From: Kineosporia succinea
Lineage (GTDB): Bacteria; Actinomycetota; Actinomycetes; Actinomycetales; Kineosporiaceae
Reading direction: 5' to 3'
NCBI RefSeq assembly: GCF_030811555.1
Contig: NZ_JAUSQZ010000001.1
Coordinates: 6,259,241 to 6,323,240, forward strand
DNA: 64,000 nucleotides
In this document: in pieces, positions 1 to 64,000 of the stretch
Position numbering within the stretch: position 1 is the stretch's first letter
Layout: each line of letters begins with the position of its first letter
Made by a program: the position numbers and the translations under genes
The notes under the pieces: generated by a model
The model's input: only the letters and a program-made list of their open reading frames with translations
What the model was told of the DNA's origin: nothing
Databases searched by the model: none

Positions 1-414
1 CAGCACCACGCGGTGGTCGCCGGCGGGCATCTCGCCGTAGACCGAGCAGTCGAGCCAGAGCGAGGCGCCGGAGAAGAGCACCGCACCGTCTTCGGTGAGG
101 GTGAGAACGTCGTCCTGGAAACGGGTCTCGGCGTCGGCCCCGGCCAGGCGGCGGCACAGGCCCGCCTGGTCGGCGCCCAGCAGTGAGATGCCGATGCGGG
201 GGCTGCGCCGCAGCAGCGGCCAGGTGCGGGACTCGTTGCGGGCGCTGAACAGCACCAGCGGCGGGTCGAGCGAGACCCCGACGGCGAACGAGGAGGCGAC
301 CATGGCGACCGGGCCGGCGTCGCCGCGGGCGGCCAGGGCCACGACGCCGGAAGGGTAACGGGCGAACGCCTTCCGGATGAGGGAGGTGTCACGGTTGTGG
401 GCGGCGAGGGTCAT
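1..414 (-). CDS. Flavin reductase-like domain protein (3' end outside window)
   Basis: The first 138 residues of a flavin reductase-like (HpaC/NtaB-type) FMN-binding protein are present; the gene runs off the left edge. Recognisable family features are the start RKAFARYPSGVVALAA, the segment VASSFAVGVSLDPPLVLFS that packs on FMN, and the later GISLLGADQ and DCSVYGEMPAGDH stretches. Such proteins reduce FMN or FAD with NAD(P)H and pass the reduced flavin to a partner monooxygenase. The ATG overlaps the stop of the upstream paaX-like gene (ATGA), so it is the last visible gene of the tdo-kynU operon. Its partner oxygenase is not obvious here; it may lie beyond the window. Confidence 0.85.
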   Translation of the reverse strand, partial: MTLAAHNRDTSLIRKAFARYPSGVVALAARGDAGPVAMVASSFAVGVSLDPPLVLFSARNESRTWPLLRRSPRIGISLLGADQAGLCRRLAGADAETRFQDDVLTLTEDGAVLFSGASLWLDCSVYGEMPAGDHRVVL

Positions 415-1271
415 GCCGGTGCCTCCAGGGGTTGCGGGGCGGCGACGACCTCGTCGACGAACGTCTGGGCGACCGGCCGGATGCGGTCGCGCAGGTCGTG
501 GAAGATCGGCACGCTGCGCCGGCCGGGCCAGTCCTCGGGCAGCAGGTCCAGGGCCAGGCCGGGGTCGAGGTAGGGGATGGTGCGCCAGTCGTCCAGGCCC
601 CGCACCCAGGCCGAGAACGCCCGGCGCGGATCGGGATCCGGGCCGAGGGCGCGGACCTCGTCCTCGTGGGCGGCCAGGAAGTCGTTGTGCAGGGCCCGCA
701 CGGCCTCGAGGTCCCACCAGCCGGCCACGGCCTCGCGGGGGCTGCGGGGCCCGCGCACCTCGTCGGACAGGAACAGCGTGGCGTTGCGGCTCAGGCCCAG
801 GTCGGTGAGCACCTCCTCGACCTCGTCGGTGAGGTAGGCCGGGCAGATCCAGAGCGCGGCCGAGACCGATCCGCAGCCGATCCAGGTGAGACGACGGCGC
901 AGCTGGTGGCGCAGGTCGCGCTTCTCCTCCGGCACCGACCAGGAGATCAGGCACCAGCGCCCGTCGCGGTCCATGGTGCGGGGGCTGTAGATGCGCCTGT
1001 CGCCACGCTCGAGCATCGGCACGGCGGCCTCGGTGAGCCGGTAACCGGGCACGCCGTGGCGGTTCTCGGCCTCCAGCAGTCCCTTGGCCTTGACCCGGGT
1101 CAGCGCGGTGCGGGTGCGGGTGACCGGGACGTCGACGGCCTCCATCAGCTCGACCAGGTCGGCCACGGCGATCCAGCCGCCCAGGCGCCGCAGCGACGTC
1201 CCGACGACCGAGCGCAGCAGGGAGGTGGCGCTGCCGGGGGCCGACTCGAAGTCGTCGAGAACCGGCTTCAC
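411..1271 (-). CDS. PaaX-family transcriptional regulator (kynurenine operon)
   Basis: A 286-residue PaaX-type repressor. Residues about 15-80 form the winged-helix PaaX N-terminal domain (LRRLGGWIAVADLVELM, then VPGYRLTEAA), followed by the PaaX central and C-terminal domains (RWCLISWSVPEEKRDLRHQL, LTWIGCGS, AGWWDLEA, DDWRTIPYLDPGLALDLLPE). The GTG start overlaps the kynU stop, indicating translational coupling. PaaX proteins usually repress aryl-CoA catabolic operons and are released by the CoA thioester. Inference: it senses anthraniloyl-CoA and controls this operon. It is a distant paralogue of the regulator at 9256-10086. Confidence 0.88.
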   Translation of the reverse strand: MKPVLDDFESAPGSATSLLRSVVGTSLRRLGGWIAVADLVELMEAVDVPVTRTRTALTRVKAKGLLEAENRHGVPGYRLTEAAVPMLERGDRRIYSPRTMDRDGRWCLISWSVPEEKRDLRHQLRRRLTWIGCGSVSAALWICPAYLTDEVEEVLTDLGLSRNATLFLSDEVRGPRSPREAVAGWWDLEAVRALHNDFLAAHEDEVRALGPDPDPRRAFSAWVRGLDDWRTIPYLDPGLALDLLPEDWPGRRSVPIFHDLRDRIRPVAQTFVDEVVAAPQPLEAPA

Positions 1272-2632
1272 CGCCGGGCTCCCAGCATCTCGGCGACCAC
1301 CAGCAGGGCCCGGGCGACCTCGGTGAAGCTGGTGCTCAGCGGCGACAGTCCCACCCGCATGCCCTGCGGCGGGCGGAAGTCGGGGATGACGCCGCGCTCC
1401 CAGAGCCGGGGCACCAGCTCGCGGAAGGCCGGGTGCGAGAGCATGACGTGCCCGCCGCGGCGCTCCGGTTCGCGGGGGCCGGTGACCTCGACGCCGTGGC
1501 GGGTCAGCAGGGTCTCCGCCAGCTCGAGCACGTACGCGGTGAGGGCGAGCGACTTGGTGCGCACCGCGTCCAGCCCGGCTTCTTCGATGAGCTCGAGCAT
1601 GTCGCGCATGGCCAGCATGCCGACCACCGGCGGGGTGCCGCTGATGAACCGGCGCATGCCCTCGCCCGGGGTGTAGCCGGGGCCCATCGTGAACGGCTCG
1701 GCGTGGCCCATCCAGCCCTGGATCGGCTGGCGCAGCTCGCTCTGCAGGCGCTGGGCGACGTAACCGAAGGCGGGGGAGCCCGGCCCGCCGTTGAGGTACT
1801 TGTAGGTGCAGCCGACCGCGAGATCGACGTCCCAGGCGTCCAGTTCGACGGGCACGACCCCGGCCGAGTGGCACAGGTCCCACAGCACGAGAGCGCCGTG
1901 TCGATGAGCGATCGCGGTGATGGCGGGAGCGTCGGCCAGGTAGCCCGACTTGAACGCGACGTGGCTGAGCACGACCAGCGCGGTGTCGGGCCCGGTGACC
2001 GCCGCGACCTGCTCGGCGGTGACGCCGGCCAGCGGGTCGGGGTCGATCCAGACCAGACGGGTGCCGGTCTCGGCGGCGATGCCTTCGAGGACGTAGCGGT
2101 CGGTGGGGAAGTTCTCGCTGTCGATGACGATCTCGGTGCGCCCGGGGCGGGCGGTGACGGCGGCGCGGGCCAGCTTGTAGAGCATGACGGTGGTGGAGTC
2201 GGCGACCACGGTCTGGCCGGGGGCCGCGCCCAGGGTGAGGCGGCCGAGGGTGTCGCCGAGGGTGGTGGGCGAGTCCATCCATCCCTCGTCCCAGCCCCGG
2301 ATGAGGCGCGGGGCCCACACGTCGTCGACGAACCGGGCCAGCCGCTCGCGGGTGGCCAGCAGCGGCCGGCCCAGGGAATTGCCGTCGAGGTAGGCCACGA
2401 ACTCGGCGTCGCCGGGCACGAACCGGTCGCGCAGCGCGGCCAGCGGGTCGCGGGCGTCGAGTTCGGCGGCGCGGGCGAGAATGCCGTCGATGGTGGACGT
2501 GTCGGTCTCCTCGCGGGGTCGGGTCGCCCCGGTCCGGCCCGGGTCCGGGGACGGGCCGGCCGAGGCGGTGGGGTCGGTGGGGTGGGCCGGATCGGTGGGG
2601 TCGGTGGAGGTGGTCGTCGGGGGAGTGGTCAT
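1268..2632 (-). CDS. kynU: Kynureninase
   Basis: A 454-residue PLP-dependent kynureninase (aspartate aminotransferase fold), which splits L-kynurenine into anthranilate and alanine. Diagnostic stretches are FVAYLDGNSLGRPL near the N-terminus, WDLCHSAG with the PLP-contacting Asp, and CTYKYLNGGPGSPAF, which contains the Schiff-base lysine. The start ATG was preferred over an upstream one because GGAGG lies about 8 nt before it and it overlaps the stop of the preceding gene (ATGA). The first 50 residues are a Thr/Pro/Asp-rich extension not typical of the family. With the dioxygenase two genes upstream it defines the anthranilate branch of tryptophan degradation; no kynurenine 3-monooxygenase was seen. 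Confidence 0.95.
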   Translation of the reverse strand: MTTPPTTTSTDPTDPAHPTDPTASAGPSPDPGRTGATRPREETDTSTIDGILARAAELDARDPLAALRDRFVPGDAEFVAYLDGNSLGRPLLATRERLARFVDDVWAPRLIRGWDEGWMDSPTTLGDTLGRLTLGAAPGQTVVADSTTVMLYKLARAAVTARPGRTEIVIDSENFPTDRYVLEGIAAETGTRLVWIDPDPLAGVTAEQVAAVTGPDTALVVLSHVAFKSGYLADAPAITAIAHRHGALVLWDLCHSAGVVPVELDAWDVDLAVGCTYKYLNGGPGSPAFGYVAQRLQSELRQPIQGWMGHAEPFTMGPGYTPGEGMRRFISGTPPVVGMLAMRDMLELIEEAGLDAVRTKSLALTAYVLELAETLLTRHGVEVTGPREPERRGGHVMLSHPAFRELVPRLWERGVIPDFRPPQGMRVGLSPLSTSFTEVARALLVVAEMLGARR

Positions 2633-3495
2633 CGGGGCAGCACCTCCGCGGGGGCGACGGTGAGGCGTCGCGCGGTCGAGAACCAGACGGCACACTCGTG
2701 CGCGGTGTGCGGCCGGGGCAGGTCGTGGTGCAGCAGGCGGTCGGGGCGGGGGCCAGGGCCCCCGGTGAGCGCGGTCAGCAGGGCCTCGCCCTCCAGGCCG
2801 GCCTCGCCCAGGGCGAGGATCTCGGCCTCGTTGACGCCGACCGGGGTGGGGCCGTTGCCCATGTCGGTGCCGTAGCGCAGGCGGCCCCCGGCGGCCACGA
2901 AGCGGCGCGCGTTGCCGAGGGCCACCTTCCGGGCCGGGGGCTCGTGGATCGTGAAGGTGCTGATCCAGGTCATCCGGGCGGCCATCGCGGTGACCGTGGC
3001 GTCGTCGAGCGTCTCGGTCCAGGGGGTGTGCACGAGCACGTCGGCACCGGCCTCGAACGCGGCGACCGCCTGGCCCTCGCCCTCGGCGTGCGCGCTGACG
3101 CCCAGCCCGGCGGCGTGCGCGGCCTGGACCAGGGTGTGCAGGAGGTGCTCGGACAGGCGTGGGCCGCCGGTGTGGAGGGTGACCTTGAGCGTGCAGGCCC
3201 CGGCGGCGATCGCGTCGGCGACCGCGGTGAGGGCGTCGCCGGCGTCGGTGATCTCGCGCACGGACGCGTCGGGGGCCCAGGTGCGTCCCTTCGGGTAGCC
3301 GCCGGGCGCGGTGTGGAACGGCCCGGCCGTCTCGACCCGCACCGCGGGGTGCAGGTCGGCCGCCCAGCCGGCCCGGGCGCCCGGGACCCAGCCCAGGTCG
3401 TGCACCTCGACCACCGCGGAGGTGGCCAGGAGAGCGTGGTCGACGAGCCCGAGGTGCACGTGGGCGTCGACGATGCCCGGCAGCGTGGTGGGCAC
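2629..3495 (-). CDS. Metal-dependent amidohydrolase, possible N-formylkynurenine formamidase
   Basis: A 288-residue amidohydrolase-superfamily protein. The HxH metal motif is VDAHVHLG near residues 12-14, and later family residues are HAEGEG, VLVHTPW and the Asp of LRYGTDMGNG. It sits between tryptophan dioxygenase (2 bp gap) and kynureninase (ATGA overlap), exactly where a formamidase is needed to convert N-formylkynurenine to kynurenine. It shows neither the KynB cyclase-type nor the alpha/beta-hydrolase AFMID sequence features. The formamidase role is inferred from position; the family assignment comes from the motifs. At 288 residues it is shorter than most amidohydrolases (380-450). Confidence 0.8.
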   Translation of the reverse strand: MPTTLPGIVDAHVHLGLVDHALLATSAVVEVHDLGWVPGARAGWAADLHPAVRVETAGPFHTAPGGYPKGRTWAPDASVREITDAGDALTAVADAIAAGACTLKVTLHTGGPRLSEHLLHTLVQAAHAAGLGVSAHAEGEGQAVAAFEAGADVLVHTPWTETLDDATVTAMAARMTWISTFTIHEPPARKVALGNARRFVAAGGRLRYGTDMGNGPTPVGVNEAEILALGEAGLEGEALLTALTGGPGPRPDRLLHHDLPRPHTAHECAVWFSTARRLTVAPAEVLPR

Positions 3496-3497
3496 CG

Positions 3498-4352
3498 TCA
3501 GACCCCGATCATGGTGCGGACGGTGTACAGCTCCGGGAAGAACGTCAGTTCCAGCGCCTTGCGCAGGAACGGCACGCCGCTCGAGCCGCCGGTGCCGGTC
3601 TTGAACCCGATGATGCGCTGCACCGTGGACATGTGCCGGAAACGCCAGTTCTGGAAGGCGTCCTCGATGTCGACGAGGTCCTCACAGGCCTCGTACAGGT
3701 CCCAGTCGGTGTCGCCGTTCTCGTAGATGCGGCGCACGACCGGCACCAGGTCGGGATTCTCGACCCAGGCCCGGCGCACGTCGCGCTGCAGCACGGTCTC
3801 GGGCACGGCGTAGCCGCGGCGGGCCAGCAGCCGCAGGAAACTGTCGTAGACCGTGGGTTCGTCCAGCAGCCGGGTGAGCATCTCGTGCACCGCCGGGCGG
3901 GGCGCGAAGACCTCGAGCATGCGCTCGTTCTTGTTGCCGAGCAGGAACTCCACGGCGCGGTACTGGTATGACTGGAAACCCGAGCTGGGGCCGAGGATCT
4001 TGCGGAACCCGGCGTACTCGCTCGGGGTCAGCGTGGCCAGCACCGACCACTGCTCGGTCATCGTGGACTGGATGTGCTTGACCCGGGCCAGGCGCTTGAG
4101 GGCCACCGGCAGTCGGTCGGCGTCCATCAGGTCCCGCGCCGAGAGCAGTTCGTGGATGATCAGTTTCAGCCACAGCTCGGTGGTCTGGTGCTGCACGATG
4201 AACAGCAGCTCGTCGTGGTGCTCGGGCGAGCTGAGCGGGCGCTGGGCCCCCAGCACATCGTCCAGGCGCAGGTAGGTCGCGTAGTCCATGACCTCGTGAA
4301 AGTCGGTCAGGACGCCGCTTTCGAGCTGGCGCTCGCCGTTCTCGACACTCAC
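3498..4352 (-). CDS. kynA: Tryptophan 2,3-dioxygenase
   Basis: A 284-residue haem enzyme that oxidises L-tryptophan to N-formylkynurenine. Signatures include the substrate-contacting ELLFIVQHQTTELWLKL, then FGFQSYQYR-like FQSYQYRAVEFLLGNK, and the distal-end RFRHMSTVQRIIGFKTG, which carries the axial haem histidine and the family's GTGGSSG loop. The GTG start at 4352 was chosen because GGAGG stands 6-7 nt upstream; the open frame extends further but that extension would run across the promoter. First gene of the tdo / amidohydrolase / kynU / paaX / flavin reductase operon. Confidence 0.95.
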   Translation of the reverse strand: MSVENGERQLESGVLTDFHEVMDYATYLRLDDVLGAQRPLSSPEHHDELLFIVQHQTTELWLKLIIHELLSARDLMDADRLPVALKRLARVKHIQSTMTEQWSVLATLTPSEYAGFRKILGPSSGFQSYQYRAVEFLLGNKNERMLEVFAPRPAVHEMLTRLLDEPTVYDSFLRLLARRGYAVPETVLQRDVRRAWVENPDLVPVVRRIYENGDTDWDLYEACEDLVDIEDAFQNWRFRHMSTVQRIIGFKTGTGGSSGVPFLRKALELTFFPELYTVRTMIGV

Positions 4353-4383
4353 TGCGGACCTCCGGGGTCTCGGTGGTGTCACG

Positions 4384-4411
4384 AGCGTAACGCCTGGCTG
4401 ACGGCCGTCAA
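4384..4411 (-). promoter_or_regulatory. Candidate promoter of the tryptophan dioxygenase operon with overlapping palindrome
   Basis: On the minus strand TTGACG (4411-4406) and TACGCT (4389-4384) are 16 bp apart, a fair match to a housekeeping sigma promoter, about 35 nt before the dioxygenase start. A perfect 12-bp palindrome, TGACGGCCGTCA (4399-4410), covers the -35 element and is well placed as a repressor operator. A looser GAAAT...ATTTC dyad lies upstream at 4418-4438. Confidence 0.5.
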
Positions 4412-4483
4412 GATGGTGAAATGTAAACTCGGAATTTCGGGGCCGGACCTTCGCCTCCTGAGCACAGGGCTGTCGGCGAGCGG

Positions 4484-4900
4484 TCATTCCCCTCGCGGCG
4501 GGAGGAGTTTCGCGGCCCAGGCGGGTGGCCAGGGCCGCGCCCCGGCCCCGCGCCCGGGCACGTGCGCCACGATCACCCGCCCGGCCGCCGCGCGCAGGCG
4601 GGCCGGGCCCTCGCCCCACACCTCGAACCGGTACGAAAGCGACGACCGGCCGAGGCGTTCCACCCACAGGCTCGTGGTGACCTCCTGGTCGAACCACAGC
4701 GGGCTCTCGTAGTCGACCTCCTGGCGCACCCGCGGCGCGGCCGGCCAGTAACCGTCCAGGCCCAGCTCGCGGATCAGCTCGGCCTCCGCGCCCTCCACGA
4801 GCCGCAGGATCACCGAGTTGTGGTGGTGCCCGCTCGCGTCCGTGTCCACCCAGGCGATCCGCGCGGTGACCCGCACACCCACGTCCCGTTCGTCGTCCAT
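4484..4900 (-). CDS. Acyl-CoA thioesterase, 4-hydroxybenzoyl-CoA thioesterase family
   Basis: A 138-residue hotdog-fold protein. The motif WVDTDASGHHHNS (about residues 17-29) is the 4HBT-type signature with the catalytic Asp followed by G-H-x-x-N. The following helix (VEGAEAELIRELGL) and the strands PRVRQEVDYESPLWFDQEV also fit. It would hydrolyse an aryl- or acyl-CoA, and the location between the anthraniloyl-CoA oxidase and tryptophan dioxygenase genes suggests release of a pathway CoA ester or clearance of dead-end thioesters. A strong terminator separates it from the upstream operon by only about 25 nt, so it is probably read through at reduced level or has its own promoter. Confidence 0.85.
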   Translation of the reverse strand: MDDERDVGVRVTARIAWVDTDASGHHHNSVILRLVEGAEAELIRELGLDGYWPAAPRVRQEVDYESPLWFDQEVTTSLWVERLGRSSLSYRFEVWGEGPARLRAAAGRVIVAHVPGRGAGARPWPPAWAAKLLPPRGE

Positions 4901-4924
4901 CCACCTGCTCCTCGCCGGTCATGA

Positions 4925-4965
4925 CAAAAAGCCCGTGACCACGCGCGGAACGCGTGATCACGGGC
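4925..4965 (-). terminator. Rho-independent terminator after the anthraniloyl-CoA oxidase operon
   Basis: Arms 4931-4945 and 4951-4965 pair over 15 bp with a single mismatch and a 5-nt loop, and on the minus strand the hairpin is followed directly by TTTTT. It begins 10 nt after the stop of the monooxygenase/reductase gene. Confidence 0.8.
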
Positions 4966-4974
4966 GGGTGACGG

Positions 4975-7350
4975 CTATCGGCCGGCCAGCACGTCCTGGC
5001 CGGCAGGGAGCGGGCGCCAGCGCACGTGGGTCCGGTCGCCCGGCCCGTCCGCGCGCAGCAGCGACAGCCGTGGGCGCACCGCGTCCGTGCGCGCCGAGGG
5101 GGGCTTGCGCCGCCCGGCCGCGAACGGCAGCGGCCAGGGCGCCCCCGGACCCCGGTACTCCTGCTCGGCGGCCGCGTGCAGCGTCCACTGCGGGTCGTAC
5201 AGGTGAGTGCGGCCCAGGGCGCACAGGTCGGCGCGCCCGGCCAGCAGGATCGAGTTCACGTCGTCGTACGAGGAGATCGCGCCCACCGCGATCACGGCCA
5301 CGCCGTCACCCAGCTCGTGGCGGATCCGGTCGGCGAGCGGTGTCTGGTACGAACGCCCGTAGGCCGGCCGCTCCTCCTTGGCCACCTGACCCGACGACAC
5401 GTCGATCCCGTCGGCCCCGTGCTCCGCGAACGCCCGGGCGATCGCCACGGCGTCGTCGATCGTGGTGCCGCCCGGCACCCAGTCGGTCGCGGACAGCCGC
5501 ACCAGCAGCGCCCGCCCGGCCGGCCACACCGCGCGCACCGCGTCGAAGACCTCCAGCGGGAACCGCAGCCGGTTCTCGAGGCTGCCGCCGTAGGCGTCGG
5601 TGCGCCGGTTGGCCAGCGGCGACAGGAACGACGAGAGCAGGTAGCCGTGCGCGCAGTGCACCTCGAGCACGTCGAACCCGGCGCTCGCGGCCCGGCGCGC
5701 CGCCGCCACGAAATCGTCGCGCACCGCGTCCATCTCCGCCCGCGTGATCTCCCGCGGCACGGCCGAGCCCGGCCCGTACGGCACGGCCGAGGGCCCCACC
5801 ACGTCCCAGCCGCCGTCGGTCAGCGGCTCGTCGATGCCCTCCCACATCAGCCGGGTCGAGCCCTTGCGCCCGGAATGCCCCAGCTGCACGCCGATCTTCG
5901 CGCCCGGCGAGGTGTGGGCGAAGTCGACCACCCGCCGCCACGACTCCTCCTGCTCCGGCGACCACAACCCGGTGCAGCCCGGCGTGATCCGGCCCGCCGG
6001 GGACACGCAGACCATCTCGGTCATCACCAGCCCGGCCCCACCCAGCGCCTTCGAGCCCAGGTGCACCAGGTGGAAGTCGCCGGGCACCCCGTCGGTGGCC
6101 GAGTACATGTCCATCGCCGAGACCAGCACCCGGTTGCGCAGCGGCACCGGGCCCAGTGCGAACGGCTGGAACATGGCCGGGGTCAGCGGGTCCGCCGCGC
6201 AACCGGCCGCGAACCGCTCCTGCACCTTCGCCGCGAACGCCGCGTCGCGCGTGCGCAGGTTGTCGAAGGTGATCCGCCGCGAACGGGTCAGGAGATTGAA
6301 ACCGAACTGCACCGGGTCCTGCCCGGCGTACACGCCGATGTTCTCGAACCACTCCAGCGACGCCTGCGCCGCCCGCTGCGTCGACTCCACCACCGGCCGC
6401 CGCTCGGCCTCGTACGCCGCGAGCGCCGCGGCCGTGGTGGGCTGCTCGTGCAGGCAGGCGACCAGGGCCAGCGCGTCCTCCATGGCCAGCTTGGTGCCCG
6501 AGCCGATCGAGAAGTGCGCGGTGTGGGCCGCGTCGCCCAGCAGCACCACGTTGCCGGTGCTCCAGCGCTCGCAGCGCACGGTGGTGAAGTTCAGCCACTT
6601 CGAGTTGTTCGCCAGCAGCTGGTGCCCGTCCAGTGCGTCGGCGAAGATCTCCTCCACCCGGGTGATGGCGGCGGTGTCGGACTCCCCGGGTGCGAACGAG
6701 CCCTCGGTGAAACCGGCCCGTTCCCAGACGTCTTCGTGCATCTCGACGATGAACGTGGAACCGCTGTCGCCGAACGGGTACCCGTGCACCTGCATCGTGC
6801 CCCACTCGGTGGTGCGCACGAAGAACTGGAACGCCTCGAACACCCGGTCGGTGGCCAGCCACATGTACTTGTTGCGCCGCACGTCCAGGTCCGGCCCGAA
6901 GTCCTGCGCGTAGCGGGCCCGCACGGCCGAGTTCAGCCCGTCCGAGGCCACCACCAGGTCGTACCCGGCGCGCAGCTCGTCCACGTCGGGCGCGGGGGAG
7001 CGGTAGTGCACCCGCACGCCGAGTTCCTCGCAGCGGCGCTGCAGCAGTTCCAGCAGCCGGTGCCGGCTCATCGCGGCGAAGCCCTGCCCGCCGACGGTGT
7101 GGCGTTCGCCGTCGAGGTGGATGTCGATGTCGCTCCAGCGCGCGAACGTGGCCTCCATGCTCGCGTAGAAGGCGGTGTCGGCGTTCTCGATGCCGCCCAG
7201 GGTCTCGTCGGAGAAGACCACCCCGAAGCCGAAGGTGTCGTCGGGGGCGTTGCGTTCCCACACGGTGATCTCGTGGGTGGGGTCGAGCCGGCGGGCCAGG
7301 GCGGCGAAGTACAGCCCGGCCGGGCCGCCCCCGACGACGGCGATCCTCAT
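4975..7350 (-). CDS. 2-aminobenzoyl-CoA (anthraniloyl-CoA) monooxygenase/reductase, two-domain fusion
   Basis: A 791-residue fusion. Residues 1-380 are a class A FAD monooxygenase (VVGGGPAGLYFAALARR dinucleotide fold, FGFGVVFSDETLGGIE, VLLGDAAHTAHFSIGSG). Residues about 400-770 are an Old Yellow Enzyme-type FMN reductase (FQPFALGPVPLRNRVLVSAM, VQLGHSGRKGST, HCAHGYLLSSFLSPLANRR, YGGSLENRLRFPLEVF). This arrangement is that of the anthraniloyl-CoA monooxygenase/reductase of the hybrid anthranilate pathway, which hydroxylates then reduces the ring without making catechol. Its ATG overlaps the thioesterase II stop. Nearby PaaK-like CoA ligase and PaaX regulators support the role. The last about 50 residues are Arg/Pro-rich and not family-typical. 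Confidence 0.92.
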   Translation of the reverse strand: MRIAVVGGGPAGLYFAALARRLDPTHEITVWERNAPDDTFGFGVVFSDETLGGIENADTAFYASMEATFARWSDIDIHLDGERHTVGGQGFAAMSRHRLLELLQRRCEELGVRVHYRSPAPDVDELRAGYDLVVASDGLNSAVRARYAQDFGPDLDVRRNKYMWLATDRVFEAFQFFVRTTEWGTMQVHGYPFGDSGSTFIVEMHEDVWERAGFTEGSFAPGESDTAAITRVEEIFADALDGHQLLANNSKWLNFTTVRCERWSTGNVVLLGDAAHTAHFSIGSGTKLAMEDALALVACLHEQPTTAAALAAYEAERRPVVESTQRAAQASLEWFENIGVYAGQDPVQFGFNLLTRSRRITFDNLRTRDAAFAAKVQERFAAGCAADPLTPAMFQPFALGPVPLRNRVLVSAMDMYSATDGVPGDFHLVHLGSKALGGAGLVMTEMVCVSPAGRITPGCTGLWSPEQEESWRRVVDFAHTSPGAKIGVQLGHSGRKGSTRLMWEGIDEPLTDGGWDVVGPSAVPYGPGSAVPREITRAEMDAVRDDFVAAARRAASAGFDVLEVHCAHGYLLSSFLSPLANRRTDAYGGSLENRLRFPLEVFDAVRAVWPAGRALLVRLSATDWVPGGTTIDDAVAIARAFAEHGADGIDVSSGQVAKEERPAYGRSYQTPLADRIRHELGDGVAVIAVGAISSYDDVNSILLAGRADLCALGRTHLYDPQWTLHAAAEQEYRGPGAPWPLPFAAGRRKPPSARTDAVRPRLSLLRADGPGDRTHVRWRPLPAGQDVLAGR

Positions 7351-8258
7351 GACGGTTCCTCTTTCGTGGTGCTGGTCGCGGTGCTGCGGATCAGCCCCTC
7401 CTGGACCACGGTGGCCAGGAGGGTGCCGTCGCGGGTGAAGAAGCGACCCCGGGCCAGACCCCGCCCGCGCTGGGCGGACTGGGCGTCCTGGGCGTAGAGC
7501 AGCCAGTCGCCGAGCTCGGCCGGGCGGTGGAACCACATGGCGTGGTCGAGACTGGCGGTGACCAGGCCGGGATCGGCCCAGGCCAGACCGAGCACCCGCA
7601 GCACCGGCTCGAGAATGGTGTAGTCGCAGACGTAGGCCAGCGCGGCGGTGTCGCGCTGACCGGGGCTCAGGCCCGGCACCTCGGGCAGGGGCGCGAAGGG
7701 CCGCACCCACACCGCCTGCTGCGGCTCGCGGTCGCCGTCGACCTCGACGTAGACCGGGGAGGGCACGTGCCGCAGGTCGAAACCGCGCCCGTGCGACCAG
7801 TACTCCCGCGACGCCTCGGGGGCCCGGGGATGATCACGCAGGTACTCGGCGCTGCTGGGCAGGCTCTCGGGCCCGGGGAGGTCCGGGATCGCGGGGGTGT
7901 AGCCGCCGCCGGGTTCCCCGGTGCTGAACGAGGCCAGCGCCGTGTAGATCAGCTTGCCGTTCTGCGTGGCCCGCACCTGCCGCGTGGAGTACCCGCGCCC
8001 GTCGCGCAGCCGCTCGACCTCGTACCGCACCCCGGCGCCGATGTCGGCCGGGCGCAGGAAGTAGCTGTGCATCGAGTTCAGGGAGCGGTCGTCGCCGGCG
8101 GTGCGCATCGCGGCCGCGGCCGCCTGCGCGACCAGGTCGCCACCGTAGGCCTTGGGCCACGGGCAGGGCCCGGTGATGCCCTCGAAGGCGTCGGTGCCCA
8201 GGTGTTCCAGACTGAGGACGCCGGTGAGGACGTCGGTTCCCGGGGTCACGTCGGTCAC
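7347..8258 (-). CDS. Acyl-CoA thioesterase II
   Basis: A 303-residue TesB-type double-hotdog thioesterase. N-terminal hotdog: FEGITGPCPWPKAYGGDLVAQA and SLNSMHSYFLRPADIG; C-terminal hotdog: LAYVCDYTILEPVLRVLGL and SLDHAMWFHRPAELGDWLLY, the latter carrying the conserved LDHxxWFHRP motif. GTG at 8258 was chosen because it overlaps the upstream cupin stop (GTGA); the longer frame would run inside the cupin gene. Coupled downstream to the anthraniloyl-CoA oxidase, so it probably handles a CoA intermediate of that route rather than fatty acyl-CoA in general. Confidence 0.9.
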   Translation of the reverse strand: MTDVTPGTDVLTGVLSLEHLGTDAFEGITGPCPWPKAYGGDLVAQAAAAAMRTAGDDRSLNSMHSYFLRPADIGAGVRYEVERLRDGRGYSTRQVRATQNGKLIYTALASFSTGEPGGGYTPAIPDLPGPESLPSSAEYLRDHPRAPEASREYWSHGRGFDLRHVPSPVYVEVDGDREPQQAVWVRPFAPLPEVPGLSPGQRDTAALAYVCDYTILEPVLRVLGLAWADPGLVTASLDHAMWFHRPAELGDWLLYAQDAQSAQRGRGLARGRFFTRDGTLLATVVQEGLIRSTATSTTKEEPS

Positions 8259-8731
8259 GGGCGGCGGTATCCGCTCAGGTCGGTGTCGGGCACGTCGTCG
8301 AAGTTGACCACCAGGTTCTCCGGGGTGCGGGTGGTGAGCCAGACGAGTTCCTCGGTGGTGGACATGTTGCACTCCACGTGCGGCAGGAACGGCGGCACGA
8401 ACACCCAGTCGCCGGTCTCGAGGTCGACGTACTCCTCGTAGGCGTGCCCGTAGTAGATGCGCGCCCGGCCCGACAGCACGTAGCCGCCGGTCTCGGCCTC
8501 GCCGTGGTGGTGCGGCACCGAGCGGAAACCCGCGTCGTTGAGCACCTTCCCGTACCAGAGCCGGCGGGCGGGCGTGTGCTGGATGCTCACGCCGGAGATG
8601 CGCACCGCCCCGCCGGAGTGCGAGGTGCGCCCGTCCTCCTCACCGGCCCGCGTGACCACGGGCATGAGGCGGCCGTCGGGCAGCGCCCAGGGGGTCGGAT
8701 CGCCGTCCAGCTCGAAGCCCTCGAAGTTCAT
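8255..8731 (-). CDS. Cupin-domain protein in the anthraniloyl-CoA operon
   Basis: A 158-residue single-cupin protein. The metal site motif 1 is about SVPHHHGEAETGGYVLSG (two His plus Glu) and motif 2 is GDWVFVPPFLPHVECN, giving a full His/His/Glu/His set. The ATG at 8731 has GGAGGTGG immediately upstream; a longer form would start at 8788. First gene of the cupin / thioesterase II / monooxygenase-reductase operon. Cupins of this size can be dioxygenases, isomerases or storage-type binders. It is not the 3-hydroxyanthranilate dioxygenase family by sequence, so its step here is unknown. Confidence 0.78.
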   Translation of the reverse strand: MNFEGFELDGDPTPWALPDGRLMPVVTRAGEEDGRTSHSGGAVRISGVSIQHTPARRLWYGKVLNDAGFRSVPHHHGEAETGGYVLSGRARIYYGHAYEEYVDLETGDWVFVPPFLPHVECNMSTTEELVWLTTRTPENLVVNFDDVPDTDLSGYRRP

Positions 8732-8756
8732 CCCGGCCACCTCCGTCGGTTCTGCG

Positions 8757-8798
8757 GATTGATGTATCGAATCTCGCACGGTCGTCATGTAGAGTCAA
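8757..8798. promoter_or_regulatory. Divergent control region with GATT...AATC dyad (possible PaaX site)
   Basis: The 97 bp between the cupin and Rid genes contain a GATT/AATC inverted repeat at 8757-8773, within which the minus strand reads GATTCGATAC, resembling the TGATTCGC core of known PaaX sites. A TTGACT element on the minus strand (8798-8793) lies 20-25 bp away. Both flanking operons belong to the same pathway and a PaaX gene is downstream on the plus side. The match is partial, so this is only a candidate. Confidence 0.35.
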
Positions 8799-8828
8799 TA
8801 AACAAGTCGAGAGCCGAGGAGTGCCGAG

Positions 8829-9245
8829 ATGCCGAACATCCCTGTGAACCCAGCGTCGTTGCCCGCACCGCGCGGCTATTCGCACGGCACCCTCAGCGGC
8901 GACACCCTCTACCTGGGCGGCCAGACCGCGCTCGACGCCGACATGGAGATCGTGCCCGGCGGCATCGTCGAGCAGTTCCGGCAGGCCTTCGCCAACGTGC
9001 TCGCCACCCTGCGCGAGGCCGGCGGGGTGCCCGAAGACCTGGTGAGCATCACGATCTACCTCACCGACATCCCCGACTACCAGGCCCACGGGCGCGAGAT
9101 CGGCGAGGTCTGGCGCGAACTGGCCGGCCCGGTCTACCCGGCCATGGCCGGCATCGGCTGCACGGCCCTCTGGCAGCCCGAGGCGATGATCGAGATCCTG
9201 GGCGTGGCCCGGATCCCGTCGTCCCGTCTCGTGCAGCCCCGGTAG
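8829..9245 (+). CDS. Rid (YjgF/YER057c) family protein lacking the catalytic arginine
   Basis: A 138-residue Rid-fold protein with strong SD (GAGGAG) before ATG. Family stretches are YSHGTLSGDTLYLGGQTALDAD, QFRQAFANVLATLREAG and SITIYLTDIPDY. In the segment where RidA has Pro-Ala/Thr-Arg, this protein reads YPAMAGIGC, so the enamine-deaminase arginine is replaced by Met. Other Rid subfamilies without this Arg include ring-cleavage partners such as 2-aminomuconate deaminase. The product of the adjacent anthraniloyl-CoA reductase is an enamine, so hydrolytic deamination is an attractive but unproven role. Transcribed with the PaaX gene 10 bp downstream. Confidence 0.85.
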   Translation: MPNIPVNPASLPAPRGYSHGTLSGDTLYLGGQTALDADMEIVPGGIVEQFRQAFANVLATLREAGGVPEDLVSITIYLTDIPDYQAHGREIGEVWRELAGPVYPAMAGIGCTALWQPEAMIEILGVARIPSSRLVQPR

Positions 9246-9255
9246 GGTCCTGCCC
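9243..9255 (+). promoter_or_regulatory. Candidate leaderless promoter of paaX-like gene
   Basis: TAGGGT at 9243-9248 is followed by exactly 7 nt and then the GTG start at 9256, the spacing seen for leaderless actinobacterial mRNAs. The -10 hexamer overlaps the stop codon of the Rid gene. No Shine-Dalgarno sequence is present. Confidence 0.45.
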
Positions 9256-10086
9256 GTGAGCGCGGAGGACGAACCGGACGAGGGCGCGGGCCGGGCGGCT
9301 CCCCGCAGCCTGATCGTGACCGCGTACGGGCTGTACGCCCGGCGCACCGGCGGCTGGATGAGCGTGGCCGGGCTGATCCGCCTGATGGGCTCGCTCGACG
9401 TCGACGCCCCGGCCGTGCGCTCGTCCATCCTGCGCCTCAAGCGCCGCGGCGTGCTCGAACCCGAACGCCGCGACGGCGTGGCCGGGTACACGCTCTCCGG
9501 CGAGGGCCTGGGCATCCTCGAGGAGGGCGACCGCCGCATCTTCGAGCACCCCCGCGCCTCGCTCGCCGACGGCTGGCTCGTGGCCGTGTTCAGCATCCCC
9601 GAGTCCGAGCGCAGCAAACGGCACCTCCTGCGCAGCCGGCTCACCTGGCTGGGGTTCGGCACGGTCTCCTCCGGGGTCTGGATCGCGCCCGGGCACCTGG
9701 ACGCCGACACCCGCGCGGTGCTCGCCCGCGACGGGCTGGACGGGTTCGTCACGCTCTTCCGCAGCGACTACCTGGGCTTCGGGCAGGTCGAGAAGGAAGC
9801 CGCGGCCTGGTGGGACCTGGCCGGCCTGGCCGCCCAGTACGAGGAGTTCATCAGCGTCTGGACACCCCGCCTCGCCGCCTGGGAGGGCGACGACGCGGCC
9901 GCCTTCCGCGACTACCTCACCGCCCTCACCCGGTGGCGCCGCCTGCCGTTCCTCGACCCCGGCCTGCCCGTCGAGGTGGTCGGCGAGGACTGGGCCGGAG
10001 AACGCGCAGCGCGCCTGTTCACCCGCCTCGGCCACGCCTGGTCCGAGCCGGCCGGACGGCACGCCCGCCAGGTCCTAGAGAACTGA
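9256..10086 (+). CDS. PaaX-family transcriptional regulator (anthraniloyl-CoA region)
   Basis: A 276-residue PaaX repressor: winged-helix domain (SLIVTAYGLYARRTGGWMSV, VAGLIRLMGSLDVDAPAVRS, SILRLKRRGVLE), then the PaaX core (WLVAVFSIPESERSKRHLL, LTWLGFGTVSSGVWIAPGHL) and C-terminal domain (AAWWDLAGLAAQYEEF, WRRLPFLDPGLPVEVVGEDW). Starts with GTG and has no SD, consistent with a leaderless transcript. Its 3' end overlaps the end of the convergent FAH gene by 12 bp. Likely regulates the CoA ligase and/or the divergent cupin operon in response to an aryl-CoA. Confidence 0.9.
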   Translation: MSAEDEPDEGAGRAAPRSLIVTAYGLYARRTGGWMSVAGLIRLMGSLDVDAPAVRSSILRLKRRGVLEPERRDGVAGYTLSGEGLGILEEGDRRIFEHPRASLADGWLVAVFSIPESERSKRHLLRSRLTWLGFGTVSSGVWIAPGHLDADTRAVLARDGLDGFVTLFRSDYLGFGQVEKEAAAWWDLAGLAAQYEEFISVWTPRLAAWEGDDAAAFRDYLTALTRWRRLPFLDPGLPVEVVGEDWAGERAARLFTRLGHAWSEPAGRHARQVLEN

Positions 10087-10917
10087 GCGCACGACCCGGT
10101 TCACCAGACGGCCCAGCCCCTCGATCTCCGTCTCCACCACGTCCCCCTCGGCCAGCCGCACCTGCGGGTCGCGCGCGTTACCGATGCCCGACGGGGTGCC
10201 GGTCAGCACCACGTCCCCGGCCCGCAACGTCATGCCCCGGCTCAGCTCGGCCAGCAACCGCGGCACCGCGAACGCCATCTGCGCGGTCGAGGCCGACTGC
10301 AGCAGCTCCCCGTTCACCCGGCAGCTGATGGCCAGGTCGGACGGATCCACCTCGTCGAGAGTCGTGATCCACGGCCCCAGCGGGCACGTCCGGTCGGCAC
10401 TCTTGCCCTTCAGCCACTGCCCGCCGTGCCGGAACTGCAGGTCGCGCAACGACACGTCGTTGGCCACCAGCACCCCGAACACGTGCTTCCAGGCCTGGTC
10501 CTCGGCGATCGACCGGCCGTCGGTGCCGATCACCAGCGCCAGCTCCGCCTCGTAGTCGTAACGCTGCGACAGGCCCGGGTCCCAGGCGATGTCGTCGCGC
10601 GGCCCGATCACGCTGTCCGGGCCCCGGGTGAAGAAGTTCGGGTGCGCCGGCATCTCGGCCGCGCCCTGCGTCTCGTAGAAGTGATCGGCGTAGTTCCACC
10701 CGGTGCACAGCACGTCCCGATTGAAACGCCCCACCGGCGAGGCCAGCTCGACCTCGTCCAGAGCCACCCGCTCACCCCCGGTCAGCTGCGCGGGCGTCAC
10801 CAGCCCGCGGATCACGTCGTCGCTCGTGGCCGCCAGATCACGGTGGACGACGACCTGGTCGCCGTCCACCGTCCCGACCCGCAACCCCGCCGGCGTGCGC
10901 ACCGAGGCCAGCCGCAC
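10075..10917 (-). CDS. Fumarylacetoacetate hydrolase-family protein
   Basis: A 280-residue FAH-fold protein (the family's usual 280 residues). The conserved block is LCTGWNYADHFYE, then FFTRGPDSVIGPRDDI, DYEAELALVIGTDGRSI (metal-binding Glu), FGVLVANDVSLRDLQF and VVLTGTPSGIGNARDP. Members hydrolyse or decarboxylate 1,3-diketo acids or 2-oxo acids using Mg. GTG at 10917, three bases after the stop of the small upstream protein, was preferred to the longer frame. Inference: it cleaves an acyclic or cyclic beta-diketone arising after ring reduction of anthraniloyl-CoA. Last gene of the ligase operon. Confidence 0.9.
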   Translation of the reverse strand: MRLASVRTPAGLRVGTVDGDQVVVHRDLAATSDDVIRGLVTPAQLTGGERVALDEVELASPVGRFNRDVLCTGWNYADHFYETQGAAEMPAHPNFFTRGPDSVIGPRDDIAWDPGLSQRYDYEAELALVIGTDGRSIAEDQAWKHVFGVLVANDVSLRDLQFRHGGQWLKGKSADRTCPLGPWITTLDEVDPSDLAISCRVNGELLQSASTAQMAFAVPRLLAELSRGMTLRAGDVVLTGTPSGIGNARDPQVRLAEGDVVETEIEGLGRLVNRVVRSVL

Positions 10918-10919
10918 CC

Positions 10920-11114
10920 CTACACGCCCTCGTCGACGAGATGCTCGAACCGCAGCCCCAGATCGGTCACGGCCACCGCCATCGGCGCCAGCGCCGTACG
11001 GGCCGCCGCCACCACACACGGGCTGGCCCCCTCGCGGGCCAGCTCCCGCAGCTTCTCGTACACCTCGAGCAGCCGGGTCTCCTCGAGCGTCAGCTCGTTG
11101 TCCAGCAGGTCCAT
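10920..11114 (-). CDS. Small helical protein of unknown function in the ligase operon
   Basis: A 64-residue acidic, mostly helical protein (MDLLDNELTLEETRLLEVY, then EKLRELAREGASPCVVAAA, ending DLGLRFEHLVDEGV). ATG at 11114 has a GGAG-like SD; a longer frame would begin at 11150 inside the ligase tail. It sits 16 bp after the CoA ligase and 2 bp before the FAH gene, and its reading frame is clean, so it is very likely translated. No domain was recognised. Size and position suggest an accessory or stabilising subunit of a neighbouring enzyme. Confidence 0.65.
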   Translation of the reverse strand: MDLLDNELTLEETRLLEVYEKLRELAREGASPCVVAAARTALAPMAVAVTDLGLRFEHLVDEGV

Positions 11115-11130
11115 CACCACTCCACGGAAC

Positions 11131-12504
11131 TCAGGCGCTCGCGCGCACACTGGTGTGCTCGGCCACCGGCCGAAGATCGCTCAGCCGCTTGGCCTTCAGC
11201 TCGAACCGCGGCAACTGCCCCGTCCCCGCCCGCTCCAGGATGAACCGCAGCCCCTCGTGCGCCTCCGCCAGCCGGGCACCCATCGCCCCCGCCAGCTCCA
11301 GCCAGGCCGCGTCGTCGAGACCGGGATGCGTCTCCACCTGCAGCACCACCTCGTCGCGCAGCCCCCGCCGCTCGATCCGGATCTGGAACTCCTCGATCCC
11401 CTCGTGCCCGCGCACGATCGCCTCGATCGCCCCCGGGTACACGTTCGTGCCCCGCACCAGCTTCATGTCGTCGGCCCGGCCCACGATCCCGCCCTCGTAC
11501 AGGTCCCACGTGCGCCCGTTGTTCGCGAACGCCGCCGGCTGACGCACCACCAGATCCGCCGTCCGGTACCGCAACAGCGGGATCAGGCTGCGCCCGAACG
11601 ACGTGCACACCCGCTCACCGCGCTCGCCGTACCCCACCGGCTCACCCGAGACCGGATCGATGACCTCCTCCACGAAGTGGTCCTCGATGATGTGACAGCC
11701 ACCGGGCTGGTTCTCCGGCTCGAACATGAAGATCGTCGAGATCTCCGTCATCCCCGCACTGTCGAACGCCTTCGCCCCCCACAACCGCTCGATCAGCGCC
11801 TTCGTCTCCACGATCGAGCCGGCCGGCTCACCCGACAGCACCAGACGCGTCACCGCGCTCGCGGGCAGATCGATGCCCAGGTTCTCGGCCTCCTGGGCCA
11901 TGCGCAGCGCGTAGGTCGGCGTGGTGGCCACGACGGTGGCGCCGAAGTCGACGATCTGGCGCACCCGGGCCGCGGTGTTCTGCGCGCCGCCGGGAACGGT
12001 GAGGGCGCCGATCTTCTCGAGTCCGTTGTGCAGGCCCCAGAACCCGATGAACGAGCCGTAGCCGAAGGCCAGATAACCGACGTCGTGCGGGCGGATGCCC
12101 ATGCCCCACAGCGCGTAGGCCCACATCTCGGCGGCCCACGACCAGTCCTTGCGCGAGTCCAGGGCACGCAGGGGCGTGCGTCCGGAGGTGCCGCTGGTGG
12201 TGTGCACGCGGATCGCGCTGAGCGGCCCGGCGACCGGCAGTTCCCCGTAGGGCGGGTGCGCGTTCTGGCTGAGCATCCACTCCTCACGGGTCAGGATCGG
12301 GATGCGCCGCAGGTCGTCGAGCGTCTTCAGCTGAGAGGGCTCGAAACCGGCGGCGGCGAACGTGCGCCGGTAGAACGGGCTGCGGGCGGCGGCCCACTCG
12401 GCGACCGCGCGGAGCTTGACCAGTTGCAGGGCCTGGAGCTGCTCGCGCGGCATGCACTCGGTCTTGGGGTTCCAGAAGCTCGGTTGCACCGTGCTCGTCG
12501 GCAT
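11131..12504 (-). CDS. Anthranilate/benzoate-CoA ligase, PaaK-like AMP-forming
   Basis: A 457-residue adenylate-forming ligase of the phenylacetate-CoA ligase (PaaK) type. The phosphate-binding loop is VHTTSGTSGRTPLRALD, followed by YGSFIGFWGLHNGLEKIGA, the AMP-site motif FDSAGMTEIS, and the C-terminal domain hinge at YRTADLVV with GRADDMKLVRGTNVYPGAIE. Family enzymes make aryl-CoA from the acid, ATP and CoA. With kynureninase supplying anthranilate and the monooxygenase/reductase consuming anthraniloyl-CoA, anthranilate is the likely substrate. The ATG at 12504 was preferred to an ATG 24 codons earlier, since GGAGG lies 11 nt upstream and conserved sequence begins at FWNPKTECM. Confidence 0.9.
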   Translation of the reverse strand: MPTSTVQPSFWNPKTECMPREQLQALQLVKLRAVAEWAAARSPFYRRTFAAAGFEPSQLKTLDDLRRIPILTREEWMLSQNAHPPYGELPVAGPLSAIRVHTTSGTSGRTPLRALDSRKDWSWAAEMWAYALWGMGIRPHDVGYLAFGYGSFIGFWGLHNGLEKIGALTVPGGAQNTAARVRQIVDFGATVVATTPTYALRMAQEAENLGIDLPASAVTRLVLSGEPAGSIVETKALIERLWGAKAFDSAGMTEISTIFMFEPENQPGGCHIIEDHFVEEVIDPVSGEPVGYGERGERVCTSFGRSLIPLLRYRTADLVVRQPAAFANNGRTWDLYEGGIVGRADDMKLVRGTNVYPGAIEAIVRGHEGIEEFQIRIERRGLRDEVVLQVETHPGLDDAAWLELAGAMGARLAEAHEGLRFILERAGTGQLPRFELKAKRLSDLRPVAEHTSVRASA

Positions 12505-12878
12505 ACGATTCACGTCCTCCTCGTTTCGGGACACCGGCACCGCCGGACGCGGCGCCGCCCCCGAGGCGCGCAGCACCGCCGCGCCGGTCGAAAACTCACT
12601 CGTGCCAGGGTGAAACAGCCCGGAAACACGCGGGTCTGCGTCTGGGGCCCACCATAAGTCATGATGCGTGTTCTTGACGATAGTCGAGAAAGCGAATTAA
12701 CCAGAGGCGCCGGTCCCGGTGAATCGGCGACCGGTCGTGAGTGCGGCTCGTAACGGCCGCGTTTCCGTCGTGAAAACAAGCGCCGGGCGGGCGCTTTGTC
12801 CCTTGTCGGCGGCGTCCGGCCCTGCCTATGGTCCGATTGGTCAGACCAAGTCGCCGGTCGCACGGAGGGAGTCAGCAG
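12505..12878. other. 374-bp divergent intergenic region
   Basis: No gene was recognised between the CoA ligase and the GntR regulator. The part near 12650-12710 is noticeably AT-richer than its surroundings (for example TTGACGATAG and GCGAATTAACC) and on the minus strand contains TATGGT at 12655-12650, a plausible -10 for the ligase operon. The right part holds the GntR promoter and operator described separately. Confidence 0.5.
12803..12849 (+). promoter_or_regulatory. Promoter and perfect FadR-type operator of the GntR regulator
   Basis: TTGTCG (12803-12808) and TATGGT (12827-12832) are 18 bp apart. Just downstream, TTGGTCAGACCAA (12837-12849) is a perfect inverted repeat about one central base and matches the TnGTnnnACnA operator of the FadR subfamily of GntR regulators. 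It would cover the transcription start, so the regulator probably represses itself and the amidase operon it leads. Confidence 0.7.
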
Positions 12879-13628
12879 GTGAACGCGCGCCGCACCGTTG
12901 CCCCCGAGACGCTGCGCCTGCCGCCCCGCGCCCCCGAGACCCAGCTCGGCAGTGTCAGTTCCGAGATCTCCGCCCATCTGGAGAAACTGATCGCCGTCGG
13001 GGACCTGGCGCCCGGCGACCGGCTGCCGTCCGAACGCGACCTGGCCGCCGCGCTGGGCGTCTCCCGGGCGTCCCTGCGTGAGGCCATGCACGAGCTCGAG
13101 GCCAAGCACCTGCTCGAACGCCGGCCCGGCCGGGGCACCACCGTGCTGCCCGCACCCGAACGCGTGCAGGCCCTGTACTCGCAGCTGTCCGACGCCGAGC
13201 ACCAGCTGCGCGACGTGGCCGAGCTGCGCGAGACGATCGAACCGCGCCTGGCCGAGCTGGCGGCGCTGCGGGCCACGCCCGCCCACCTCGCCGAGCTCGA
13301 GAACCTCCTGCGGGAGCCCCTGTCCGGCCCCCGCGAGTCGCTGCGGCTGGACCTGGAGTTCCACCTCCTGCTGGCCACCGCGTCCGGCAACCCCCTGATG
13401 TCCGCTGTCAACACCGTCGTCTGCTCCTGGACCTCCGCCACCCGGCTGGCCTCGCACTCCACCCGCTACGCCCGCGAGGTCTCCCTCCTGGGCCACCGCG
13501 CGATCCTCGAGGCGGTGCGGGCCGGCGACGGCCCGGCCGCCCGGGCCGCGATGACCCGCCACCTGGCCGACGTCGCGGCCCTGACCCGCGACGACATTCA
13601 CCGAAGCGAGAACCATGACCACCCTTGA
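12879..13628 (+). CDS. GntR-family regulator, FadR/FCD subfamily
   Basis: A 249-residue regulator. The N-terminal winged helix has LIAVGDLAPGDRLPSERDLA and LGVSRASLREAMHELEAK, and the C-terminal FCD domain carries ELRETIEPRLAELAALR, LEFHLLLATASGN and the metal-site His residues near LLGHRAILEAVRAG. GTG at 12879 has GGAGGG 8 nt upstream. It overlaps the FmdA/AmdA gene start by 14 bp, so it is the first gene of the amide operon and probably controls it. FCD domains often bind small organic acids through a metal. Confidence 0.9.
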   Translation: MNARRTVAPETLRLPPRAPETQLGSVSSEISAHLEKLIAVGDLAPGDRLPSERDLAAALGVSRASLREAMHELEAKHLLERRPGRGTTVLPAPERVQALYSQLSDAEHQLRDVAELRETIEPRLAELAALRATPAHLAELENLLREPLSGPRESLRLDLEFHLLLATASGNPLMSAVNTVVCSWTSATRLASHSTRYAREVSLLGHRAILEAVRAGDGPAARAAMTRHLADVAALTRDDIHRSENHDHP

Positions 13629-14739
13629 CCGGCCCGGCTCCGGATACGCCGCACTGCAGCCCCTCTCGAGCTCGCCGGGCGCCTACCTGCCGGCCACCCC
13701 GTCCACCACGCAGTGGGGCCGCCTGCCCAGCGACGCCGACGCGCCCGTGCTCACCGTCGACCCGGGCACCACCGTCGTCGTCGACACGGTCAGCCACGAG
13801 GGCATCCTCGAGGACCAGGGCCGTGACCCGGTCGCCTTCTTCGCCGGTCACGGGGTGGGGCGCGATCGCGTGCTCGACGACGCCGTGCTGATCGCGGCCG
13901 AGGGCGAGCACGACCGCACCGGCGGCCCGCACGTGGTCACCGGCCCGATCGAGATCCGCGGCGCGCGGCCCGGTGACCTGGTGGCCGTGCGCATCGGTGA
14001 CCTGGTGCCGCGCACCGACTACGGCGTCATCTCCAGCCGTCACGGCCGCGGTCTGCTGCCCGAGCGATTTCCCCACGGCAACAGCGTCTTCTGCCTGGTC
14101 GAGAACCTGACCCGGGGGATCGCCCAGGCCCGTGCCACCCTGCCGCTGACCGCCGGGGCCGGATCACGGCCCGTGCGGTTCCCGATCGCCCCGTTCCTGG
14201 GTGTCATGGGCGTGGCCACCCCCGGCTCCCGGCTCAGCAGCACCCCTCCCGGCCTGCACGGCGGCAACATCGACGTGCGGCTGCTCGTCACCGGCACCAC
14301 GCTGTTCCTGCCGGTGCAGGTCGCCGGCGCCGGGTTCTACGTCGGTGACCCGCATTTCGCGCAGGGCAACGGTGAGGTCGCGCTGACCGCGCTGGAGGCC
14401 CCGCTGCGGGCGACGCTCACGCTCGGGCTGGTGCCGAAGGAGGTGGCGCAGGAACGGTTCTCCGGGGTCCGGGGGCCGTTTGCGCTCACCGACGAGTTCC
14501 TGGTGCCGACCGGTCTGGACGAAGACCTCGACGTCGCGGTGAGCAAGTGCGGCGAGAATGCCGTGGCGATGCTGGGCTCGGTGTTCGGGATGGCCCCGGA
14601 GCTGGCCTACGCCTACCTGTCGGCGGCCACCGACTTCGAGATCTCCCAGGTCGTCGACCTGGTCAAGGGCTCGCACGCCCGGATCCGGCTCTCCGACTTC
14701 CCGTTCAGCACCATCAGCGCTCAGGAGTTCGTACGGTGA
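13615..14739 (+). CDS. Acetamidase/formamidase-family protein
   Basis: A 374-residue FmdA/AmdA-family amidohydrolase: TVVVDTVSHEGILEDQG, HVVTGPIEIRGARPGDLVAV, CLVENLTRGIA, RFPIAPFLGVMGVATPG, STPPGLHGGNIDVR and LFLPVQVAGAGFYVGDPHFAQG, the last with the conserved Asp-Pro-His. The family hydrolyses short amides (formamide, acetamide) to ammonium and acid. Length and motifs are complete. It overlaps the regulator before it and shares a GTGA overlap with the AtzH-amidase gene after it, so all are one operon. The last residues could place it as processing a formamide or carbamate produced by its neighbours. Confidence 0.9.
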   Translation: MTTLDRPGSGYAALQPLSSSPGAYLPATPSTTQWGRLPSDADAPVLTVDPGTTVVVDTVSHEGILEDQGRDPVAFFAGHGVGRDRVLDDAVLIAAEGEHDRTGGPHVVTGPIEIRGARPGDLVAVRIGDLVPRTDYGVISSRHGRGLLPERFPHGNSVFCLVENLTRGIAQARATLPLTAGAGSRPVRFPIAPFLGVMGVATPGSRLSSTPPGLHGGNIDVRLLVTGTTLFLPVQVAGAGFYVGDPHFAQGNGEVALTALEAPLRATLTLGLVPKEVAQERFSGVRGPFALTDEFLVPTGLDEDLDVAVSKCGENAVAMLGSVFGMAPELAYAYLSAATDFEISQVVDLVKGSHARIRLSDFPFSTISAQEFVR

Positions 14740-16322
14740 AGCTCTTCTCGGGAATCGGCGGAACAGCCCCGGTGCAGGCCTCCGGCCCGGTTCCGCCCGG
14801 CCTGCTCGAGGCCTTCGACGCCTACGAAACCGCGCTGCTGACCAACGATGTCGCGGCCCTGGACGCGTTGTTCGCGCCCGGCCCGCACACCGTGCGCGGT
14901 GACGGCACCCATCTGCTCGTCGGGCACGACGCGATCGCCGGGTTCCGGTCCGGCCGCACGGTGATCCCGACGCGCCGGGTCACCGGGGTGCTGGTGCGGC
15001 CCGTCGGCGACGACGCCGCGCTGCTGATGGCCTCCACCCGAGCCCCGGCCGGTGGCGCCACCGGCCTGCAGACACAGATGTGGCAACGCGTCGAGGGCGT
15101 CTGGAAGGTCGGTGCCGCGCACGTCAGCCTGCCCGCCAGACCCGCCCCGGCCGTGGACGAGTCGATCTGGCGGGTGGTCGGCACGCCCATGGTGGACGCG
15201 TCGGGCCGGGGCCCGCTCGACGGCGCCACGGTCGCGGTCAAGGACCTCTTCGCGGTCGCCGGGCAGAAGACCGGCGCCGGCAACCCGGCCTGGCTGGCAG
15301 GGCAGGAACCGAACGTCGCGTCCGCCCCGGCGGTCGGTGCCCTGCTGGGGGCCGGGGCCGTGATCACCGGGATCGCCCGCACCGACGAGTTCGCCTACAG
15401 CCTCGCCGGGCAGAACGCCCACTACGGCACCCCACCGAATCCGGCCGTGCCGCAGGGCATCAGCGGTGGTTCCACCAGCGGCCCGGCCTCGGCGGTGGCG
15501 CTGCGCCAGGTCGACATCGGCCTGGGCACCGACACCGCCGGCTCGATCCGGGTCCCCGCGTCGTACCAGGGACTCGTCGGTCTGCGCACCACGCACGGCG
15601 CCGTCAGCGCCGAGGGTGTGCTGCCGCTGGCGCCCTCCTTCGACACCGTGGGCTGGCTGACCCGCGACGCCGCCACCGCGCTGCGCGTGGCCGAGGTCCT
15701 GCTCCCGGCCGCGACCGCCACGAGCGCCACGCGAACGCTGGCGCTGCCCACGGTCGACGCCCTGGCCACCCCGGACGTGGCCCGTGCGCTGCAGACCGAG
15801 CGTGAGCGCCTCGTCGCCGAGGGACTCCTGCCCCCGCTCGAGCAGGCCGACCTGACCACGGAGGTGCTGGAGGAGTGGTTCACCGCGTTCCGCACCCTCC
15901 AGGCCCACGAGGCGTGGGCGGCCAACGGCGACTGGATCACCGCCCACCCGGGCACCCTGGGTGCCGACGTGGCCGCCCGCTTCACCGCCGCGTCCACCAT
16001 CACCGACGACCAGGCCGCCGAGGCCCGCGCGGTGGTGGGCCTGGCCCGCACCGTGCTGGCCGACCTGCTGGAGGGTGCCGTGCTCGTGCTGCCCAGCAGT
16101 GCCGGGGGAGCCCCCGCCCGGGACGCCGGACCCGACCAGGTCGAGGCCGAACGGGCCGGCACCCTGCGCATGACCTGCCTGGCCGGGCTCGCCGGAGCGC
16201 CCGCGCTGTCGCTGCCCCGGCTGCGCACGGCCGACGGCCGCCCGGCTGGCCTGTGCCTGCTCGGGGCACCCGGCAGCGACCGTGACCTGTTGCAGCTGGC
16301 CATCTCTGGAGGACTGGCGTGA
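14736..16322 (+). CDS. AtzH-like domain fused to amidase-signature hydrolase
   Basis: A 528-residue fusion. Residues about 25-140 resemble AtzH (SnoaL-like fold: AFDAYETALLTNDVAALDAL, HTVRGDGTHLLVGHDAI, TQMWQRVEGVWKVGAAHVSL). Residues about 150-525 are an amidase-signature enzyme with Lys169 (VAVKDLF), the GGSTSGPAS loop (Ser246/248) and Ser270 (GTDTAGSIRVPAS) forming the Ser-cisSer-Lys triad. AtzH and its amidase relatives act on carboxyurea and biuret-type compounds in cyanuric acid degradation. The fusion suggests a substrate with adjacent amide or carboxy-urea groups. Its GTG overlaps the FmdA stop; the next gene also overlaps. Confidence 0.88.
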   Translation: MKLFSGIGGTAPVQASGPVPPGLLEAFDAYETALLTNDVAALDALFAPGPHTVRGDGTHLLVGHDAIAGFRSGRTVIPTRRVTGVLVRPVGDDAALLMASTRAPAGGATGLQTQMWQRVEGVWKVGAAHVSLPARPAPAVDESIWRVVGTPMVDASGRGPLDGATVAVKDLFAVAGQKTGAGNPAWLAGQEPNVASAPAVGALLGAGAVITGIARTDEFAYSLAGQNAHYGTPPNPAVPQGISGGSTSGPASAVALRQVDIGLGTDTAGSIRVPASYQGLVGLRTTHGAVSAEGVLPLAPSFDTVGWLTRDAATALRVAEVLLPAATATSATRTLALPTVDALATPDVARALQTERERLVAEGLLPPLEQADLTTEVLEEWFTAFRTLQAHEAWAANGDWITAHPGTLGADVAARFTAASTITDDQAAEARAVVGLARTVLADLLEGAVLVLPSSAGGAPARDAGPDQVEAERAGTLRMTCLAGLAGAPALSLPRLRTADGRPAGLCLLGAPGSDRDLLQLAISGGLA

Positions 16323-17077
16323 CCACCGTACCGCGCAACCGATGGACCTTCGAGGACGGCCGGGTGGATCTGCGCCGCGACACCCCGCCACCGCGTCCGC
16401 TCGAGGTGGCCGCCCGGCCGGCCCCGCTGACCGCCGACCTGACCCGCAGCGCCCTCGTCGTCGTCGACATGCAGAACGACTTCTGCACCCCCGGCGGCTG
16501 GCTCGACGGTATCGGCGTCGACGTCAGCCCGCTGGCCCAGGCGGTCACCGCCCTGCAGCAGCTGGTTCCGGCCGCCCGCGCCGCGGGAATGCCCGTGGTC
16601 TGGGTGAACTGGGGCAACCGGCTCGACCGGGCCAACCTCCCGCCCGGGGTCGCGCACGTCTACGACCCGCAGGGTCTGGGCGTCGGCATCGGATCCGAGA
16701 TGCCCAACGGCTCGCGGGTTCTCACCCGCGACAGCTGGGGCGCGGCCCTCGTCGACGGGCTGGTCCGGGAACCCGGTGACATCGACGTGGACAAGTACCG
16801 GATGAGCGGTTTCTGGGACACGCCGCTGGAGTCGATCCTGCGGAACCTGCGCGTGGACACGCTCTTCCTGGCCGGCGTCAACTCCGACCAGTGCGTGTAC
16901 GCCACCCTGATCGACGCCGCCTGCATCGGATACGACGTGGTGCTGGTCGACGGCGCCAGCGCCACCACCTCCCCGGCGTTCTGCCACGACGCCACGCTCT
17001 ACAACACCCGCCAGTGCTTCGGTTTCTCCGTCGAATCCGCAGATCTGGTATCCGCTCTCGCCAAGGAGACCCGATGA
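16319..17077 (+). CDS. Isochorismatase-fold cysteine hydrolase (biuret/ureidoacrylate-hydrolase-like)
   Basis: A 252-residue isochorismatase-family amidohydrolase with all three catalytic residues visible: Asp in ALVVVDMQNDFCTPGGW, Lys in DVDKYRMSGF and Cys in FLAGVNSDQCVYAT. The N-terminal 40 residues form an extension seen in biuret, ureidoacrylate and N-carbamoyl hydrolases. Such enzymes attack ureido or amide bonds to release ammonium and carbon dioxide. Coupled by GTGA overlap to the AtzH-amidase gene and by ATGA overlap to the cupin gene. The exact substrate cannot be read from sequence. Confidence 0.9.
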   Translation: MTTVPRNRWTFEDGRVDLRRDTPPPRPLEVAARPAPLTADLTRSALVVVDMQNDFCTPGGWLDGIGVDVSPLAQAVTALQQLVPAARAAGMPVVWVNWGNRLDRANLPPGVAHVYDPQGLGVGIGSEMPNGSRVLTRDSWGAALVDGLVREPGDIDVDKYRMSGFWDTPLESILRNLRVDTLFLAGVNSDQCVYATLIDAACIGYDVVLVDGASATTSPAFCHDATLYNTRQCFGFSVESADLVSALAKETR

Positions 17078-17520
17078 CCACCCCTGCCCCGATCCTGCGT
17101 CACCTCGAGGACGTCGTCCCCCAGCTGATCTCCCCGCAGGACACGGTCAAGCTGGCGCTCCTGGCCGGCCCGGCGGACGGGTCGCCCACGAGCGTGTTCT
17201 TCGAGGTCTGGGAGCCGGGCGGCGCGCAGCCGGTCAACGCCCACGAGGAGTCCACCGAGATCTTCGTGGTGCTGTCCGGCACCGGCCGGGCCCACAGCGA
17301 CGAGCACGTGGTCGATCTCAAGGCCGGTGACGTGCTGGTGCTGCACCCGGAGTCGAACCACCGCATCTTCAACACCTCCGAGACCGACCGCCTCTACGCC
17401 GTGACCATCATGTGCAACGACGACGGCGCCATGCCGGGCGGTTTCGCCGAGCTGGTCGCCGGGGGCACGCCCACGGTGTGGGACGGTACCGACCACGCCG
17501 TGCTGGCGGGCGGCGCGTGA
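17074..17520 (+). CDS. Cupin-domain protein of the amide operon
   Basis: A 148-residue single cupin: NAHEESTEIFVVLSGTGRAH carries His/Glu/Glu of metal motif 1 and KAGDVLVLHPESNHRIFN the second-motif His. The HxxE spacing is somewhat different from the common HxHxxxxE form because the first His is replaced by Asn (VNAHEES), so the metal site may be reduced. It is translationally coupled on both sides (ATGA upstream, GTGA downstream), which argues for a real pathway role such as isomerisation or substrate binding; the reaction is unknown. Confidence 0.8.
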   Translation: MTTPAPILRHLEDVVPQLISPQDTVKLALLAGPADGSPTSVFFEVWEPGGAQPVNAHEESTEIFVVLSGTGRAHSDEHVVDLKAGDVLVLHPESNHRIFNTSETDRLYAVTIMCNDDGAMPGGFAELVAGGTPTVWDGTDHAVLAGGA

Positions 17521-18284
17521 CCCAGCACCCCCAGTACCTCACCCGGCTGACCACCAACGGCATCGACGCGCTGGACAAGTCCCGCGCGGTCGTGGTCCAG
17601 CCGATCGGGGCGATCGAGCAGCACGGCCCCCACCTGCCCGTGATGACGGACGCGTTCGTCGCCGAGCAGGTGGCGGCCCGCGCCGCCACCCCCGACGTGT
17701 GGCTGCTGCCCCCGCTGAGCTACGGCAAGTCCAACGAGCACGTGGGCTGGGCCGGCACGATCAGCCTCGACGCCACCACGCTCTACGCCGTGTGCCGCGA
17801 CCTCGGCCGCTCGCTGGCCGCCTCCGGCTTCTCCCGCCTGGCGTTCGTCAACGGTCACGGCGGCAACCCCTCGCTGCTCGACGTGGCGGCCCGGGACATC
17901 CGCGTCGAGACCGGCCTCATGGTCTTCCCGGTCACCACCGGCCGCCTCGGCACCCCGGCCGGCCTGGATCTGCCGGACGCCGAGTTCTCCATCCACGGCG
18001 GCCACGTCGAGACCTCGATCATGCTGCACCTGGCGCCCGACACGGTGCACATGGACCTCGCCGAGCCCGGCGGCGCGCACCTGCCCGACCTCTTCCCGGG
18101 CGAGCTCAGCCTGGAGGACGCCCTGCCCACCGCCTGGGTCACCGACGACCTGACCACGAACGGCGTCATCGGCGACCCGACGTCGGCCACGGCCGAGACC
18201 GGCGCCGCGATCGTCGGGCACTGGACCACGCGCCTGAGCGCCGCCTACGAGCAGATGGCCACGTTCGCCTTCCGCACCGCCTGA
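17517..18284 (+). CDS. Creatininase-family metallohydrolase
   Basis: A 255-residue creatinine amidohydrolase-fold protein. Metal ligands appear in QPIGAIEQHGPHLPVMTD (Glu, His, Asp) and FVNGHGGNPSLLD (His), and the closing Glu is in SIHGGHVETSIML. The family opens cyclic amides or cleaves formamides (creatinine, 3-dehydro-scyllo-inosose relatives, FAPy deformylase, mycofactocin peptide). GTG overlaps the cupin stop. As the last gene of an amide/urea operon, ring opening of a cyclic ureide or removal of a formyl group is the most natural inference. Confidence 0.88.
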   Translation: MTQHPQYLTRLTTNGIDALDKSRAVVVQPIGAIEQHGPHLPVMTDAFVAEQVAARAATPDVWLLPPLSYGKSNEHVGWAGTISLDATTLYAVCRDLGRSLAASGFSRLAFVNGHGGNPSLLDVAARDIRVETGLMVFPVTTGRLGTPAGLDLPDAEFSIHGGHVETSIMLHLAPDTVHMDLAEPGGAHLPDLFPGELSLEDALPTAWVTDDLTTNGVIGDPTSATAETGAAIVGHWTTRLSAAYEQMATFAFRTA

Positions 18285-18361
18285 GCCCCGAGCCCCGCGA
18301 GCCCAGGCCGGGCAGCCCGACGACCAGGATCGTCAGCACGCCGCGTCGTGCTCCGACCACG

Positions 18362-18398
18362 CCGGAGGGAGAGGTCGGATTCTGACCTCTCCCTCCGG
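18362..18398. terminator. Bidirectional hairpin between convergent operons
   Basis: Perfect 15-bp stem (18362-18376 with 18384-18398) and a 7-nt loop, lying between the creatininase and phosphotriesterase-family genes, which converge. There is no clear T-run on either side, as is common in high-GC actinomycetes. Confidence 0.7.
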
Positions 18399-18403
18399 GG
18401 CTC

Positions 18404-19441
18404 TCAACCGGCCAGGGCCCGGCGCGGGTTGGTCACCCGCAGCGTGGTGATGTCGGCGTCGGTCAGGCCCAGGGCGAGCAACTGAGGGACGACGGTGTTG
18501 CCGATGTGGGTCAGTCCCCAGCCGCCGTGACGGGTGAACTGCGGCTTCATCGCGATGTCGTGACTGATCAGGGTCTGCTCCAGGAACCCGGCCGCGGCCA
18601 GCTCGAGGAGCATGTCGATGCGGTGGTGGTCGAACGCCCGGCGCGGGTAGGTGCCGTCGGGGCGGCGGGCGCTGACGGACCACTGCTCCATGCCGAACGT
18701 GTCCAGCTCCACCCACGCACCGCGCCGCGCGACCTCGAGCGCGAACCCGGACTCCGGGCGCTCGTCGCAGTGGCTCACGATCACCTTGCCCGGATCCACC
18801 CCGGCGTCCAGCAGCAGGTCGACGGCTTCCAGGCCCGCCATCTCGTCGGGAAAGATGGTGCGGTGCACGTTGATCGCGACGCCGGTCTCGAGCTGGGCCA
18901 GGGCGGCGCCGCGCAGCACCTTGCGCTCGGCGTCGGTGACCGGGTTGCCACTGCCGATCTCGCCGATGATGCCCGCCCGGATCCCGGTCGTGCCGACCCC
19001 GACGCGCAGCTCGTCGAGCAGCACGTCGCGAATCATCTCGGGCGAGGCGTACCGCACGTAGGGGGAGTGGGCCGGCTCCACGTACTCGCCGCAGCCCATC
19101 ACGATGTTCACGCCGCTCATCCGCGACAGCGCCGCCAGGGCCACGTGGTCGCGCCCGAAACCGGGGATGCCCAGATCGACCACGGTGCCCCCGCCCAGAG
19201 CGAGCAGCTCCTCCAGCGCCACCTCGAAGTCCAGCTGCTGCATGGCCGAACGGTACGAGAACGGCTGCGTCTGGACCTTTCCCCGCATCGATACCGAGTA
19301 CGGCCGCGTGTACTCGGCCAGGTCCTCGTCGCGGGAAGGCACGATCCACTGCGCGTTCGCGTTCGCGATCAGGTGCTCGTGCGGGAGGACGACCCCCAGA
19401 CCGGACGCGGGAACCTCACCGAGGACGGTGGTCACGTTCAC
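18404..19441 (-). CDS. Phosphotriesterase-family metallohydrolase
   Basis: A 345-residue TIM-barrel hydrolase of the phosphotriesterase-homology family. The first metal motif is VVLPHEHLIAN (HxH), later ligands are the His of VAINVHRTIF, the His of VIVSHCDERPES and the Asp of LISHDIAMKPQF. The usual carboxylated-lysine position (around IRAGIIGEIGSG) is occupied by Glu, as in the lactonase/PHP-like subset that bridges the metals with Glu. Family members are lactonases, amidases or esterases; native substrate here unknown. The ATG overlaps the MTHFR-like stop, so it is the last gene of the amidohydrolase / MTHFR-like / PTE operon. Confidence 0.88.
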   Translation of the reverse strand: MNVTTVLGEVPASGLGVVLPHEHLIANANAQWIVPSRDEDLAEYTRPYSVSMRGKVQTQPFSYRSAMQQLDFEVALEELLALGGGTVVDLGIPGFGRDHVALAALSRMSGVNIVMGCGEYVEPAHSPYVRYASPEMIRDVLLDELRVGVGTTGIRAGIIGEIGSGNPVTDAERKVLRGAALAQLETGVAINVHRTIFPDEMAGLEAVDLLLDAGVDPGKVIVSHCDERPESGFALEVARRGAWVELDTFGMEQWSVSARRPDGTYPRRAFDHHRIDMLLELAAAGFLEQTLISHDIAMKPQFTRHGGWGLTHIGNTVVPQLLALGLTDADITTLRVTNPRRALAG

Positions 19442-20574
19442 GCCGGGACCCCCGCCAGCTTGCGGACCTCGGCGATCAGGTCACGCTGCTCGGTCGAGGC
19501 GGCCAGCGCGTTCTGCCGCCCGGTGACCGGCGCGATCAGGCAGCCGGCCACCCCCTCGGCCGCGTTCAGCTCCGCGACGAGCTCGGCCGCGATCAGGATG
19601 CCCTCCTGCTGCGGGTCCTTCGCCTGCTTCAGCCGCTTCAGCAGGGCCTCCGGGATCGAGAAACCCCGCAGCCCGGCGTTGACCGCCCGGGCCACCGGCT
19701 CGTTCGGCAGCACCGCGACGCCACCCAGCAGCCAGAAGGGCTTCTCGTCGGCCCGCAGCGCGTTCACCCCGGCCAGGAAGCTCTTCCAGCGCTCGGCGTC
19801 GAAGATGTGCTGGCTGATCACGAAGTCGGCGCCGAGCCGGACCTTGCGCAGCACGTGCCAGGGCCGCTCGTCGTAGGGCGGGGCGAACGGTGCGGCGGTG
19901 GCGCCGAGCAGGTACTCCGGCCTGACCTCGACCTCGCGGCCGTTGTCGTACCGGCCCTGTGAGCGCAGCTTGTCGGCCATCGCCAGCAGCCGGGGCGAGT
20001 CCAGGTCGAACACCGGCTTGGCGTCACGGCTGTCGCCCACGCGCACGTGGTTCCCGGTGACACACAGCACGTTGCGCACGCCGAGGCTGGAGACGCCCAG
20101 CAGGTCTCCCTGCAGGGCCATGCGGTTGCGGTCGCGGCAGCCGAAGGTCGTCATCACCTCGATACCGGCCAGGGCCAGGTGCGCCGAGACCGCGACATTG
20201 CCCATGTGCACGTTGGCGCCGGAATGGTCGGTCACCGAGACCACGTCGGCCACCGCGGCGATGTCCCGGGCCGCGGCCACCGTGCCGGAGGCGTCGGCCG
20301 AGTCGGCGCCGTTGATCTCCGCGATCACGGTGAACCGGCCGGACATCAGCGCGGAGTGCAGCCCGCTGAGCGGGGTTCCGGGCACCAGGGGAGCGGGCAT
20401 CGAGGCCAGCAGGTCACGTTCGCTGACGATCACCCGCTCACGCACGGGCTCGGTGAGCAGCGCGCAGATCATCGAGGAGTCGATCTCGCAGCGCAGGTCC
20501 TCGGTCACGCCGCCGCACGGCCCCACGGTCATGTTCTTGGGGCAGACGGCCACGGGCAGGGTGGTGTCGGTCAT
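19438..20574 (-). CDS. Methylenetetrahydrofolate reductase-like protein with N-terminal Cys-rich module
   Basis: A 378-residue protein. Residues 1-40 have a Cys-rich module (CPKNMTVGPCGG, further Cys29 and Cys37) like the MTHFR_C accessory domain; residues about 75-370 are an MTHFR-type FAD barrel (FTVIAEINGADSADASGTV, VVSVTDHSGANVHMGNVAVS, GVRNVLCVTGNHVRVGDS, GADFVISQHIFDAERW). It lacks the length and order of housekeeping MetF. In this operon it may reduce or accept a one-carbon unit released from the substrate onto tetrahydrofolate. SD GGAG-like near the start, 39 bp after the ATZ/TRZ gene. Confidence 0.85.
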   Translation of the reverse strand: MTDTTLPVAVCPKNMTVGPCGGVTEDLRCEIDSSMICALLTEPVRERVIVSERDLLASMPAPLVPGTPLSGLHSALMSGRFTVIAEINGADSADASGTVAAARDIAAVADVVSVTDHSGANVHMGNVAVSAHLALAGIEVMTTFGCRDRNRMALQGDLLGVSSLGVRNVLCVTGNHVRVGDSRDAKPVFDLDSPRLLAMADKLRSQGRYDNGREVEVRPEYLLGATAAPFAPPYDERPWHVLRKVRLGADFVISQHIFDAERWKSFLAGVNALRADEKPFWLLGGVAVLPNEPVARAVNAGLRGFSIPEALLKRLKQAKDPQQEGILIAAELVAELNAAEGVAGCLIAPVTGRQNALAASTEQRDLIAEVRKLAGVPA

Positions 20575-20613
20575 GGAAGAGTCTCTCCGGGTGCTGGTTC
20601 GGAAGAAGGGACG

Positions 20614-21939
20614 TCAGGCCAGGTCGTGGACGCGCCGACGGCACTCGTCGGCCAGGGGATGGGTGGAGCGGGACCCGTGCGCGACGGCCCGGCCGCCCAC
20701 GTACACCGAGCGCAGGTTGCGCAGGCTCATCGACAGCACGTAGGAGGCGAGCGGGTCGCGCACCGGCCCGACGTCGGGGTCGCGCGGGTCGACGACGACG
20801 AAGTCGGCGTACTTGCCCACGTCGAGACTGCCCACCCGGTCGCCGATCCCGAGCACGTCGGCCGCCTGCTGGGTGGCCATGGCGAACACGTCGGCGGGGG
20901 TGAGGGACGTCGGGTCCTGCCGGTGGGCGCGGGTGCCGAACAACCCGAAACGCATGGCCTGCCAGGGGTCCGACAGGTCGGTGCAGGCCTGGTCGTCGAT
21001 GCCGATCCCGACCCGCACCCCGGCCGCCCTCAGGCCGGTGACGTCCGCGAAACCCGACCCGAGGCGTCCGTTCGCCACCGGCTGCCACGAGACCGCCGAG
21101 CCTGAATCGGCCACCGCGGCCACGATCTCGGGGGTGGTCTGCACGAAGTGCCCGAAGATCATCGAGGGGCCGAGCGCCCCGGCGTCGGCGTACCAGGCGA
21201 ACTTCGAGCGCTGCAGCTCCACGTGCTCGGGGGTCTCCAGGAAGTGCGCCTGATTGAGGACGTGGTGGTCGCCCATCGCACGCACCTCCAGTTCGGCGGT
21301 GGCCGGGTCGTCGGCCCACTGCACCGCGCCGTACACCGCGGCGTCGAGGGCGAGGGACCGGTCCTGCGCCCTCAGGTGCTCGACGGTGGCCGTCCAGTTC
21401 TCGAGGGACTCCCCGGCGGAACCGCTCTCGGACTCCAGCTGGATCGCCGTGACGGTGCGCAGCCCGCTGGCCACCTTGGCGTCGATCTGGGCGGTGCCGA
21501 ACTCGAACGGCCGCAGCGGCGGGAGCTCCTGACGGCGTCCGTCGACCATCGCGGCCCAGGGCCGGCGGGGGTCGTTGAAGTCGAACAGCGTGGTGACGCC
21601 GTTGGCCAGCACGTCGAGCGCGCCGTGCAGGGTGTGCCAGTAGATCTGCTCGGGTGTGCAGCCGGCCGTCGGCGCGTACATCGCACTGGCCCAGCCGTAC
21701 AGGTACTCGCTCGCGCCCAGGCCCCGTGAGGCGCTGGTGAACAGGTGGCTGTGCGTCGAGACGAAACCGGGTGCCACGAAGGCACCTGCGGCGTCGATGA
21801 TCTCCGCGCCGTCGAGCACCGGGGCCGTGCCGGCGCCCAGCGCCGTGATCCGGCCCTGGCTCACGTGCATCCAGCCGTGAGGCACCAGCGTGGTGCTGTC
21901 GCGGATCAGGTGGGCGTTGACGATCAGAACGTCGCGCAT
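20614..21939 (-). CDS. ATZ/TRZ-type amidohydrolase (N-heterocycle deaminase or chlorohydrolase-like)
   Basis: A 441-residue amidohydrolase of the cytosine deaminase/ATZ/TRZ group. The metal motif is FVAPGFVSTHSHLFTSA (HxH), followed by NQAHFLETPEH (third His with the catalytic Glu), IFGHFVQTTPE and the metal Asp of VRVGIGIDDQACTD; the C-terminal beta-sandwich ends DVGKYADFVVVDPRD. Members hydrolyse amino, chloro or methoxy groups from s-triazines, purines and pyrimidines, or guanidino compounds. First gene of its operon and divergent from a GntR regulator with which it shares an operator. Confidence 0.88.
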   Translation of the reverse strand: MRDVLIVNAHLIRDSTTLVPHGWMHVSQGRITALGAGTAPVLDGAEIIDAAGAFVAPGFVSTHSHLFTSASRGLGASEYLYGWASAMYAPTAGCTPEQIYWHTLHGALDVLANGVTTLFDFNDPRRPWAAMVDGRRQELPPLRPFEFGTAQIDAKVASGLRTVTAIQLESESGSAGESLENWTATVEHLRAQDRSLALDAAVYGAVQWADDPATAELEVRAMGDHHVLNQAHFLETPEHVELQRSKFAWYADAGALGPSMIFGHFVQTTPEIVAAVADSGSAVSWQPVANGRLGSGFADVTGLRAAGVRVGIGIDDQACTDLSDPWQAMRFGLFGTRAHRQDPTSLTPADVFAMATQQAADVLGIGDRVGSLDVGKYADFVVVDPRDPDVGPVRDPLASYVLSMSLRNLRSVYVGGRAVAHGSRSTHPLADECRRRVHDLA

Positions 21940-21976
21940 CGATTCCCTTCCTTCCGGTGGGCGATTCGCTTCTCCG

Positions 21977-22147
21977 TCAAGGTAAGACCAGTTTGTAACT
22001 GAGAGATTTCGGCCAGAGCTGTCGGCGTTAAACGACTTTCCGCGATCCTGCCTGGTTGCCGGGGAGATGCCCGATATGGCCGAACCAGTGCTTTACCTAC
22101 GGGACACATCGTGCGAGTCATTGCGTTACTTGCCGGTCTTACCTTGA
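21977..22147. promoter_or_regulatory. Divergent control region with paired inverted GntR operators
   Basis: TCAAGGTAAGACC at 21977-21989 recurs as its exact reverse complement GGTCTTACCTTGA at 22135-22147. Each copy contains GGTnnnACC, the GTnnnAC core of HutC-type GntR sites. One copy lies next to the ATZ/TRZ start, the other next to the GntR start, so one regulator could control both operons, possibly by looping over 158 bp. A separate CAGTT-TGT-AACTG dyad follows the first copy. Confidence 0.7.
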
Positions 22148-22179
22148 TGCCACCGCCGGAAGCGACAGAAGGACAGGAC

Positions 22180-22875
22180 ATGACCGAGGTGACGAGCAGG
22201 CTGCGGGCCGTGTGGGCCGACGCCGCGCGTTCCCGCATGCCGCTGCCGCCGGAGAAGGACCTGGCCGTCCAGCTGGGGGTCAGCCGTCCCACGCTGCGAG
22301 AGGCCCTGGCCCGCATGGAGGCGCAGGGCCTGATCCGGCGCGACGCGCACCGGGGCACGTTCCCCAATGTCGTCGCGCTCGACCTGGGCCTGCGCATCGA
22401 CGAGAGCTTCGAGTTCTCGGCCGGTATCTCCGAGGCCGGGTTCGAGCCGTCGATCCAGCTCATCAGTTCCGGCTGGATCCGGATGGACGCGGAACTGGCC
22501 GGGCGGCACTCGCTTCCGGAGGGCACGGTCGCGTTCGAGATGACCAAACGCTGGTGCGCCGGCGGTACCCCGGTGATGTACGCGATCGACCACATCCCGA
22601 TGACCCGCGAGTCGGTGGCCCTGCCCGACGCCCGCACCTCGATCTTCCAGCTGGTGCGCGACCTGCGCGGCGAGACGGTCGAGTGGGAGTCGGCGCGGCT
22701 GCGAGCCCGCTCGGCCACCGCGCAGGACGGCGACATGCTGCTGGCCGAGGCCGGGAAACCCCTGATCCAGCTGGACATCACCGGCGTCTCGCGCAGCGGC
22801 GAGGTGCTGTACGTGGCGCAAGAGGTGCACCGCGACGACGTCATCCCGTACCACCTGGTGAGGAGCTCGCGATGA
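22180..22875 (+). CDS. GntR-family regulator, HutC/UTRA subfamily
   Basis: A 231-residue regulator with an N-terminal winged helix (RMPLPPEKDLAVQLGVSRPT, LREALARMEAQGLIRRDAHR) and a C-terminal UTRA ligand domain (FEPSIQLISSGWIRMDAEL, AFEMTKRWCAGGTPVMYAID, VLYVAQEVHRDDVIPYHLV). The ATG at 22180 follows AAGGACAGGA; upstream in-frame ATGs would extend the protein across the operator. UTRA domains bind substrates or intermediates of the operon they control. ATGA overlap with the PnrA-like gene suggests they work together. Confidence 0.88.
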   Translation: MTEVTSRLRAVWADAARSRMPLPPEKDLAVQLGVSRPTLREALARMEAQGLIRRDAHRGTFPNVVALDLGLRIDESFEFSAGISEAGFEPSIQLISSGWIRMDAELAGRHSLPEGTVAFEMTKRWCAGGTPVMYAIDHIPMTRESVALPDARTSIFQLVRDLRGETVEWESARLRARSATAQDGDMLLAEAGKPLIQLDITGVSRSGEVLYVAQEVHRDDVIPYHLVRSSR

Positions 22876-23630
22876 GGGTCGGAGTGCTCCTGCCCCCGCC
22901 CGAGGTGGCCGGCGGCTTCGCCGACGGGGCCCGCACCGCCGTCCACCACGTCCTCGAACGTGGTCTGGATCTTGACGTTCGGCCCGGATACACGGGAGAG
23001 CCGGATGCGAGCTGGGACGCGGTGCTGTGCCACGGCGTGCAGTACCGGGAATGGCTCACCGAGCACCGCGGCGCGCTGCGGGCCGTCCTGACCGACAGGC
23101 CCACCGACGTCACCGGTCTCGAGGGCATCACCCTGGTCGACTGGGGATGGCACGAAGCCGCCTACGAGGCGGGACGGTTCGCCGCCCGGCAGGCCGCGGG
23201 AGCCCCGGTCGGTCTCGTCGCCGGACCGGCCGTGCTCACGCAGCGCCGGTTCGGGCAGGCCTTCACCGAGGGCGCCTACGAGAACGGCCACACCGCGGCG
23301 ATCAGCGTGGTGCACGTGAGAGCCTTCGACGACGTCGGGGGTGGGCGCCGGGCGGGTGAGGTCCTGGCCGGCGAGCTGAACTGCGCGGTGGTCGCCCATG
23401 CGGCCGACTCGGCGGGCGAGGCGGCCTGCACGGCCGCGCGTGACCTCGGCGCCCGCACCATCGGTTTCATCGAGCCGCTGAACCACCACGCGGCCACGGT
23501 GCACAGCGACATCGGCGGAGTTCTCGGGCATCTGCTCGAGGCTCTGACGACCGGGGCAGCGCTGCCCGAGATCTACGAATGCGGAATCGGCACCGGGCAT
23601 CTCGCCCTGGTGACCGAGGCGACCCGGTAG
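22872..23630 (+). CDS. Cytosolic PnrA/BMP-like ligand-binding protein
   Basis: A 252-residue protein matching the BMP/PnrA substrate-binding fold: DWGWHEAAYEAGRFAARQA, GLVAGPAVLTQRRFGQAFTEGA, VVHVRAFDDVGGGRRAGE, and EIYECGIGTGHLALV. The family normally consists of lipoproteins that bind nucleosides for ABC importers, but here the first residues (MRVGVLLPPPEVAGG) contain no signal peptide or lipobox. It therefore probably stays in the cytosol. Its overlap with the GntR gene suggests a ligand-buffering, sensing or enzymatic role rather than transport. Confidence 0.75.
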   Translation: MRVGVLLPPPEVAGGFADGARTAVHHVLERGLDLDVRPGYTGEPDASWDAVLCHGVQYREWLTEHRGALRAVLTDRPTDVTGLEGITLVDWGWHEAAYEAGRFAARQAAGAPVGLVAGPAVLTQRRFGQAFTEGAYENGHTAAISVVHVRAFDDVGGGRRAGEVLAGELNCAVVAHAADSAGEAACTAARDLGARTIGFIEPLNHHAATVHSDIGGVLGHLLEALTTGAALPEIYECGIGTGHLALVTEATR

Positions 23631-23688
23631 TCCACACCTCACGACCAGCACGTCGTCCGGGGTCGATCCGAACCTGAGGAGAAGTACC

Positions 23689-24444
23689 TTGGCTGTTGCC
23701 ATTCCTGAAACCGCGGCCGGGCTGCGGTTCGTCAGCACGGGCATGGAGTACCCGGACGGCACCGTGGCCCTCGAAGGGGTGGACCTGGACGTCCGTCCCG
23801 GGCAGTTCGTCTCCGTCGTCGGCCCCTCGGGCTGCGGCAAGAGCACCCTGCTGCGCCTGGCGTCCCGGCTCGAGCACCACACCTCCGGCGAGGTCGCGGT
23901 CGATCCGCACGCGCTGGCCTACGTGTTCCAGGACGCGACGCTCCTGCCCTGGCGCAGCGTGAAGAAGAACGTGGCCCTGTTCTGCGAGCTGCGCGGCGAC
24001 GGCAAGGCCGACATCGCCCGCCGGGTGCAGGAGGCCATCGACCTGGTCGGGCTCACCGGGTTCGAGAACCACTACCCGCACCAGCTTTCCGGCGGCATGC
24101 GGATGCGGGCCAGCGTGGCCCGCTGCCTGACCGTCGACCCGGGCGTCTTCCTGTTCGACGAGCCGTTCGGGGCGCTCGACGAGATCAGCCGGCAGAAGCT
24201 CAACGACGACCTGCAGACCCTGTTCCACGCGCAGAAGTTCGCGGCGCTGTTCGTCACCCACTCGATCGCCGAGGCCGTGTACCTGTCCACCGAGGTGGTC
24301 GTGATGTCGGGCCGGCCCGGCCGGATCCTCGACCGGGTGCCGGTGCCGTTCGCCTACCCCCGTGACCCGCAGATCCGCTACTCCGAGGAGTTCGCGCACC
24401 TGTGTGCGCGCGTCTCCCAATCGCTCGCCGGCAAGGAGCACTGA
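23689..24444 (+). CDS. ABC transporter ATP-binding protein, NitT/TauT type
   Basis: A 251-residue ATPase: Walker A GPSGCGKSTLL (about residue 45), Q-loop YVFQDATLLPWRSV, signature QLSGGMRMRASVARCL, Walker B VFLFDEPFGALDE and the H-loop VTHSIAEAVY. The Q-loop with LLPWR is typical of nitrate/sulfonate/taurine/hydroxymethylpyrimidine importers. TTG start with GAGGAG 7 nt upstream. Signature motif LSGGM rather than LSGGQ is normal in this subgroup. With the permease and lipoprotein downstream it makes a complete importer for the compound handled by the neighbouring hydrolases. Confidence 0.92.
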   Translation: MAVAIPETAAGLRFVSTGMEYPDGTVALEGVDLDVRPGQFVSVVGPSGCGKSTLLRLASRLEHHTSGEVAVDPHALAYVFQDATLLPWRSVKKNVALFCELRGDGKADIARRVQEAIDLVGLTGFENHYPHQLSGGMRMRASVARCLTVDPGVFLFDEPFGALDEISRQKLNDDLQTLFHAQKFAALFVTHSIAEAVYLSTEVVVMSGRPGRILDRVPVPFAYPRDPQIRYSEEFAHLCARVSQSLAGKEH

Positions 24445-24447
24445 ATC

Positions 24448-25302
24448 GTGAGCACCGACACCGTGAAGGCCGTCTCCGTCGCGCCTCCCGCCGTCAAGAG
24501 CGCCAGGGCCCGCCGGAAGAACAGCTACCTGGCCGACTTCGGCCTGCCGCTGGCCGTGCTGGCACTCATCATCGGCTTCGCCTACTTCGTCACCTACGTC
24601 GTGCTCTCGGAAGACCGGCGGTTCCTGCTGCCGCCGCTGCACGAGGTGATCAGGGTGTCGTTCCTGGACGCCGACAACCGCGCCCAGATCCTCGAGGCGC
24701 TGTGGCGCACCACCGTGATCGCCATGGTCGGCCTGTTCTTCTCGGTCGCGCTGGGCATGGTCTTCGCCGTGGTGATGGCCTCGGCGCGCTGGCTCGAACG
24801 GTCGCTCTTCCCGTATGCTGTTGTTCTGCAGGCCATCCCGATCCTCGCCCTGGTGCCGCTGATGGGCTTCTGGTTCGGCTTCGGCTTCACCGCCCGGGTC
24901 ATCGTGTGCGTGATCTGCTCGATCTTCCCGATCATCGCCAACACCCTGTTCGGCCTGCAGTCGGTCGAGCCCGGCCATCGTGACCTGTTCCGGCTGCGCG
25001 GGGCCAAGCCCGGCGTCGTGCTCTCGAAACTGCTCATCCCGGCGGCCCTTCCGAGCGTGTTCACCGGCCTGCGGATCTCCGCCGGCGCCTCGGTGATCGG
25101 CGCGATCGTCGGCGACACCTACTTCCGCCAGGGCGAACCCGGCATCGGCATCCTGATCGACCTGTTCCGCTCCCGGCTGCAGTCGGAGCAGCTGTTCGGC
25201 GCGATCATCGCCTCGTCCCTGCTCGGCATCGTGGTCTTCGCCTTCTTCACCTGGCTGAGCCGGCGCCTGGTCGGCCACTGGCACGCGAGTGGGCGCCTGT
25301 AG
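24448..25302 (+). CDS. ABC transporter permease, NitT/TauT type
   Basis: A 284-residue inner-membrane permease with about six membrane spans: residues 30-55, 80-105, 115-140 and onward through SIFPIIANTLFG and the terminal IIASSLLGIVVFAFFTWLS. The EAA-type coupling loop is around LFRLRGAKPGVVLSKLLIPAALP. It starts with GTG three bases after the ATPase stop and has AAGGAG as SD. The basic cytosolic N-terminus is about 30 residues long. Confidence 0.92.
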   Translation: MSTDTVKAVSVAPPAVKSARARRKNSYLADFGLPLAVLALIIGFAYFVTYVVLSEDRRFLLPPLHEVIRVSFLDADNRAQILEALWRTTVIAMVGLFFSVALGMVFAVVMASARWLERSLFPYAVVLQAIPILALVPLMGFWFGFGFTARVIVCVICSIFPIIANTLFGLQSVEPGHRDLFRLRGAKPGVVLSKLLIPAALPSVFTGLRISAGASVIGAIVGDTYFRQGEPGIGILIDLFRSRLQSEQLFGAIIASSLLGIVVFAFFTWLSRRLVGHWHASGRL

Positions 25303-25399
25303 GCGTTCGCCGCCCACGTCGTCCTCCAGCACCTAGTTCTTCTGGCTCCCCCTGCCCGGGGAGCCAGAACCCCCACCCCACCGATCGACGGGATCCAGC

Positions 25400-26590
25400 A
25401 TGCCCAGAATCCGTAACCGCGCCCTCACCGGTGTGGCCATGACCTCCGTCCTGGTCTCCCTCGCCGCCTGCGGCGGGGGCAGCTCCGACGCCGGCTCCGA
25501 CGGTCAGGGCGTCCAGGTCGCGGCCTCCGCGGCCGCCGACTCGGCCAGCTACCTGGCCGACGCGTGCCCCGCCACCGTGGTCATGCAGGCCGACTGGAAC
25601 CCCGAGTCCGAGCACGGCGCGCTGTACCAGATGCTCGGCGGCGACGTGAAGATCGACACCGACAAGAAGCGCGTCACCGGCACCCTCGTCGACACCGAGG
25701 GCAACGACACCGGCGTGAAGCTCGAGATCCGCGCCGGCGGGCCCGCGATCGGCTACGACAGCGTGACCAACCAGATGTACACCGACCCGGACATCATGAT
25801 GGGCTACGTCAGCACCGACGACGCGATGATCGCGGCGGGCACCAAGCAGCCGGTCACCGCCGTGGTCGCGCCCACCGAGATCAGCCCGACCTCGATCATG
25901 TGGGACCCGGAGACCTATCCCGACGTGAAGACGATCGCGGACGTGAAGAAGGCCGGGATCAAGGTCCGCTACACCAACGGCCTGGCCTACATGGACTACC
26001 TGACGTCGACCGGCAAGCTGTCCGCCGACCAGGTCGACGGCTCCTACGACGGCTCGCCGGGCAACTTCGTCGCCGACGCCGGCAAGGCCGCGCAGCAGGG
26101 CTACGCCAGCGCCGAGCCGTACCTGTACAAGAACGAGATCAGCCAGTGGGGCAAGGAACTCGCCTACGACCTGGTGGCGAACAGTGGCTACCAGATCTAC
26201 GTGCAGGCGCTGTCGATGCCGAGCGAGAAGGTCGCGGAGAACTCGGCCTGCCTGAAGAAGCTGGTGCCGATCATCCAGGCCGCGCAGATCGACTTCCTCA
26301 ACGACCCGGCCGACGCGAACGCGCTGATCGTGAAGCTGGTCGAGGAGTACGACACCGGCTGGCAGTACTCGGCCGGGGTGGCCGACTACTCGGTGAAGAC
26401 GCAGAAGGACCTGGGCATCGTCTCCAACGGCCCGGACTCCACGCTCGGCAACATGGACATGGACCGGGTGCAGAAGCTGATCGACGAGATGCAGCCGATC
26501 CTGTCGGGCAAGGGCGTGGACGTGCCCGCCGACCTGAAGGCCGAGGACATCGCGACGAACGAGTTCGTGGACATGAGCATCGGGCTGTAA
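25400..26590 (+). CDS. ABC transporter substrate-binding lipoprotein (NMT1/ThiY-like)
   Basis: A 396-residue lipoprotein: basic N-region, hydrophobic core and lipobox SLAACGGG (Cys about residue 24). The mature protein has the NMT1/SsuA-like bilobal fold (MQADWNPESEHGALYQMLGG, PAIGYDSVTNQMY, AYMDYLTSTGKLSADQVDG, EPYLYKNEISQWGKELAYD). The opening ADWNPESEHG resembles pyrimidine-precursor binders (ThiY/Thi5), which grip a flat heterocycle, in keeping with the ATZ/TRZ and MTHFR-like genes next door. Last gene of the importer operon, followed by a strong terminator. Confidence 0.9.
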   Translation: MPRIRNRALTGVAMTSVLVSLAACGGGSSDAGSDGQGVQVAASAAADSASYLADACPATVVMQADWNPESEHGALYQMLGGDVKIDTDKKRVTGTLVDTEGNDTGVKLEIRAGGPAIGYDSVTNQMYTDPDIMMGYVSTDDAMIAAGTKQPVTAVVAPTEISPTSIMWDPETYPDVKTIADVKKAGIKVRYTNGLAYMDYLTSTGKLSADQVDGSYDGSPGNFVADAGKAAQQGYASAEPYLYKNEISQWGKELAYDLVANSGYQIYVQALSMPSEKVAENSACLKKLVPIIQAAQIDFLNDPADANALIVKLVEEYDTGWQYSAGVADYSVKTQKDLGIVSNGPDSTLGNMDMDRVQKLIDEMQPILSGKGVDVPADLKAEDIATNEFVDMSIGL

Positions 26591-26597
26591 CGCCCGG

Positions 26598-26640
26598 GGC
26601 CGCGGCCGTCACCGGATCCCGGTGACGGCCGCGGCCTTTG
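26598..26640 (+). terminator. Strong terminator after the importer operon
   Basis: Perfect 18-bp stem (26598-26615 with 26619-26636), 3-nt loop and a following TTTG, 7 nt after the stop of the lipoprotein gene. Confidence 0.85.
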
Positions 26641-26796
26641 CCGAGATCACACCCGCGGCCGGCGTCGCGCCGGCGACCTGGGTGAAGCCCGCGAGGACGG
26701 CCGGATGATCTTTGCTGATGCGCGATCGATCAACCCCCTCTACCGTTCTCGGTGTCAGGACAAATACCGACACTTCAGTGAAGGGGCACGAGCATC

Positions 26797-27060
26797 ATGA
26801 CGTTCATCTGGGCCATCATCGCGGGTCTCATCGTCGGCCTTCTGGCCCGGGTCGTGCTGCCGGGCAAGCAGAACATCCCGATCTGGCTGACCATCGTGCT
26901 GGGTGTCATCGGCGCGATCATCGGTAACGTGCTGGCCACGGCTCTGGGCGTGGGCGACACCAACGGCATCGACTGGATCCGCCACATCCTGCAGATCGCG
27001 GCCGCCGCCGTGCTGATCGCCGTCGTGGAGCCGCTGTACTCGCGCCGCTCGGTGCGCTGA
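26797..27060 (+). CDS. GlsB/YeaQ/YmgE-family stress membrane protein
   Basis: An 87-residue protein with three predicted membrane spans: FIWAIIAGLIVGLLARVVLP, then IPIWLTIVLGVIGAIIGNVL, and a third about residues 60-78. The spacing and the glycine-rich helices, with LPGKQ between the first two spans, match the transglycosylase-associated (GlsB/YeaQ/YmgE) family induced by stress in many actinobacteria. Single-gene unit flanked by terminators on both sides; ATG follows GAAGGGG. Confidence 0.88.
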   Translation: MTFIWAIIAGLIVGLLARVVLPGKQNIPIWLTIVLGVIGAIIGNVLATALGVGDTNGIDWIRHILQIAAAAVLIAVVEPLYSRRSVR

Positions 27061-27077
27061 CCCGAAGACTCACCGCC

Positions 27078-27116
27078 GAAGGGCTCCGGACGAGAACCAT
27101 TCGTCCGGGGCCCTTC
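27078..27116 (+). terminator. Terminator after the GlsB/YeaQ gene
   Basis: Arms 27078-27093 and 27101-27116 pair over 16 bp with one mismatch and a 7-nt loop, starting 17 nt after the stop codon. Confidence 0.75.
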
Positions 27117-27273
27117 TCGCGTGGTTTCACTGGTGGACGACGTGGTCGCCCCGGGCGGGGGAGAGGCCGGGTCGGGGACATGGGCACCGGGAAGCCTTCG
27201 TGATCGTGGAAAGGGCCGCGCGGTACCGTGTTCCCCCGCGGCACCCGCGCCGCCCCGACCGGAAGGACACCCC

Positions 27274-27750
27274 ATGAGCACGGCCGACCAGACCCCCGAG
27301 AACCGCCTGGCCGCCGCCGGCATCGACCTGCCCGCCCCGGTGAAGCCGCTGGCCAACTACGTGCCCGCCACCCGCACCGGCAACCTGGTCTACACCGCCG
27401 GTCAGCTCCCGCTCGCGAACGGCACGTTGCTGGCCGAGGGCAAGGTCGGCGCCGGCGTCACCCCGGAGCAGGCGCACGCCGCCGCCCGTCAGGCCGCCGT
27501 GAACGCCCTCGCCGCGGTGAAGGGTGAGATCGGCGAGCTGTCCCGCGTCGTGCGGGTGGTCAAGGTCGTGGTGTTCGTGGCCAGCGCCCCCGACTTCACC
27601 GCCCAGCCGGCCGTGGCCGACGGCGCGAGCTCGCTGCTCGACGTCGCGTTCGGCGAGGCCGGGCGGCACTCGCGCAGCGCCGTCGGCGTCTGCGTCCTGC
27701 CCCGCGACGCGGCGGTCGAGGTGGAGATCATCGTCGAGGTCGCGAGCTAG
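27274..27750 (+). CDS. RidA-family protein with catalytic arginine
   Basis: A 158-residue Rid-fold protein of the longer, LapE/YjgH-like type: ANYVPATRTGNLVYTAGQLP, AARQAAVNALAAVKGEIG, VVKVVVFVASAPDF, and AGRHSRSAVGVCVLPRDAAV. Unlike the Rid protein at 8829-9245, the Arg-Ser at the active-site position is kept, so enamine or imine hydrolysis is plausible. ATG at 27274 has GGAAGGAC as SD. TACCGT at 27224-27229 is a possible -10. It stands alone, so it is likely a housekeeping protective enzyme. Confidence 0.88.
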   Translation: MSTADQTPENRLAAAGIDLPAPVKPLANYVPATRTGNLVYTAGQLPLANGTLLAEGKVGAGVTPEQAHAAARQAAVNALAAVKGEIGELSRVVRVVKVVVFVASAPDFTAQPAVADGASSLLDVAFGEAGRHSRSAVGVCVLPRDAAVEVEIIVEVAS

Positions 27751-28066
27751 GAAACCGTGCATGATCACGGCGGGAGTGGTTCTCCGCCGTGATCATGCAC
27801 GGTCTCCGGCGAAATGGTGAAGGCGAAAGCCGACCGGCCCAGCTACTTCGTGCATCCGGCTCCACGACGACTCCCCGAGGGTCAGCCCCGGACACGGGGG
27901 ATCGGAGATTCACCACGATGTCGCAGGGGGCTGACGCCGCCGAGCACCCGACCGGGCAGGACGCGGATCCGTGGACGAGCGTCACCTGGTGAATCCTCGC
28001 GTACCTGTCCAGACACGTGAGGTACGGACGCTTTTCCGGTCCCGGGGCGCGTGCGGCCGGCCCGGT
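27751..28066. other. 316-bp region without a convincing gene
   Basis: The left part holds a long 20-bp hairpin described separately. The remainder has only short frames; the most gene-like is 27918-27992, encoding 24 residues from an ATG with no Shine-Dalgarno sequence, which is not supported by any other sign. A GTACCT...AGGTAC dyad lies near 28003-28026, just before the cupin stop. Confidence 0.5.
27754..27803. repeat. Long perfect intergenic hairpin containing TGATCA core
   Basis: Arms 27754-27773 and 27784-27803 are perfectly complementary over 20 bp around a 10-nt loop. It starts 4 nt after the Rid stop and can serve as terminator, but the stem is longer than needed and has no T-run. 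The core CGTGATCA also occurs in the stem of the terminator at 4931-4965, so it may belong to a dispersed intergenic palindrome family in this genome. Confidence 0.7.
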
Positions 28067-28489
28067 TCAGGCACCGAGGCTGGGCCGGTGGCCGGCCCGG
28101 TACTCCTCGTCGCTCACGTGCTCGAGCCACGTCGTGGTGGTGGACGCGTCGTCGGCCGTGTCGAGGATGGCCAGGTGCTCCATGAAGGAGTCGGGGGCGG
28201 CGCCGTGCCAGTGCTCCTGACCGGGCGGGCAGTACAGGGTCTGCCCGGCGTGCGCCTCCACGCGCTCCTGCCCGCGCGACTGCACCCACGCCACGCCCTG
28301 CGTGACGTGCAGGGTCTGGCCCAGGGCGTGCGAGTGCCAGGCGGTGCGGGCGCCGGGCGCGAACCGGACCCGGGCCACGACGGCCCGTTGCCCGGCGTCG
28401 CGGGGGCCGGCGATGGAGTCGAGCCAGACGTCACCGGTGAACTGCTCGGGCGGGTTCTTCACGGTGGCCGGGCGCGGGTCGATCTGCAT
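28067..28489 (-). CDS. Cupin-domain protein paired with CMD-family gene
   Basis: A 140-residue single-domain cupin: AWHSHALGQTLHVTQGVAWV gives metal motif 1 with HxH and the Gln/Glu position occupied by Gln, and CPPGQEHWHGAAPDSFMEHLA gives motif 2. The N-terminal NPPEQFTGDVWLDSIAGP matches the group of cupins coded next to carboxymuconolactone-decarboxylase-like proteins, as here. ATG at 28489 has AGAGG 8 nt upstream. Probably a small redox or quercetinase-like enzyme; substrate unknown. Confidence 0.85.
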   Translation of the reverse strand: MQIDPRPATVKNPPEQFTGDVWLDSIAGPRDAGQRAVVARVRFAPGARTAWHSHALGQTLHVTQGVAWVQSRGQERVEAHAGQTLYCPPGQEHWHGAAPDSFMEHLAILDTADDASTTTTWLEHVSDEEYRAGHRPSLGA

Positions 28490-28616
28490 GGGAGGTCCTC
28501 TCGAGACGGCGTGCACCGACGACGTTAGGCGTGCGGCGCACGGTCTGGGAGGCCCTGCCAGAACCAGGAACGACAGACACTGCCGCGGCCGCCGGTACGG
28601 TCGCTGAACTGGGGCC

Positions 28617-29339
28617 ATGACCACTGCGCAGCCCTCGTCGCTGGAGACCACCGACCCCGAGTTCACCGCGATCGCCCGCGCCCTCGGCGACCAGGTGACC
28701 ACCGTGGCGGACCTGCCCGAGGCGACCCGGTTCGTCCTTCAGCTGGGGGCCGTGATCGCGACCGGTGCCCACGCCACCTACCGGAGCCTGCTGGAAGCCG
28801 CACTCGACGGCCCGCTCGATCCGGTGCAGGTGAAAGAGGTTGTCTACCAGAGCGTTCCCTACGTCGGCCAGGCCCGGGCCGTGGACGCCCTGCAGATGAC
28901 CAACGAGGTGCTGACCGCACGCGGCGTGCACCTGCCCCTGCCCGGGCAGTCGACCACCACGCCCGGCACCCGGCTGGACGAGGGCCGGGCGGTGCAGGAA
29001 CGGATCGTGGGCCCGGACCGGGTCGCCGCGATCTACGACGGCACCCCGGCCGACCAGGCGCACATCCCGGTCCTTCTCAGCGCCCACTGCTTCGGCGACC
29101 ACTACACACGCACCGGCCTCGACGTGGGCACGCGTGAGCTCCTGACCCTGGCGATCCTGGTCGCCCTGGGCGGCGCCGACCCCCAGGTGAAGGGCCACGT
29201 GGCGGGAAACCTCACCATCGGCAACGAACGGGGGACGCTCGTGGCGGCGGTGACCGTGCTGCTCCCGTACGTCGGGTACCCCCGCACGCTGAACGCCCTG
29301 CGGGCGATCGACGAGATCGCCCCGGCGGGAACCGTTTAG
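28617..29339 (+). CDS. Carboxymuconolactone decarboxylase-family protein, two CMD repeats
   Basis: A 240-residue protein with two AhpD-like CMD repeats: the first around LPEATRFVLQLGAVIATGAH to LDPVQVKEVVYQSVPYVG, the second around LDVGTRELLTLAILVALGGA to VAAVTVLLPYVGYPRTLNAL. No CxxC pair is present, so it is not a peroxidase-type AhpD. The gene is divergent from the cupin, sharing a 127-bp region. This pairing is common in bacteria, and the two products probably act on the same small aromatic or lactone compound. Confidence 0.87.
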   Translation: MTTAQPSSLETTDPEFTAIARALGDQVTTVADLPEATRFVLQLGAVIATGAHATYRSLLEAALDGPLDPVQVKEVVYQSVPYVGQARAVDALQMTNEVLTARGVHLPLPGQSTTTPGTRLDEGRAVQERIVGPDRVAAIYDGTPADQAHIPVLLSAHCFGDHYTRTGLDVGTRELLTLAILVALGGADPQVKGHVAGNLTIGNERGTLVAAVTVLLPYVGYPRTLNALRAIDEIAPAGTV

Positions 29340-29406
29340 ACGAGCCCCGCCCGGCTCAAGTCTGCCCACGCGATGCCGAACGCTGTGTATCGACGGGGGA
29401 GGAGAC

Positions 29407-29994
29407 ATGAACACGAAGAGCTGGCAGGGCATTTCCCGAGGGGCTCGGGCGTGGGGCGCCACCGTGCTGGTCGGGGCACTCGTCCTGGGGGCCGGGACAG
29501 TCGCGCTCGCGGCGGGCGGAAGGGGTACCTCCACCACCGTACTCGCGTCCGTTCGGCAGATCACCCGGACCTACGCACAGGGCCCCGAGGTCATGGAAGA
29601 ACGCGGCCCGATGGACGCGATCGGTGGCGTCGGGGGTGTCGATCCGCTTCCGGTGACGGTGCCCAGGGACGCCTCGGCGTACGACGCGCTGGTCACGGTC
29701 ACCTTCCGGTACCGCACCACGGGGCACGGCCCGTTCTGGGTCGACCTCTTCGCCGGGATCCGGGAGCGCGGCCCCGGCCTGACCACACGCCCCTCGACGC
29801 CCTGGCCGCTGGCCCCCACCGCCGCTGTGGAATCGTCGTCCGTGCAGTTCGTCGTGCCCGCTCTGAAGGCCGCGCAGACGTACTACTTCGCGCCGACCGC
29901 CGGCACCCGTCTGCCGCGGGCGTCAGGCACCAACAGGCTGTCCACGAACAACGTGGTGTTGACGGTCCAGCTGACCCCACGTGCGGCGCGCTGA
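29407..29994 (+). CDS. Secreted or membrane-anchored protein of unknown function
   Basis: A 195-residue protein with an N-terminal export signal (basic start, hydrophobic GATVLVGALVLGAGTVALAA at residues 18-37 and possible cleavage after ALAA). The mature part is beta-rich, with no cysteines or recognised domain: AYDALVTVTFRYRTTGHGPF and a C-terminal strand NNVVLTVQLTP. ATG follows GGGGAGGAGAC, a good SD. It converges with the RpiR gene and carries a small hairpin across its stop codon. Confidence 0.7.
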   Translation: MNTKSWQGISRGARAWGATVLVGALVLGAGTVALAAGGRGTSTTVLASVRQITRTYAQGPEVMEERGPMDAIGGVGGVDPLPVTVPRDASAYDALVTVTFRYRTTGHGPFWVDLFAGIRERGPGLTTRPSTPWPLAPTAAVESSSVQFVVPALKAAQTYYFAPTAGTRLPRASGTNRLSTNNVVLTVQLTPRAAR

Positions 29995-30003
29995 CCGCCG
30001 CAC
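29981..30003. terminator. Hairpin between convergent genes
   Basis: GTGCGGCG (29981-29988) pairs with CGCCGCAC (29996-30003) around a 7-nt loop that contains the stop codon of the plus-strand gene. It may terminate transcription from either side. Confidence 0.45.
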
Positions 30004-30024
30004 GAGCCGGAGCACCGCTCGCGC

Positions 30025-30948
30025 CTAACCGGGCGTACGCGTCGACCGCTTGCGCGAGACCGAGTGCGACGCCGCCAGGTGCGACGTCAGCGCGATCGCC
30101 GCCGACGCCCGGTCGAACCCCAGCTGCGCCACCCGCACGTAGAGCACGTCCGCGACCAGCAGCTGCACGTGCCGCGACGCGAACGACCCGGCCCGGAACC
30201 GGGTGTCGAAACCGCTGACGGTGAGCTGGATGTCGGCGAGCACGGCCAGGGGAGAGGTGGTGCGGCGGGTGATGGCGATGGTCGTCGCGCCGCGGTCGTG
30301 GGCCAGCTGCAGCGCCTCGTAGGTCTCGGCGGTGGCGCCCGAGTCGGACACCCCGACCGCCACGTCCTTGGTGGTGAGCAGCGAGGCCGAGGTGACGGCG
30401 CCGTGCACCTCCATCCAGCCCCGGGCCGCGACCCCGATGCCGAAGAGCCGCATCTCGAGCTCGTTCGCGACCGCGCCGGAGCCACCGACCCCGTACAGGT
30501 CGACCCGCCGTGCCTTGGCGATGGCCTGGGCCGCGCGTTCGACGGCGGCCAGGTCGAGCAGTTCCCGGGCCTGCTCGAGGCTGCGCAGGTCGGCGGTGAC
30601 GACGGTCTCGAGCACCTTCTCGAGCGGGTCGTCGGGGCTGATGTCGTTGCTCAGCTCGGTGATCGACCACGGGCCGGAGTAGCGGCCGCTCTCCTGGGCG
30701 ATGCGCAGCAGCAGCCCCTGGTAGGAGTTCAGGCCGATCGCCTTGCAGAAGCGGGTGACGCTGGCCTGGGACGCGCCGGACCGGGTCGCGAGCTGGTCGG
30801 CCGAGAGCTCGGCGGCGGCCAGCGGATCCTGCAGCACCGTGCGGGCCACACGGGCCAGGGATTCCGAGAGGTCGGGAAGCGCGGCCCGGATCAGGTCGGT
30901 GACCCCGACCGTTCCACCGCCCTGCAGGCCGGACATCGTCTCGCGCAC
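30025..30948 (-). CDS. RpiR/MurR-family regulator of the N-acetylglucosamine locus
   Basis: A 307-residue regulator with an RpiR HTH domain (LSADQLATRSGASQASVTRF, CKAIGLNSYQGLLLRI) and a SIS sugar-phosphate-binding domain (VDLYGVGGSGAVANELEMRL, VGVSDSGATAETYEALQL, ATTIAITRRTTSPLAVLAD). GTG at 30948 abuts GGAGGGG; an ATG four codons in is an alternative. Divergent from the SIS/Ngc operon, with three copies of its probable operator in between. The likely effector is a phosphorylated amino sugar such as GlcNAc-6-P. Confidence 0.9.
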   Translation of the reverse strand: MRETMSGLQGGGTVGVTDLIRAALPDLSESLARVARTVLQDPLAAAELSADQLATRSGASQASVTRFCKAIGLNSYQGLLLRIAQESGRYSGPWSITELSNDISPDDPLEKVLETVVTADLRSLEQARELLDLAAVERAAQAIAKARRVDLYGVGGSGAVANELEMRLFGIGVAARGWMEVHGAVTSASLLTTKDVAVGVSDSGATAETYEALQLAHDRGATTIAITRRTTSPLAVLADIQLTVSGFDTRFRAGSFASRHVQLLVADVLYVRVAQLGFDRASAAIALTSHLAASHSVSRKRSTRTPG

Positions 30949-31012
30949 CCCCTCCGCCTCGGCAGGTCGTCGCAGGATTGTGGCTGGCCCCGAATGGTGA
31001 CGTCAACACCGT

Positions 31013-31150
31013 TGAATCATTCAGCCGCCCGGCGTTGCGGGCGTGTTAATCATTCGGACCGTTCGTCGCCAGACGCTGGACAAGGTGGTCATATCTCCCA
31101 ACACTGAATCGCCTAGCCGATCACGGCTGTCAGGTTGGTTGAATGATTCA
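31013..31150. promoter_or_regulatory. Repeated TGAAT-C/G-ATTCA operators (RpiR family)
   Basis: Perfect palindromes TGAATCATTCA (31013-31023) and TGAATGATTCA (31140-31150) flank a degenerate copy TTAATCATTCG (31046-31056). A half-site TGAATC lies at 31105-31110. One perfect copy is next to each divergent gene start. The repetition, symmetry and position between an RpiR gene and its operon make this a confident operator array. Confidence 0.82.
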
Positions 31151-31166
31151 GTTCCGGGAGTGATCC

Positions 31167-31931
31167 ATGCCTGCTGCGCCCTACGTCCGCGATCTCGAAC
31201 GTGAGGTGAGCACCCGGCTGGCGGCGATCGCCGACGACGCGGCCGCCGGTGCGCTCGAGCCGGCCATTGCCCTGCTGGCCGACGCGATCGCCGCCGGGGG
31301 AGTCGTGCAGGCGTTCGGCACCGGGCACTCCGAGGCCTTCGCCATGGAAATCGCCGGTCGCGCAGGTGGTCTCATCCCCACCAACAAGGTCGCCCTGCGC
31401 AACGTCGTGCTGCACGGCGCCCACACCGTGGCCGAGCTGGCGGGCGACCCGCCGCTGGAGCGCGACCCGCGCATCGCCGACGACCTGTTCGCCACGATCA
31501 AGCGTGATCCGGCCGACGTCTTCATCATCGCCTCGAACTCGGGCGTCAACGGCAGCATCGTCGGCACCGCGCTGCTGGCCCAGGAACACGGCCACCCGGT
31601 CATCGCGGTCACGAGCCTCGAGCACACCGCCCGGGTCGAGCCCAAACACCCCAGCGGCAAGCGGCTTTCCGAGATCGCGGACGTGGTGATCGACAACCGC
31701 GCCCCCTACGGCGACGCCACCCTGGAAGGTCCCGGCGGGGTCAGTGTCGGCGCGGTCTCCTCGATCACCTCGGCCTTCATCGCCCAGCTGCTCACGGTCG
31801 GCGTCACCCACCGCCTCGGCACGGGCGACAAGCCGGCCCCCCTCTACCTCTCGGCCAACATCCCCGGCGGCGACGAGCACAACCGCGCCCTTGAGGACCT
31901 GTACGGCGAGCGCATCCGCCGCTACGCCTGA
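31167..31931 (+). CDS. SIS-domain sugar-phosphate protein
   Basis: A 254-residue SIS-fold protein: VVQAFGTGHSEAFAMEIAGRA binds phosphate, FIIASNSGVNGSIVGTALLA and HPVIAVTSLEHTARVEP complete the sugar-isomerase core. It resembles the UPF0309-type group often located with amino-sugar importers. It could isomerise or bind a GlcNAc phosphate. It leads the ngcEFG-kinase-hexosaminidase operon, just downstream of an RpiR operator, with GGGAG as SD. Confidence 0.87.
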   Translation: MPAAPYVRDLEREVSTRLAAIADDAAAGALEPAIALLADAIAAGGVVQAFGTGHSEAFAMEIAGRAGGLIPTNKVALRNVVLHGAHTVAELAGDPPLERDPRIADDLFATIKRDPADVFIIASNSGVNGSIVGTALLAQEHGHPVIAVTSLEHTARVEPKHPSGKRLSEIADVVIDNRAPYGDATLEGPGGVSVGAVSSITSAFIAQLLTVGVTHRLGTGDKPAPLYLSANIPGGDEHNRALEDLYGERIRRYA

Positions 31932-31985
31932 AATTCCCCGTCCCACACAAACAACCAATCCGGCTCGTTCGCGAAGGATCTGCCC

Positions 31986-33377
31986 ATGTCCCAGCTCGAC
32001 CGCCGTGGCTTCATCCGTCTCGCCGGTGCCGTCGGCCTCACCCTGCCGACCGGTATCGCCCTGGCCTCCTGCTCCTCCGGCTCGACCCCGGCCGCGAAGG
32101 GCGGCGCGGTCAGCGCCACCAACCCGTTCGGCGTCGCCTCCGGCAGTTCGGTGGACGCCGTCATCTTCGACGGCGGCTACGGCACCGACTACGTCACCAC
32201 CGCCGCCGAGATCATGGCCAAGGCCGAGAACAAGGTCACGGCCAAGGTCACGCCCTCGACGCAGATCGCCACGCAGATGCAGCCGCGGTTCGTGGCGGGC
32301 AACCCGCCGGACCTGCTCGACAACTCCGGTGCCGACCTGATCGCCTTCAGCGCCCTGTCCGGCCAGGTCGAGGACCTGACCTCGGTGATCGACGCCCCCA
32401 ACCTGGAGGGCACGACGATCCGCGACACCCTCTACGACGGCATGCTCAACGACACCACCATCGACGGCAAGCTGGTGGCGGTCAACTACTGCCTCACCCT
32501 GTACGGGATCTGGTACTCGGCCTCGCTGTTCGAGAAGAACGGCTGGAGCGTCCCGACGACCTGGGCCGAGACGCTCGAGCTGGGCGCGGCCGCCAAGGCG
32601 AAGAACCTGTACCTGTTCGGCTGGGGCAAGGAGGCGGCCACCTACTACCTGACGATGGCCATCGACTCGGCCATCAAGGAGGGCGGGCACGACGTCCGCA
32701 TCGCGCTGGGCAACCTGGCCGAGGGCTGCTGGAGCCTGCCCGCCGTGCAGGCCACGCTGACCGCGATGGGCGAGGCGGTGTCGAAGGGCTACGTGCGCCC
32801 CGGTGGCGCCGGCACCCAGTTCACCGCGGCGCAGGCGCAGTGGAGCCAGAAGCAGGAGTTCGTGCTGTACCCCTCGGGCTCCTGGATCGAGAACGAGATG
32901 AAAGACCAGACGGCCAAGGACTTCCAGATGACGGGAGCCGCCACGCCCGCCGTCACCGCGCAGTCGAAGCTGCCCGCCACGGCCGTCCACGCGTCCGCCG
33001 GTGAGTCGTACTTCGTGCCGACGAAGGCGAAGAACGCGGCCGGCGGCAAGGAACTGCTGCGGGCCATGCTGTCGAAGGAGGCGGCGACCGCGTTCGCGGA
33101 GGCCAAACTGGCCTCGACCATCGTGAAGGACACCGTGCCGGAAGACGGGTTCGGCTCCACCGCCCTGGTCTCCCAGACCAAGATGATCGCGGCCGCCGCG
33201 GCCGACGCGTTCACCCACAACGTCATCGAGTTCTACGGCATGAACACCGACATGCTGGTGCTGTGGAACTCGTTCCTGGCCGGTGACTCCTCGGTCGCCG
33301 AGCTGACCGAGAAGATGCAGAAGCTGACCGACAAGGTGCGCGAGGACGACTCGGTCACCAAGGTCACGGTGAGCTGA
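31986..33377 (+). CDS. ngcE: N-acetylglucosamine/chitobiose ABC importer, substrate-binding lipoprotein (NgcE-like)
   Basis: A 463-residue extracytoplasmic sugar-binding protein. The N-terminus has a twin-arginine motif (RRGFIRLAG) and lipobox ALASC. The mature protein shows the family 1 sugar-binding fold: FDGGYGTDYVTTAAEIMAKA, PRFVAGNPPDLLDNSGADLI, LTLYGIWYSASLFEKNGWSV and FVLYPSGSWIENEM. The opening and overall length match NgcE, the GlcNAc/chitobiose binder of streptomycetes. The adjacent permease pair, kinase and hexosaminidase genes support this. Confidence 0.88.
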   Translation: MSQLDRRGFIRLAGAVGLTLPTGIALASCSSGSTPAAKGGAVSATNPFGVASGSSVDAVIFDGGYGTDYVTTAAEIMAKAENKVTAKVTPSTQIATQMQPRFVAGNPPDLLDNSGADLIAFSALSGQVEDLTSVIDAPNLEGTTIRDTLYDGMLNDTTIDGKLVAVNYCLTLYGIWYSASLFEKNGWSVPTTWAETLELGAAAKAKNLYLFGWGKEAATYYLTMAIDSAIKEGGHDVRIALGNLAEGCWSLPAVQATLTAMGEAVSKGYVRPGGAGTQFTAAQAQWSQKQEFVLYPSGSWIENEMKDQTAKDFQMTGAATPAVTAQSKLPATAVHASAGESYFVPTKAKNAAGGKELLRAMLSKEAATAFAEAKLASTIVKDTVPEDGFGSTALVSQTKMIAAAAADAFTHNVIEFYGMNTDMLVLWNSFLAGDSSVAELTEKMQKLTDKVREDDSVTKVTVS

Positions 33378-33380
33378 CTC

Positions 33381-34340
33381 GTGCTGCGTCGCCGACGGCT
33401 CGACCTGGACCGGGCGAGCCTGCTGATCGTGTTCCTGCTGCTGCCGTTCTCGCTGTACGCGGTGATGGTGCTGTGGCCCTTCGTGCAGGCGGTCTCGTAC
33501 TCCCTGACCTCCTGGAGCGGGTTCAGCCCGGACAAGCCGTTCATCGGCCTGGACAACTACACCGAGCTGCTCGGCGACGAAACGTTCCGCACCGCGGTCC
33601 GCAACAGCCTCGTCCTCCTGGTGGTCCTGCCCATCGTGACCCTCGGCATCGCGTTCGCGTTCGCCGTGCTGGTCACGGTGGGCGGGCCCTCCGCCGGCGG
33701 CGTGCGCGGGGTGCGCGGCTCGGCCTTCTACCGGGTCGTGTCGTTCTTCCCCTACGTCATCCCGGCCATCGTGGTCGGCCTGGTCTGGGCCCAGGCCTAC
33801 GACCCGAACAGCGGCCTGCTCAACGGCGTCCTGACCAACGCGGGCCTCGACCAGTTCGAGGCGTACGCCTGGCTCGGCGAGAAACGCACGGCCATGGCCG
33901 CGACCATCGGCGTCGCCGTCTGGGGCATGGTCGGCTTCTACATGGTGCTGTTCATCGCCGCGATCCAGGGCATCGACCGCGAGGTGCTCGAGGCCGCCCG
34001 CCTCGACGGGGCCGGGCGGGTGCGCATCTCCCGCTCGATCGTGGCGCCCTACCTGGCCGGCAGCGTGCGGGCCGCCTACATCTACATCGGCATCTTCGCC
34101 CTCGACTGCTTCGTCTACGTACAGGCGCTGAATTCCACCGGCGGGCCGGACAACTCGACCCTCGTCATCACCCAGCAGATCTACACCACGGCCTTCACCA
34201 AGGGTGACTTCGGCAAGGCCTGCGCCATGGGTGTCGTGCTCGCCCTGCTCACCTTCGCGTTCGTCGGGATCCTGCAGCTGGTCTCCCGGATCCGCTCCCG
34301 CGGCACCACCCCTGTCACACCCATGGGGGGTGTCCGATGA
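33381..34340 (+). CDS. ngcF: Sugar ABC importer permease 1 (NgcF-like)
   Basis: A 319-residue MalF-type permease with about six membrane spans, starting with GTG three bases after the ngcE stop. Visible features are ASLLIVFLLLPFSLYAVMVL (first span), GFSPDKPFIGLDNYTELLGD (periplasmic loop typical of MalF-like sugar permeases) and the EAA loop IDREVLEAARLDGAGRVRIS. It overlaps the next gene by ATGA, so the pair is translated together. Confidence 0.9.
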   Translation: MLRRRRLDLDRASLLIVFLLLPFSLYAVMVLWPFVQAVSYSLTSWSGFSPDKPFIGLDNYTELLGDETFRTAVRNSLVLLVVLPIVTLGIAFAFAVLVTVGGPSAGGVRGVRGSAFYRVVSFFPYVIPAIVVGLVWAQAYDPNSGLLNGVLTNAGLDQFEAYAWLGEKRTAMAATIGVAVWGMVGFYMVLFIAAIQGIDREVLEAARLDGAGRVRISRSIVAPYLAGSVRAAYIYIGIFALDCFVYVQALNSTGGPDNSTLVITQQIYTTAFTKGDFGKACAMGVVLALLTFAFVGILQLVSRIRSRGTTPVTPMGGVR

Positions 34341-35233
34341 GCCAGACCACCATGACCCGACCCGCCGGCGAGACCCGGCGCGTCCCCCGTCGGCCCGCCG
34401 CGGGCAGCGGTGACCGCCGCGCCGCCGTCGCCTCCCACACCGTCCTGAGCGTGTGGTCGCTCGTCGTGCTCGTGCCTCTGCTCTGGACGGTCCTGCAGTC
34501 GTTCAAGACCTCGGCCGAGATCTTCGAGTCGCCGTTCGCCCTGCCCAGCCGCTGGTCGTTCGACAACTACGTCTCGGCCTGGACCACCGCCGGCATCGGC
34601 AGCTACTTCCTCAACACCGTGATCGTCGTCGGCTGCGCCCTGTTCCTGACCATGCTGCTGGGCTCCATGTCGGCGTACGCGCTGGCCCGGTTCGACTTCC
34701 CCGGCCGGGCCGTGGTGCGGCAGCTGATCCTGGCCGGCCTGACCTTCCCGATCTTCCTGGCCGTGGTGCCGCTGTTCTTCGTGCTGCAGGGAATGGGCCT
34801 GCTGGGAACGCTTCCCGGCCTGATCCTGACCTACACGGCGTTCGCGTACCCGTTCACCGTCTTCTTCCTCATCGCCTACTTCGAGGAACTGCCGGGGGAG
34901 ATCGCCGAGGCCGCCGCGATCGACGGCGCCAGCGAGTGGCGCACGTTCTTCCAGATCATGCTGCCGATGGCCCGCCCGGGCATGGCCTCGGTCGCGATCC
35001 TCAACTTCGTCGGGCTCTGGAACCAGTTCCTGCTGCCCCTCGTGCTCAACACCGACCAGACGAAATGGGTCCTCACCCAGGGCATGGCGGCCTTCGCCTC
35101 GAGCGCCGGCTACTCCGTCGACTTCGGCGCCCTGTTCGCCGGGGCCGTCATGACCATCGTGCCCGTGCTCGTCGTCTACGTCGTCTTCCAGCGCAGGCTC
35201 CAGGGCTCGGTCGCCCAGGGAAGCCTCAAATGA
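34337..35233 (+). CDS. ngcG: Sugar ABC importer permease 2 (NgcG-like)
   Basis: A 298-residue MalG-type permease: first span about residues 38-58 (VLSVWSLVVLVPLLWTVLQS), family loop FDNYVSAWTTAGIGSYFLN, and EAA loop LPGEIAEAAAIDGASEWRTF. No ATPase gene is present in the locus; such streptomycete-type sugar importers usually share the MsiK ATPase coded elsewhere. ATGA overlaps join it to both neighbouring genes. Confidence 0.9.
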   Translation: MSQTTMTRPAGETRRVPRRPAAGSGDRRAAVASHTVLSVWSLVVLVPLLWTVLQSFKTSAEIFESPFALPSRWSFDNYVSAWTTAGIGSYFLNTVIVVGCALFLTMLLGSMSAYALARFDFPGRAVVRQLILAGLTFPIFLAVVPLFFVLQGMGLLGTLPGLILTYTAFAYPFTVFFLIAYFEELPGEIAEAAAIDGASEWRTFFQIMLPMARPGMASVAILNFVGLWNQFLLPLVLNTDQTKWVLTQGMAAFASSAGYSVDFGALFAGAVMTIVPVLVVYVVFQRRLQGSVAQGSLK

Positions 35234-36246
35234 CCCCTGCGTTCCTGGGGATCGACGCGGGCGGCACCTCCACCCACGCCGTTCTCGTGCTCGGCGACGG
35301 CACCTGCGTGGCGCACGCCCGCCGGTCCGGCGGCAACCCCACGAGCAGGGGGCGTACGGACGCGCTGAACGCCATCGTCGAGGCCGCCCAGGACGCGCTC
35401 GGGCGGGCCTCGGTGACGCTGGGCGAACCCGTCGCGGTGAACGAATGCGTACTGGCCATGGCCGGGGAACCCGACAAGATCGACACCCCGGTCCTGGCCC
35501 GCGCCGTCGGCCTGACGGCCGGGTCGGTACACCTGGCCAGCGACGTCGAGGCCATGTACTTCAGCAGCGCCTGCGAACCCGAGGGCTCCGTGGTGGTCGC
35601 CGGCACCGGATCGGTGGCCGCCCGCCTGAGCAGCGGGGTGCTCACGCAGGCCGCCGGCGGTGCGGGGTGGCTGCTCGGGGACGGCGGATCCGGCTTCTGG
35701 ATCGGCCGGAACGTCGTGCGGGCCGTGGTCGCGCAGCTGTCCGGGCTCGGCCCGGCCACCGGCATGACGCCGTCCGTGCTCGAGGCCTTCGGCGTCCCCG
35801 GCGACGCCGGCGCACCGGCCCGCCAGAAGCTGGAGGCACTCGTGCGGAGTGCCTACGCCCAGCCGCCCGTGCACCTGGCCCGGTTCGCGCCGATCGCCTT
35901 CGCCCTGGCCGATCACGACGACGCCGCCCGCCACCTCCTCGAACGGGCCGGCGAGCACCTGGCCGTGCTCGTCGAGCGCTTCCCCGGCGACGGGCCGCTC
36001 GTCCTCGGCGGATCCGTGGTCACGCGGGGATTCCTGCCCCGGCCCGGCCTGTCGGGCGCACTCGCGGCCGCGCTGCACGGGCGTGACGTGCGTACCGCCG
36101 AGAACGGCGGCGCCGGAGCGGCTTTCCTGGCACTCACCCGATCCGGGCCCGGCCTCAGCGTCGCCCGCCGCGCCGCCCACCGTGCCGGCCACCGCGCCGC
36201 CCACGCCCGGATCACGTCGACCCTGACCGACCGACCCCTACCGTAA
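35230..36246 (+). CDS. BadF/N-acetylglucosamine kinase-type ATPase
   Basis: A 338-residue ASKHA-fold sugar kinase: LGIDAGGTSTHAVLVLGDG (phosphate-1 loop), SDVEAMYFSSACEPEGSVVV (phosphate-2), GTGSVAARL and AGGAGWLLGDGGSGFWIGRN, the glycine-rich block characteristic of N-acetylglucosamine kinases. ATP-dependent phosphorylation of imported GlcNAc is the expected reaction. ATGA overlap with ngcG; the downstream gene is a secreted hexosaminidase. The last 30 residues are Ala/Arg/His-rich. Confidence 0.88.
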   Translation: MTPAFLGIDAGGTSTHAVLVLGDGTCVAHARRSGGNPTSRGRTDALNAIVEAAQDALGRASVTLGEPVAVNECVLAMAGEPDKIDTPVLARAVGLTAGSVHLASDVEAMYFSSACEPEGSVVVAGTGSVAARLSSGVLTQAAGGAGWLLGDGGSGFWIGRNVVRAVVAQLSGLGPATGMTPSVLEAFGVPGDAGAPARQKLEALVRSAYAQPPVHLARFAPIAFALADHDDAARHLLERAGEHLAVLVERFPGDGPLVLGGSVVTRGFLPRPGLSGALAAALHGRDVRTAENGGAGAAFLALTRSGPGLSVARRAAHRAGHRAAHARITSTLTDRPLP

Positions 36247-36257
36247 GGACTCACCCC

Positions 36258-38222
36258 ATGGGCCTGAGCACTCTGCGCGCGAGCCTCCTCGGCGCGGCAG
36301 TCGCCGTCGTCGTCGGGCTCACCGGGCTACCGGGAGCCGCCGCCCAGTCGTCCCCGGCCACCACCTTGTCCAGCACCCCGTCCAGCAGCGTGTCCAGCAC
36401 CGTGCCCGGCACCGTCCCTGCCCTGACCGACTGGAAACCCGCGGCCGGACAGTACAACTGGACCACGACGTCCCGCATCGTCACCGACCGCGCCTCCGCC
36501 CCGGTGGCCCGGCGCCTCGCCGCGGACCTGAAGGACCGGCTCGGCCGCAAGGTCACCGTCACGACCGGCGGCCGGGCCCGCACCGGCGACGTGGTGCTCT
36601 CCCTCGACCGCCGCTCGGCGAAGACGCTCGGTGACGAGGGCTACCGGCTCGACGTGGGGGCCACCGTCGAGATCGAGGGTGCCACCGGCACCGGCACGTT
36701 CTACGGAACGCGCTCGCTGGTGCAGCTCCTGACCCGGTCACGCAGCATCCCGCGCGGCAGCAGCACCGACGTGCCGGCCTACCGCGAGCGGGGCGTCGGG
36801 GTCTGCGCCTGCCAGATCCAGGTCTCGACCGAGTGGTTCGAGCGCCTGATGACGGACATGTCGTACCTGAAGCTCAACCAGCTCTGGATCGAGACGAAGG
36901 TCGAGTCCGACGCCTACCCGGAGGCGAACTTCTGGGCCTACTACACCAAGGCCGAGGCGCGGCAGCTGCAGAAGTGGGCCGACGACAACCACATCCAGCT
37001 GGTGCTGGAGGTCAACTCGCCCGGGCACATGAGTCCCTGGCTGGCGAACTACCCTCAGCTGCAGCTGACGAACGCGGCCGGGGTGAAGCAGCCCGACCGG
37101 CTGGACATCACCCGGCCCGAGGCGCTGGAGTTCGTGACCACGCTGGCCGACGAGTACGCCGAGGTCTTCGACGACACGTACTGGCACATGGGCGCCGACG
37201 AGTACATGCTCGGCTCCGCGTTCGACCAGTACCCGCAGTTCCAGGCCTATCTCGACGCGCACCCGGAGCAGTACGGGACGGACGCGGTGCCCGAGGACGT
37301 GTACGTCGACTTCATCAACGCGGTCGCCGCGCACCTGCGTGAGCGCGGGCGCACCCTGCGGGTCTGGAACGACGGCATCCCGCTGAACGCGACCCACGAG
37401 CTCGACCGGGACATCGTGGTCGAGTACTGGGACGGGCGCACGTCCATGGTGCAGGCCCAGGAGATTGTCAGGCGCGGGTACGACCTCCAGAACGCCTCGT
37501 ACTCGCTGTATCTCATCCGTAACGGCGGGTCGAACCCGATCAACGAGGAGTCGCTCTGGAACCAGGGCTGGACGCCGCGCCAGTTCGACGGCACCGACCC
37601 CACCCCGATCCAGGACGTCCCGGGCGGCGGCTCGGTGCGCGGCGCGAAGATCACGGCCTGGCCGGACTACTCGACCACCCAGACGGAGAACTCGGTGGAG
37701 CAGGACCTGTTCGCGGCGACGCGGTTCATCGCCGAGTCGACCTGGGCCTCGAAGCACGTGGTGGCGAGCTACGCCGAGTTCGCGGCGCTGTCGGCGGATC
37801 TGGGGCGCGCTCCCGCGTACGAGAACGTCGACTTCAGGCCGCTGCGCGACGGGTCGTACCGGATGAAGGTGCGCTCCGGCGCGGTCGGTGTGCAGGGGAC
37901 GACGCTGACGACCGGTGCACGCGGTGAGACCTTCACGCTGAAGGCCACCGACGACGGCTACTACCGGCTGAGCACGAGTGCCGGGTCCTGCGTGCGGATG
38001 CAGGGCGGCAAGCTGTGGCTCGGGTCCCCGCTCGACGACAGGCTTCCGCTGTCGGTGGTGGCGACCTGCCAGGGCGACAACCTCGAGAAGTGGCAGATCA
38101 AGCCGGTTCCCGGTGGCTACCGGCTGATCAACGCGATCACGCAGATGCCGGTGACCGTGCTCGACGGGGTGCTGGTGCAGCGTCCGGCCGACCGGGCGGC
38201 GCCGGCGGTGTTCACGTTCTGA
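36258..38222 (+). CDS. Secreted beta-N-acetylhexosaminidase, GH20, with C-terminal lectin-like domain
   Basis: A 654-residue exoenzyme. A signal peptide spans residues 1-30 (LGAAVAVVVGLTGLPGAAA). A GH20b-type domain (about 50-165) is followed by the GH20 TIM barrel; the catalytic Asp-Glu pair is D314-E315 in YWHMGADEYMLG. Residues about 525-654 (SYRMKVRSGAVGVQGTTL, EKWQIKPVPGGYRLINA) look like a ricin-type beta-trefoil. It releases GlcNAc from chitin oligomers or glycans outside the cell, feeding the importer coded just upstream. SD GTAAGGA. Confidence 0.92.
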   Translation: MGLSTLRASLLGAAVAVVVGLTGLPGAAAQSSPATTLSSTPSSSVSSTVPGTVPALTDWKPAAGQYNWTTTSRIVTDRASAPVARRLAADLKDRLGRKVTVTTGGRARTGDVVLSLDRRSAKTLGDEGYRLDVGATVEIEGATGTGTFYGTRSLVQLLTRSRSIPRGSSTDVPAYRERGVGVCACQIQVSTEWFERLMTDMSYLKLNQLWIETKVESDAYPEANFWAYYTKAEARQLQKWADDNHIQLVLEVNSPGHMSPWLANYPQLQLTNAAGVKQPDRLDITRPEALEFVTTLADEYAEVFDDTYWHMGADEYMLGSAFDQYPQFQAYLDAHPEQYGTDAVPEDVYVDFINAVAAHLRERGRTLRVWNDGIPLNATHELDRDIVVEYWDGRTSMVQAQEIVRRGYDLQNASYSLYLIRNGGSNPINEESLWNQGWTPRQFDGTDPTPIQDVPGGGSVRGAKITAWPDYSTTQTENSVEQDLFAATRFIAESTWASKHVVASYAEFAALSADLGRAPAYENVDFRPLRDGSYRMKVRSGAVGVQGTTLTTGARGETFTLKATDDGYYRLSTSAGSCVRMQGGKLWLGSPLDDRLPLSVVATCQGDNLEKWQIKPVPGGYRLINAITQMPVTVLDGVLVQRPADRAAPAVFTF

Positions 38223-38226
38223 TCCG

Positions 38227-39291
38227 TTACGAGGAGTAGACGGCCAGCTCCGAGACCTGCGCGGCCGGGTACCCGCTGCCTCCGGTGAACGTGAGCCGGA
38301 GGTAGCGGGTCTCGACCGGGGAGAACGAGATGGTGGCCGACGGCGTGAACCGGTAGGAGGAGCCACCCCTGAGGGTGCTGAACGAACTGCCGTCGGTGGA
38401 GCCCTTCACGGTCAGGCTCTGGGAGCGGGTCTGGGGTGCCGACAGCTCGACACGGGCCACGGTGACGGTGCGGCCCAGGTCGAGCGTGATCGAGTCCGGG
38501 TAACCGGCGGACGCCTCCCAGTAGGTGGCGAGGCTGCCGTCGGTAAGGGCGGCCGCGCTGGTGCCGGAGGCCTGGCTGCTGACACTCAGGCCGGCCGAGG
38601 CGGCGAGATTGCCGGTGGGGGTGCCGGGTTCGTCGGTGCCCGAGCCGCCCTCGTCACCGGAGCCGCCCTCGTCACCGGGGCTGCCCTCGCCGGAGTCGCC
38701 GGAGTCGCCGGAACCGTCGTTGTCGTCGTTTTCGGAACCGCCCGAACCGCCCGAGCCGCCCGAGCCGCCCGAGCCGCCGGAACTCTCAGAACCGCCGGGG
38801 CTGCCGGAACCGTTGGAGCCGGAGGTGGAGCCCGAACCCGAGCCGGTGCCGTCGTTGCCCGTGTCGTCGTTGCTCTCGTCCGCACCGGTGCCGGAATCGT
38901 TCCCGGAGCCCGACCCGTCGGCCGTGCCGCTTCCGTCACCCGCCAGATCGGCCGCGCCGCCCGAGGCGGCGGGGTCCGGAGATTCCTGACTCGTCCCCGG
39001 CGAGGGGGTGGGGGTGGACCGGCGGGAGGTGTTGGGCACCGAGACGTCCACCTGCAGGCCGTTGGAGGAGTAGTCCGTCATCGCGGAGCGGGTCGTCCAC
39101 AGCACGGTGCCCACGGCGGTGGCCAGCACGACGACCACCGTGGCGGCCGCCCAGACGGCCCGGTTCACCCCGAACGGACCGGGTCGCTCCTCGCGGTAGG
39201 GGACACCGAGGTCGTGGACGTCGAGGTCGTCGTCCCCGCCGTCGGAGATCGGTTCGGCTGACGGATGCGGAGGGCCGTCGGTGCTGTCCAC
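38227..39291 (-). CDS. Membrane-anchored discoidin (F5/8 type C) domain protein with Gly/Ser linker
   Basis: A 354-residue protein: cytosolic residues 1-45, one membrane span (about 46-68, [19 protein letters not shown]), then a 150-residue low-complexity extracellular linker of Gly, Ser, Asp and Asn with GGS repeats, and a C-terminal discoidin domain (about 230-354: [52 protein letters not shown]). Such domains bind carbohydrate. Convergent with, and 4 bp from, the GH20 gene, which suggests it binds the same polymer at the cell surface. Confidence 0.87.
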
Positions 39292-39363
39292 GCGGAGACT
39301 CCGGGAACGTCAGGGCGCGGCCGGTATGACCCGCCGGGGCGCACATCCTACATATGGAGCCTA

Positions 39364-39540
39364 TCGGGCAGACAGGGCAGACAGGGCAGGCAGGGTCGGC
39401 AGGGCAGGCAGGGGCGGCGGGGCAGGCAGGGGCGGCGGGGCAGGCGATGCAGACAGGGCAGACAGGGCAGGCAAGGTGGGCCGGGCAAGGCGGGCCGGGC
39501 AAGGCGGGCCGGGCAAGGCAGGCCGGGCAAGGCGGGGCCG
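39364..39540. repeat. G-rich minisatellite (GGGCAGRCA / GGGCAAGGC type units)
   Basis: A 177-bp strand-asymmetric low-complexity block made of short overlapping units: 9-bp GGGCAGACA-type repeats, an 18-bp repeat around 39410-39440, then 15-bp GGGCAAGGCGGGCC-type repeats. G and C are strongly separated between strands (C is rare next to runs of G on the plus strand). Frames through it give Gly/Gln/Ala or Cys/Pro repeats, but none has a start and context supporting translation. Confidence 0.75.
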
Positions 39541-39560
39541 GCTCGCGGGAAAGGCCGGGT

Positions 39561-40118
39561 TCAGCTCGCGCGGGCGCCGAGGTCGCGTCGGCCGGCCGGG
39601 TCGTTCCGGGGGACGGGCGCGAGGCGGGGGGCCGGAGTGCGGCGGGGGGCCTGGTCGCGCCGGGACGCCGGGCGGGTCTCGGGCGGGAGGCCCGCGTCGC
39701 GGGCCGGCCAGGTCACGCCGAGCGCCTCGAGGGTGGCCCGCAGTTCCTGTGCGGTGCGGGGTGTGGGCACGCTGCTGTCACCGGCGTGCTCCTCGCCGCT
39801 GAGCAGTTCGCGGGTGGTGGTGCCGGGCTCGACGGTCGGCAGCACCATCACCGGCACACCGCGGGTGGCCGGGTCGGCGCGCACGTGGATGACCAGGTCG
39901 AAGCCGTTCATGTCCGGCGTGGTGAGGTCGAGCATGATCAAAGCCGGTGGGCGGGAAGGCCTTCCGGCGTCGGGTCGCAGGAGGTCACGAGCCTGGGCCG
40001 AGGTGCGGGCCACGGCGACGGGGAGGTCGTTGCCCTGGGCGAGCAGCCGGCGGCGGGTCGCGGCGATGATCTCGTCGTCGTCGCTGACCAGAAGGATCGC
40101 GCTGGTGTCGAGGTACAC
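39561..40118 (-). CDS. Single-receiver response regulator with Arg/Pro-rich tail
   Basis: A 185-residue protein. Residues 5-120 are a receiver domain with the acidic pair in LVSDDDE, phospho-acceptor Asp64 in LIMLDLTTPDMNGFDL, and a Thr-like switch near VMVLPTVEPG; the C-terminal Lys is not clear, since the expected Lys after the fifth strand reads PTVE. Residues about 125-185 are a basic Arg/Pro tail without an output domain. GTG at 40118 has GGAAGGAG upstream. No histidine kinase gene is next to it. Confidence 0.8.
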   Translation of the reverse strand: MYLDTSAILLVSDDDEIIAATRRRLLAQGNDLPVAVARTSAQARDLLRPDAGRPSRPPALIMLDLTTPDMNGFDLVIHVRADPATRGVPVMVLPTVEPGTTTRELLSGEEHAGDSSVPTPRTAQELRATLEALGVTWPARDAGLPPETRPASRRDQAPRRTPAPRLAPVPRNDPAGRRDLGARAS

Positions 40119-40374
40119 GGGGCGGCTCCTTCCGCGTGGCGGGTCTGGATGTGGCAACTCTGGCACCCGTCGCGGGGCTCGCATCCGCAGATGTGACGTG
40201 CGGCCCGTGGTTCCCGGACCGGGACATGGTCTCGGTCACGACGGCGGAAGATCATCCGGTGCAGATGATTACGGTGCGGACCGTCTGCCGGATATGCGCC
40301 CGGCGCGCCAAAGGTTGCCCTGGATAACAAATATCGGACATGACCCCCGGCGCGCAGCACCGCACGGCAGTCGA

Positions 40375-40386
40375 TAGGTTGTGACC
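40375..40386 (+). promoter_or_regulatory. Candidate leaderless -10 of the exchanger gene
   Basis: TAGGTT (40375-40380) stands 6 nt before the ATG at 40387, so the mRNA may begin at the start codon. This favours the ATG over the GTG two codons earlier. Confidence 0.4.
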
Positions 40387-41508
40387 ATGAGCGACCTTAC
40401 CGTCCGTGACCGTTTGCGGTGGCCGCTGCTCACCCCTGTCGCGGCTGCCGTGGTGCTGATCGTGACCTGGTTCCAGCACGACCACTGGATAGCCCTGACC
40501 ATCGTGACGATCGCGCTGATCGCCTCGATCGTCGCCGCCGTGCACCACGCCGAGGTGGTGGCCCACAAGGTGGGTGAGCCCTTCGGCTCGCTGATCCTGG
40601 CCGTCGCGGTGACCATCATCGAGGTCGCCCTGATCGTGCTGCTGATGACCAGCGGCGGGTCGGGCGCCAGTACCTACGCCCGGGACACGGTTTTCGCGGC
40701 CGTCATGATCACGTTCAACGGAATCGTGGGCCTGTCACTGCTTCTCGGGGCGCGCAAGCACCACATCGTGAGTTTCAACGCCTCCGGCACCGGCTCGGCC
40801 GTCACCACCGTGATCGCGCTGGCCGGAGTGGCGCTGGTGCTGCCCAGTTTCACCACGTCGGCGGCCGGGCGGGAGTACTCCCCGTCGCAGCTGGCGTTCG
40901 CGGCGGTGGCCTCGCTGGCGCTGTACGGGGCCTTCGTGTTCACCCAGACCATCCGCCACCGTGACTTCTTCCTGCCGGTCTCCAGTGACGAGACCGGCAA
41001 GGTCACCGGCCTGCTCGACCTCGACGAAGACGGTCACGCCGACCCGCCGCCGGCCCGGGAGGCCTGGATCAGCCTCGGCCTGCTGGTCGTGTCCCTGGTG
41101 GCGGTGGTCGGTCTGGCCAAGCTGCTGACCCCCACGATCGAAGACGTCGTCAGCGACCTGGGCCTGCCCTACGCCGTCGTCGGTGTCGTGATCGCCCTGT
41201 TCGTGCTGGCGCCCGAGTCGATCGCCGCGGCCCGCAACGCCGCCCGCGACCGGGTGCAGCTCAGCCTGAACCTGGCCTACGGCTCGGCGATGGCCTCGAT
41301 CGGCCTGACCATCCCGGCCGTGGCGCTGGCCATGATCTGGCTGTCCGGCCCGCTGGAGCTGGGGCTCGAGCCCACCCAGATGATCCTGTTCGCGCTCACC
41401 GTCGTGGTCACCGCGTTCACCGTGGTGCAGGGCCGGGCCTACACGCTGCAGGGTTTCGTGCACCTGACACTGCTCGGGGCCTGGCTGTTCCTGACGATCC
41501 AGCCCTGA
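40387..41508 (+). CDS. Calcium (cation)/proton exchanger, ChaA-like
   Basis: A 373-residue membrane protein with 10-11 spans in two inverted halves. Each half carries the CaCA-family acidic motif: SLILAVAVTIIEVALIVLLM (first, Glu) and VIALFVLAPESIAAARNAAR (second, Glu). A loop with acidic residues (LDLDEDGHADPPP) separates the halves. ChaA-type proteins extrude Ca, Na or K in exchange for protons. ATG at 40387 was selected as start. A hairpin follows the gene and runs into the next start codon. Confidence 0.88.
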   Translation: MSDLTVRDRLRWPLLTPVAAAVVLIVTWFQHDHWIALTIVTIALIASIVAAVHHAEVVAHKVGEPFGSLILAVAVTIIEVALIVLLMTSGGSGASTYARDTVFAAVMITFNGIVGLSLLLGARKHHIVSFNASGTGSAVTTVIALAGVALVLPSFTTSAAGREYSPSQLAFAAVASLALYGAFVFTQTIRHRDFFLPVSSDETGKVTGLLDLDEDGHADPPPAREAWISLGLLVVSLVAVVGLAKLLTPTIEDVVSDLGLPYAVVGVVIALFVLAPESIAAARNAARDRVQLSLNLAYGSAMASIGLTIPAVALAMIWLSGPLELGLEPTQMILFALTVVVTAFTVVQGRAYTLQGFVHLTLLGAWLFLTIQP

Positions 41509-41514
41509 TCATCG

Positions 41515-41557
41515 GGTCCGGCTGCGCCCTGGCACCATTCGGGCATGCAGCCGGACC
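41515..41557 (+). terminator. Hairpin covering the start codon of the DUF1990 gene
   Basis: GGTCCGGCTGC (41515-41525) pairs perfectly with GCAGCCGGACC (41547-41557), 7 nt after the exchanger stop. The 3' arm begins 2 bases into the DUF1990 start codon at 41545. It may be a terminator, a translation-blocking structure, or both. Confidence 0.55.
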
Positions 41558-42054
41558 TGAACTACGACGTCCCCGGGGCGACCGCCCCGGCCGAGCCCCG
41601 CTGGACCACCCGGCGGCACGCTGGTTATCGGGACTTCGAGCGCACCGTGCGCCTGGGGGACGGGGACGAGTACTGGGAGACGGCGTCCCGGGCCCTGCTG
41701 GCCTGGGGCGTCAAGACCCGCAGCGGCTTCTCGGTGCAGCCGCCCGAGCCGGTGAAGACCGGTCGGGGATACTGGCTGATCGCCCGTCTGGGTCCCCTGA
41801 GGGTGCGAGAACCGGTGCGGGTCGTCGCCGTGGTCGATCGCCCCGACCGCCGCGGGTTCGCCTACGGCACCCGGCCCGGTCACCCGGTCAGCGGTGAGGA
41901 GGCCTTCGTGCTCCACCGTCACGACGACGGCTCGGTCTGGCTCACGCTCCGCTCACTCACCCGGGCCCCGGACGGTGCGTGGCGTCTGGCCTTCCCGATC
42001 GCCCTGCTGGCCCAGCGCGTCTACCGGTGGCGCTACCGGCGGGCCCTGGTCTGA
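41545..42054 (+). CDS. DUF1990-family protein
   Basis: A 169-residue protein matching DUF1990 (UPF0548): LNYDVPGATAP at the N-terminus, GYRDFERTVRLGDGDEYWET, VQPPEPVKTGRGYWLIARLG, FAYGTRPGHPVSGEEAFVLH and DGSVWLTLRSLTRAP. Function of the family is unknown; its fold is likely a START/SRPBCC-like beta barrel. There is no SD before the ATG, and the start lies in a hairpin shared with the end of the exchanger gene. It ends in a basic helix (RVYRWRYRRALV). Confidence 0.87.
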   Translation: MQPDLNYDVPGATAPAEPRWTTRRHAGYRDFERTVRLGDGDEYWETASRALLAWGVKTRSGFSVQPPEPVKTGRGYWLIARLGPLRVREPVRVVAVVDRPDRRGFAYGTRPGHPVSGEEAFVLHRHDDGSVWLTLRSLTRAPDGAWRLAFPIALLAQRVYRWRYRRALV

Positions 42055-42113
42055 GCCCCAGCCCCAGCGCACCCCAGAGCCCACCCCAGAGCCCACCCCA
42101 GCCCCGCGCCGGC

Positions 42114-42467
42114 TCAGCCCCAGCCCAGCGCGTGCAGGCGCTCCTCGTCGATGCCGAAGTGGTGGGCGACCTCGTGCCGCACCGTGATGCGCACCTCCTC
42201 GGCCACCTCCTGGGCGGTGTCGCAGATCTCCAGCGTGGGGTTACGGAAGATCAGGATCCGGTCGGGCAGGCTGCCCGCGGCCCACCAGTCGCCGCGCTCG
42301 GTCAGGGGTGTGCCCTCGTAGAGGCCCAGGAGCTTGGGGTCGTCGTCGGGGGCCTCGTCCTCCACGAGCACCACGACGTTCCGCATCTCGCGCGTCAGCG
42401 CCGGGGGGATCTCGTCCAGGGCCAGCGACACCAGCTGCTCGAAGTCCGCGCGCGTCATCTCCACCAC
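42114..42467 (-). CDS. Small zincin-like metallopeptidase (DUF1025 family)
   Basis: A 117-residue protein with the zinc-protease motif TVRHEVAHHFGIDEERLHAL near the C-terminus. The preceding PRIL-type segment (GSLPDRILIFRNPTLEICD) and N-terminal FEQLVSLALDEIPPALTREM match the widespread single-domain metallopeptidase family found in actinobacteria. GTG at 42467 has GGGAGA 9 nt upstream; ATG at 42458 is also possible. Substrate unknown. Confidence 0.87.
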   Translation of the reverse strand: MVEMTRADFEQLVSLALDEIPPALTREMRNVVVLVEDEAPDDDPKLLGLYEGTPLTERGDWWAAGSLPDRILIFRNPTLEICDTAQEVAEEVRITVRHEVAHHFGIDEERLHALGWG

Positions 42468-42514
42468 GACGTCAGTCTCCCAGCCGTGCCCAGGGCCGGT
42501 TCCGTGAGTCCCGC

Positions 42515-43042
42515 CTACTGCCGGGCACCCGTGACGCCGTCGGGGCCCGGCCGCACGTGGCGGTCGGCGAAGTCGTCGTCCTGGGTGAGCTCGACCGCGA
42601 GGGTGCGGGTGAGGCGGTCGATGGTGGACGCGAGGGTCGCCAGTTCGTCGGCCCGCCAGTCGCGGAAGGTCTGCCGGAGCGTCTCGACGCGGGCCTCGCG
42701 CACCGCCTCGACCCGGGCGCGGCCCGCGTCGGTGAGCGTGATGAACACGGTGCGGTGGGCGTCGGGACGCCGGTCGCGGCGCACCAGGCCGGCGTCGGCG
42801 AGCGGGGCGACGCGGCGGGTGGCGGTGGAGGGCGTGATGTCGAGCCGTTCCGCGATCTCGCCCATCGTGAGGGTGGCGCCGTCGGTCAGGCTGGACAGGA
42901 GCAGGAACGCGGTGCGGTCGAGCATCGGGCCGTCACCGGCCTCACCGCGGTGGAAGCGGTGGAACTCCCCGAGCCGGATGAGCCAGGCGATGGATTCCTG
43001 GATGCGGGCGAGATCGGAGTCGACCGAGGGCGGCGTTCCCAT
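42515..43042 (-). CDS. MarR-family regulator
   Basis: A 175-residue winged-helix regulator: LTMGEIAERLDITPSTATRR (HTH), VAPLADAGLVRRDRRPDAHR (wing), FITLTDAGRARVEAVREARV (dimer helix). It is divergent from the organosulfur-type monooxygenase operon, with 148 bp between them carrying a promoter and an inverted repeat, so local control of that operon is likely. Confidence 0.88.
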   Translation of the reverse strand: MGTPPSVDSDLARIQESIAWLIRLGEFHRFHRGEAGDGPMLDRTAFLLLSSLTDGATLTMGEIAERLDITPSTATRRVAPLADAGLVRRDRRPDAHRTVFITLTDAGRARVEAVREARVETLRQTFRDWRADELATLASTIDRLTRTLAVELTQDDDFADRHVRPGPDGVTGARQ

Positions 43043-43111
43043 GTGCTCATCGTGCCGGACGGGCGGGCCCGGGGAGTGGGCGCGGCCCGGAAAACACAGC
43101 CACTAAGTCTA

Positions 43112-43166
43112 TTGATTGCGTAGGGAATGCTGGTAGCTTCATTTTCACCGCGCAAATGACGGTGAA
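43112..43166 (+). promoter_or_regulatory. Promoter and TTCACCG/CGGTGAA dyad of the monooxygenase operon
   Basis: TTGATT (43112-43117) and TAGCTT (43134-43139) are 16 bp apart. Immediately downstream is a perfect inverted repeat TTCACCG (43144-43150) / CGGTGAA (43160-43166) with a 9-bp gap, overlapping the expected transcription start. It is a reasonable operator for the divergent MarR protein or a sulfur-responsive regulator. Confidence 0.5.
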
Positions 43167-43190
43167 CGACGGACCTGCGGAGGACATGAC

Positions 43191-44420
43191 GTGACCAGCC
43201 GATCAGGCGTGGCCGAGGCCGGGACCGGCTCTGGCCCCGACCCGGGAACCGGCCCGGGCCTTGCCGGCGTGCTCGGGGAACTGGAGGCCGGCGCCGCCCG
43301 GCGTGAGGCCGCCACCGAGCGCCCGCACGAGGTCGTCGACCGGCTGCGGGCGGCGGGCTTCCTGACGCTGCGGGTGCCGGGCGAGCACGGTGGGCAGGAC
43401 GCGAGCCTGCGCGAGGTGTTCGGCGCGCTGATCGACGTGGCCCGGGCCGACTCCAGCGTGGCGCAGGCGCTGCGGGCGCACTTCGCCTACGTCGAGGGTC
43501 TGCGGTTCACCCCGGACGGGCCCGGCCGCGACGGGGCCTACGCGGCGATCGCCGCCGGTGGCGTGATCGGGAACGCGATCACCGAGCCCACGGGGGCGGC
43601 CGCCGGTGACTTCGCCGCTCTGGCGACGACTTTCGTCCGCACCCCCGAGGGCTGGGCGATCACCGGCACCAAGTTCTACTCGACCGGCACGCTGTACGCC
43701 GATCGGGTGTGGGTGTGGGGCGTCACCGACGACGGCGTGCCCGCCAGCGCCCTGATCCCGCTCGACCGGCCGGGCATCACGGTCGTCGACGACTGGGACG
43801 GCTTCGGCCAGCGGGCCAGCGGCAGCGGCACCACCCGGTTCGAGAACACCCCGGCCACGGCCGAGGAGGTCGTCGTGGCCGGGGCCGAGCCGCCGCCGCG
43901 CCTGGCGATCGGCGCGTTCCTGCAGCTGTGGCTCACCGCGGTGGTGGCGGGCAACCTGGAGGCGGTGAGTCACGACGCCCAGGCCCTGCTGCGCGGCCGC
44001 ACCCGCGGCATCACGCACGGCACGAGCGACCTGCCCCGGCACGACCCGGTGCTGCTGCAGCAGGCCGGTGACATCGCGAGCAAGGCCTGGACGGCCCGGG
44101 CCGTCGTGCTCGACGCGGCCTCACTCCTCGACGACGTCGACGCCCGGCTGCACGCGGGCCAGTTCGACGGGGTCGCCGCGCAGGAGGCGGGCCGCCGGGT
44201 CGCGGAGGCCAAGATCTCCGTCGACCGTCTGGCCCTCGACGCGGCGAGCGCCCTGTTCGAGGTGGGGGGCGCGTCCGCGACCCGTACCGGCGCCAACCTG
44301 GACCGGCACTGGCGCAACATCCGCACGCTCGCCTCGCACAACTCCACCCGGCTGAAGGCGCGGGTCATCGGCGACCACCTGGTCAACGGCACCGACCTGC
44401 CCGACAACACCTACTTCTGA
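43191..44420 (+). CDS. SfnB/DszC-like acyl-CoA dehydrogenase-fold monooxygenase 1
   Basis: A 409-residue flavin-dependent protein of the acyl-CoA dehydrogenase fold, in the DszC/SfnB branch that oxidises organosulfur compounds with reduced flavin. Family features: LRVPGEHGGQDASLREVFGA, SVAQALRAHFAYVEGL, ITGTKFYSTGTLYADRVWV, DDWDGFGQRASGSGTTRFEN and the C-terminal LDRHWRNIRTLASHN. It shares the terminal LPDNTYF with the paralogue at 45370-46563. The acyl-CoA dehydrogenase catalytic Glu is not evident, as expected for monooxygenases. First gene of the operon, GTG start after GGAGGAC. Confidence 0.88.
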   Translation: MTSRSGVAEAGTGSGPDPGTGPGLAGVLGELEAGAARREAATERPHEVVDRLRAAGFLTLRVPGEHGGQDASLREVFGALIDVARADSSVAQALRAHFAYVEGLRFTPDGPGRDGAYAAIAAGGVIGNAITEPTGAAAGDFAALATTFVRTPEGWAITGTKFYSTGTLYADRVWVWGVTDDGVPASALIPLDRPGITVVDDWDGFGQRASGSGTTRFENTPATAEEVVVAGAEPPPRLAIGAFLQLWLTAVVAGNLEAVSHDAQALLRGRTRGITHGTSDLPRHDPVLLQQAGDIASKAWTARAVVLDAASLLDDVDARLHAGQFDGVAAQEAGRRVAEAKISVDRLALDAASALFEVGGASATRTGANLDRHWRNIRTLASHNSTRLKARVIGDHLVNGTDLPDNTYF

Positions 44421-44440
44421 TCCACCGAGGAGCCTTTCCG

Positions 44441-45370
44441 ATGAGCCTTCCGTCGAGCCTTCCGTCGAGCAGGAACACCATTCCCACCGGGGCTTTCGGC
44501 CCGGACGCCCGCAGCGTCGACGTCCCCGTCCTCGACTCCCACATCCACCACGTCGAGAGCGGGTCGGGTTCCCCGATCGTCTTCCTCCACGGAAGCCCGA
44601 CGAGTTCCTTCCTCTACCGCCACGTCTTCAGGCTTCTCGAGAACCGGGGCCGCCTGCTGGCCCCCGACCTGATCGGCTTCGGCGACTCCGGCCGACCGGA
44701 CATCGCCTACGAGCTCGCCGATCACGAGCGCTATCTCGACGCCTGGTTCGACGCCCTCGACCTGCGTGACGTGACGCTCGTGCTGCAGGACTACGGCGCG
44801 GCGTTCGGCGTGTCCTGGGCCGCCCGCCACCCCGAGCGGGTGCGTGCGGTGCTGCTGGCCGAGCCGGTCATCCGGGACATCGAATCGTCCGCGCTGCCGG
44901 AGGCCTTCGTCGGCGCGCAGCAGCTGATCCGTACGCCCGGCGACGGTGAGAAGTTCGTGGTCGACGACAACGGCTTCATGGAGCAGGTCTTCCCGGGGGC
45001 GTTCCTGCAGCCGCTGGCGCCCGAGGACCTGGCCGTCTACCAGGCCCCGTTCCCGACGCCCGAGTCCCGTGCACACCTCATCCGGTTCCCGCGCAACCTG
45101 CCGATCGACGGTGTCCCGGCCTCGAGCGTCGCGTTCCTCGCGCGTAACGAGGAGTGGCTCAGGACGTCGGCCGGCGTGCCCAAGACGCTGCTCACCTACG
45201 AGCCCGGCTTCCTGCTCACGCCCACGATCGAGGCCTGGATCCGCGAGAACGTCGCGAGCATCGAGGTGTTCGCGGGCGGCGCCGGGGTGCACTTCGTGCA
45301 GGAGGAGCAACCGCAGGGGCTTGCGGACGCGGTGGTCGCCCTGCTCGAGCGCGCCGGGTCGGTGGGCTGA
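44441..45370 (+). CDS. Haloalkane-dehalogenase-fold alpha/beta hydrolase with altered halide site
   Basis: A 309-residue alpha/beta hydrolase closest to haloalkane dehalogenases: FLHGSPTSSFLYRHVF, LLAPDLIGFGDSGRPD, VTLVLQDYGAAFGVSWA (nucleophile Asp117) and the catalytic His in GAGVHFVQEEQP. The two usual halide-holding residues differ: the oxyanion Asn/Glu (HGNP or HGEP) is Ser52 and the Trp after the nucleophile is Tyr118. The protein may therefore not be a dehalogenase. Located between two SfnB-like genes and overlapping the second, it probably hydrolyses an ester, sulfonate or fluorinated/halogenated organosulfur substrate. Confidence 0.85.
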   Translation: MSLPSSLPSSRNTIPTGAFGPDARSVDVPVLDSHIHHVESGSGSPIVFLHGSPTSSFLYRHVFRLLENRGRLLAPDLIGFGDSGRPDIAYELADHERYLDAWFDALDLRDVTLVLQDYGAAFGVSWAARHPERVRAVLLAEPVIRDIESSALPEAFVGAQQLIRTPGDGEKFVVDDNGFMEQVFPGAFLQPLAPEDLAVYQAPFPTPESRAHLIRFPRNLPIDGVPASSVAFLARNEEWLRTSAGVPKTLLTYEPGFLLTPTIEAWIRENVASIEVFAGGAGVHFVQEEQPQGLADAVVALLERAGSVG

Positions 45371-46563
45371 TGGCTGCCGTCACACCGGGTTCGGCCGAGC
45401 TGGACGCCCTGATCGCGCGCATCGCCGAGGGATCCGCCCGGCGGGAGGCCGAGGCAACCGCGCCGTTCGAGCAGATCGCCTGGATCAAGGAGGCGCGGCT
45501 GGGCGCCTTCCGCCTGCCGGTCGCCGAGGGCGGCGGCGGGGCGGGCGTCCGCGAGCTGTTCGACCTGGTGATCCGCCTCGCTCACGCCGACTCGAACATC
45601 GGCCACCTGCTGCGGGCCCACTTCGGCACCGTGGAAGACATCCTCACCTGGCCGGCCTCACCGCGCCGCGAGCGCTGGCGGGCCCGGATCGCCGCCGGGG
45701 AACTGTTCGGCAACGGCAACAACGAGCTGGGCGCCAAGCACGCGGGTGACTTCAGCAAGTCGACGACGTTCACGCCCGACGGCGACTCGTACGTGGTGAA
45801 CGGCACCAAGTACTACTCGACCGGCACCCTGTACGCCGACCACACCTTCGTGACCGGCGTGACCCCGGAGGGTCTTCCGGTGCAGGCGCTGCTGACGCTG
45901 GGCACCGAGGGCATCACGGTCGAGGACGACTGGGACGGCTTCGGTCAGTCCCTCACCGCCACCGGGACGACCCGTTTCGAGGGCGCTCGCGTTCCTGCGC
46001 AGGAGGTGACGCTGCCACCGGCCGACCTCAGCTCGATCCCGCGCTGGCACCTCGGCCCGTTCTACCAGCACTACCTCAACGCGGTGGTGGCCGGGAACGT
46101 CCGCTCGGTGCTCGACGACGCGGTGGGCCTGATCAGCGGCCGGAAGCGGAGTTTCACCCACGGATCGGCCGATCTGCCCAGGCACGACCCGGTGCTGCAG
46201 GAAGTCGTCGGGGAGATCGCGGCGTCGTCCTCGGCGGCCACCGCCGTCGTCCTCGAGACCGCCGACGTGCTCTCGCGCGTCCCTCATTCCCTGAACGACG
46301 CACGCACCGACGACGCCGTCGTGCACGAGGCGGCCCTGCGCGCCTCGCAGGCCCAGGTGGCCGTGCACGATCTTGGGTTGCGCGCCGCGACGCTGCTTTT
46401 CGAGGTCGGTGGGGCGTCGGCGGTGAAGCGCTCGGCGAACCTGGACCGGCACTGGCGCAACATCCGCACGGTCGTGTCGCACAACCCGGTGCGGTTCAAG
46501 AACCGGGCGATCGGTGACCTGCTGGTCAACGACGTGACCCTGCCCGACAACACGTACTTCTGA
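45370..46563 (+). CDS. SfnB/DszC-like acyl-CoA dehydrogenase-fold monooxygenase 2
   Basis: A 397-residue paralogue of 43191-44420: FRLPVAEGGGGAGVRELFDL, DSNIGHLLRAHFGTVEDILT, NGTKYYSTGTLYADHTFVTG, DDWDGFGQSLTATGTTRFEG, GGASAVKRSANLDRHWRNIR and the shared terminal LPDNTYF. The shared core suggests duplication followed by divergence, with one likely acting on a different oxidation state of the same substrate or pairing as a hetero-oligomer. The ATG overlaps the upstream stop by one base. No flavin reductase is coded in this operon. Confidence 0.88.
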   Translation: MAAVTPGSAELDALIARIAEGSARREAEATAPFEQIAWIKEARLGAFRLPVAEGGGGAGVRELFDLVIRLAHADSNIGHLLRAHFGTVEDILTWPASPRRERWRARIAAGELFGNGNNELGAKHAGDFSKSTTFTPDGDSYVVNGTKYYSTGTLYADHTFVTGVTPEGLPVQALLTLGTEGITVEDDWDGFGQSLTATGTTRFEGARVPAQEVTLPPADLSSIPRWHLGPFYQHYLNAVVAGNVRSVLDDAVGLISGRKRSFTHGSADLPRHDPVLQEVVGEIAASSSAATAVVLETADVLSRVPHSLNDARTDDAVVHEAALRASQAQVAVHDLGLRAATLLFEVGGASAVKRSANLDRHWRNIRTVVSHNPVRFKNRAIGDLLVNDVTLPDNTYF

Positions 46564-46576
46564 TCGGGGAATCCGC

Positions 46577-47899
46577 GTGACCCGCCAGCTCCACCTGAAT
46601 CTGTTCATCCTGGCCTCCGGGCATCACGAGGCGGCGTGGAGGCATGAGTCCTCCACGCCGGGGCGGATGTTCGATCCGGACTTCTACACCGGCCTGGCCC
46701 GGACGGCCGAGGCCGCGGCGTTCGACGCGGTGTTCCTGGCCGACATCCCCAAGCTCGACGACAACATCGAGTTCAACTCGGCCGGGCGGCTCGACCCGAT
46801 GATCACCCTGGCGACCATCGCCGCGGCGACGGAGCGGATCGGGCTGATCGGCACCGCGTCCACCACCTACTCCCACCCCTGGCAGCTGGCCCGCGCGTTC
46901 TCGAGCCTCGACCACCTGTCGCGGGGACGGGCCGGCTGGAACATCGTCACGACCGACTCCCCGGCCGCGGCCCGCAACTTCGGCCTGGACGGGAACCCGG
47001 ACGCGGCGACCCGTTACGAGCGCGCCGACGAGTACGTGGACGCGGTGCTCAAGCTCTGGGACAGCTGGCAGGACGACGCGATCCGCCTCGACCGCGCGGC
47101 AGGCCGCTACCTCGACCCCTCGCGGATCCACCAGCCGTTGATCGACAGTGCCCATGTGAAGGTCGCGGGAGCGCTGACCACGCCCCGCCCGCCGCAGGGC
47201 TACCCGGTGCTGGTGCAGGCCGGATCGTCCAACCACGGGCGGGCTTTCGCGGCCAAGTACGCCGAGGCCATCTTCACCGCACAGCAGCACATCGACGACG
47301 CCCTGGCCTTCTGCGCCGACGTGAAGGGCCGGGCCGCGGCCCGGGGCCGCAATCCCGAGCACCTGAAGATCCTGCCCGGCCTGAGCCCGGTCATCGGGGG
47401 GACCGAGGAGGAGGCGCTGCGTCTGCAGGCCGAGCTGAACGAGCTCACCGTGCCGGCGTTCGGGCTGATGCAGCTCAAGGACTTCGCCTACGTCGACCTG
47501 GACCACCTCGACCTCGACGAGCGGGTGCCCGAGGAGGCGTTCGCCGGGGCCGGTGACGTGACCGACAACCTCAAGAGCCGCACCCAGGTCTACGCCGACA
47601 TCGTGCGCCGCGAGAAGCCGACGCTGCGCGAGCTCCTGCACAAGCTCGCGGGGGCCCGGGGCCACAAGGTGCTGGCGGGCACCCCCGAGCAGATCGCCGA
47701 CCACGTGGAGCTCTGGTTCACCCGGGGCGCGGCCGACGGCTTCAACGTCATGCCGCCGTCACTGCCGGCCGGGCTGGACGCGTTCACCGAGACGGTCGTG
47801 CCGATCCTGCGCGCGCGGGGCCTGTTCCGCGAGGGCTACACCGGCACGACGTTCCGCGAGCACCTGGGCCTGCCCCGGCCCGCGAACCAGTACGTCTGA
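46577..47899 (+). CDS. FMN-dependent monooxygenase, NtaA/SnaA/DszA family
   Basis: A 440-residue luciferase-fold protein: LNLFILASGHHEAAWRHESS, AAFDAVFLADIPKLDDNIEF, GTASTTYSHPWQLARAFSSL, RAGWNIVTTDSPAAARNFGL, VLVQAGSSNHGRAFAAKYAE and DGFNVMPPSLPAGLDAFTET. The motif GWNIVT and the EALR..ELNEL region are typical of DszA/NtaA enzymes that use FMNH2 to open C-S or C-N bonds. Last gene of the operon, GTG start 14 nt after the preceding stop, and followed by a composite hairpin. Confidence 0.92.
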   Translation: MTRQLHLNLFILASGHHEAAWRHESSTPGRMFDPDFYTGLARTAEAAAFDAVFLADIPKLDDNIEFNSAGRLDPMITLATIAAATERIGLIGTASTTYSHPWQLARAFSSLDHLSRGRAGWNIVTTDSPAAARNFGLDGNPDAATRYERADEYVDAVLKLWDSWQDDAIRLDRAAGRYLDPSRIHQPLIDSAHVKVAGALTTPRPPQGYPVLVQAGSSNHGRAFAAKYAEAIFTAQQHIDDALAFCADVKGRAAARGRNPEHLKILPGLSPVIGGTEEEALRLQAELNELTVPAFGLMQLKDFAYVDLDHLDLDERVPEEAFAGAGDVTDNLKSRTQVYADIVRREKPTLRELLHKLAGARGHKVLAGTPEQIADHVELWFTRGAADGFNVMPPSLPAGLDAFTETVVPILRARGLFREGYTGTTFREHLGLPRPANQYV

Positions 47900-47919
47900 C
47901 CGCGCGGTTCGCCGGGACC

Positions 47920-47958
47920 GGGTGGCGGGGGTGCGCCCTGAGCGCACGGATGCCACCC
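47920..47958. terminator. Two-layer hairpin after the monooxygenase operon
   Basis: Outer stem GGGTGGC (47920-47926) / GCCACCC (47952-47958) encloses an inner stem GTGCGC (47931-47936) / GCGCAC (47942-47947). It lies between two convergent genes, so it probably terminates both. Confidence 0.6.
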
Positions 47959-47984
47959 GATCCGGGCGGGCCCGACGGCCCGGA

Positions 47985-48179
47985 TCACCCGAAGCTGTGG
48001 TCGGCGTACCAGCGCACGAACCCGATGGCGCCCATCACCACCACGACACCGACCACCACGGCCACGGCGATCAGGCCGCTGCCGGCGGCCAGGCCCAGCG
48101 CGAGGCGCTTGTGGCCGTCCGGCTCGGGTTCCGGCGCGGGAGCCATCGGCACCAGGTCACGCGGTTCGGACTCGGTCAC
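47985..48179 (-). CDS. Small single-span membrane protein
   Basis: A 64-residue protein with a Pro/Glu-rich cytosolic N-terminal half (VPMAPAPEPEPDGHK) and one long C-terminal membrane span (LALGLAAGSGLIAVAVVVGV onward) ending WYADHSFG. GTG at 48179 has GGAGG 5 nt upstream, which argues for a real gene over the longer frame. No family was recognised. It is oriented as the gene downstream of the TetR gene, 169 bp away. Confidence 0.6.
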   Translation of the reverse strand: MTESEPRDLVPMAPAPEPEPDGHKRLALGLAAGSGLIAVAVVVGVVVVMGAIGFVRWYADHSFG

Positions 48180-48348
48180 GGTTGCCTCCAGGGCGACGAG
48201 GGGTGGTTGTTCGGGATATGGACGCTGTGCCCGGTCTGCCGGTTGCATCCCGGGGGACATCATCTCCTGAGGGTGACCCTGCGTCGCAGGCCGTGCGCGT
48301 CCGTGAGGGGCGCCGTGGTCACGACACCCCTCACGCACACGGCGCTCC

Positions 48349-48894
48349 TCACCCGGCCCGACCGCGGACCAGGAGGGTCAGCGCCCGGGTGATCGTGCCG
48401 TGCAGCACCTGCGGATCGTCCAGGGCCCGGGCCAGCACCAGCGCTCCCTGCACCGTCGCGACGAAGTCGGTGGCGTCGTCCCTCGGCACGCTCTCGCCCA
48501 GGGCGTCGATCCACCCGGTGAAGTACGCCGCGATGCGCTCGCCGAAGCGCTCGCGTTCCTGACCGAGCGCGAACGCGCCGAACAGGCAGACCAGGTGCCG
48601 CGAGGTGAAGTAGTCCTCGACGGCCCCGGTCATGCCCTGCAGGCGCTCGGGCACCGGGACCTCACCGTCGCGCAGCGGCTCGTAGACGTTCACCCGGAAC
48701 CATGCGTCCACCTCGTCCAGCACCGCGAGCGCCATCTCCTCCTTCCCGCCGGGAAAGAAGTTGTACAGGCTGCCCTTTCCCAGTCCGGTGTGCTGGGTGA
48801 GCACGGCCAGGCTGGCTCCCTCGTAGCCGTGCCGGCGGAACGCCTCGGCCAGGGCCGGGAGGGCGTCAGCGCGTTCGGTGACGGTGCGGGCCAC
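48349..48894 (-). CDS. TetR-family regulator
   Basis: A 181-residue regulator: N-terminal HTH (LAEAFRRHGYEGASLAVLTQ, HTGLGKGSLYNFFPGGKEEM) and an all-helical ligand domain (HLVCLFGAFALGQERERFGE, FVATVQGALVLARALDD). The HTH and the GLF/CLFG segment resemble YxaF/LmrA-type TetR proteins. Its GTG overlaps the stop of the NTF2-like gene, so the two are co-translated. The twin 12-bp dyads upstream of the pair (49385-49416) are its probable operators. Confidence 0.88.
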   Translation of the reverse strand: MARTVTERADALPALAEAFRRHGYEGASLAVLTQHTGLGKGSLYNFFPGGKEEMALAVLDEVDAWFRVNVYEPLRDGEVPVPERLQGMTGAVEDYFTSRHLVCLFGAFALGQERERFGERIAAYFTGWIDALGESVPRDDATDFVATVQGALVLARALDDPQVLHGTITRALTLLVRGRAG

Positions 48895-49361
48895 TACAGG
48901 CCCAGGTCGGACAGGCCCGGGTGGTCGGCGGGGCGCGGGCCGGAGAGGTCCCAGAAGAACATGCGCTGCGCCTCGGTGATCTCCAGGTCGTTGATGCTGG
49001 CGTGCCGTTCGGCCATCAGGCCCTCGGCGTCGAACTGCCAGTTCTCGTTGCCGTAGGCGCGGAACCACTGCCCGGCCTCCGAGCGCCACTCGTAGGCGAA
49101 GCGCACGGCGATCCGGTCGCCGCTGTGGGCCCAGAGTTCTTTGATGAGGCGGTATTCGTGCTCTGCGGCCCATTTGGTGGTGAGGAAGCCGACGATGGAC
49201 GCGCGTCCGGTCAGGAACGTCGAACGGTTGCGCCAGCGGCTGTCGGGGGTGTATGCGAGGGAGACGCGCTCGGGGTCGCGGCTGTTCCACGCGTCCTCGG
49301 CGAGACGGACCTTCTCGACGGCGGTTTCGTGGGTGAACGGGGGCAGGGGCGGACGGGACAC
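48894..49361 (-). CDS. NTF2-like (DUF1348) protein
   Basis: A 155-residue cone-fold protein of the nuclear-transport-factor-2-like superfamily, DUF1348 group: [60 protein letters not shown] and [20 protein letters not shown]. The family is often controlled by a neighbouring TetR gene; function is unknown but probably a small-molecule detoxifying or binding role. GTG at 49361 has GGAGGAA upstream. Transcribed from the twin-operator region. Confidence 0.87.
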
Positions 49362-49384
49362 GGTTCCTCCGGAGGTTGTCGGTG

Positions 49385-49416
49385 TACTGAAAGGTACAGG
49401 CATTTACCGAACGGTA
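49385..49416 (-). promoter_or_regulatory. Twin TetR operators 20 bp apart
   Basis: TACCGAACGGTA (49405-49416) is a TACCG/CGGTA dyad with a 2-bp centre, and TACTGAAAGGTA (49385-49396) is a weaker copy, start to start 20 bp apart, i.e. two helical turns. They are 24-55 bp before the NTF2-like start. This fits a self-regulating TetR protein binding as two dimers. Confidence 0.7.
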
Positions 49417-49601
49417 CAAGGGGTTGAGGATCTGCTGGGTCATCCGACGAATGGCGGCCGGTGGGCGGTCCGGGTGGCCGGAAACATTTCTGTTCCAGGA
49501 TGTATCACTCCGGGTACGCGGGACATCACCCAGCGGTATCGTCGGGCCACGGGAGGGTTGCCGGTCCGTCGACGCGGTGATCCAGGGAATTCGGGGGGAT
49601 C

Positions 49602-52535
49602 GTGGACAGCGGTCGGTCAGCGGGATCCGGCGGGAAACCGGACAGGATGCCGGTGTTCAAGGGGGCTCGCCAGCTCCTGGAATGCCTGGAACGGCTGATC
49701 CAGCGGCCTCGCCGGCACGAGGCCCCGGTGCTCCGCGGGCGCCCCGGCCCGGTGCCCGGCGTCCCCCTCGTCTGCCTGAAACGCGCCGACGACTCCGGCG
49801 CCCTCGTCGACGGCCTGGCCCGCTACCTCAAGCACGCCGAACCCCGCCGCGTGCCGCACGCCGTGCACCGCGAGACCGCGGCCGCGCCCACCGCCTCCAC
49901 CGATCCGGCCGACCTGATCGCCGACCTGCTCCTGCCGATCGCCCGCGACCTGGCCGGCGGCGCCAACACGGTCAACGGCCGCGTGCGCTTCAGCCGGTTC
50001 GGCCTGGTGCACTGGCTGATCCGGCAGGATCTCGGCACCGACCGCCTCGACCCGCACGCCGTGCTCTTCCAGCGCCTGCGCGAACGTGACCTCGGCTGGT
50101 CGAAGTACACCACCCTGTTCTCCGACGAGGCCCCCGAACTGCTCGAGGCCCCGGTGGTGCGCTGGGCCCGGCTCGCCCGCGTCGTGCCGCCCCTGTGGTT
50201 CCGGGTGCGCCTGGGGGCCGGTCTGCCCGGTGTCGGCCGCGAGTACCGCTGGCTCCTGCGTCAGCCCTACCTCGACCCGCACAGTCCCGGCACCGTGCTC
50301 GGTTTCGCCGAACGCCTCACCCTCGAGCAGCGTCGCGACGAAGACCCCACCGACATCGCCCGCCTGCTCGTGCTGGCCTTCCTGACCGACCTCGCACACG
50401 CCTACCGCCGCCGGTTCTGGCGGGCCCGCGGCGCCCGGCGCACCAGCTACCCGGTCGTCCTGCTCGACGGCACCGGCGACGCCACCGGCCACGCCCAGCT
50501 CCTGCACCTCGTCAGCGAGGTCCGCAGTCACCCCCGGCACGCCTTCGACCCCCTCGTCCTGGTCGCCGCCGCGCAGGCCTTCCCGCCCGAGGCCACCCGC
50601 GGCGACGGTCAGCACAGCGCCGTCGTGCGCTGGGCCGCGTCCGAGGCCATCGACGGCTACGAGGCCTGGTGCCGCCGACCCGACCGCCCCGCCCGCACCC
50701 GCACCGACTGGTACCTGCCGGTCAGCATCCCGTCCGTCGAGCCGAAACCCGCCGCCGGCGCCGACGACGAGCAGTACGCCGCCCTGGCGCACGCCGCCGG
50801 CAACGCCCGGCGCTTCGAGGTCGCCGCGGCACCGCTGTGGGCCCGGCCCGCCGTCGCCCCGGTGATCGCCGCCGCGCTCGCCGTCGCGGTCCTGACCGGC
50901 GCGACCGCGGCCGGTGTCCCCGGTGTGCCGCAGGCTTTCGAGCTGCTCAGGCCCGGCCCGGGCGGGCCGGCGGCCACGGCCGGCCCCGCTGTGCTCCCCG
51001 CGGGGACCCCGACGCCGGGCTCCGCACCGGGCCCCTCGGGCCGGCCGGCGAAGAGCCAGCCGGCGCTGGACCCGAAGAAGGAGGGCCTGCCGGACTGCGT
51101 CAGCGACGAGACCGCGGGCCGGTTCGTGGAACTGGCCCGCGACGCGAACGGGGCGGTCTCGTGCATCGGGGTGGCGGGTCAGATCGGGGTGTTCGCCGAG
51201 AGCCGGGCCGGTATCTCCGAACTCGACGAGAAGTTCGCACAGATCAACGCCGAGGCCGACCGCCATCACCGGGAGGCACCGTCCCGCCGGGTCATCACGC
51301 TGGTCTACGTCAGTTCGTTCCTGGGCAATCAGCTCGACGACCCGGTCTCGCAGAAACTCGAGTCCGTGGGCTTCTTCTCCGCCGCGGCCGACTACAACCG
51401 GCAGCGTCAGGGCGATTCCAAGCCGATCGTCAAGGTGCTGTTCGCCAACGGGGGCGACGACCTGAGCCTGCACTCGCTGCTCGCCACCCAGCTCGAGAAG
51501 GCGCGGGACAAGGGCCGGCTCACCGCGGTGGTGGGTCTGGACGGCAGCACGGTGGCCACCCAGGAGCTGATCCAGGAACTCTCCGTGCGGCGGATACCGG
51601 TGGTCTCGGCGACGCTCACCGCCGACGGGCTGGGCAACGGCGCCGACAGCTACTTCTTCGTCGCCGCGCAGAACGCCGAGCAGGCGAGGCTCATCGGCCA
51701 GTACGCCCAGGAATGGTCCGCCGAGCGCATGCGGATCACGAAGGTGGTCGCCCCTCCCCGGGAGGTGGCGATCGTGTGCCCGGCCGACGGGAGCAACCTG
51801 TGGAGCAAGAGCCTGCTGGCCCGTCTGCGGGAGGAGTTCGGGAACCTCGGCTGGAACGTGGCCGTGTACGCGTACGTGCCCGACGACTACGACTCGGCGG
51901 GCGGGAACACCCCGGAGGCGATCCACGAGGCGTGCGGTGACGACGCCCGCTTCGACGAGAAGAACTCCGAGCCGGACGACGTGGCCAAGCAGCTGCGGGG
52001 CACACCGAACCGGCTGGTCGTGTTCGCCGGCCGGTGGCAGCCCTTCAACCTGTTCCTGAAGATCCGGGACTTCGACCTGCAGGTCATCGCCGCGGACGAC
52101 GTGTCGAGTGCGGTGGCACGCCGGTACGAGAACCCGGAGATCGACAACCGCACCTTCTCGTACGTGTCGCTGTCCTACTGCGGTGAGGGGGCCAGGGCCG
52201 AGAAGATGCCCTACGACGGGTATCTCAAGCTCGGTGACCTCGACGGCATCAACGCCCGCATCGACAGCCACGCCCCGCTGGCCCTGGCGGCGGCCCAGTC
52301 GGTGATCGACGCGGCCGCGGCGGCGCTGAAGGCCGGGCAGGAGCCGACTCCCGAGCAGGTGATGGCTCAGCTGAAGATCATGTCCCAGGACTTCGGGGGC
52401 CTCCCCGGGGCGCTCGACCCGGAGGAGGCCCTGGGGGACAAGGACATCTGCCGGATCAGCGTTCTGCAGGCCCGCGCCGACCGCCACGTCCAGGCCGACC
52501 CGCTCATGGAGCGCCGACGCAGCCGTCTCGAGTGA
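49602..52535 (+). CDS. Transmembrane protein: degenerate NTPase-like cytosolic domain plus extracellular solute-binding domain
   Basis: A 977-residue protein. Residues 1-410 are cytosolic and alpha/beta, resembling a STAND/AAA-type NTPase: VPLVCLKRADDSGALVDGLA (55-74) occupies the Walker A place but lacks the GxGK(S/T) loop, while YPVVLLDGTGD resembles Walker B. A single span lies at about 416-440 (VAPVIAAALAVAVLTGAT), followed by a Pro/Gly-rich linker, and residues 500-970 form a periplasmic binding-protein type 1 fold (VITLVYVSSFLGNQLDDPVS, VVGLDGSTVATQELIQELSV, IPVVSATLTADGLGNGADSY). GTG start with GGGGGG as SD. No known family with this layout was recalled. It looks like a receptor or sensor rather than a transporter. 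Confidence 0.75.
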   Translation: MDSGRSAGSGGKPDRMPVFKGARQLLECLERLIQRPRRHEAPVLRGRPGPVPGVPLVCLKRADDSGALVDGLARYLKHAEPRRVPHAVHRETAAAPTASTDPADLIADLLLPIARDLAGGANTVNGRVRFSRFGLVHWLIRQDLGTDRLDPHAVLFQRLRERDLGWSKYTTLFSDEAPELLEAPVVRWARLARVVPPLWFRVRLGAGLPGVGREYRWLLRQPYLDPHSPGTVLGFAERLTLEQRRDEDPTDIARLLVLAFLTDLAHAYRRRFWRARGARRTSYPVVLLDGTGDATGHAQLLHLVSEVRSHPRHAFDPLVLVAAAQAFPPEATRGDGQHSAVVRWAASEAIDGYEAWCRRPDRPARTRTDWYLPVSIPSVEPKPAAGADDEQYAALAHAAGNARRFEVAAAPLWARPAVAPVIAAALAVAVLTGATAAGVPGVPQAFELLRPGPGGPAATAGPAVLPAGTPTPGSAPGPSGRPAKSQPALDPKKEGLPDCVSDETAGRFVELARDANGAVSCIGVAGQIGVFAESRAGISELDEKFAQINAEADRHHREAPSRRVITLVYVSSFLGNQLDDPVSQKLESVGFFSAAADYNRQRQGDSKPIVKVLFANGGDDLSLHSLLATQLEKARDKGRLTAVVGLDGSTVATQELIQELSVRRIPVVSATLTADGLGNGADSYFFVAAQNAEQARLIGQYAQEWSAERMRITKVVAPPREVAIVCPADGSNLWSKSLLARLREEFGNLGWNVAVYAYVPDDYDSAGGNTPEAIHEACGDDARFDEKNSEPDDVAKQLRGTPNRLVVFAGRWQPFNLFLKIRDFDLQVIAADDVSSAVARRYENPEIDNRTFSYVSLSYCGEGARAEKMPYDGYLKLGDLDGINARIDSHAPLALAAAQSVIDAAAAALKAGQEPTPEQVMAQLKIMSQDFGGLPGALDPEEALGDKDICRISVLQARADRHVQADPLMERRRSRLE

Positions 52536-52560
52536 GACTGTCCCGTCCGCGCCCGCGTTC

Positions 52561-52601
52561 ACGCGGGACAGCGCGGGGCAGCGCGGGGCAGCGCGGGGAC
52601 G
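52561..52601 (+). repeat. Short tandem repeat of 10-bp unit GCGCGGGGCA
   Basis: About four copies of GCGCGGGGCA (first copy diverged) between the 977-residue receptor-like gene and the EndoU gene. The repeat is non-coding and G-rich on the plus strand. Confidence 0.7.
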
Positions 52602-52697
52602 GGGCCGATTCGGGGAACCCCAGAGGCTCTTGTTCCTGGCCTCGGGACCGATAGTCAGGAGGCAGCCCTCTGAGGCCTTCGGAAAGGGGTCGGTCCG

Positions 52698-53480
52698 ATG
52701 CTCACCAGCGCCACGCGTTCCAGCAGTTCGCACGACCACCCGGCTCGCCCCGCCTCACCGCACGCGACACCGGTCCTGCCGGGCTCGCGGGCGGCCGCGG
52801 CGAACGTCCAGGAGCTGCGGCGGATCGCCATGAACGCCTCCGTGTCCGGCATCGTGCTGCGGCGCCAACTCGAGACCTATGAACCGGGGCACAACCGGTA
52901 CACGAATCGGCAGATCGCGACCTTCGTCGAGGAGCTGCCGGGGGGCCAGACCCCGGCCGAGGCGGTGGCGCTGTTCCGGGCGCGGTTCCCCTACCAGGTC
53001 CACGACGATCTGGCCCGGATGCGGCGGATGCTGCGGGGGCTGCCCGATCGTGGCACGCCCCGGCCTGATCCGGCGGTGCCGGTGTTCAGGGCGTCCTTCG
53101 ACGGTCACCTGACCGGCGCCGACTTCGCCAACGGAGGCGCCGGATATCACGTCTACCGGGCCCAGACGCTGCCTGCGGGGGTGGCGGCGGTGAATCCCGA
53201 CCCCGCCTACGACGAGGGCGCGTACATCGGGAACGTCACCCGGGCACACGGGCCCCCGGTGCGGTCCACGTTCTTCCCCGACAGCTGGGACGTCGCGCGG
53301 GTGCGCCGCGAGATCGTCGACCACTGGCTGACCCTGAGGAACGTCCACGGCATCGTCCACGTGGTCCGACGAGGGGCCAATCGCGTGGCCATCGGCGTGA
53401 ACATCGTCGACGGGCAGATCGTCTCGGCATTCCCGGCCCACCGGGGAGCGGGCGGACGCTGGAGCACCGAGCCGCCGTGA
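52698..53480 (+). CDS. EndoU-type ribonuclease, stand-alone toxin-like protein
   Basis: A 260-residue protein without signal peptide. Residues about 132-255 resemble the bacterial EndoU nuclease fold: His137 (FDGHLTGADFANGG) and His151 (GGAGYHVYRAQ) give the spaced His pair, followed by the family block RSTFFPDSWDVARVRREIVD and the strand IGVNIVDGQIVSAFP. The N-terminal 130 residues (LRRIAMNASVSGIVLRRQLE, VEELPGGQTPAEAVALFRAR) are a separate helical region that could be a delivery or packaging module. EndoU domains are common toxins of contact-dependent and injected systems. No immunity gene was found next to it. Confidence 0.65.
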   Translation: MLTSATRSSSSHDHPARPASPHATPVLPGSRAAAANVQELRRIAMNASVSGIVLRRQLETYEPGHNRYTNRQIATFVEELPGGQTPAEAVALFRARFPYQVHDDLARMRRMLRGLPDRGTPRPDPAVPVFRASFDGHLTGADFANGGAGYHVYRAQTLPAGVAAVNPDPAYDEGAYIGNVTRAHGPPVRSTFFPDSWDVARVRREIVDHWLTLRNVHGIVHVVRRGANRVAIGVNIVDGQIVSAFPAHRGAGGRWSTEPP

Positions 53481-53512
53481 TCGAGGTGGATCCGCTCCGG
53501 AGCGGACCTGAT
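53480..53512. terminator. Palindromic terminator between convergent genes
   Basis: TCCGCTCCGGAGCGGA (53491-53506) is a perfect 16-bp palindrome flanked by the further pairing pieces GATCGAGG and CCTGATC. It lies between the EndoU gene and the FAD/Fe-S dehydrogenase gene. Confidence 0.55.
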
Positions 53513-53535
53513 CGCGCCCGCACCGTGAGGCACCG

Positions 53536-56355
53536 TCACCGCTCCTGGGCCAGCAACTCGGCCAGGTGCACCGAGGGCCGCTCGGCCAGGTCGGCGACCT
53601 GGGTGCGGCACGAGAACCCGTCGGCCAGCACCACCGCGTCGGGCTGGGCCGCGAGCGCCGGCATCAGGTTCTGCCCGGCCACGGCCACCGACACCTCGTA
53701 GTGCCCCCGCTCGACGCCGAAATTGCCTGCCAGACCGCAGCATCCGGCCAGTGTCGTCACGGTGGCGCCGGTACGCCCGAGCAGGACCTTGTCGGCGTTC
53801 CAGCCCAGCACGGCATGGTGGTGGCAGTGCGGCTGGACGACGATCGTGGTGCCGGTCAGGTCGGGCGGGTTCCAGCCCTCGGTGGTGCTCAGCAGTTCGG
53901 CCAGCGTCCTGGTGGACGCGGCGACCAGCCGGGCGTCGTCGGTGCCGAGGAGCTCGACGGCGTCCGAGCGCAGCACGGCGGTGCACGACGGCTCGATGCC
54001 CACGATCGGGATGCCCTCGCGGGCGGCGGCGGCTAGCTCGGTCACGGTCGCACCGAGGATCTTTCGCGCCGCGTCGAGCTGGCCGGTGGTGATCCAGGTC
54101 AGTCCGCAGCAGGTGCCCGCCGAGGGCAGGCGCGGCTCGTACCCGGCCTCGCGCAGCACCTTCACGGTGGCCTCGGCGACGGCGGGGGAGAACGCGTCCG
54201 AGAACGAGTCCACGAACAGCATCAGCGGCGTTCCCCCGGTCTGGGTGTCCTGGCGCGACCACCAGCGCCGGAACGGAGTCCGGGCGAATTCCGGCACCGA
54301 GCGGCGGGAATCGACCCCGGCGCCGAACAGGGCGATCTTCTTCAGGCCCGGCAGGGTCATGCCGAGGTTGGCCAGCCGGGGAACCCGGCCGGCCAGCCGG
54401 GCCCACCGCGGCAACCAGCCCAGCGTGTAGTGCGAGCGTGGCCGCACGCGTCCGGAGTACTTCTGGTGCAGGGCCTCGGACTTGTAGGTGGCCATGTCGA
54501 TGCCGGTCGGGCAGTCGGAGGCGCAGCCCTTGCACGACAGGCACAGGTCGAGGGAGTCGGCCACGGCCGGGTCGCGCCAGTGCAGGTCGCCGCGCACCAC
54601 GTCCTGCAGCACGCGGGCCCGGCCGCGCGTGGAGTCCTTCTCCTCGCGGGTGGCCAGGTACGAGGGGCACATGACGCCGCCGGAGGCCGAGTTGTCGGCG
54701 CGGCACTTGCCCACGCCGGTGCAGCGGTGCAGGGCCTGGGACAGGTCGCCGTTGTCGTGCTCGTAGAAGAACGCCAGGTCTTTCCGGTAGCTCACGCCGG
54801 CCGCGCGCACGTCGGCGTCGAACGGGTCCGGGTCGACGAGAACGCCCGGGTTGAGCAGGTTCCCGGGGTCGAAGGCCTGCTTGACGGCCTTGAACAGGTT
54901 GATGGCCTCGGGGGAGTACATCAGTGACAGCAGCTCGCCGCGGGCCCGGCCGTCACCGTGCTCGCCGGAGATCGAGCCCCCGAACTCGGCGACGAGACCG
55001 GCGGCGGCGGTGAGGAACTCGCGCAGGACGACCAGGCCGTCGGGCCGGTCGAGAGGGTAGTCCAGGCGCACGTGCATGCAGCCGTCGCCGAAGTGCCCGT
55101 ACGGTGCGGAGGTCATGCCGTGCTCGGCCACCAGGTCGTCGAAGCGGGCCAGGTAGGCGCCCAGCTTCTCCGGCGGCACCGCGGCGTCCTCGAGCCCGGG
55201 CCAGGCGGGCTTGCCCGAGGGGGCGCGCCCGGCCAGGCCGGCGCCGTCCTCGCGGATGCGCCAGAGCCGGGCCTGCACGGCGGGGTCCTGGATCACCTCG
55301 GACTCCAGGCCCAGTCCGGCCCGGGCCAGCGCGGTCGCGCGCTCGAGCACCTCGTCGCGGTCGTCCCCGGCGATCTCGACCAGCAGCCAGGCCCCGCCCT
55401 TGGGCATCGGCGGGATCGCGGCGTCACCCCGGCGGGCGCGCAGCACGCCGACGAGCCGCTCGTCCATGCCCTCGCAGGCGGTCGGGCTGAAGGTGACCAC
55501 GGTGGGCGCGGCCTCGCCGGCCGCGACGATGGTGCTGAAGCCGATGGCGACGACCACCCGGTGGGCCGGATCGGTCACCAGGCGCACGGTGGCCTCGGTG
55601 ATGACGCCCAGGGTGCCTTCCGAGCCGATCAGGGCCTGGCCGAGGTCGAAGCGCTCGGGCAGCAGGTGCTGCACGGCGTACCCGGACAGCTGGCGGCCGA
55701 AGAGGTCGAACTCGGTGCGCGCGGCTTTCAGGTGAGTGCCGGCGGCTTTCCGTAGGTCTTCGAGCAACTGGTCCGGCCCGTGCGCGTACGCGGCGCCGGT
55801 GCCGTCGTACCCGGTCTGCAGCGTCTCGCCGGAGGCCAGCAGGTGGGTCATGGCCACCACGTTGTCCGAGGTGCGGCCGTAGCCCAGCGCCCGGTTGCCG
55901 CAGGCGTTGTTGCCGATCATCCCGCCGATCGTGCAGCGCGGGTGGCTGGAGGGGTCGGGGCCGAAGCGGATGCCGTGGGGGAGCACGGCCTTCTGCAGGA
56001 CGGCGTGCACGGTGCCCGGCTCGACCCGGGCGGTGCGGGTGGCCGGGTCGACCTCGAGCACCCGGTTGAGGTGACGGCTGAAGTCGATGACGACGCCCCG
56101 GCCGATCGCGTTGCCGGCGATCGAGGTGCCGCCGCCGCGCGAGGTCAGGGGGACCCCGAGGGAGCGGGTGATCTCGAGCGTCCGGGCCACCTCGTCGACG
56201 TGGCGCGGACGCACGACGGCCAGCGGCGGGATCCGGTAGAGGGACGCGTCGGTGGCGTACATCGCCTTGGTGCCCGCGTCGTCGCGGACCTCGAGCCCGG
56301 CTGCCCGCAGGGCGCGCGAGACATCCAGGTCGGCGGAGGTGGCCATGCTCGTCAT
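53536..56355 (-). CDS. FAD-linked oxidase / Fe-S cluster fusion dehydrogenase (GlcD-GlpC type)
   Basis: A 939-residue fusion. Residues 1-540 form a FAD-binding PCMH/VAO-type dehydrogenase like D-lactate or 2-hydroxyacid dehydrogenases (PLTSRGGGTSIAGNAIGRGV, CTIGGMIGNNACGNRALGYG, SEGTLGVITEATVRLV). Residues about 560-640 hold Cys-rich Fe-S motifs (CTGVGKCRADNSASGGVMCP, CLSCKGCASDCPTGID) and the C-terminus two CCG-type heterodisulfide-reductase-like domains (AGTCCGLTW, AGCCGLAGNFG). It oxidises a 2-hydroxy acid and passes electrons onward. A leaderless ATG at 56355 was chosen; ATGs at 56364 and 56346 are alternatives. Confidence 0.9.
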   Translation of the reverse strand: MTSMATSADLDVSRALRAAGLEVRDDAGTKAMYATDASLYRIPPLAVVRPRHVDEVARTLEITRSLGVPLTSRGGGTSIAGNAIGRGVVIDFSRHLNRVLEVDPATRTARVEPGTVHAVLQKAVLPHGIRFGPDPSSHPRCTIGGMIGNNACGNRALGYGRTSDNVVAMTHLLASGETLQTGYDGTGAAYAHGPDQLLEDLRKAAGTHLKAARTEFDLFGRQLSGYAVQHLLPERFDLGQALIGSEGTLGVITEATVRLVTDPAHRVVVAIGFSTIVAAGEAAPTVVTFSPTACEGMDERLVGVLRARRGDAAIPPMPKGGAWLLVEIAGDDRDEVLERATALARAGLGLESEVIQDPAVQARLWRIREDGAGLAGRAPSGKPAWPGLEDAAVPPEKLGAYLARFDDLVAEHGMTSAPYGHFGDGCMHVRLDYPLDRPDGLVVLREFLTAAAGLVAEFGGSISGEHGDGRARGELLSLMYSPEAINLFKAVKQAFDPGNLLNPGVLVDPDPFDADVRAAGVSYRKDLAFFYEHDNGDLSQALHRCTGVGKCRADNSASGGVMCPSYLATREEKDSTRGRARVLQDVVRGDLHWRDPAVADSLDLCLSCKGCASDCPTGIDMATYKSEALHQKYSGRVRPRSHYTLGWLPRWARLAGRVPRLANLGMTLPGLKKIALFGAGVDSRRSVPEFARTPFRRWWSRQDTQTGGTPLMLFVDSFSDAFSPAVAEATVKVLREAGYEPRLPSAGTCCGLTWITTGQLDAARKILGATVTELAAAAREGIPIVGIEPSCTAVLRSDAVELLGTDDARLVAASTRTLAELLSTTEGWNPPDLTGTTIVVQPHCHHHAVLGWNADKVLLGRTGATVTTLAGCCGLAGNFGVERGHYEVSVAVAGQNLMPALAAQPDAVVLADGFSCRTQVADLAERPSVHLAELLAQER

Positions 56356-56393
56356 GAGTGGCATGTTACGACAGCTAGCATGTTACTCATGAC
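56351..56393. promoter_or_regulatory. Symmetric divergent leaderless promoters with repeated CATGTTAC
   Basis: The two start regions form an inverted repeat GTCATGAGT (56351-56359) / ACTCATGAC (56385-56393). CATGTTAC occurs twice in direct orientation (56362-56369 and 56379-56386), 17 bp apart. Plus: TAGCAT (56376-56381) is 7 nt before the GntR ATG at 56389. Minus: TAACAT (56368-56363) is exactly 7 nt before ATG 56355. Both transcripts may therefore start at their initiation codons. Confidence 0.6.
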
Positions 56394-57057
56394 GTCCTTG
56401 GCCGATCAGGTGGTCGCGACCCTCCGTCGGGGCATCCGCGACGGCGTGTACGTGCCGGGCGAGACGTACAGCGTGTACCAGCTGGCCGAGGCGATCGGCG
56501 TGTCGCGCAGCCCGGTGCGCGAGGCCATGGTGCGCCTGGCCGACGCCGGTCTGGTCGAGATCGCCCGCAACCGCGGCTTCCAGGTGGTGCTGCCCCAGGC
56601 CCGCGACCTGGCCGAGATCTTCGCGGTGCGGCTGGCGCTGGAGGTGCCCGCCGCCGGGCGGCTCGCCCGGGCGCCACACGACCCGACCGACCTGCTCGCC
56701 TGCCTCGACACCATGCAGAACGCGCACGACGACGAGCAGTTCTGGGCCGAGGACCGGCGCCTGCACCGGCTGATCCTGACCGGCGCCGGCAACCGCCGGG
56801 CGGCCCGCATCGTGGCCGAGCTGCGCGAGGTCACCAGCCTGCTGGGCGAGCCGACCGGCCGCACCCACGCCACGATCTGCGCCGAGCACCGGCCGATCGT
56901 CGAGGCGATCCGGACGGGTGACGTGCCGGGCGCCCGGGAGGCGATGCGGGCCCACCTGACATCGACGGGGCTGCTGCTCATGGCCAAGGTCGCCGGAGCG
57001 GCGCCGGAAGATCCGCAGACGCAGGCCATCTGGGAATCGGCGACGCTCACCGCGTAG
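56389..57057 (+). CDS. GntR-family regulator, FCD subfamily, divergent from the dehydrogenase
   Basis: A 222-residue regulator: winged helix (VATLRRGIRDGVYVPGETYS, VYQLAEAIGVSRSPVREAMV, RLADAGLVEIARNRGFQVVL) and FCD effector domain (AEIFAVRLALEVPAAGRLAR, DRRLHRLILTGAGNRRAARI, CAEHRPIVEAIRTGDVPGAR). The intergenic gap to the dehydrogenase is only 33 bp, containing a repeated CATGTTAC motif, so it almost certainly regulates that gene, in the manner of LldR-type regulators of lactate or glycolate oxidation. Confidence 0.88.
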   Translation: MTSLADQVVATLRRGIRDGVYVPGETYSVYQLAEAIGVSRSPVREAMVRLADAGLVEIARNRGFQVVLPQARDLAEIFAVRLALEVPAAGRLARAPHDPTDLLACLDTMQNAHDDEQFWAEDRRLHRLILTGAGNRRAARIVAELREVTSLLGEPTGRTHATICAEHRPIVEAIRTGDVPGAREAMRAHLTSTGLLLMAKVAGAAPEDPQTQAIWESATLTA

Positions 57058-57149
57058 CTGTATCAGCCGCGTCCCGGCGCACCTCCCTCTCTCGCGCCGA
57101 GGAAAAGGTGCCGGGCCGAGGCCCGAGGACGTGGGTGAGGGGATGCGCC

Positions 57150-58103
57150 GTGGAACTGGCACCGGATTTCGTGATGAGGCCGCTGTCCAACGTCGAGGAC
57201 GACGACGAGGGCGGCAAGGGCTTCTCGGCCGCCGCCGTGAAGGAAGCGAAACCGGCCGCCGGCATCCTCGGGCGCCTGGCCGGGCTCGAGGGAAAGTGGA
57301 GCGGCACCGGTTTCAACGTGATCTGGCGGCCCAACCACCGGCCCGTCGAGCAGGACCGGTTCCTCCAGCTCAACGTCACCACCGAGACGATGGAGTTCCA
57401 GCGGATCGCCGGTGACATCCCCAACCGGGGCCTGCTGCAGCCCGACATCAACATGGCCGGCCTGCACTACCTGCAGCAGATCACCGACAAGAACCTGGGC
57501 GCCGGGCTGCATTTCGAGCCGGGCATCTGGGCCCACGTGCCGGTGACGAGCAACCCGAAGGAGCCCGTCACGCTCGTGCGGATGGCGACGATCCCGCACG
57601 GCACGTCGATCCTGGCGCAGGGCATGTCGACCACGCAGGACGAGACGGTCGGCCCCTCGATCCCGAAGGTCAGCATCAAGCCGTTCAGCATCGGCTCGCC
57701 GAAGGACACGATCGACTTCGAGGAGCAGGACCTGGCCACCAAGACCAAGTTCCGCACACCCGCCGCCGGTCTGGTCGGGGTGACGCAGGCGATGGTGAAC
57801 GACCCCAACAGCGTTCTGCGCGCGGCGATCGCGAAGCAGAAGATCACCTCGACCACCCGCCTCCAGGTGACGACGGCCCGCAAGCCGGTCGTCGGCGGCG
57901 GCTCGGTCAACACCGCCTTCCTGGTCGGCACCGCAGACGGGCCGAACGCGGTCGCGGCCAAGGTCACGTCCACGTTCTGGCTGGAGAAGATCGACGGCGA
58001 GAAGCGCGCCTCCCAGCTGCAGTACACGCAGACCGTGCTGCTCGACTTCGCCGGCCTGAGCTGGCCGCACATCTCGGTGGCCACGTTGCGGCGGGTGGCC
58101 TGA
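57150..58103 (+). CDS. Beta-barrel protein of unknown function (nitrobindin-/haem-binding-like)
   Basis: A 317-residue cytosolic protein with no signal peptide. Its first domain opens LGRLAGLEGKWSGTGFNVIW, similar to the lipocalin/nitrobindin-type start (LxGxWxGxG). Then come LQLNVTTETMEFQRIAGDIP, LHYLQQITDKNLGAGLHFEP, GIWAHVPVTS and TIPHGTSILAQG. The His residues in HYLQQ, LHFEP and PHGTS are well placed as haem or ligand contacts, but the specific family was not recognised. GTG at 57150 has GAGGGG 7-8 nt upstream. Followed by a hairpin. Confidence 0.7.
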   Translation: MELAPDFVMRPLSNVEDDDEGGKGFSAAAVKEAKPAAGILGRLAGLEGKWSGTGFNVIWRPNHRPVEQDRFLQLNVTTETMEFQRIAGDIPNRGLLQPDINMAGLHYLQQITDKNLGAGLHFEPGIWAHVPVTSNPKEPVTLVRMATIPHGTSILAQGMSTTQDETVGPSIPKVSIKPFSIGSPKDTIDFEEQDLATKTKFRTPAAGLVGVTQAMVNDPNSVLRAAIAKQKITSTTRLQVTTARKPVVGGGSVNTAFLVGTADGPNAVAAKVTSTFWLEKIDGEKRASQLQYTQTVLLDFAGLSWPHISVATLRRVA

Positions 58104-58108
58104 TCCCC

Positions 58109-58147
58109 GGGACTGTGGACAGCTGAGCGGCAACTGCCCACAGTCCC
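58109..58147 (+). terminator. Hairpin terminator after the beta-barrel gene
   Basis: GGGACTGTGG (58109-58118) pairs perfectly with CCACAGTCCC (58138-58147) around a 19-nt loop, 6 nt after the stop codon. It overlaps the stop of the pseudogene on the opposite strand. Confidence 0.6.
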
Positions 58148-58549
58148 TAACCCACCGTCAGCTCCCGCAGCCCACAGACCGCGAGCGCGCACCACAGCTG
58201 CCGCGGTGCGCACCCAGGCCTGCGGCAGGCCTCGTGTGTCGATGACGGACGCGTCGGCCCTCGCCGAACCACTTCGCACCCGCTCGGCGTTGGCCGCCGC
58301 ACCGAACCGTTCGTCGTCGCGGTAGTAGGTCACGGCCGTGACCAGCGCGACCGGCGGCGCGGGCGCGGCCACGAGCGCCGGTACCCGCCCGACCGTCGTC
58401 TCCACGTGCCCGACCACACCCCGCACGTCCCAGGGATCGCACCGCGTCGGCCGGGCCCACGCGCTCGCGGGCAGCTCACCCAGGGCCTTCGCGAACGCGT
58501 CCGCCTCCGCGCGGAAGGCGACCACCACGTCCCTCAGAGAAGTCGGCAC
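58147..58549 (-). pseudogene. Truncated maleylpyruvate isomerase (DinB/MDMPI)-family remnant
   Basis: Reading from a GTG at 58549, the frame matches the N-terminal part of mycothiol-dependent maleylpyruvate isomerase-like proteins: VVAFRAEADAFAKALGELPA, PWDVRGVVGHVETTVGRVPA, and TYYRDDERFGAAANAERV. After about residue 115 the match is lost and the frame runs into the antisense of the neighbouring gene. A shift to the +1 frame gives a sensible short end (LAVCGLRELTVG, then stop at 58147). The family's metal-ligand and C-terminal domain are missing. I read this as a C-terminally truncated, frameshifted gene. Confidence 0.5.
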
Positions 58550-58664
58550 CGGGCCAGCCAAGCACCCCCGGGCTCCCGGATGGTCCGAACGGACGATCTC
58601 GCGAACTCCCGGCCGGCGACGAGCATCCAAATCCCCGGAACACCGTCCACCGAAGGAGCCGACC

Positions 58665-59417
58665 GTGCCGCACCGCACCGCAACCCTCGTCGCCGCCACC
58701 ACGCTCGGCCTGGCCTGCGTCACCACCGGTGGCGCACTCGCCGCCCACGCGAACGTGACGACGCCGGCCGACGCGACCACGTCGTCCACCATGACCCAGA
58801 GCGCCAAGAAGCCGAAGGCGACCACGGTGATCCGCCTGGCCCCGTTCCAGGCCGACGGCTCGCTGAAGAAGGGCTGGCGCACCCACCTGGTGCGCAGCGC
58901 CGACCCGATCGACTGCAGCTACGACACCGGCTCGGTCTCGGCCGTGAACGGCGGCACCCACTCCTGCGGCAGCACCGCCGATGCGGCCGGTGACTGCTGG
59001 AGCTCCCCGAAGTACCGTCACCAGATCCTGTGCCTGGAATCGGCCTGGTCCAAGACCCTGACCCGGCGCAAGGCCGTGAACGTGCCCGCGACCACGAAGA
59101 AGCCGAAACTGCCTCAGCCACTGGCTCTTCAGCTGTCCGACGGCACCCGCTGGTCGCTGCGCACCGGAGGCGCCTGGGGTGGACGAGCGGACGGGCTGGT
59201 CGGCTACTACGGCTGCGAGAGCAAGGCCTGCTCGGAGAAGGAGACGGGCAAGTTCCTGGCAGTGGTGGCCAAGCCGGACAGTCACGCGGTGAACCGGTCG
59301 AAGGCCGCCTGGACCGTACGTGTCGGGGAGCTCGGCTCGGTCGAGAAGTCCTACCCGGCGCCGAAGAAGTACACGGTGACGAAGGCCTGGTTCATCAAGA
59401 ACACGGTCAAGCGGTAG
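58665..59417 (+). CDS. Secreted protein with six cysteines, unknown function
   Basis: A 250-residue protein with a signal peptide (VAATTLGLACVTTGGALAAH, likely cleaved after ALAAHA). The mature part contains Cys in IDCSYDTG, HSCGSTADAAGDCW, ILCLES and YYGCESKACSEKE, suggesting disulfides, and many Lys residues, unusual in this GC-rich setting. GTG start with AAGGAG upstream. No domain was identified; extracytoplasmic location is well supported. Confidence 0.72.
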   Translation: MPHRTATLVAATTLGLACVTTGGALAAHANVTTPADATTSSTMTQSAKKPKATTVIRLAPFQADGSLKKGWRTHLVRSADPIDCSYDTGSVSAVNGGTHSCGSTADAAGDCWSSPKYRHQILCLESAWSKTLTRRKAVNVPATTKKPKLPQPLALQLSDGTRWSLRTGGAWGGRADGLVGYYGCESKACSEKETGKFLAVVAKPDSHAVNRSKAAWTVRVGELGSVEKSYPAPKKYTVTKAWFIKNTVKR

Positions 59418-59536
59418 CCAGCACGAACGCGGTCGCACAGGGTGAAGGAACGTCGTAGACCAGGGTGGGCCAGACGGTTGTCGCGTGTCCACTATGTCGG
59501 AGTGCGGGCAGGTCGGGGCGCCCCGATCATGTGCGC

Positions 59537-60130
59537 ATGAGCGACATGGATGTGGCCCGGGAAGCCCGGCGCCGGCAGCAGCGGATCCTGCTGATCACCT
59601 ATCCGATGCTGGTGCTGCTCATGCCGCTCGTGTTCGTGGGCTTCATGCTCACGTCGGACGAGTCGTTCGCGGATCTGCCGGTGGTGGGGTGGCTGTTCGT
59701 CGCCTTCATGGTGCTCGTCCCCCTGCTGATGGTGCTCGGCGCGCTGTGGCTCCGGCAGCGGGGTGTGTCCTGGATGCAGCCGCCGCTGGCGATGGGGGTG
59801 GACAGGGCGCGGCGCAAGCGGATCGTCACGTCGATCCGGGCAGGTGAGCCGGTCGCGCCCGACGACGAGGTCGTGGCCCGGGACACGGCCCGGCGCCTTC
59901 AGCAGCAGCGCTGGCTGCCGTGCCTGTGGATCGTGCTCGCCGGGCTGAGCGTGGTGCAGTTCGCGCTGGTCGAACAGGACGTGCCGCACACCATCGCGAT
60001 GGTGGGCTTCGGCATGGCGGCGCTGTCCGCCCCGTGGGCGCTGCGGGACGCTCGGCGCGGCCGCCGCTGGCTGGAGAAGCATCAACCGCAGACGCCTGAT
60101 GAGCCGGGACGGGTGGGTGTCGGCGGGTGA
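59537..60130 (+). CDS. Four-span membrane protein of unknown function
   Basis: A 197-residue protein with spans at about 18-38 (LITYPMLVLLMPLVFVGFML), 48-70 (VVGWLFVAFMVLVPLLMVLG), 130-148 (LPCLWIVLAGLSVVQFALVE) and 153-172, separated by a cytosolic basic segment. It ends in a charged C-terminus. It has no SD and no recognised domain. The start ATG at 59537 was taken because the preceding residues are not family-like and overlap an unrelated frame. Confidence 0.68.
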   Translation: MSDMDVAREARRRQQRILLITYPMLVLLMPLVFVGFMLTSDESFADLPVVGWLFVAFMVLVPLLMVLGALWLRQRGVSWMQPPLAMGVDRARRKRIVTSIRAGEPVAPDDEVVARDTARRLQQQRWLPCLWIVLAGLSVVQFALVEQDVPHTIAMVGFGMAALSAPWALRDARRGRRWLEKHQPQTPDEPGRVGVGG

Positions 60131-60190
60131 CTGCACCCGCCCCGGCGGTCTGATGGTGCCCTTGATCGCGTGCTGTGTTCGATGATGCGA

Positions 60191-60427
60191 TCAGGAGTGC
60201 AGCGGTGGCAGTGCACCGGTGATGTAGATCTGTCGCTGGGTCTCGCTCAGGCTCTCGTAGAGCGAGTCGAGGGCCTGTTCGAAAGTGTCCGGCAGTTCGC
60301 GCGGTTCGGCCACCTCCCACTGGTTCACGGCGACCGCGTTGACGCGCAGCAGCGCGCCGAACTCGGTCTGGGTCAGGCCGAGGGCCTCGCGGAGGGGGCC
60401 GATGTCCTCGGTGCTCCAGCTGCTCAT
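60191..60427 (-). CDS. Small Xre/helix-turn-helix protein
   Basis: A 78-residue protein with a Cro/C1-type or MqsA-like HTH: LREALGLTQTEFGALLRVNA, VAVNQWEVAEPRELPDTFEQ. ATG at 60427 has GGAGGC 5 nt upstream. It is divergent from the XRE/DUF397 pair by 122 bp. It may be an antitoxin-like regulator, but no toxin partner is next to it on its own strand. Confidence 0.75.
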   Translation of the reverse strand: MSSWSTEDIGPLREALGLTQTEFGALLRVNAVAVNQWEVAEPRELPDTFEQALDSLYESLSETQRQIYITGALPPLHS

Positions 60428-60549
60428 GACTGCCTCCCCGTCGTCCCCGTTCCTACTCGTGGGACGACTGTCGGTCACCGCCGTAACCGGGTCACCTTCA
60501 CGTTTTGAGCGCTTGATTCGTGACCCGACGCCGATGAAATGATCCCCAT

Positions 60550-61359
60550 ATGTCAGGGGGAGGAGCAGGTCAGTGGTCGGTCGGGCTCGAGCTCTCCAAA
60601 GAGCTGCGCGAGGCCCGCGAGCGCGCCGGCAAGACGCTCGGTGACGTCAGCGCCGCCAAGCTCGGCAGCCGCCAGAAGCTGTGGCGCATCGAGCACGGCG
60701 TCGGCCCGTGGAAACCGGCGGACGTCGGAGCCCTCTGCGACCTCTACGCAGTGGCGCGGTCACATCGGCAGCTGCTGGTCGACATGGCGCACGCGTCGAA
60801 CGACACCACCTTCACGGAGCGGTATCAGCACGTCCCCCGCTTCGGGTTGTACCTGGCGATGGAGCGTAGGGCGACGGCGCTGACCACGATGACGGGCTCG
60901 CTGGTGCACGGCCTTCTCCAGACGGAGGGGTACCACCGGGGCGTCATGGCTGATGCCCGGCTGTTCGAGTCCCAGATCGAGCAGCAGCAGCTCAGGATGC
61001 GGCAGGAACGGCAGCAGGCCTTCTGGGAGCGCGTGGACGTGAGTCTCAAGGTGATCATGTCGGAGGCAGCGCTGCACGCGGTCGTGGGTTCTCGCGAGGT
61101 GATGGCCGAGCAGGTCGGGCGTCTGCGCGCACTCGCAGGTCAGGAAGGTGTGAGCATCCGGTACGTCCCTCTTTCCTGTCCGCCGGGCCTGGTGGCCCAG
61201 GGGCCCTTCACGCTGCTGACGACCGATCAGGGAGAAAGCGTTTACGTCGAGCATCTCGACGGGGGACGAATCCTGAGTGAGGCTGGCACGGTAGGAAGGT
61301 TCAGGCATGCGGCGGGCCTGGCCGAAGAACAGTCGGTAGACATGCGGGAGTGGCAGTGA
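60550..61359 (+). CDS. XRE-family regulator with DUF5753 (Scr1-like) domain
   Basis: A 269-residue protein: N-terminal HTH (LSKELREARERAGKTLGDVS, AAKLGSRQKLWRIEHGVGPW) and a DUF5753 domain (LYLAMERRATALTTMTGSLV, HGLLQTEGYHRGVMADARLF, RQEERQQAF-like block, LHAVVGSREVMAEQVGRLRA, VSIRYVPLSC, YVEHLDGGRIL). This is the typical actinobacterial DUF397-partner regulator family, related to WhiJ and Scr1. Its stop overlaps the DUF397 start (GTGA). The start may be leaderless (AATGAT 6 nt before the ATG). Confidence 0.92.
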   Translation: MSGGGAGQWSVGLELSKELREARERAGKTLGDVSAAKLGSRQKLWRIEHGVGPWKPADVGALCDLYAVARSHRQLLVDMAHASNDTTFTERYQHVPRFGLYLAMERRATALTTMTGSLVHGLLQTEGYHRGVMADARLFESQIEQQQLRMRQERQQAFWERVDVSLKVIMSEAALHAVVGSREVMAEQVGRLRALAGQEGVSIRYVPLSCPPGLVAQGPFTLLTTDQGESVYVEHLDGGRILSEAGTVGRFRHAAGLAEEQSVDMREWQ

Positions 61360-61553
61360 ACGGCGATACCGCTTGGCAGAAGGCAACGGCCAGCAACGCT
61401 GGTGGCGACTGCGTGGAGATGCGTCGCCACGGCGGAACCGTGCAGGTCAGGGACTCCAAGAATCCGGACGGGCCGGTGCTGAGCTTCGGGCCCGGTGAGA
61501 TCGCGGCCTGGCTCGACGGTGCGACCAGGGGCGAGTTCGATCATCTGATCTGA
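61356..61553 (+). CDS. DUF397 protein
   Basis: A 65-residue DUF397 protein: AWQKATASNAGGDCVEMRRH, VQVRDSKNPDGPVLSFGPGE and a C-terminal helix EIAAWLDGATRGEFDHLI. In streptomycetes such proteins (BldB/WhiJ-partner type) act opposite the XRE/DUF5753 regulator, as an antitoxin-like pair. GTG at 61356 overlaps the XRE stop. Confidence 0.92.
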   Translation: MNGDTAWQKATASNAGGDCVEMRRHGGTVQVRDSKNPDGPVLSFGPGEIAAWLDGATRGEFDHLI

Positions 61554-61619
61554 CCGGGCCGCAATGCGGCTGGTGTGAGCCCCCGTGAGGATCTGGGGAT
61601 GGCCGACGGAGACCTCGTC

Positions 61620-61919
61620 CTAGAGCACCTGCGGCGGACGCAGGTCGGGCGGCAGGTCGAGCGGGTGACGCCCGGCGTCGCGGCCGGCGACCGTGGTCAT
61701 CGCCCGGCGGTACTGGTCGCACGTGATCCGCCGCGTCATCACCTGCCGGGCCAGCGCACCCTCGAGCGTCAGGGCCGGGCGGCGCGCGGGATGCGTCGGC
61801 GGCAGCGAGGGCGGCATCCGGCGTCGGCGGCGTGAGGTGAGGACCTGGATGACGTCCCACCACGTGGCGACCAGGCCGACGACGATGAGGGCGGCTACGA
61901 GGACAGCTCCCGAGCTCAT
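61620..61919 (-). CDS. Small single-span membrane protein with basic linker
   Basis: A 99-residue protein with one N-terminal span (AVLVAALIVVGLVATWWDVI, residues 5-24), a basic stretch (SRRRRRM), and a short-conserved-type C-terminal segment (LARQVMTRRITCDQYRRAMT) that resembles SHOCT-like helices, which often end small membrane proteins. ATG at 61919 has GGGAGC-like sequence upstream. Function unknown. Confidence 0.65.
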   Translation of the reverse strand: MSSGAVLVAALIVVGLVATWWDVIQVLTSRRRRRMPPSLPPTHPARRPALTLEGALARQVMTRRITCDQYRRAMTTVAGRDAGRHPLDLPPDLRPPQVL

Positions 61920-62085
61920 GGCTCAACCCTCGTCCCGCGCGCAGGGTGGGCACAGGGACGAAGGGCCCGTCCCGCCGGGGCTCGAGGCCTGTTCGCCCGG
62001 CGGTCGCCCGGAGCCCGGGCCGGTGCCAGCACGATCACCGGGGGACGCGTCGGCGCACCGGAACGGGGCCGGCCCGGGGGCCCCG

Positions 62086-62098
62086 TAGAGTTCGCCGG
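62086..62098 (+). promoter_or_regulatory. Candidate leaderless promoter of the GIY-YIG gene
   Basis: TAGAGT (62086-62091) is followed by exactly 7 nt and ATG at 62099. No SD is present. Confidence 0.45.
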
Positions 62099-63037
62099 AT
62101 GAGGAAGCGCCCGGCCGCGGTGGCCGTCCTGCCCACCGAGCCCGGGGTCTACCGGTTCCGCGACGAGGCCGGGCGGGCCCTGTACATCGGGCGTACCGGC
62201 AACCTGCGGCACCGGGTCGGCTCGTACTGGGGCGACCTGCGCGACCGCCCGCGGCTGCGCCGGATGGTGGCCCAGGTCACCGGAATCGAGGCGCTGGTCT
62301 GCGAGTCCGAGCACGAGGCGGCCTGGCTCGAGCGCAACCTGCTGGAACACCGCAAGCCCCGCTGGAACCGGGCCCGCGGCGGGCAGGAGCTGCCGGTCTG
62401 GATCCGTCTCGACCCCTCCCCGGCCGCACCCCGTCTCGACCTGGTGCACCGCGTCGAAACTCGTCCCGGCGTCAGCCACTTCGGGCCGTACCTGGGCTCC
62501 CGCAAGGTGCGCGAGGCCGTCTCGGCCCTGCTGCGCTGCTATCCGCTGCCCTACACCGCGACCCGCCTGACCCCGGCCGAGAAGGACATGGCCGCCACCC
62601 GCGGTGTGGCCCTCGACGACCGCGAGCGCCTGATCACCACGATCACGGCCGTGCTCGAGCGCTCGCCGCAGGCGGTGGCGCAGGCGCACGAGCTCCTGCG
62701 GGTGCGCCGCGACGAGGCCGCCGCCGGGCTGCTGTTCGAGATCGCCGGGGCGGTGCAGACCGAGATCGCGGGGCTGGCCTGGGTGGTCGCGCCGCAGCGG
62801 GTCACGGTCGAGGGAGCCGGTGACCTGACCCTGACCGGTCGCCACGACGGGCTCGACGTGCGGCTGCGCATCCGCGCGGGCCGGATGTGCGAGTGGCAGC
62901 AGGTGGTCTCGAAGGGAGCGGCGGCCGAGATCCCCGGCGAATGGGGGCCGTTCCTCGGCCGGAACGCGGAACTGGCCGCGCGGCTGGCGAATCTGGCCGT
63001 CACGAACGAATCGCCCACCGGCCTGACCCGCGCCTGA
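62099..63037 (+). CDS. GIY-YIG nuclease, UvrC N-terminal-like (Cho-type)
   Basis: A 312-residue protein. Residues 12-95 form a GIY-YIG nuclease: EPGVYRFRDEAGRALYIGRT, GNLRHRVGSYW, then the Glu in CESEHEAAWLERNLLEHRKP. Residues 95-160 continue as in UvrC (RWNRARGGQELPVWIRLDPS, HFGPYLGSRKVREAVSALLR). No UvrB-binding or RNase H-like endonuclease domain follows; the second half is unassigned and helical. It may nick DNA on one side of a lesion, like Cho. Probably leaderless. Confidence 0.85.
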   Translation: MRKRPAAVAVLPTEPGVYRFRDEAGRALYIGRTGNLRHRVGSYWGDLRDRPRLRRMVAQVTGIEALVCESEHEAAWLERNLLEHRKPRWNRARGGQELPVWIRLDPSPAAPRLDLVHRVETRPGVSHFGPYLGSRKVREAVSALLRCYPLPYTATRLTPAEKDMAATRGVALDDRERLITTITAVLERSPQAVAQAHELLRVRRDEAAAGLLFEIAGAVQTEIAGLAWVVAPQRVTVEGAGDLTLTGRHDGLDVRLRIRAGRMCEWQQVVSKGAAAEIPGEWGPFLGRNAELAARLANLAVTNESPTGLTRA

Positions 63038-63058
63038 CCCGCGCCTGACCAGGGTGAT

Positions 63059-63832
63059 TCACGGCACCGGGACGCTCGCCGCCCCGGCCAGCCGCCCGAA
63101 CTGCCACACCACGCAGTACACGCCGAGCCCGACCAGCAGCACGAGCACCGAGCTGATCGCGAACTCCCGCAGCGCGTAGTCGGCCAGCGTCGTCGGCCCG
63201 GCGCCCGGGATGTCGACGCGCACCTGGCGCAGGCGCAGCGTGACCTGCACCAGGCTCACGACGGCCGCGGCCCCGGCCAGCACCGAGACCAGCAGCCGGC
63301 GCCGGGCCGCGCTCAGCACCGCCCCGGCGGGCAGTGACGCCGGGCGGGTCGAGTTCCACCAGTGCACCAGCCAGCCGGCGAGCAGCAGTGCGCCGGCCAG
63401 GTCGCTGAGCAGGTTCAGGCGCTGCGAGAGGCCGAGGCCGAACAGGTCGCAGAACGCGTCCCAGCCCACGTGCGTGGCCGCGCCGATGACGGCCGAGACC
63501 ACGACGGCCGCGAGCGTTCGCGCGTCCGTCATGCGAAAACCCTGGGCCGACCACCACGCCCGCGCCGCGACCGCCGGGGGCAGCAGAGCCACCAGCGGGC
63601 GCTTGGCCACGAGCTGGAACACCGCCAGCATGACCAGCGCGATCATCGGGTCGAGCCACAGCAGTGAGGACGCCCGGTGCGTGAGCGTGAGGTTGTAGTC
63701 GCCGCCGAGCCACTGCAGCGACACGTAGTACGGCAGGTCAGGGGCGAGCGCGCCGAAGACCAGGGCGGACGGGACGAGCGGGCGCCGGGCGAGGGGCACG
63801 ACGGCGACCGGGTGGATCAGGGTGAACGGCAC
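63059..63832 (-). CDS. DUF4184-family membrane protein
   Basis: A 257-residue membrane protein with about six spans. It begins VPFTLIHPVAVVPLARRPLV and has the family pattern ALAPDLPYYVSLQW and ATHVGWDAFCDLFG, with His and Asp residues set near the membrane as in metal-dependent hydrolases of this DUF. GTG at 63832 was preferred to the longer frame, since conserved sequence starts there. Function of the family is not known. Confidence 0.85.
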   Translation of the reverse strand: MPFTLIHPVAVVPLARRPLVPSALVFGALAPDLPYYVSLQWLGGDYNLTLTHRASSLLWLDPMIALVMLAVFQLVAKRPLVALLPPAVAARAWWSAQGFRMTDARTLAAVVVSAVIGAATHVGWDAFCDLFGLGLSQRLNLLSDLAGALLLAGWLVHWWNSTRPASLPAGAVLSAARRRLLVSVLAGAAAVVSLVQVTLRLRQVRVDIPGAGPTTLADYALREFAISSVLVLLVGLGVYCVVWQFGRLAGAASVPVP

Positions 63833-63873
63833 CCGTTCATCGTGGCGACGACGTGAGGCGGCGCGCCTCGTCC

Positions 63874-64000
63874 TCAGGTGCAGGAGTCCGGTACCTGGGT
63901 CTCGACGTGCTGGTACCCGTGCGGCGGTGCGGGCCCCGGGCCGCCGACCACCCGGGCGGGACATGGTGGACGCGTCGGGAGACCCGGTCTCCCGACGCGT
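63874..64000 (-). CDS. Possible 3' end of a gene entering from the right edge
   Basis: The minus strand holds an uninterrupted frame to a TGA at 63876-63874, ending GPAPPHGYQHVETQVPDSCT. The end looks like a real protein C-terminus and lies 42 nt before the DUF4184 start on the same strand. However, the frame reads straight through a perfect palindrome at 63970-64000, so the true start may be inside the window or the frame may be chance. Confidence 0.3.
   Translation of the reverse strand, partial: RVGRPGLPTRPPCPARVVGGPGPAPPHGYQHVETQVPDSCT
63970..64000. terminator. Perfect 15-bp palindrome at the right edge
   Basis: Arms 63970-63984 and 63986-64000 are exact reverse complements around a single base. 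It resembles an intergenic terminator or repeat and is cut by the window end, so its full extent is unknown. Confidence 0.5.

Follow-up and report, generated by a model that had tools for sequence, protein, structure and literature searches.

Fourteen contiguous genes of Kineosporia succinea probably encode one modular system for the catabolism of a nitrogen heterocycle, a reading to which we assign a probability of about 0.7. They occupy positions 12879-26590 of the window (the whole 64,000-nucleotide stretch of DNA analyzed), and all were confirmed as genuine open frames. Within the set, a flavoprotein with the fold of methylenetetrahydrofolate reductase (MTHFR) has lost active-site residues that folate enzymes keep, suggesting that it probably no longer acts on folate.

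Gene content and order

Open frames and the Pfam and NCBIfam scans of the 14 proteins confirmed the run of fourteen genes described in the initial annotation, and the families found agree with its naming. The features are as follows.

12879..13628, + strand: GntR1, a FadR-type regulator (Pfam GntR and FCD); an alternative start at 12828 is possible
13615..14739, + strand: FmdA/AmdA-family amide hydrolase (Pfam FmdA_AmdA), outside the formamidase equivalog
14736..16322, + strand: fusion of an AtzH-like domain with an amidase-signature hydrolase (Pfam AtzH-like, Amidase)
16319..17077, + strand: isochorismatase-fold amide hydrolase, RutB/BiuH-like (Pfam Isochorismatase)
17074..17520, + strand: cupin (Pfam Cupin_2)
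17517..18284, + strand: creatininase-family hydrolase (Pfam Creatininase)
18362..18398, no strand: inverted repeat of 18 bp between convergent operons, 94% complementary with a 1-nt spacer
18404..19441, - strand: PTE/PTER-like metallohydrolase (Pfam PTE), proposed ring-opening cyclic amidase
19438..20574, - strand: MTHFR-like flavoprotein with an N-terminal four-Cys DUF5981 stretch (Pfam MTHFR, DUF5981)
20614..21939, - strand: ATZ/TRZ amidohydrolase (Pfam Amidohydro_1), proposed deaminase
22111..22875, + strand: GntR2, a HutC-type regulator (GntR and UTRA, from Pfam)
22872..23630, + strand: PnrA/BMP-like protein (Pfam Bmp, 33.7 bits) with no visible signal peptide, proposed cytosolic sensor
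23689..24444, + strand: NitT/TauT-type ABC ATPase (from domain scans)
24448..25302, + strand: ABC permease (from comparison with other loci)
25400..26590, + strand: lipoprotein-like substrate-binding protein, SBP (from comparison with other loci)

From GntR1 to the creatininase gene, successive coding regions overlap by 14, 4, 4, 4 and 4 bases, and the PTE and MTHFR genes overlap by 4 bases. The near-perfect inverted repeat between the two operons is likely a bidirectional terminator.

Distribution of the set and exchange of partners

The MTHFR-like gene was found in seven genomes, our own and six others, and the set is conserved in a different gene order in four further genera, namely Nocardia, Dactylosporangium, Rhodococcus and Cellulomonas. 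The Nocardia locus holds the set together without FmdA, the Cellulomonas set lies on cut contigs and is physically together in part, and that of K. babensis is split over two loci with separate importers. PTE adjoins MTHFR in every genome (7/7), a PnrA-like gene is present at all seven loci, and all seven genomes encode FmdA and an ATZ ortholog (eight entries, two of which are one genome with identical coordinates). The AtzH-amidase gene is at the MTHFR-type locus in 6/7, partial or frame-broken in two, with the K. babensis ortholog on another contig. Isochorismatase and cupin orthologs were found at the loci of six genomes, and creatininase at those of three. Such co-occurrence exceeds chance expectation.

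The back module, composed of the isochorismatase-fold hydrolase, cupin and AtzH-amidase, often with FmdA and creatininase, also stands independently. At E 1e-60, isochorismatase was detected in 20 of 394 genomes sampled from the class, our own included, and 19 other genomes carry the back module with neither MTHFR nor PTE nearby. The linkage of the two halves claimed earlier held in part: the FmdA half does occur with no MTHFR or PTE nearby and the K. babensis loci lie apart, but the full back-module core accompanies the MTHFR half in six of its seven genomes. In the remaining one, Cellulomonas, FmdA and a partial AtzH-amidase are encoded, but a search of the whole draft at E 1e-10 gave no isochorismatase (the cupin search covered its two contigs), so the back module may not be complete in every member.

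The partners of the back module differ between the two kinds of locus. A luciferase-like flavin enzyme (LLM) is found at 15 of the 19 MTHFR-free loci and a beta-lactamase-fold hydrolase (MBL) at 17, with MTHFR at none, whereas the MTHFR-type loci have LLM in 0/7 and MBL in 1/7; two genera of a single family account for 14 of the 15 LLM loci. Two LLM queries found no such gene in the window, nor did the Pfam scans of the 14 proteins. The exchange, which shows alternative partners and not equal reactions, is imperfect: N. jiangxiensis combines MTHFR and PTE with both MBL and a gene resembling cytosine deaminase.

Active site and ancestry of the MTHFR-like protein

The MTHFR-like protein has the TIM-barrel fold of MTHFR, and Glu28 and Gln183 (E. 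coli numbering throughout) are kept in every family row of the alignment that covers them. The rest of the active site has changed: in all seven members Asp120 is replaced by Asn, His273 by Leu and Ser26 by Ile or Val (N175, L346 and I84 in the window protein), with loss of the Ser-His-Glu triad in which Ser26 and His273 are the partners of Glu28. Asp120 and His273 are kept in 17 of 17 cleanly read homologs (9/9 from the outgroup and 8/8 from the phylum), as well as in E. coli MetF and in the canonical MetF encoded elsewhere in the K. succinea genome. One outgroup homolog with Asp120 has Asn at 183, and in a third, remote MTHFR-like protein of K. succinea Asp120 is present while Glu28, Gln183 and His273 are not. 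In a tree of 17 rows, the six Asn120 rows form a single clade with 100/99 support, with the caveat, flagged by the tree program, that their long stem meets long MetF branches. The DUF5981 stretch and the Asp120 homologs link the protein to MetVF-type folate enzymes.

According to PMC11094777, the pterin is bonded by Asp120 at N3 and the exocyclic NH2 and by Gln183 at N1 and N8-H, and the D120N variant of the E. coli enzyme retains 0.3% of kcat; PMC9900621 terms Asp120 invariant and essential. With Asn at this position in 7/7 members, the folate-bound one-carbon handling put forward in the initial annotation becomes unlikely, and we conclude from these residues that the enzyme probably no longer acts on folate, although it could still turn one over poorly.

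Hydrolases

The catalytic residues of four hydrolases are unchanged in the aligned rows, among them H63, H65, H232, E235, H264 and D315 of the ATZ/TRZ enzyme, D50, K159 and C192 of the isochorismatase-fold protein, and those of the amidase. The binuclear metal ligands of the PTE-like protein (HxH, Glu, His, His, Asp; H21, H23, E161, H193, H224 and D295) are likewise unchanged, none of seven rows differing, with up to two possibly gapped at a position; its top PDB sequence matches are 9efa and 3k2g. Because these residues are intact, hydrolytic removal of nitrogen, as first suggested, appears plausible.

Most curated models were not reached. The isochorismatase-fold protein, whose best PDB sequence match is RutB, is not a RutB equivalog (143.4 bits, cut-off 377.95) or a BiuH equivalog (123.4 bits, cut-off 370). 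Among the best 25 of 27 NCBIfam matches of the AtzH-amidase, the PRK08310 amidase alone passes its cut-off, AtzE falling below (135.2 against 425.75 bits). The creatininase-family protein stays below the cut-offs of MftE (153.8 bits, cut-off 172) and of the creatininase equivalog (110.6 bits, cut-off 235). By the curated model FmdA is not a formamidase, in contrast to the earlier assignment, as it scores 76.8 bits against the FormamaseFmdA cut-off of 500, and formamide is accordingly uncertain as a product. On the present reading, the labels "methylenetetrahydrofolate reductase" and "formamidase" on such genes are probably wrong. The cupin is 53-61% identical to its counterparts in other genera, and the roles given here to it and to the PnrA-like protein are guesses.

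Importer and regulators

The permease is 92% identical to that of K. babensis, and its next closest relatives (60% in L088, 52% in L089) belong to back-module loci with a cytosine-deaminase-like gene; identity to other MTHFR-type loci is 28-40%. The SBP is likewise closest to that of K. babensis (93%) and then to that of L088 (47%), its identity in Nocardia being 23%, and GntR1 is 82% identical in K. babensis and 31-33% in the Dactylosporangium and Cellulomonas loci. The window SBP has no Pfam match, and alone it has no PDB sequence match at E 1. Its counterparts in Nocardia and Rhodococcus are of the NMT1/THI5 type (PF09084), and a joint profile of all of them matched 4nmy first, an unnamed SBP, followed by THI5 and FAMP-binding protein (3ix1 among the matches). 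Because the NMT1-type counterparts behind these matches are 23-27% like the window SBP, the link of its importer to pyrimidine binders is weak.

Proposed pathway and alternative explanations

Protein family, active-site residues and gene partnership suggest the substrate, reaction order and redox direction of the following scheme, which as a complete mechanism we offer tentatively. The NitT/TauT-type importer would take up a pyrimidine-type ring compound, sensed by the PnrA-like protein with GntR2 and by GntR1, and the ATZ/TRZ enzyme would strip off an exocyclic amine so that an N3-H/C=O edge remains. The MTHFR-like flavoprotein would then carry out flavin redox on that ring and not on folate, ring reduction being thought likeliest, by analogy with dihydropyrimidine dehydrogenase. 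On chemical grounds, replacement of Asp120 by Asn fits an edge with N-H and C=O as opposed to the N3-H and NH2 of a pterin, with Gln183 and Glu28 kept. The PTE-like metallohydrolase would open the reduced ring, as dihydropyrimidinase does. The resulting ureido or acyl-amide chain would be broken down by the back module that both kinds of locus share, with its isochorismatase-fold hydrolase, AtzH-amidase, FmdA-family amidase, creatininase-family hydrolase and cupin, yielding ammonium, CO2 and small acids. Sister clusters have LLM and MBL where the redox and ring-opening steps would be. Of the earlier proposal that a cyclic N-heterocycle is imported, opened and stripped, the belonging together of the genes stood and such a substrate is plausible; its folate-bound one-carbon part was not supported.

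A route in which a methyl or formyl group of the heterocycle ends on tetrahydrofolate, with the MTHFR-like protein interconverting methyl- and methylene-tetrahydrofolate, is unlikely. Retained Glu28 and Gln183 agree with it, as do plasmid homologs (34-41% identity) that are catabolic MetF proteins, with corrinoid methyltransferase genes in three of four neighborhoods read; in the fourth, on a Paracoccaceae plasmid, folD-metV-metF has an NMT1-like importer nearby, along with a gene resembling isoxanthopterin deaminase. Besides the altered pocket, however, the Pfam scan found no methyltransferase family among the 14 genes (E 0.001), and the genome has its own canonical MetF. We regard as equally improbable a reaction of the enzyme at an N-methyl or N-formyl substituent of a purine or pteridine whose ring has been opened (one derived from 7-methylguanine, for instance), with redox while the group is still on the diaminopyrimidine and subsequent deformylation by FmdA or the creatininase. 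In its favor, PnrA-like proteins are nucleoside binders, a formamidopyrimidine deformylase belongs to the creatininase family, MTHFR chemistry moves hydride at a carbon attached to N5 of a ring fused to a pyrimidine, and the pterin contact Gln183 is kept. However, among the matches listed no curated cut-off ties any of the 14 genes to purines, and the SBP profile points to thiamin-pyrimidine binders, not purine binders, weakly so for the window SBP.

Marginally less probable again is that two unrelated operons lie side by side, one with FmdA that serves the use of an amide and one with ATZ, MTHFR and PTE that serves the use of a different compound. The split K. babensis loci, the 19 genomes with the back module alone, the missing Cellulomonas isochorismatase and the different GntR types fit such a view, but in Dactylosporangium, Rhodococcus, Nocardia (FmdA excepted) and, in part, Cellulomonas the set stays physically together in altered order. 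Salvage or detoxification, in which damaged cofactors (thiamin pyrimidine or oxidized folate, for instance) would be cleared, agrees with the thiamin-pyrimidine matches of SBP counterparts in other genera, but it is the least likely alternative, as the presence of five families that hydrolyze amides or rings within one regulated set points to complete breakdown.

Returning to the modular heterocycle system, it may be that an MTHFR left folate metabolism, the Asp-to-Asn change and Ser/His loss retuning its pterin pocket to a deaminated oxo pyrimidine-type ring, and that with a PTE-type hydrolase it formed a new reductive ring-opening route, interchangeable with an oxidative luciferase-type/beta-lactamase-fold route on a common back module. 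This fuller account is doubtful, more so than the reaction scheme itself. If true, it would provide a natural MTHFR-fold enzyme with a non-folate substrate, with a residue-level prediction for its change, and a plug-in architecture for nitrogen-heterocycle breakdown in soil actinobacteria, and it would make sense of the unexplained back module of 19/394 class genomes and of proteobacterial plasmids.

Comparison with known systems

The window shares a RutB-like isochorismatase-fold hydrolase with the Rut pathway (RutA-RutG). RutA is a luciferase-like flavin enzyme, and the sister clusters likewise pair an LLM with a RutB-like hydrolase; the window, however, has no LLM or RutA-type flavin monooxygenase, and its isochorismatase stays below the RutB cut-off. 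The Rut pathway is not known to include MTHFR, PTE, ATZ, AtzH-amidase, FmdA or creatininase. The reductive pyrimidine pathway consists of dihydropyrimidine dehydrogenase, dihydropyrimidinase and beta-ureidopropionase, and the order proposed here (flavin redox, cyclic amide hydrolysis, ureide hydrolysis) would resemble it, although none of these families is among the Pfam matches of the 14 proteins or the NCBIfam matches listed (up to 25 per list). The cyanuric acid, biuret and oxalurate pathways (AtzDGEHF, BiuH and HpxYZ) share the AtzH-like domain with amidase and a BiuH-like isochorismatase; unlike them, the window has no AtzD among the NCBIfam matches listed, its amidase scores below the AtzE cut-off, and a redox enzyme is present.

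Catabolic MetF/MetVF proteins acting with corrinoid methyltransferases share the MTHFR fold and DUF5981 motif, whereas the window protein has lost Asp120, His273 and Ser/Thr26 and gained a C-terminal PVTGR segment, and no methyltransferase accompanies it. In the stretches read of the Pantoea and Roseomonas plasmid operons, MTHFR and PTE are absent and Pantoea has an NADH:flavin oxidoreductase; these operons nevertheless share creatininase, cupin and isochorismatase (52-55%) with the window, joined either by ATZ and a BMP-type importer or by an amidase and HpxZ.

Gene content and organization

We give a probability of about 0.7 to the general reading that the 14 genes form one N-heterocycle catabolic system. 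The window is part of a single 8.07-Mb chromosome (G000:C1:6259241-6323240, G000 being the K. succinea genome), and the genes span the GntR1 start at 12879 (12828 if ATG is taken) to the stop of the substrate-binding protein (SBP) gene at 26590. The 14 proteins were assigned to families with Pfam and NCBIfam, and the superfamilies named in the initial annotation were borne out. Among the matches listed, the amidase was the only catabolic enzyme to pass an NCBIfam cut-off, that of the substrate-neutral model PRK08310 "amidase", and the cut-offs of the creatininase, formamidase, RutB, BiuH and deaminase models were not reached. As judged by these models, the genes are superfamily members and not known equivalogs. 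The catalytic residues of ATZ, PTE, isochorismatase and amidase are unaltered in the aligned rows, at most two of which may be gapped.

Neighboring genes in the stretch from FmdA to creatininase share 4 bases, as do PTE and MTHFR, and the two convergent operons are closed by an 18-bp inverted repeat. The sole promoter-like site sits in the terminator region. One of the two regulatory stretches contained no inverted repeats and the other a single 7-bp pair, suggesting that no shared operator connects the operons.

Two neighboring regions were also recorded. RidA-like, PaaX-like, FAA hydrolase and PaaK-like CoA ligase genes lie beside the cluster (8829-12576), likely a separate aromatic or acyl-CoA system. 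A cupin at 28070-28702, adjoined by a carboxymuconolactone decarboxylase-like gene, exceeds the NCBIfam cut-off for (R)-mandelonitrile lyase (162.4 versus 140 bits).

MTHFR-type loci in other genomes

A contig scan with the MTHFR-like protein, which recovers close relatives only, gave six loci: two from Nocardia and one each from K. babensis, Dactylosporangium, Cellulomonas and Rhodococcus. MTHFR adjoins PTE at all six, with a PnrA-like gene close by, and most of the cupin, isochorismatase, ATZ and AtzH-amidase genes surround this pair, as do FmdA, creatininase, GntR and ABC genes where present, in an order and orientation that vary by genus. That the set has survived repeated rearrangement is an argument for a shared function. 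Counting our own, ATZ occurs once per genome in all seven (E 1e-60), and FmdA is present in 7/7, off-locus in Nocardia.

In K. babensis, the nearest named relative at the locus (89% identity in the MTHFR-like protein), GntR2, PnrA, ABC, ATZ, MTHFR and PTE genes lie on one contig, and GntR1, FmdA, AtzH-amidase, isochorismatase and cupin lie well inside a second, together with a separate importer and creatininase. The Cellulomonas locus is interrupted by contig ends, and no isochorismatase was found in this draft; an empty search alone proves no absence, and the identical query matched 20 class genomes. Rhodococcus JCM 9791 (L008 10001-11118 and neighbors) has frame-broken MTHFR-like, amidase, FmdA and GntR2 genes, reflecting either decay or assembly error. 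The PnrA/BMP-fold protein (22872-23630 in the window) and its orthologs, present at 7/7 MTHFR-like loci, have no visible signal peptide and are candidates for a sensor, a chaperone or an enzyme.

The MTHFR-like family was found in 2/149 genomes of the order sample (our own and K. babensis) and in 2/251, 1/200 and 1/150 genomes of three further samples. In the class sample of 394, our own was the sole family member, and six others passed E 1e-40, none of them scoring above 148 bits. A family-profile search of the phylum matched 74/296 genomes at E 1e-50, our own included, with the best match after our own at 258.9 bits versus 732.2. Nine loci were examined from the 73 other genomes and all had Asp120 and His273 (E. 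coli MetF numbering); one of the nine, L105, was read across two stops and is left out of the homolog count. A homolog with internal stops (L011) was left out of the MTHFR-like alignment, and the Rhodococcus pieces were omitted from the tree. A third MTHFR-like gene of K. succinea (L052, G000:C1:689095-689526) begins with a GPCGG motif; it retains Asp at the 120 position and does not retain Glu28, Gln183 or His273.

Back modules with other front ends

Isochorismatase orthologs were found in 20/394 class genomes, including our own, and the 19 other loci, which are every non-own match of this search and come in 15 cases from two genera, all carry back-module partners: AtzH-amidase in 18, cupin in 17, FmdA in 11 and creatininase in 10. 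MTHFR, PTE and PnrA were not found near isochorismatase at any of the 19 (4.4-20 kb examined), and in the MTHFR search of the same 394 genomes none of these 19 matched at E 1e-40. Instead, a beta-lactamase-fold hydrolase (MBL) is present at 17 and a luciferase-like flavin enzyme (LLM) at 15, whereas the seven MTHFR-type loci have LLM in 0/7 and MBL in 1/7. These absences refer to the loci only (4.4-20 kb for the back module, 18-40 kb for the six other MTHFR-type genomes and 64 kb for the window), and L099 (4.4 kb) and L094 stop at contig ends. Three of the four loci lacking LLM carry a cytosine-deaminase-like gene, the fourth being the 4.4-kb contig. This distribution makes the flavoenzyme-plus-metallohydrolase front look exchangeable, although two genera account for 14 of the 15 LLM loci.

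The same back module occurs on proteobacterial plasmids with yet other fronts. On a Pantoea plasmid (L081 4374-14731), it accompanies a BMP-type importer, ATZ and an NADH:flavin oxidoreductase, and on a Roseomonas plasmid (L083 8174-15659) a different ABC importer, an amidase and HpxZ. At L085, L086, L091, L092, L093 and L094, all from one genus with mostly large genomes, it lies amid what we take, by eye and from known motifs, to be his/trp biosynthesis-like genes.

Proposed route and comparison with known systems

A ring compound would be imported by the NitT/TauT-type ABC system and deaminated by ATZ, after which the MTHFR-like protein would perform a flavin redox step, the PTE-like enzyme would open the ring, and the back module would finally cleave amides and ureides. 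An aminopyrimidine or pyrimidine-fused ring is favored. As a complete series of steps, this mechanism is tentative and more doubtful than the general reading. The closest solved sequences to the PTE-like protein are PTER-type; such proteins are amide hydrolases, and PTER is linked with N-acetyltaurine, a link for which the open-licence PMC literature yielded no paper. Importer evidence is mixed. The Nocardia and Rhodococcus loci encode SBPs of NMT1/THI5 type, and when these are combined with the window SBP in one profile, its matches include THI5 and the FAMP-binding protein; the window SBP by itself had no PDB sequence match, and its predicted model has a mean pLDDT of 34.5. Its nearest relative after K. 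babensis is the SBP of L088 (47%), a locus with a cytosine-deaminase-like gene.

Transfer of a one-carbon fragment to folate, also proposed initially, is the least secure element of the finding, because Pfam identified no methyltransferase family in the cluster, a separate canonical MetF is encoded elsewhere in the genome, and the pterin-binding Asp is lost from the MTHFR-like protein. One neighborhood lends this idea support, that of a Paracoccaceae plasmid (L019, CP031587.1 77286-102065), where folD, metV and a metF with Asp120 lie near an NMT1-like ABC importer, a TadA-like gene and an isoxanthopterin-deaminase-like gene (10485-18731), a combination by which true folate-linked heterocycle breakdown may occur there.

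Returning to the N-heterocycle system of the window, the Rut, reductive pyrimidine, cyanuric acid and creatinine pathways were each ruled out as exact matches by gene membership, and riboflavin/lumichrome catabolism was ruled out since its enzymes, as given in the available part of the source, differ (PMC12746152). No published account of this gene set was among the matches listed (titles and abstract starts) in the open-licence PMC literature. Catabolic clusters for N-heterocycles are already known, and what this one possibly adds is a new use of the MTHFR fold.
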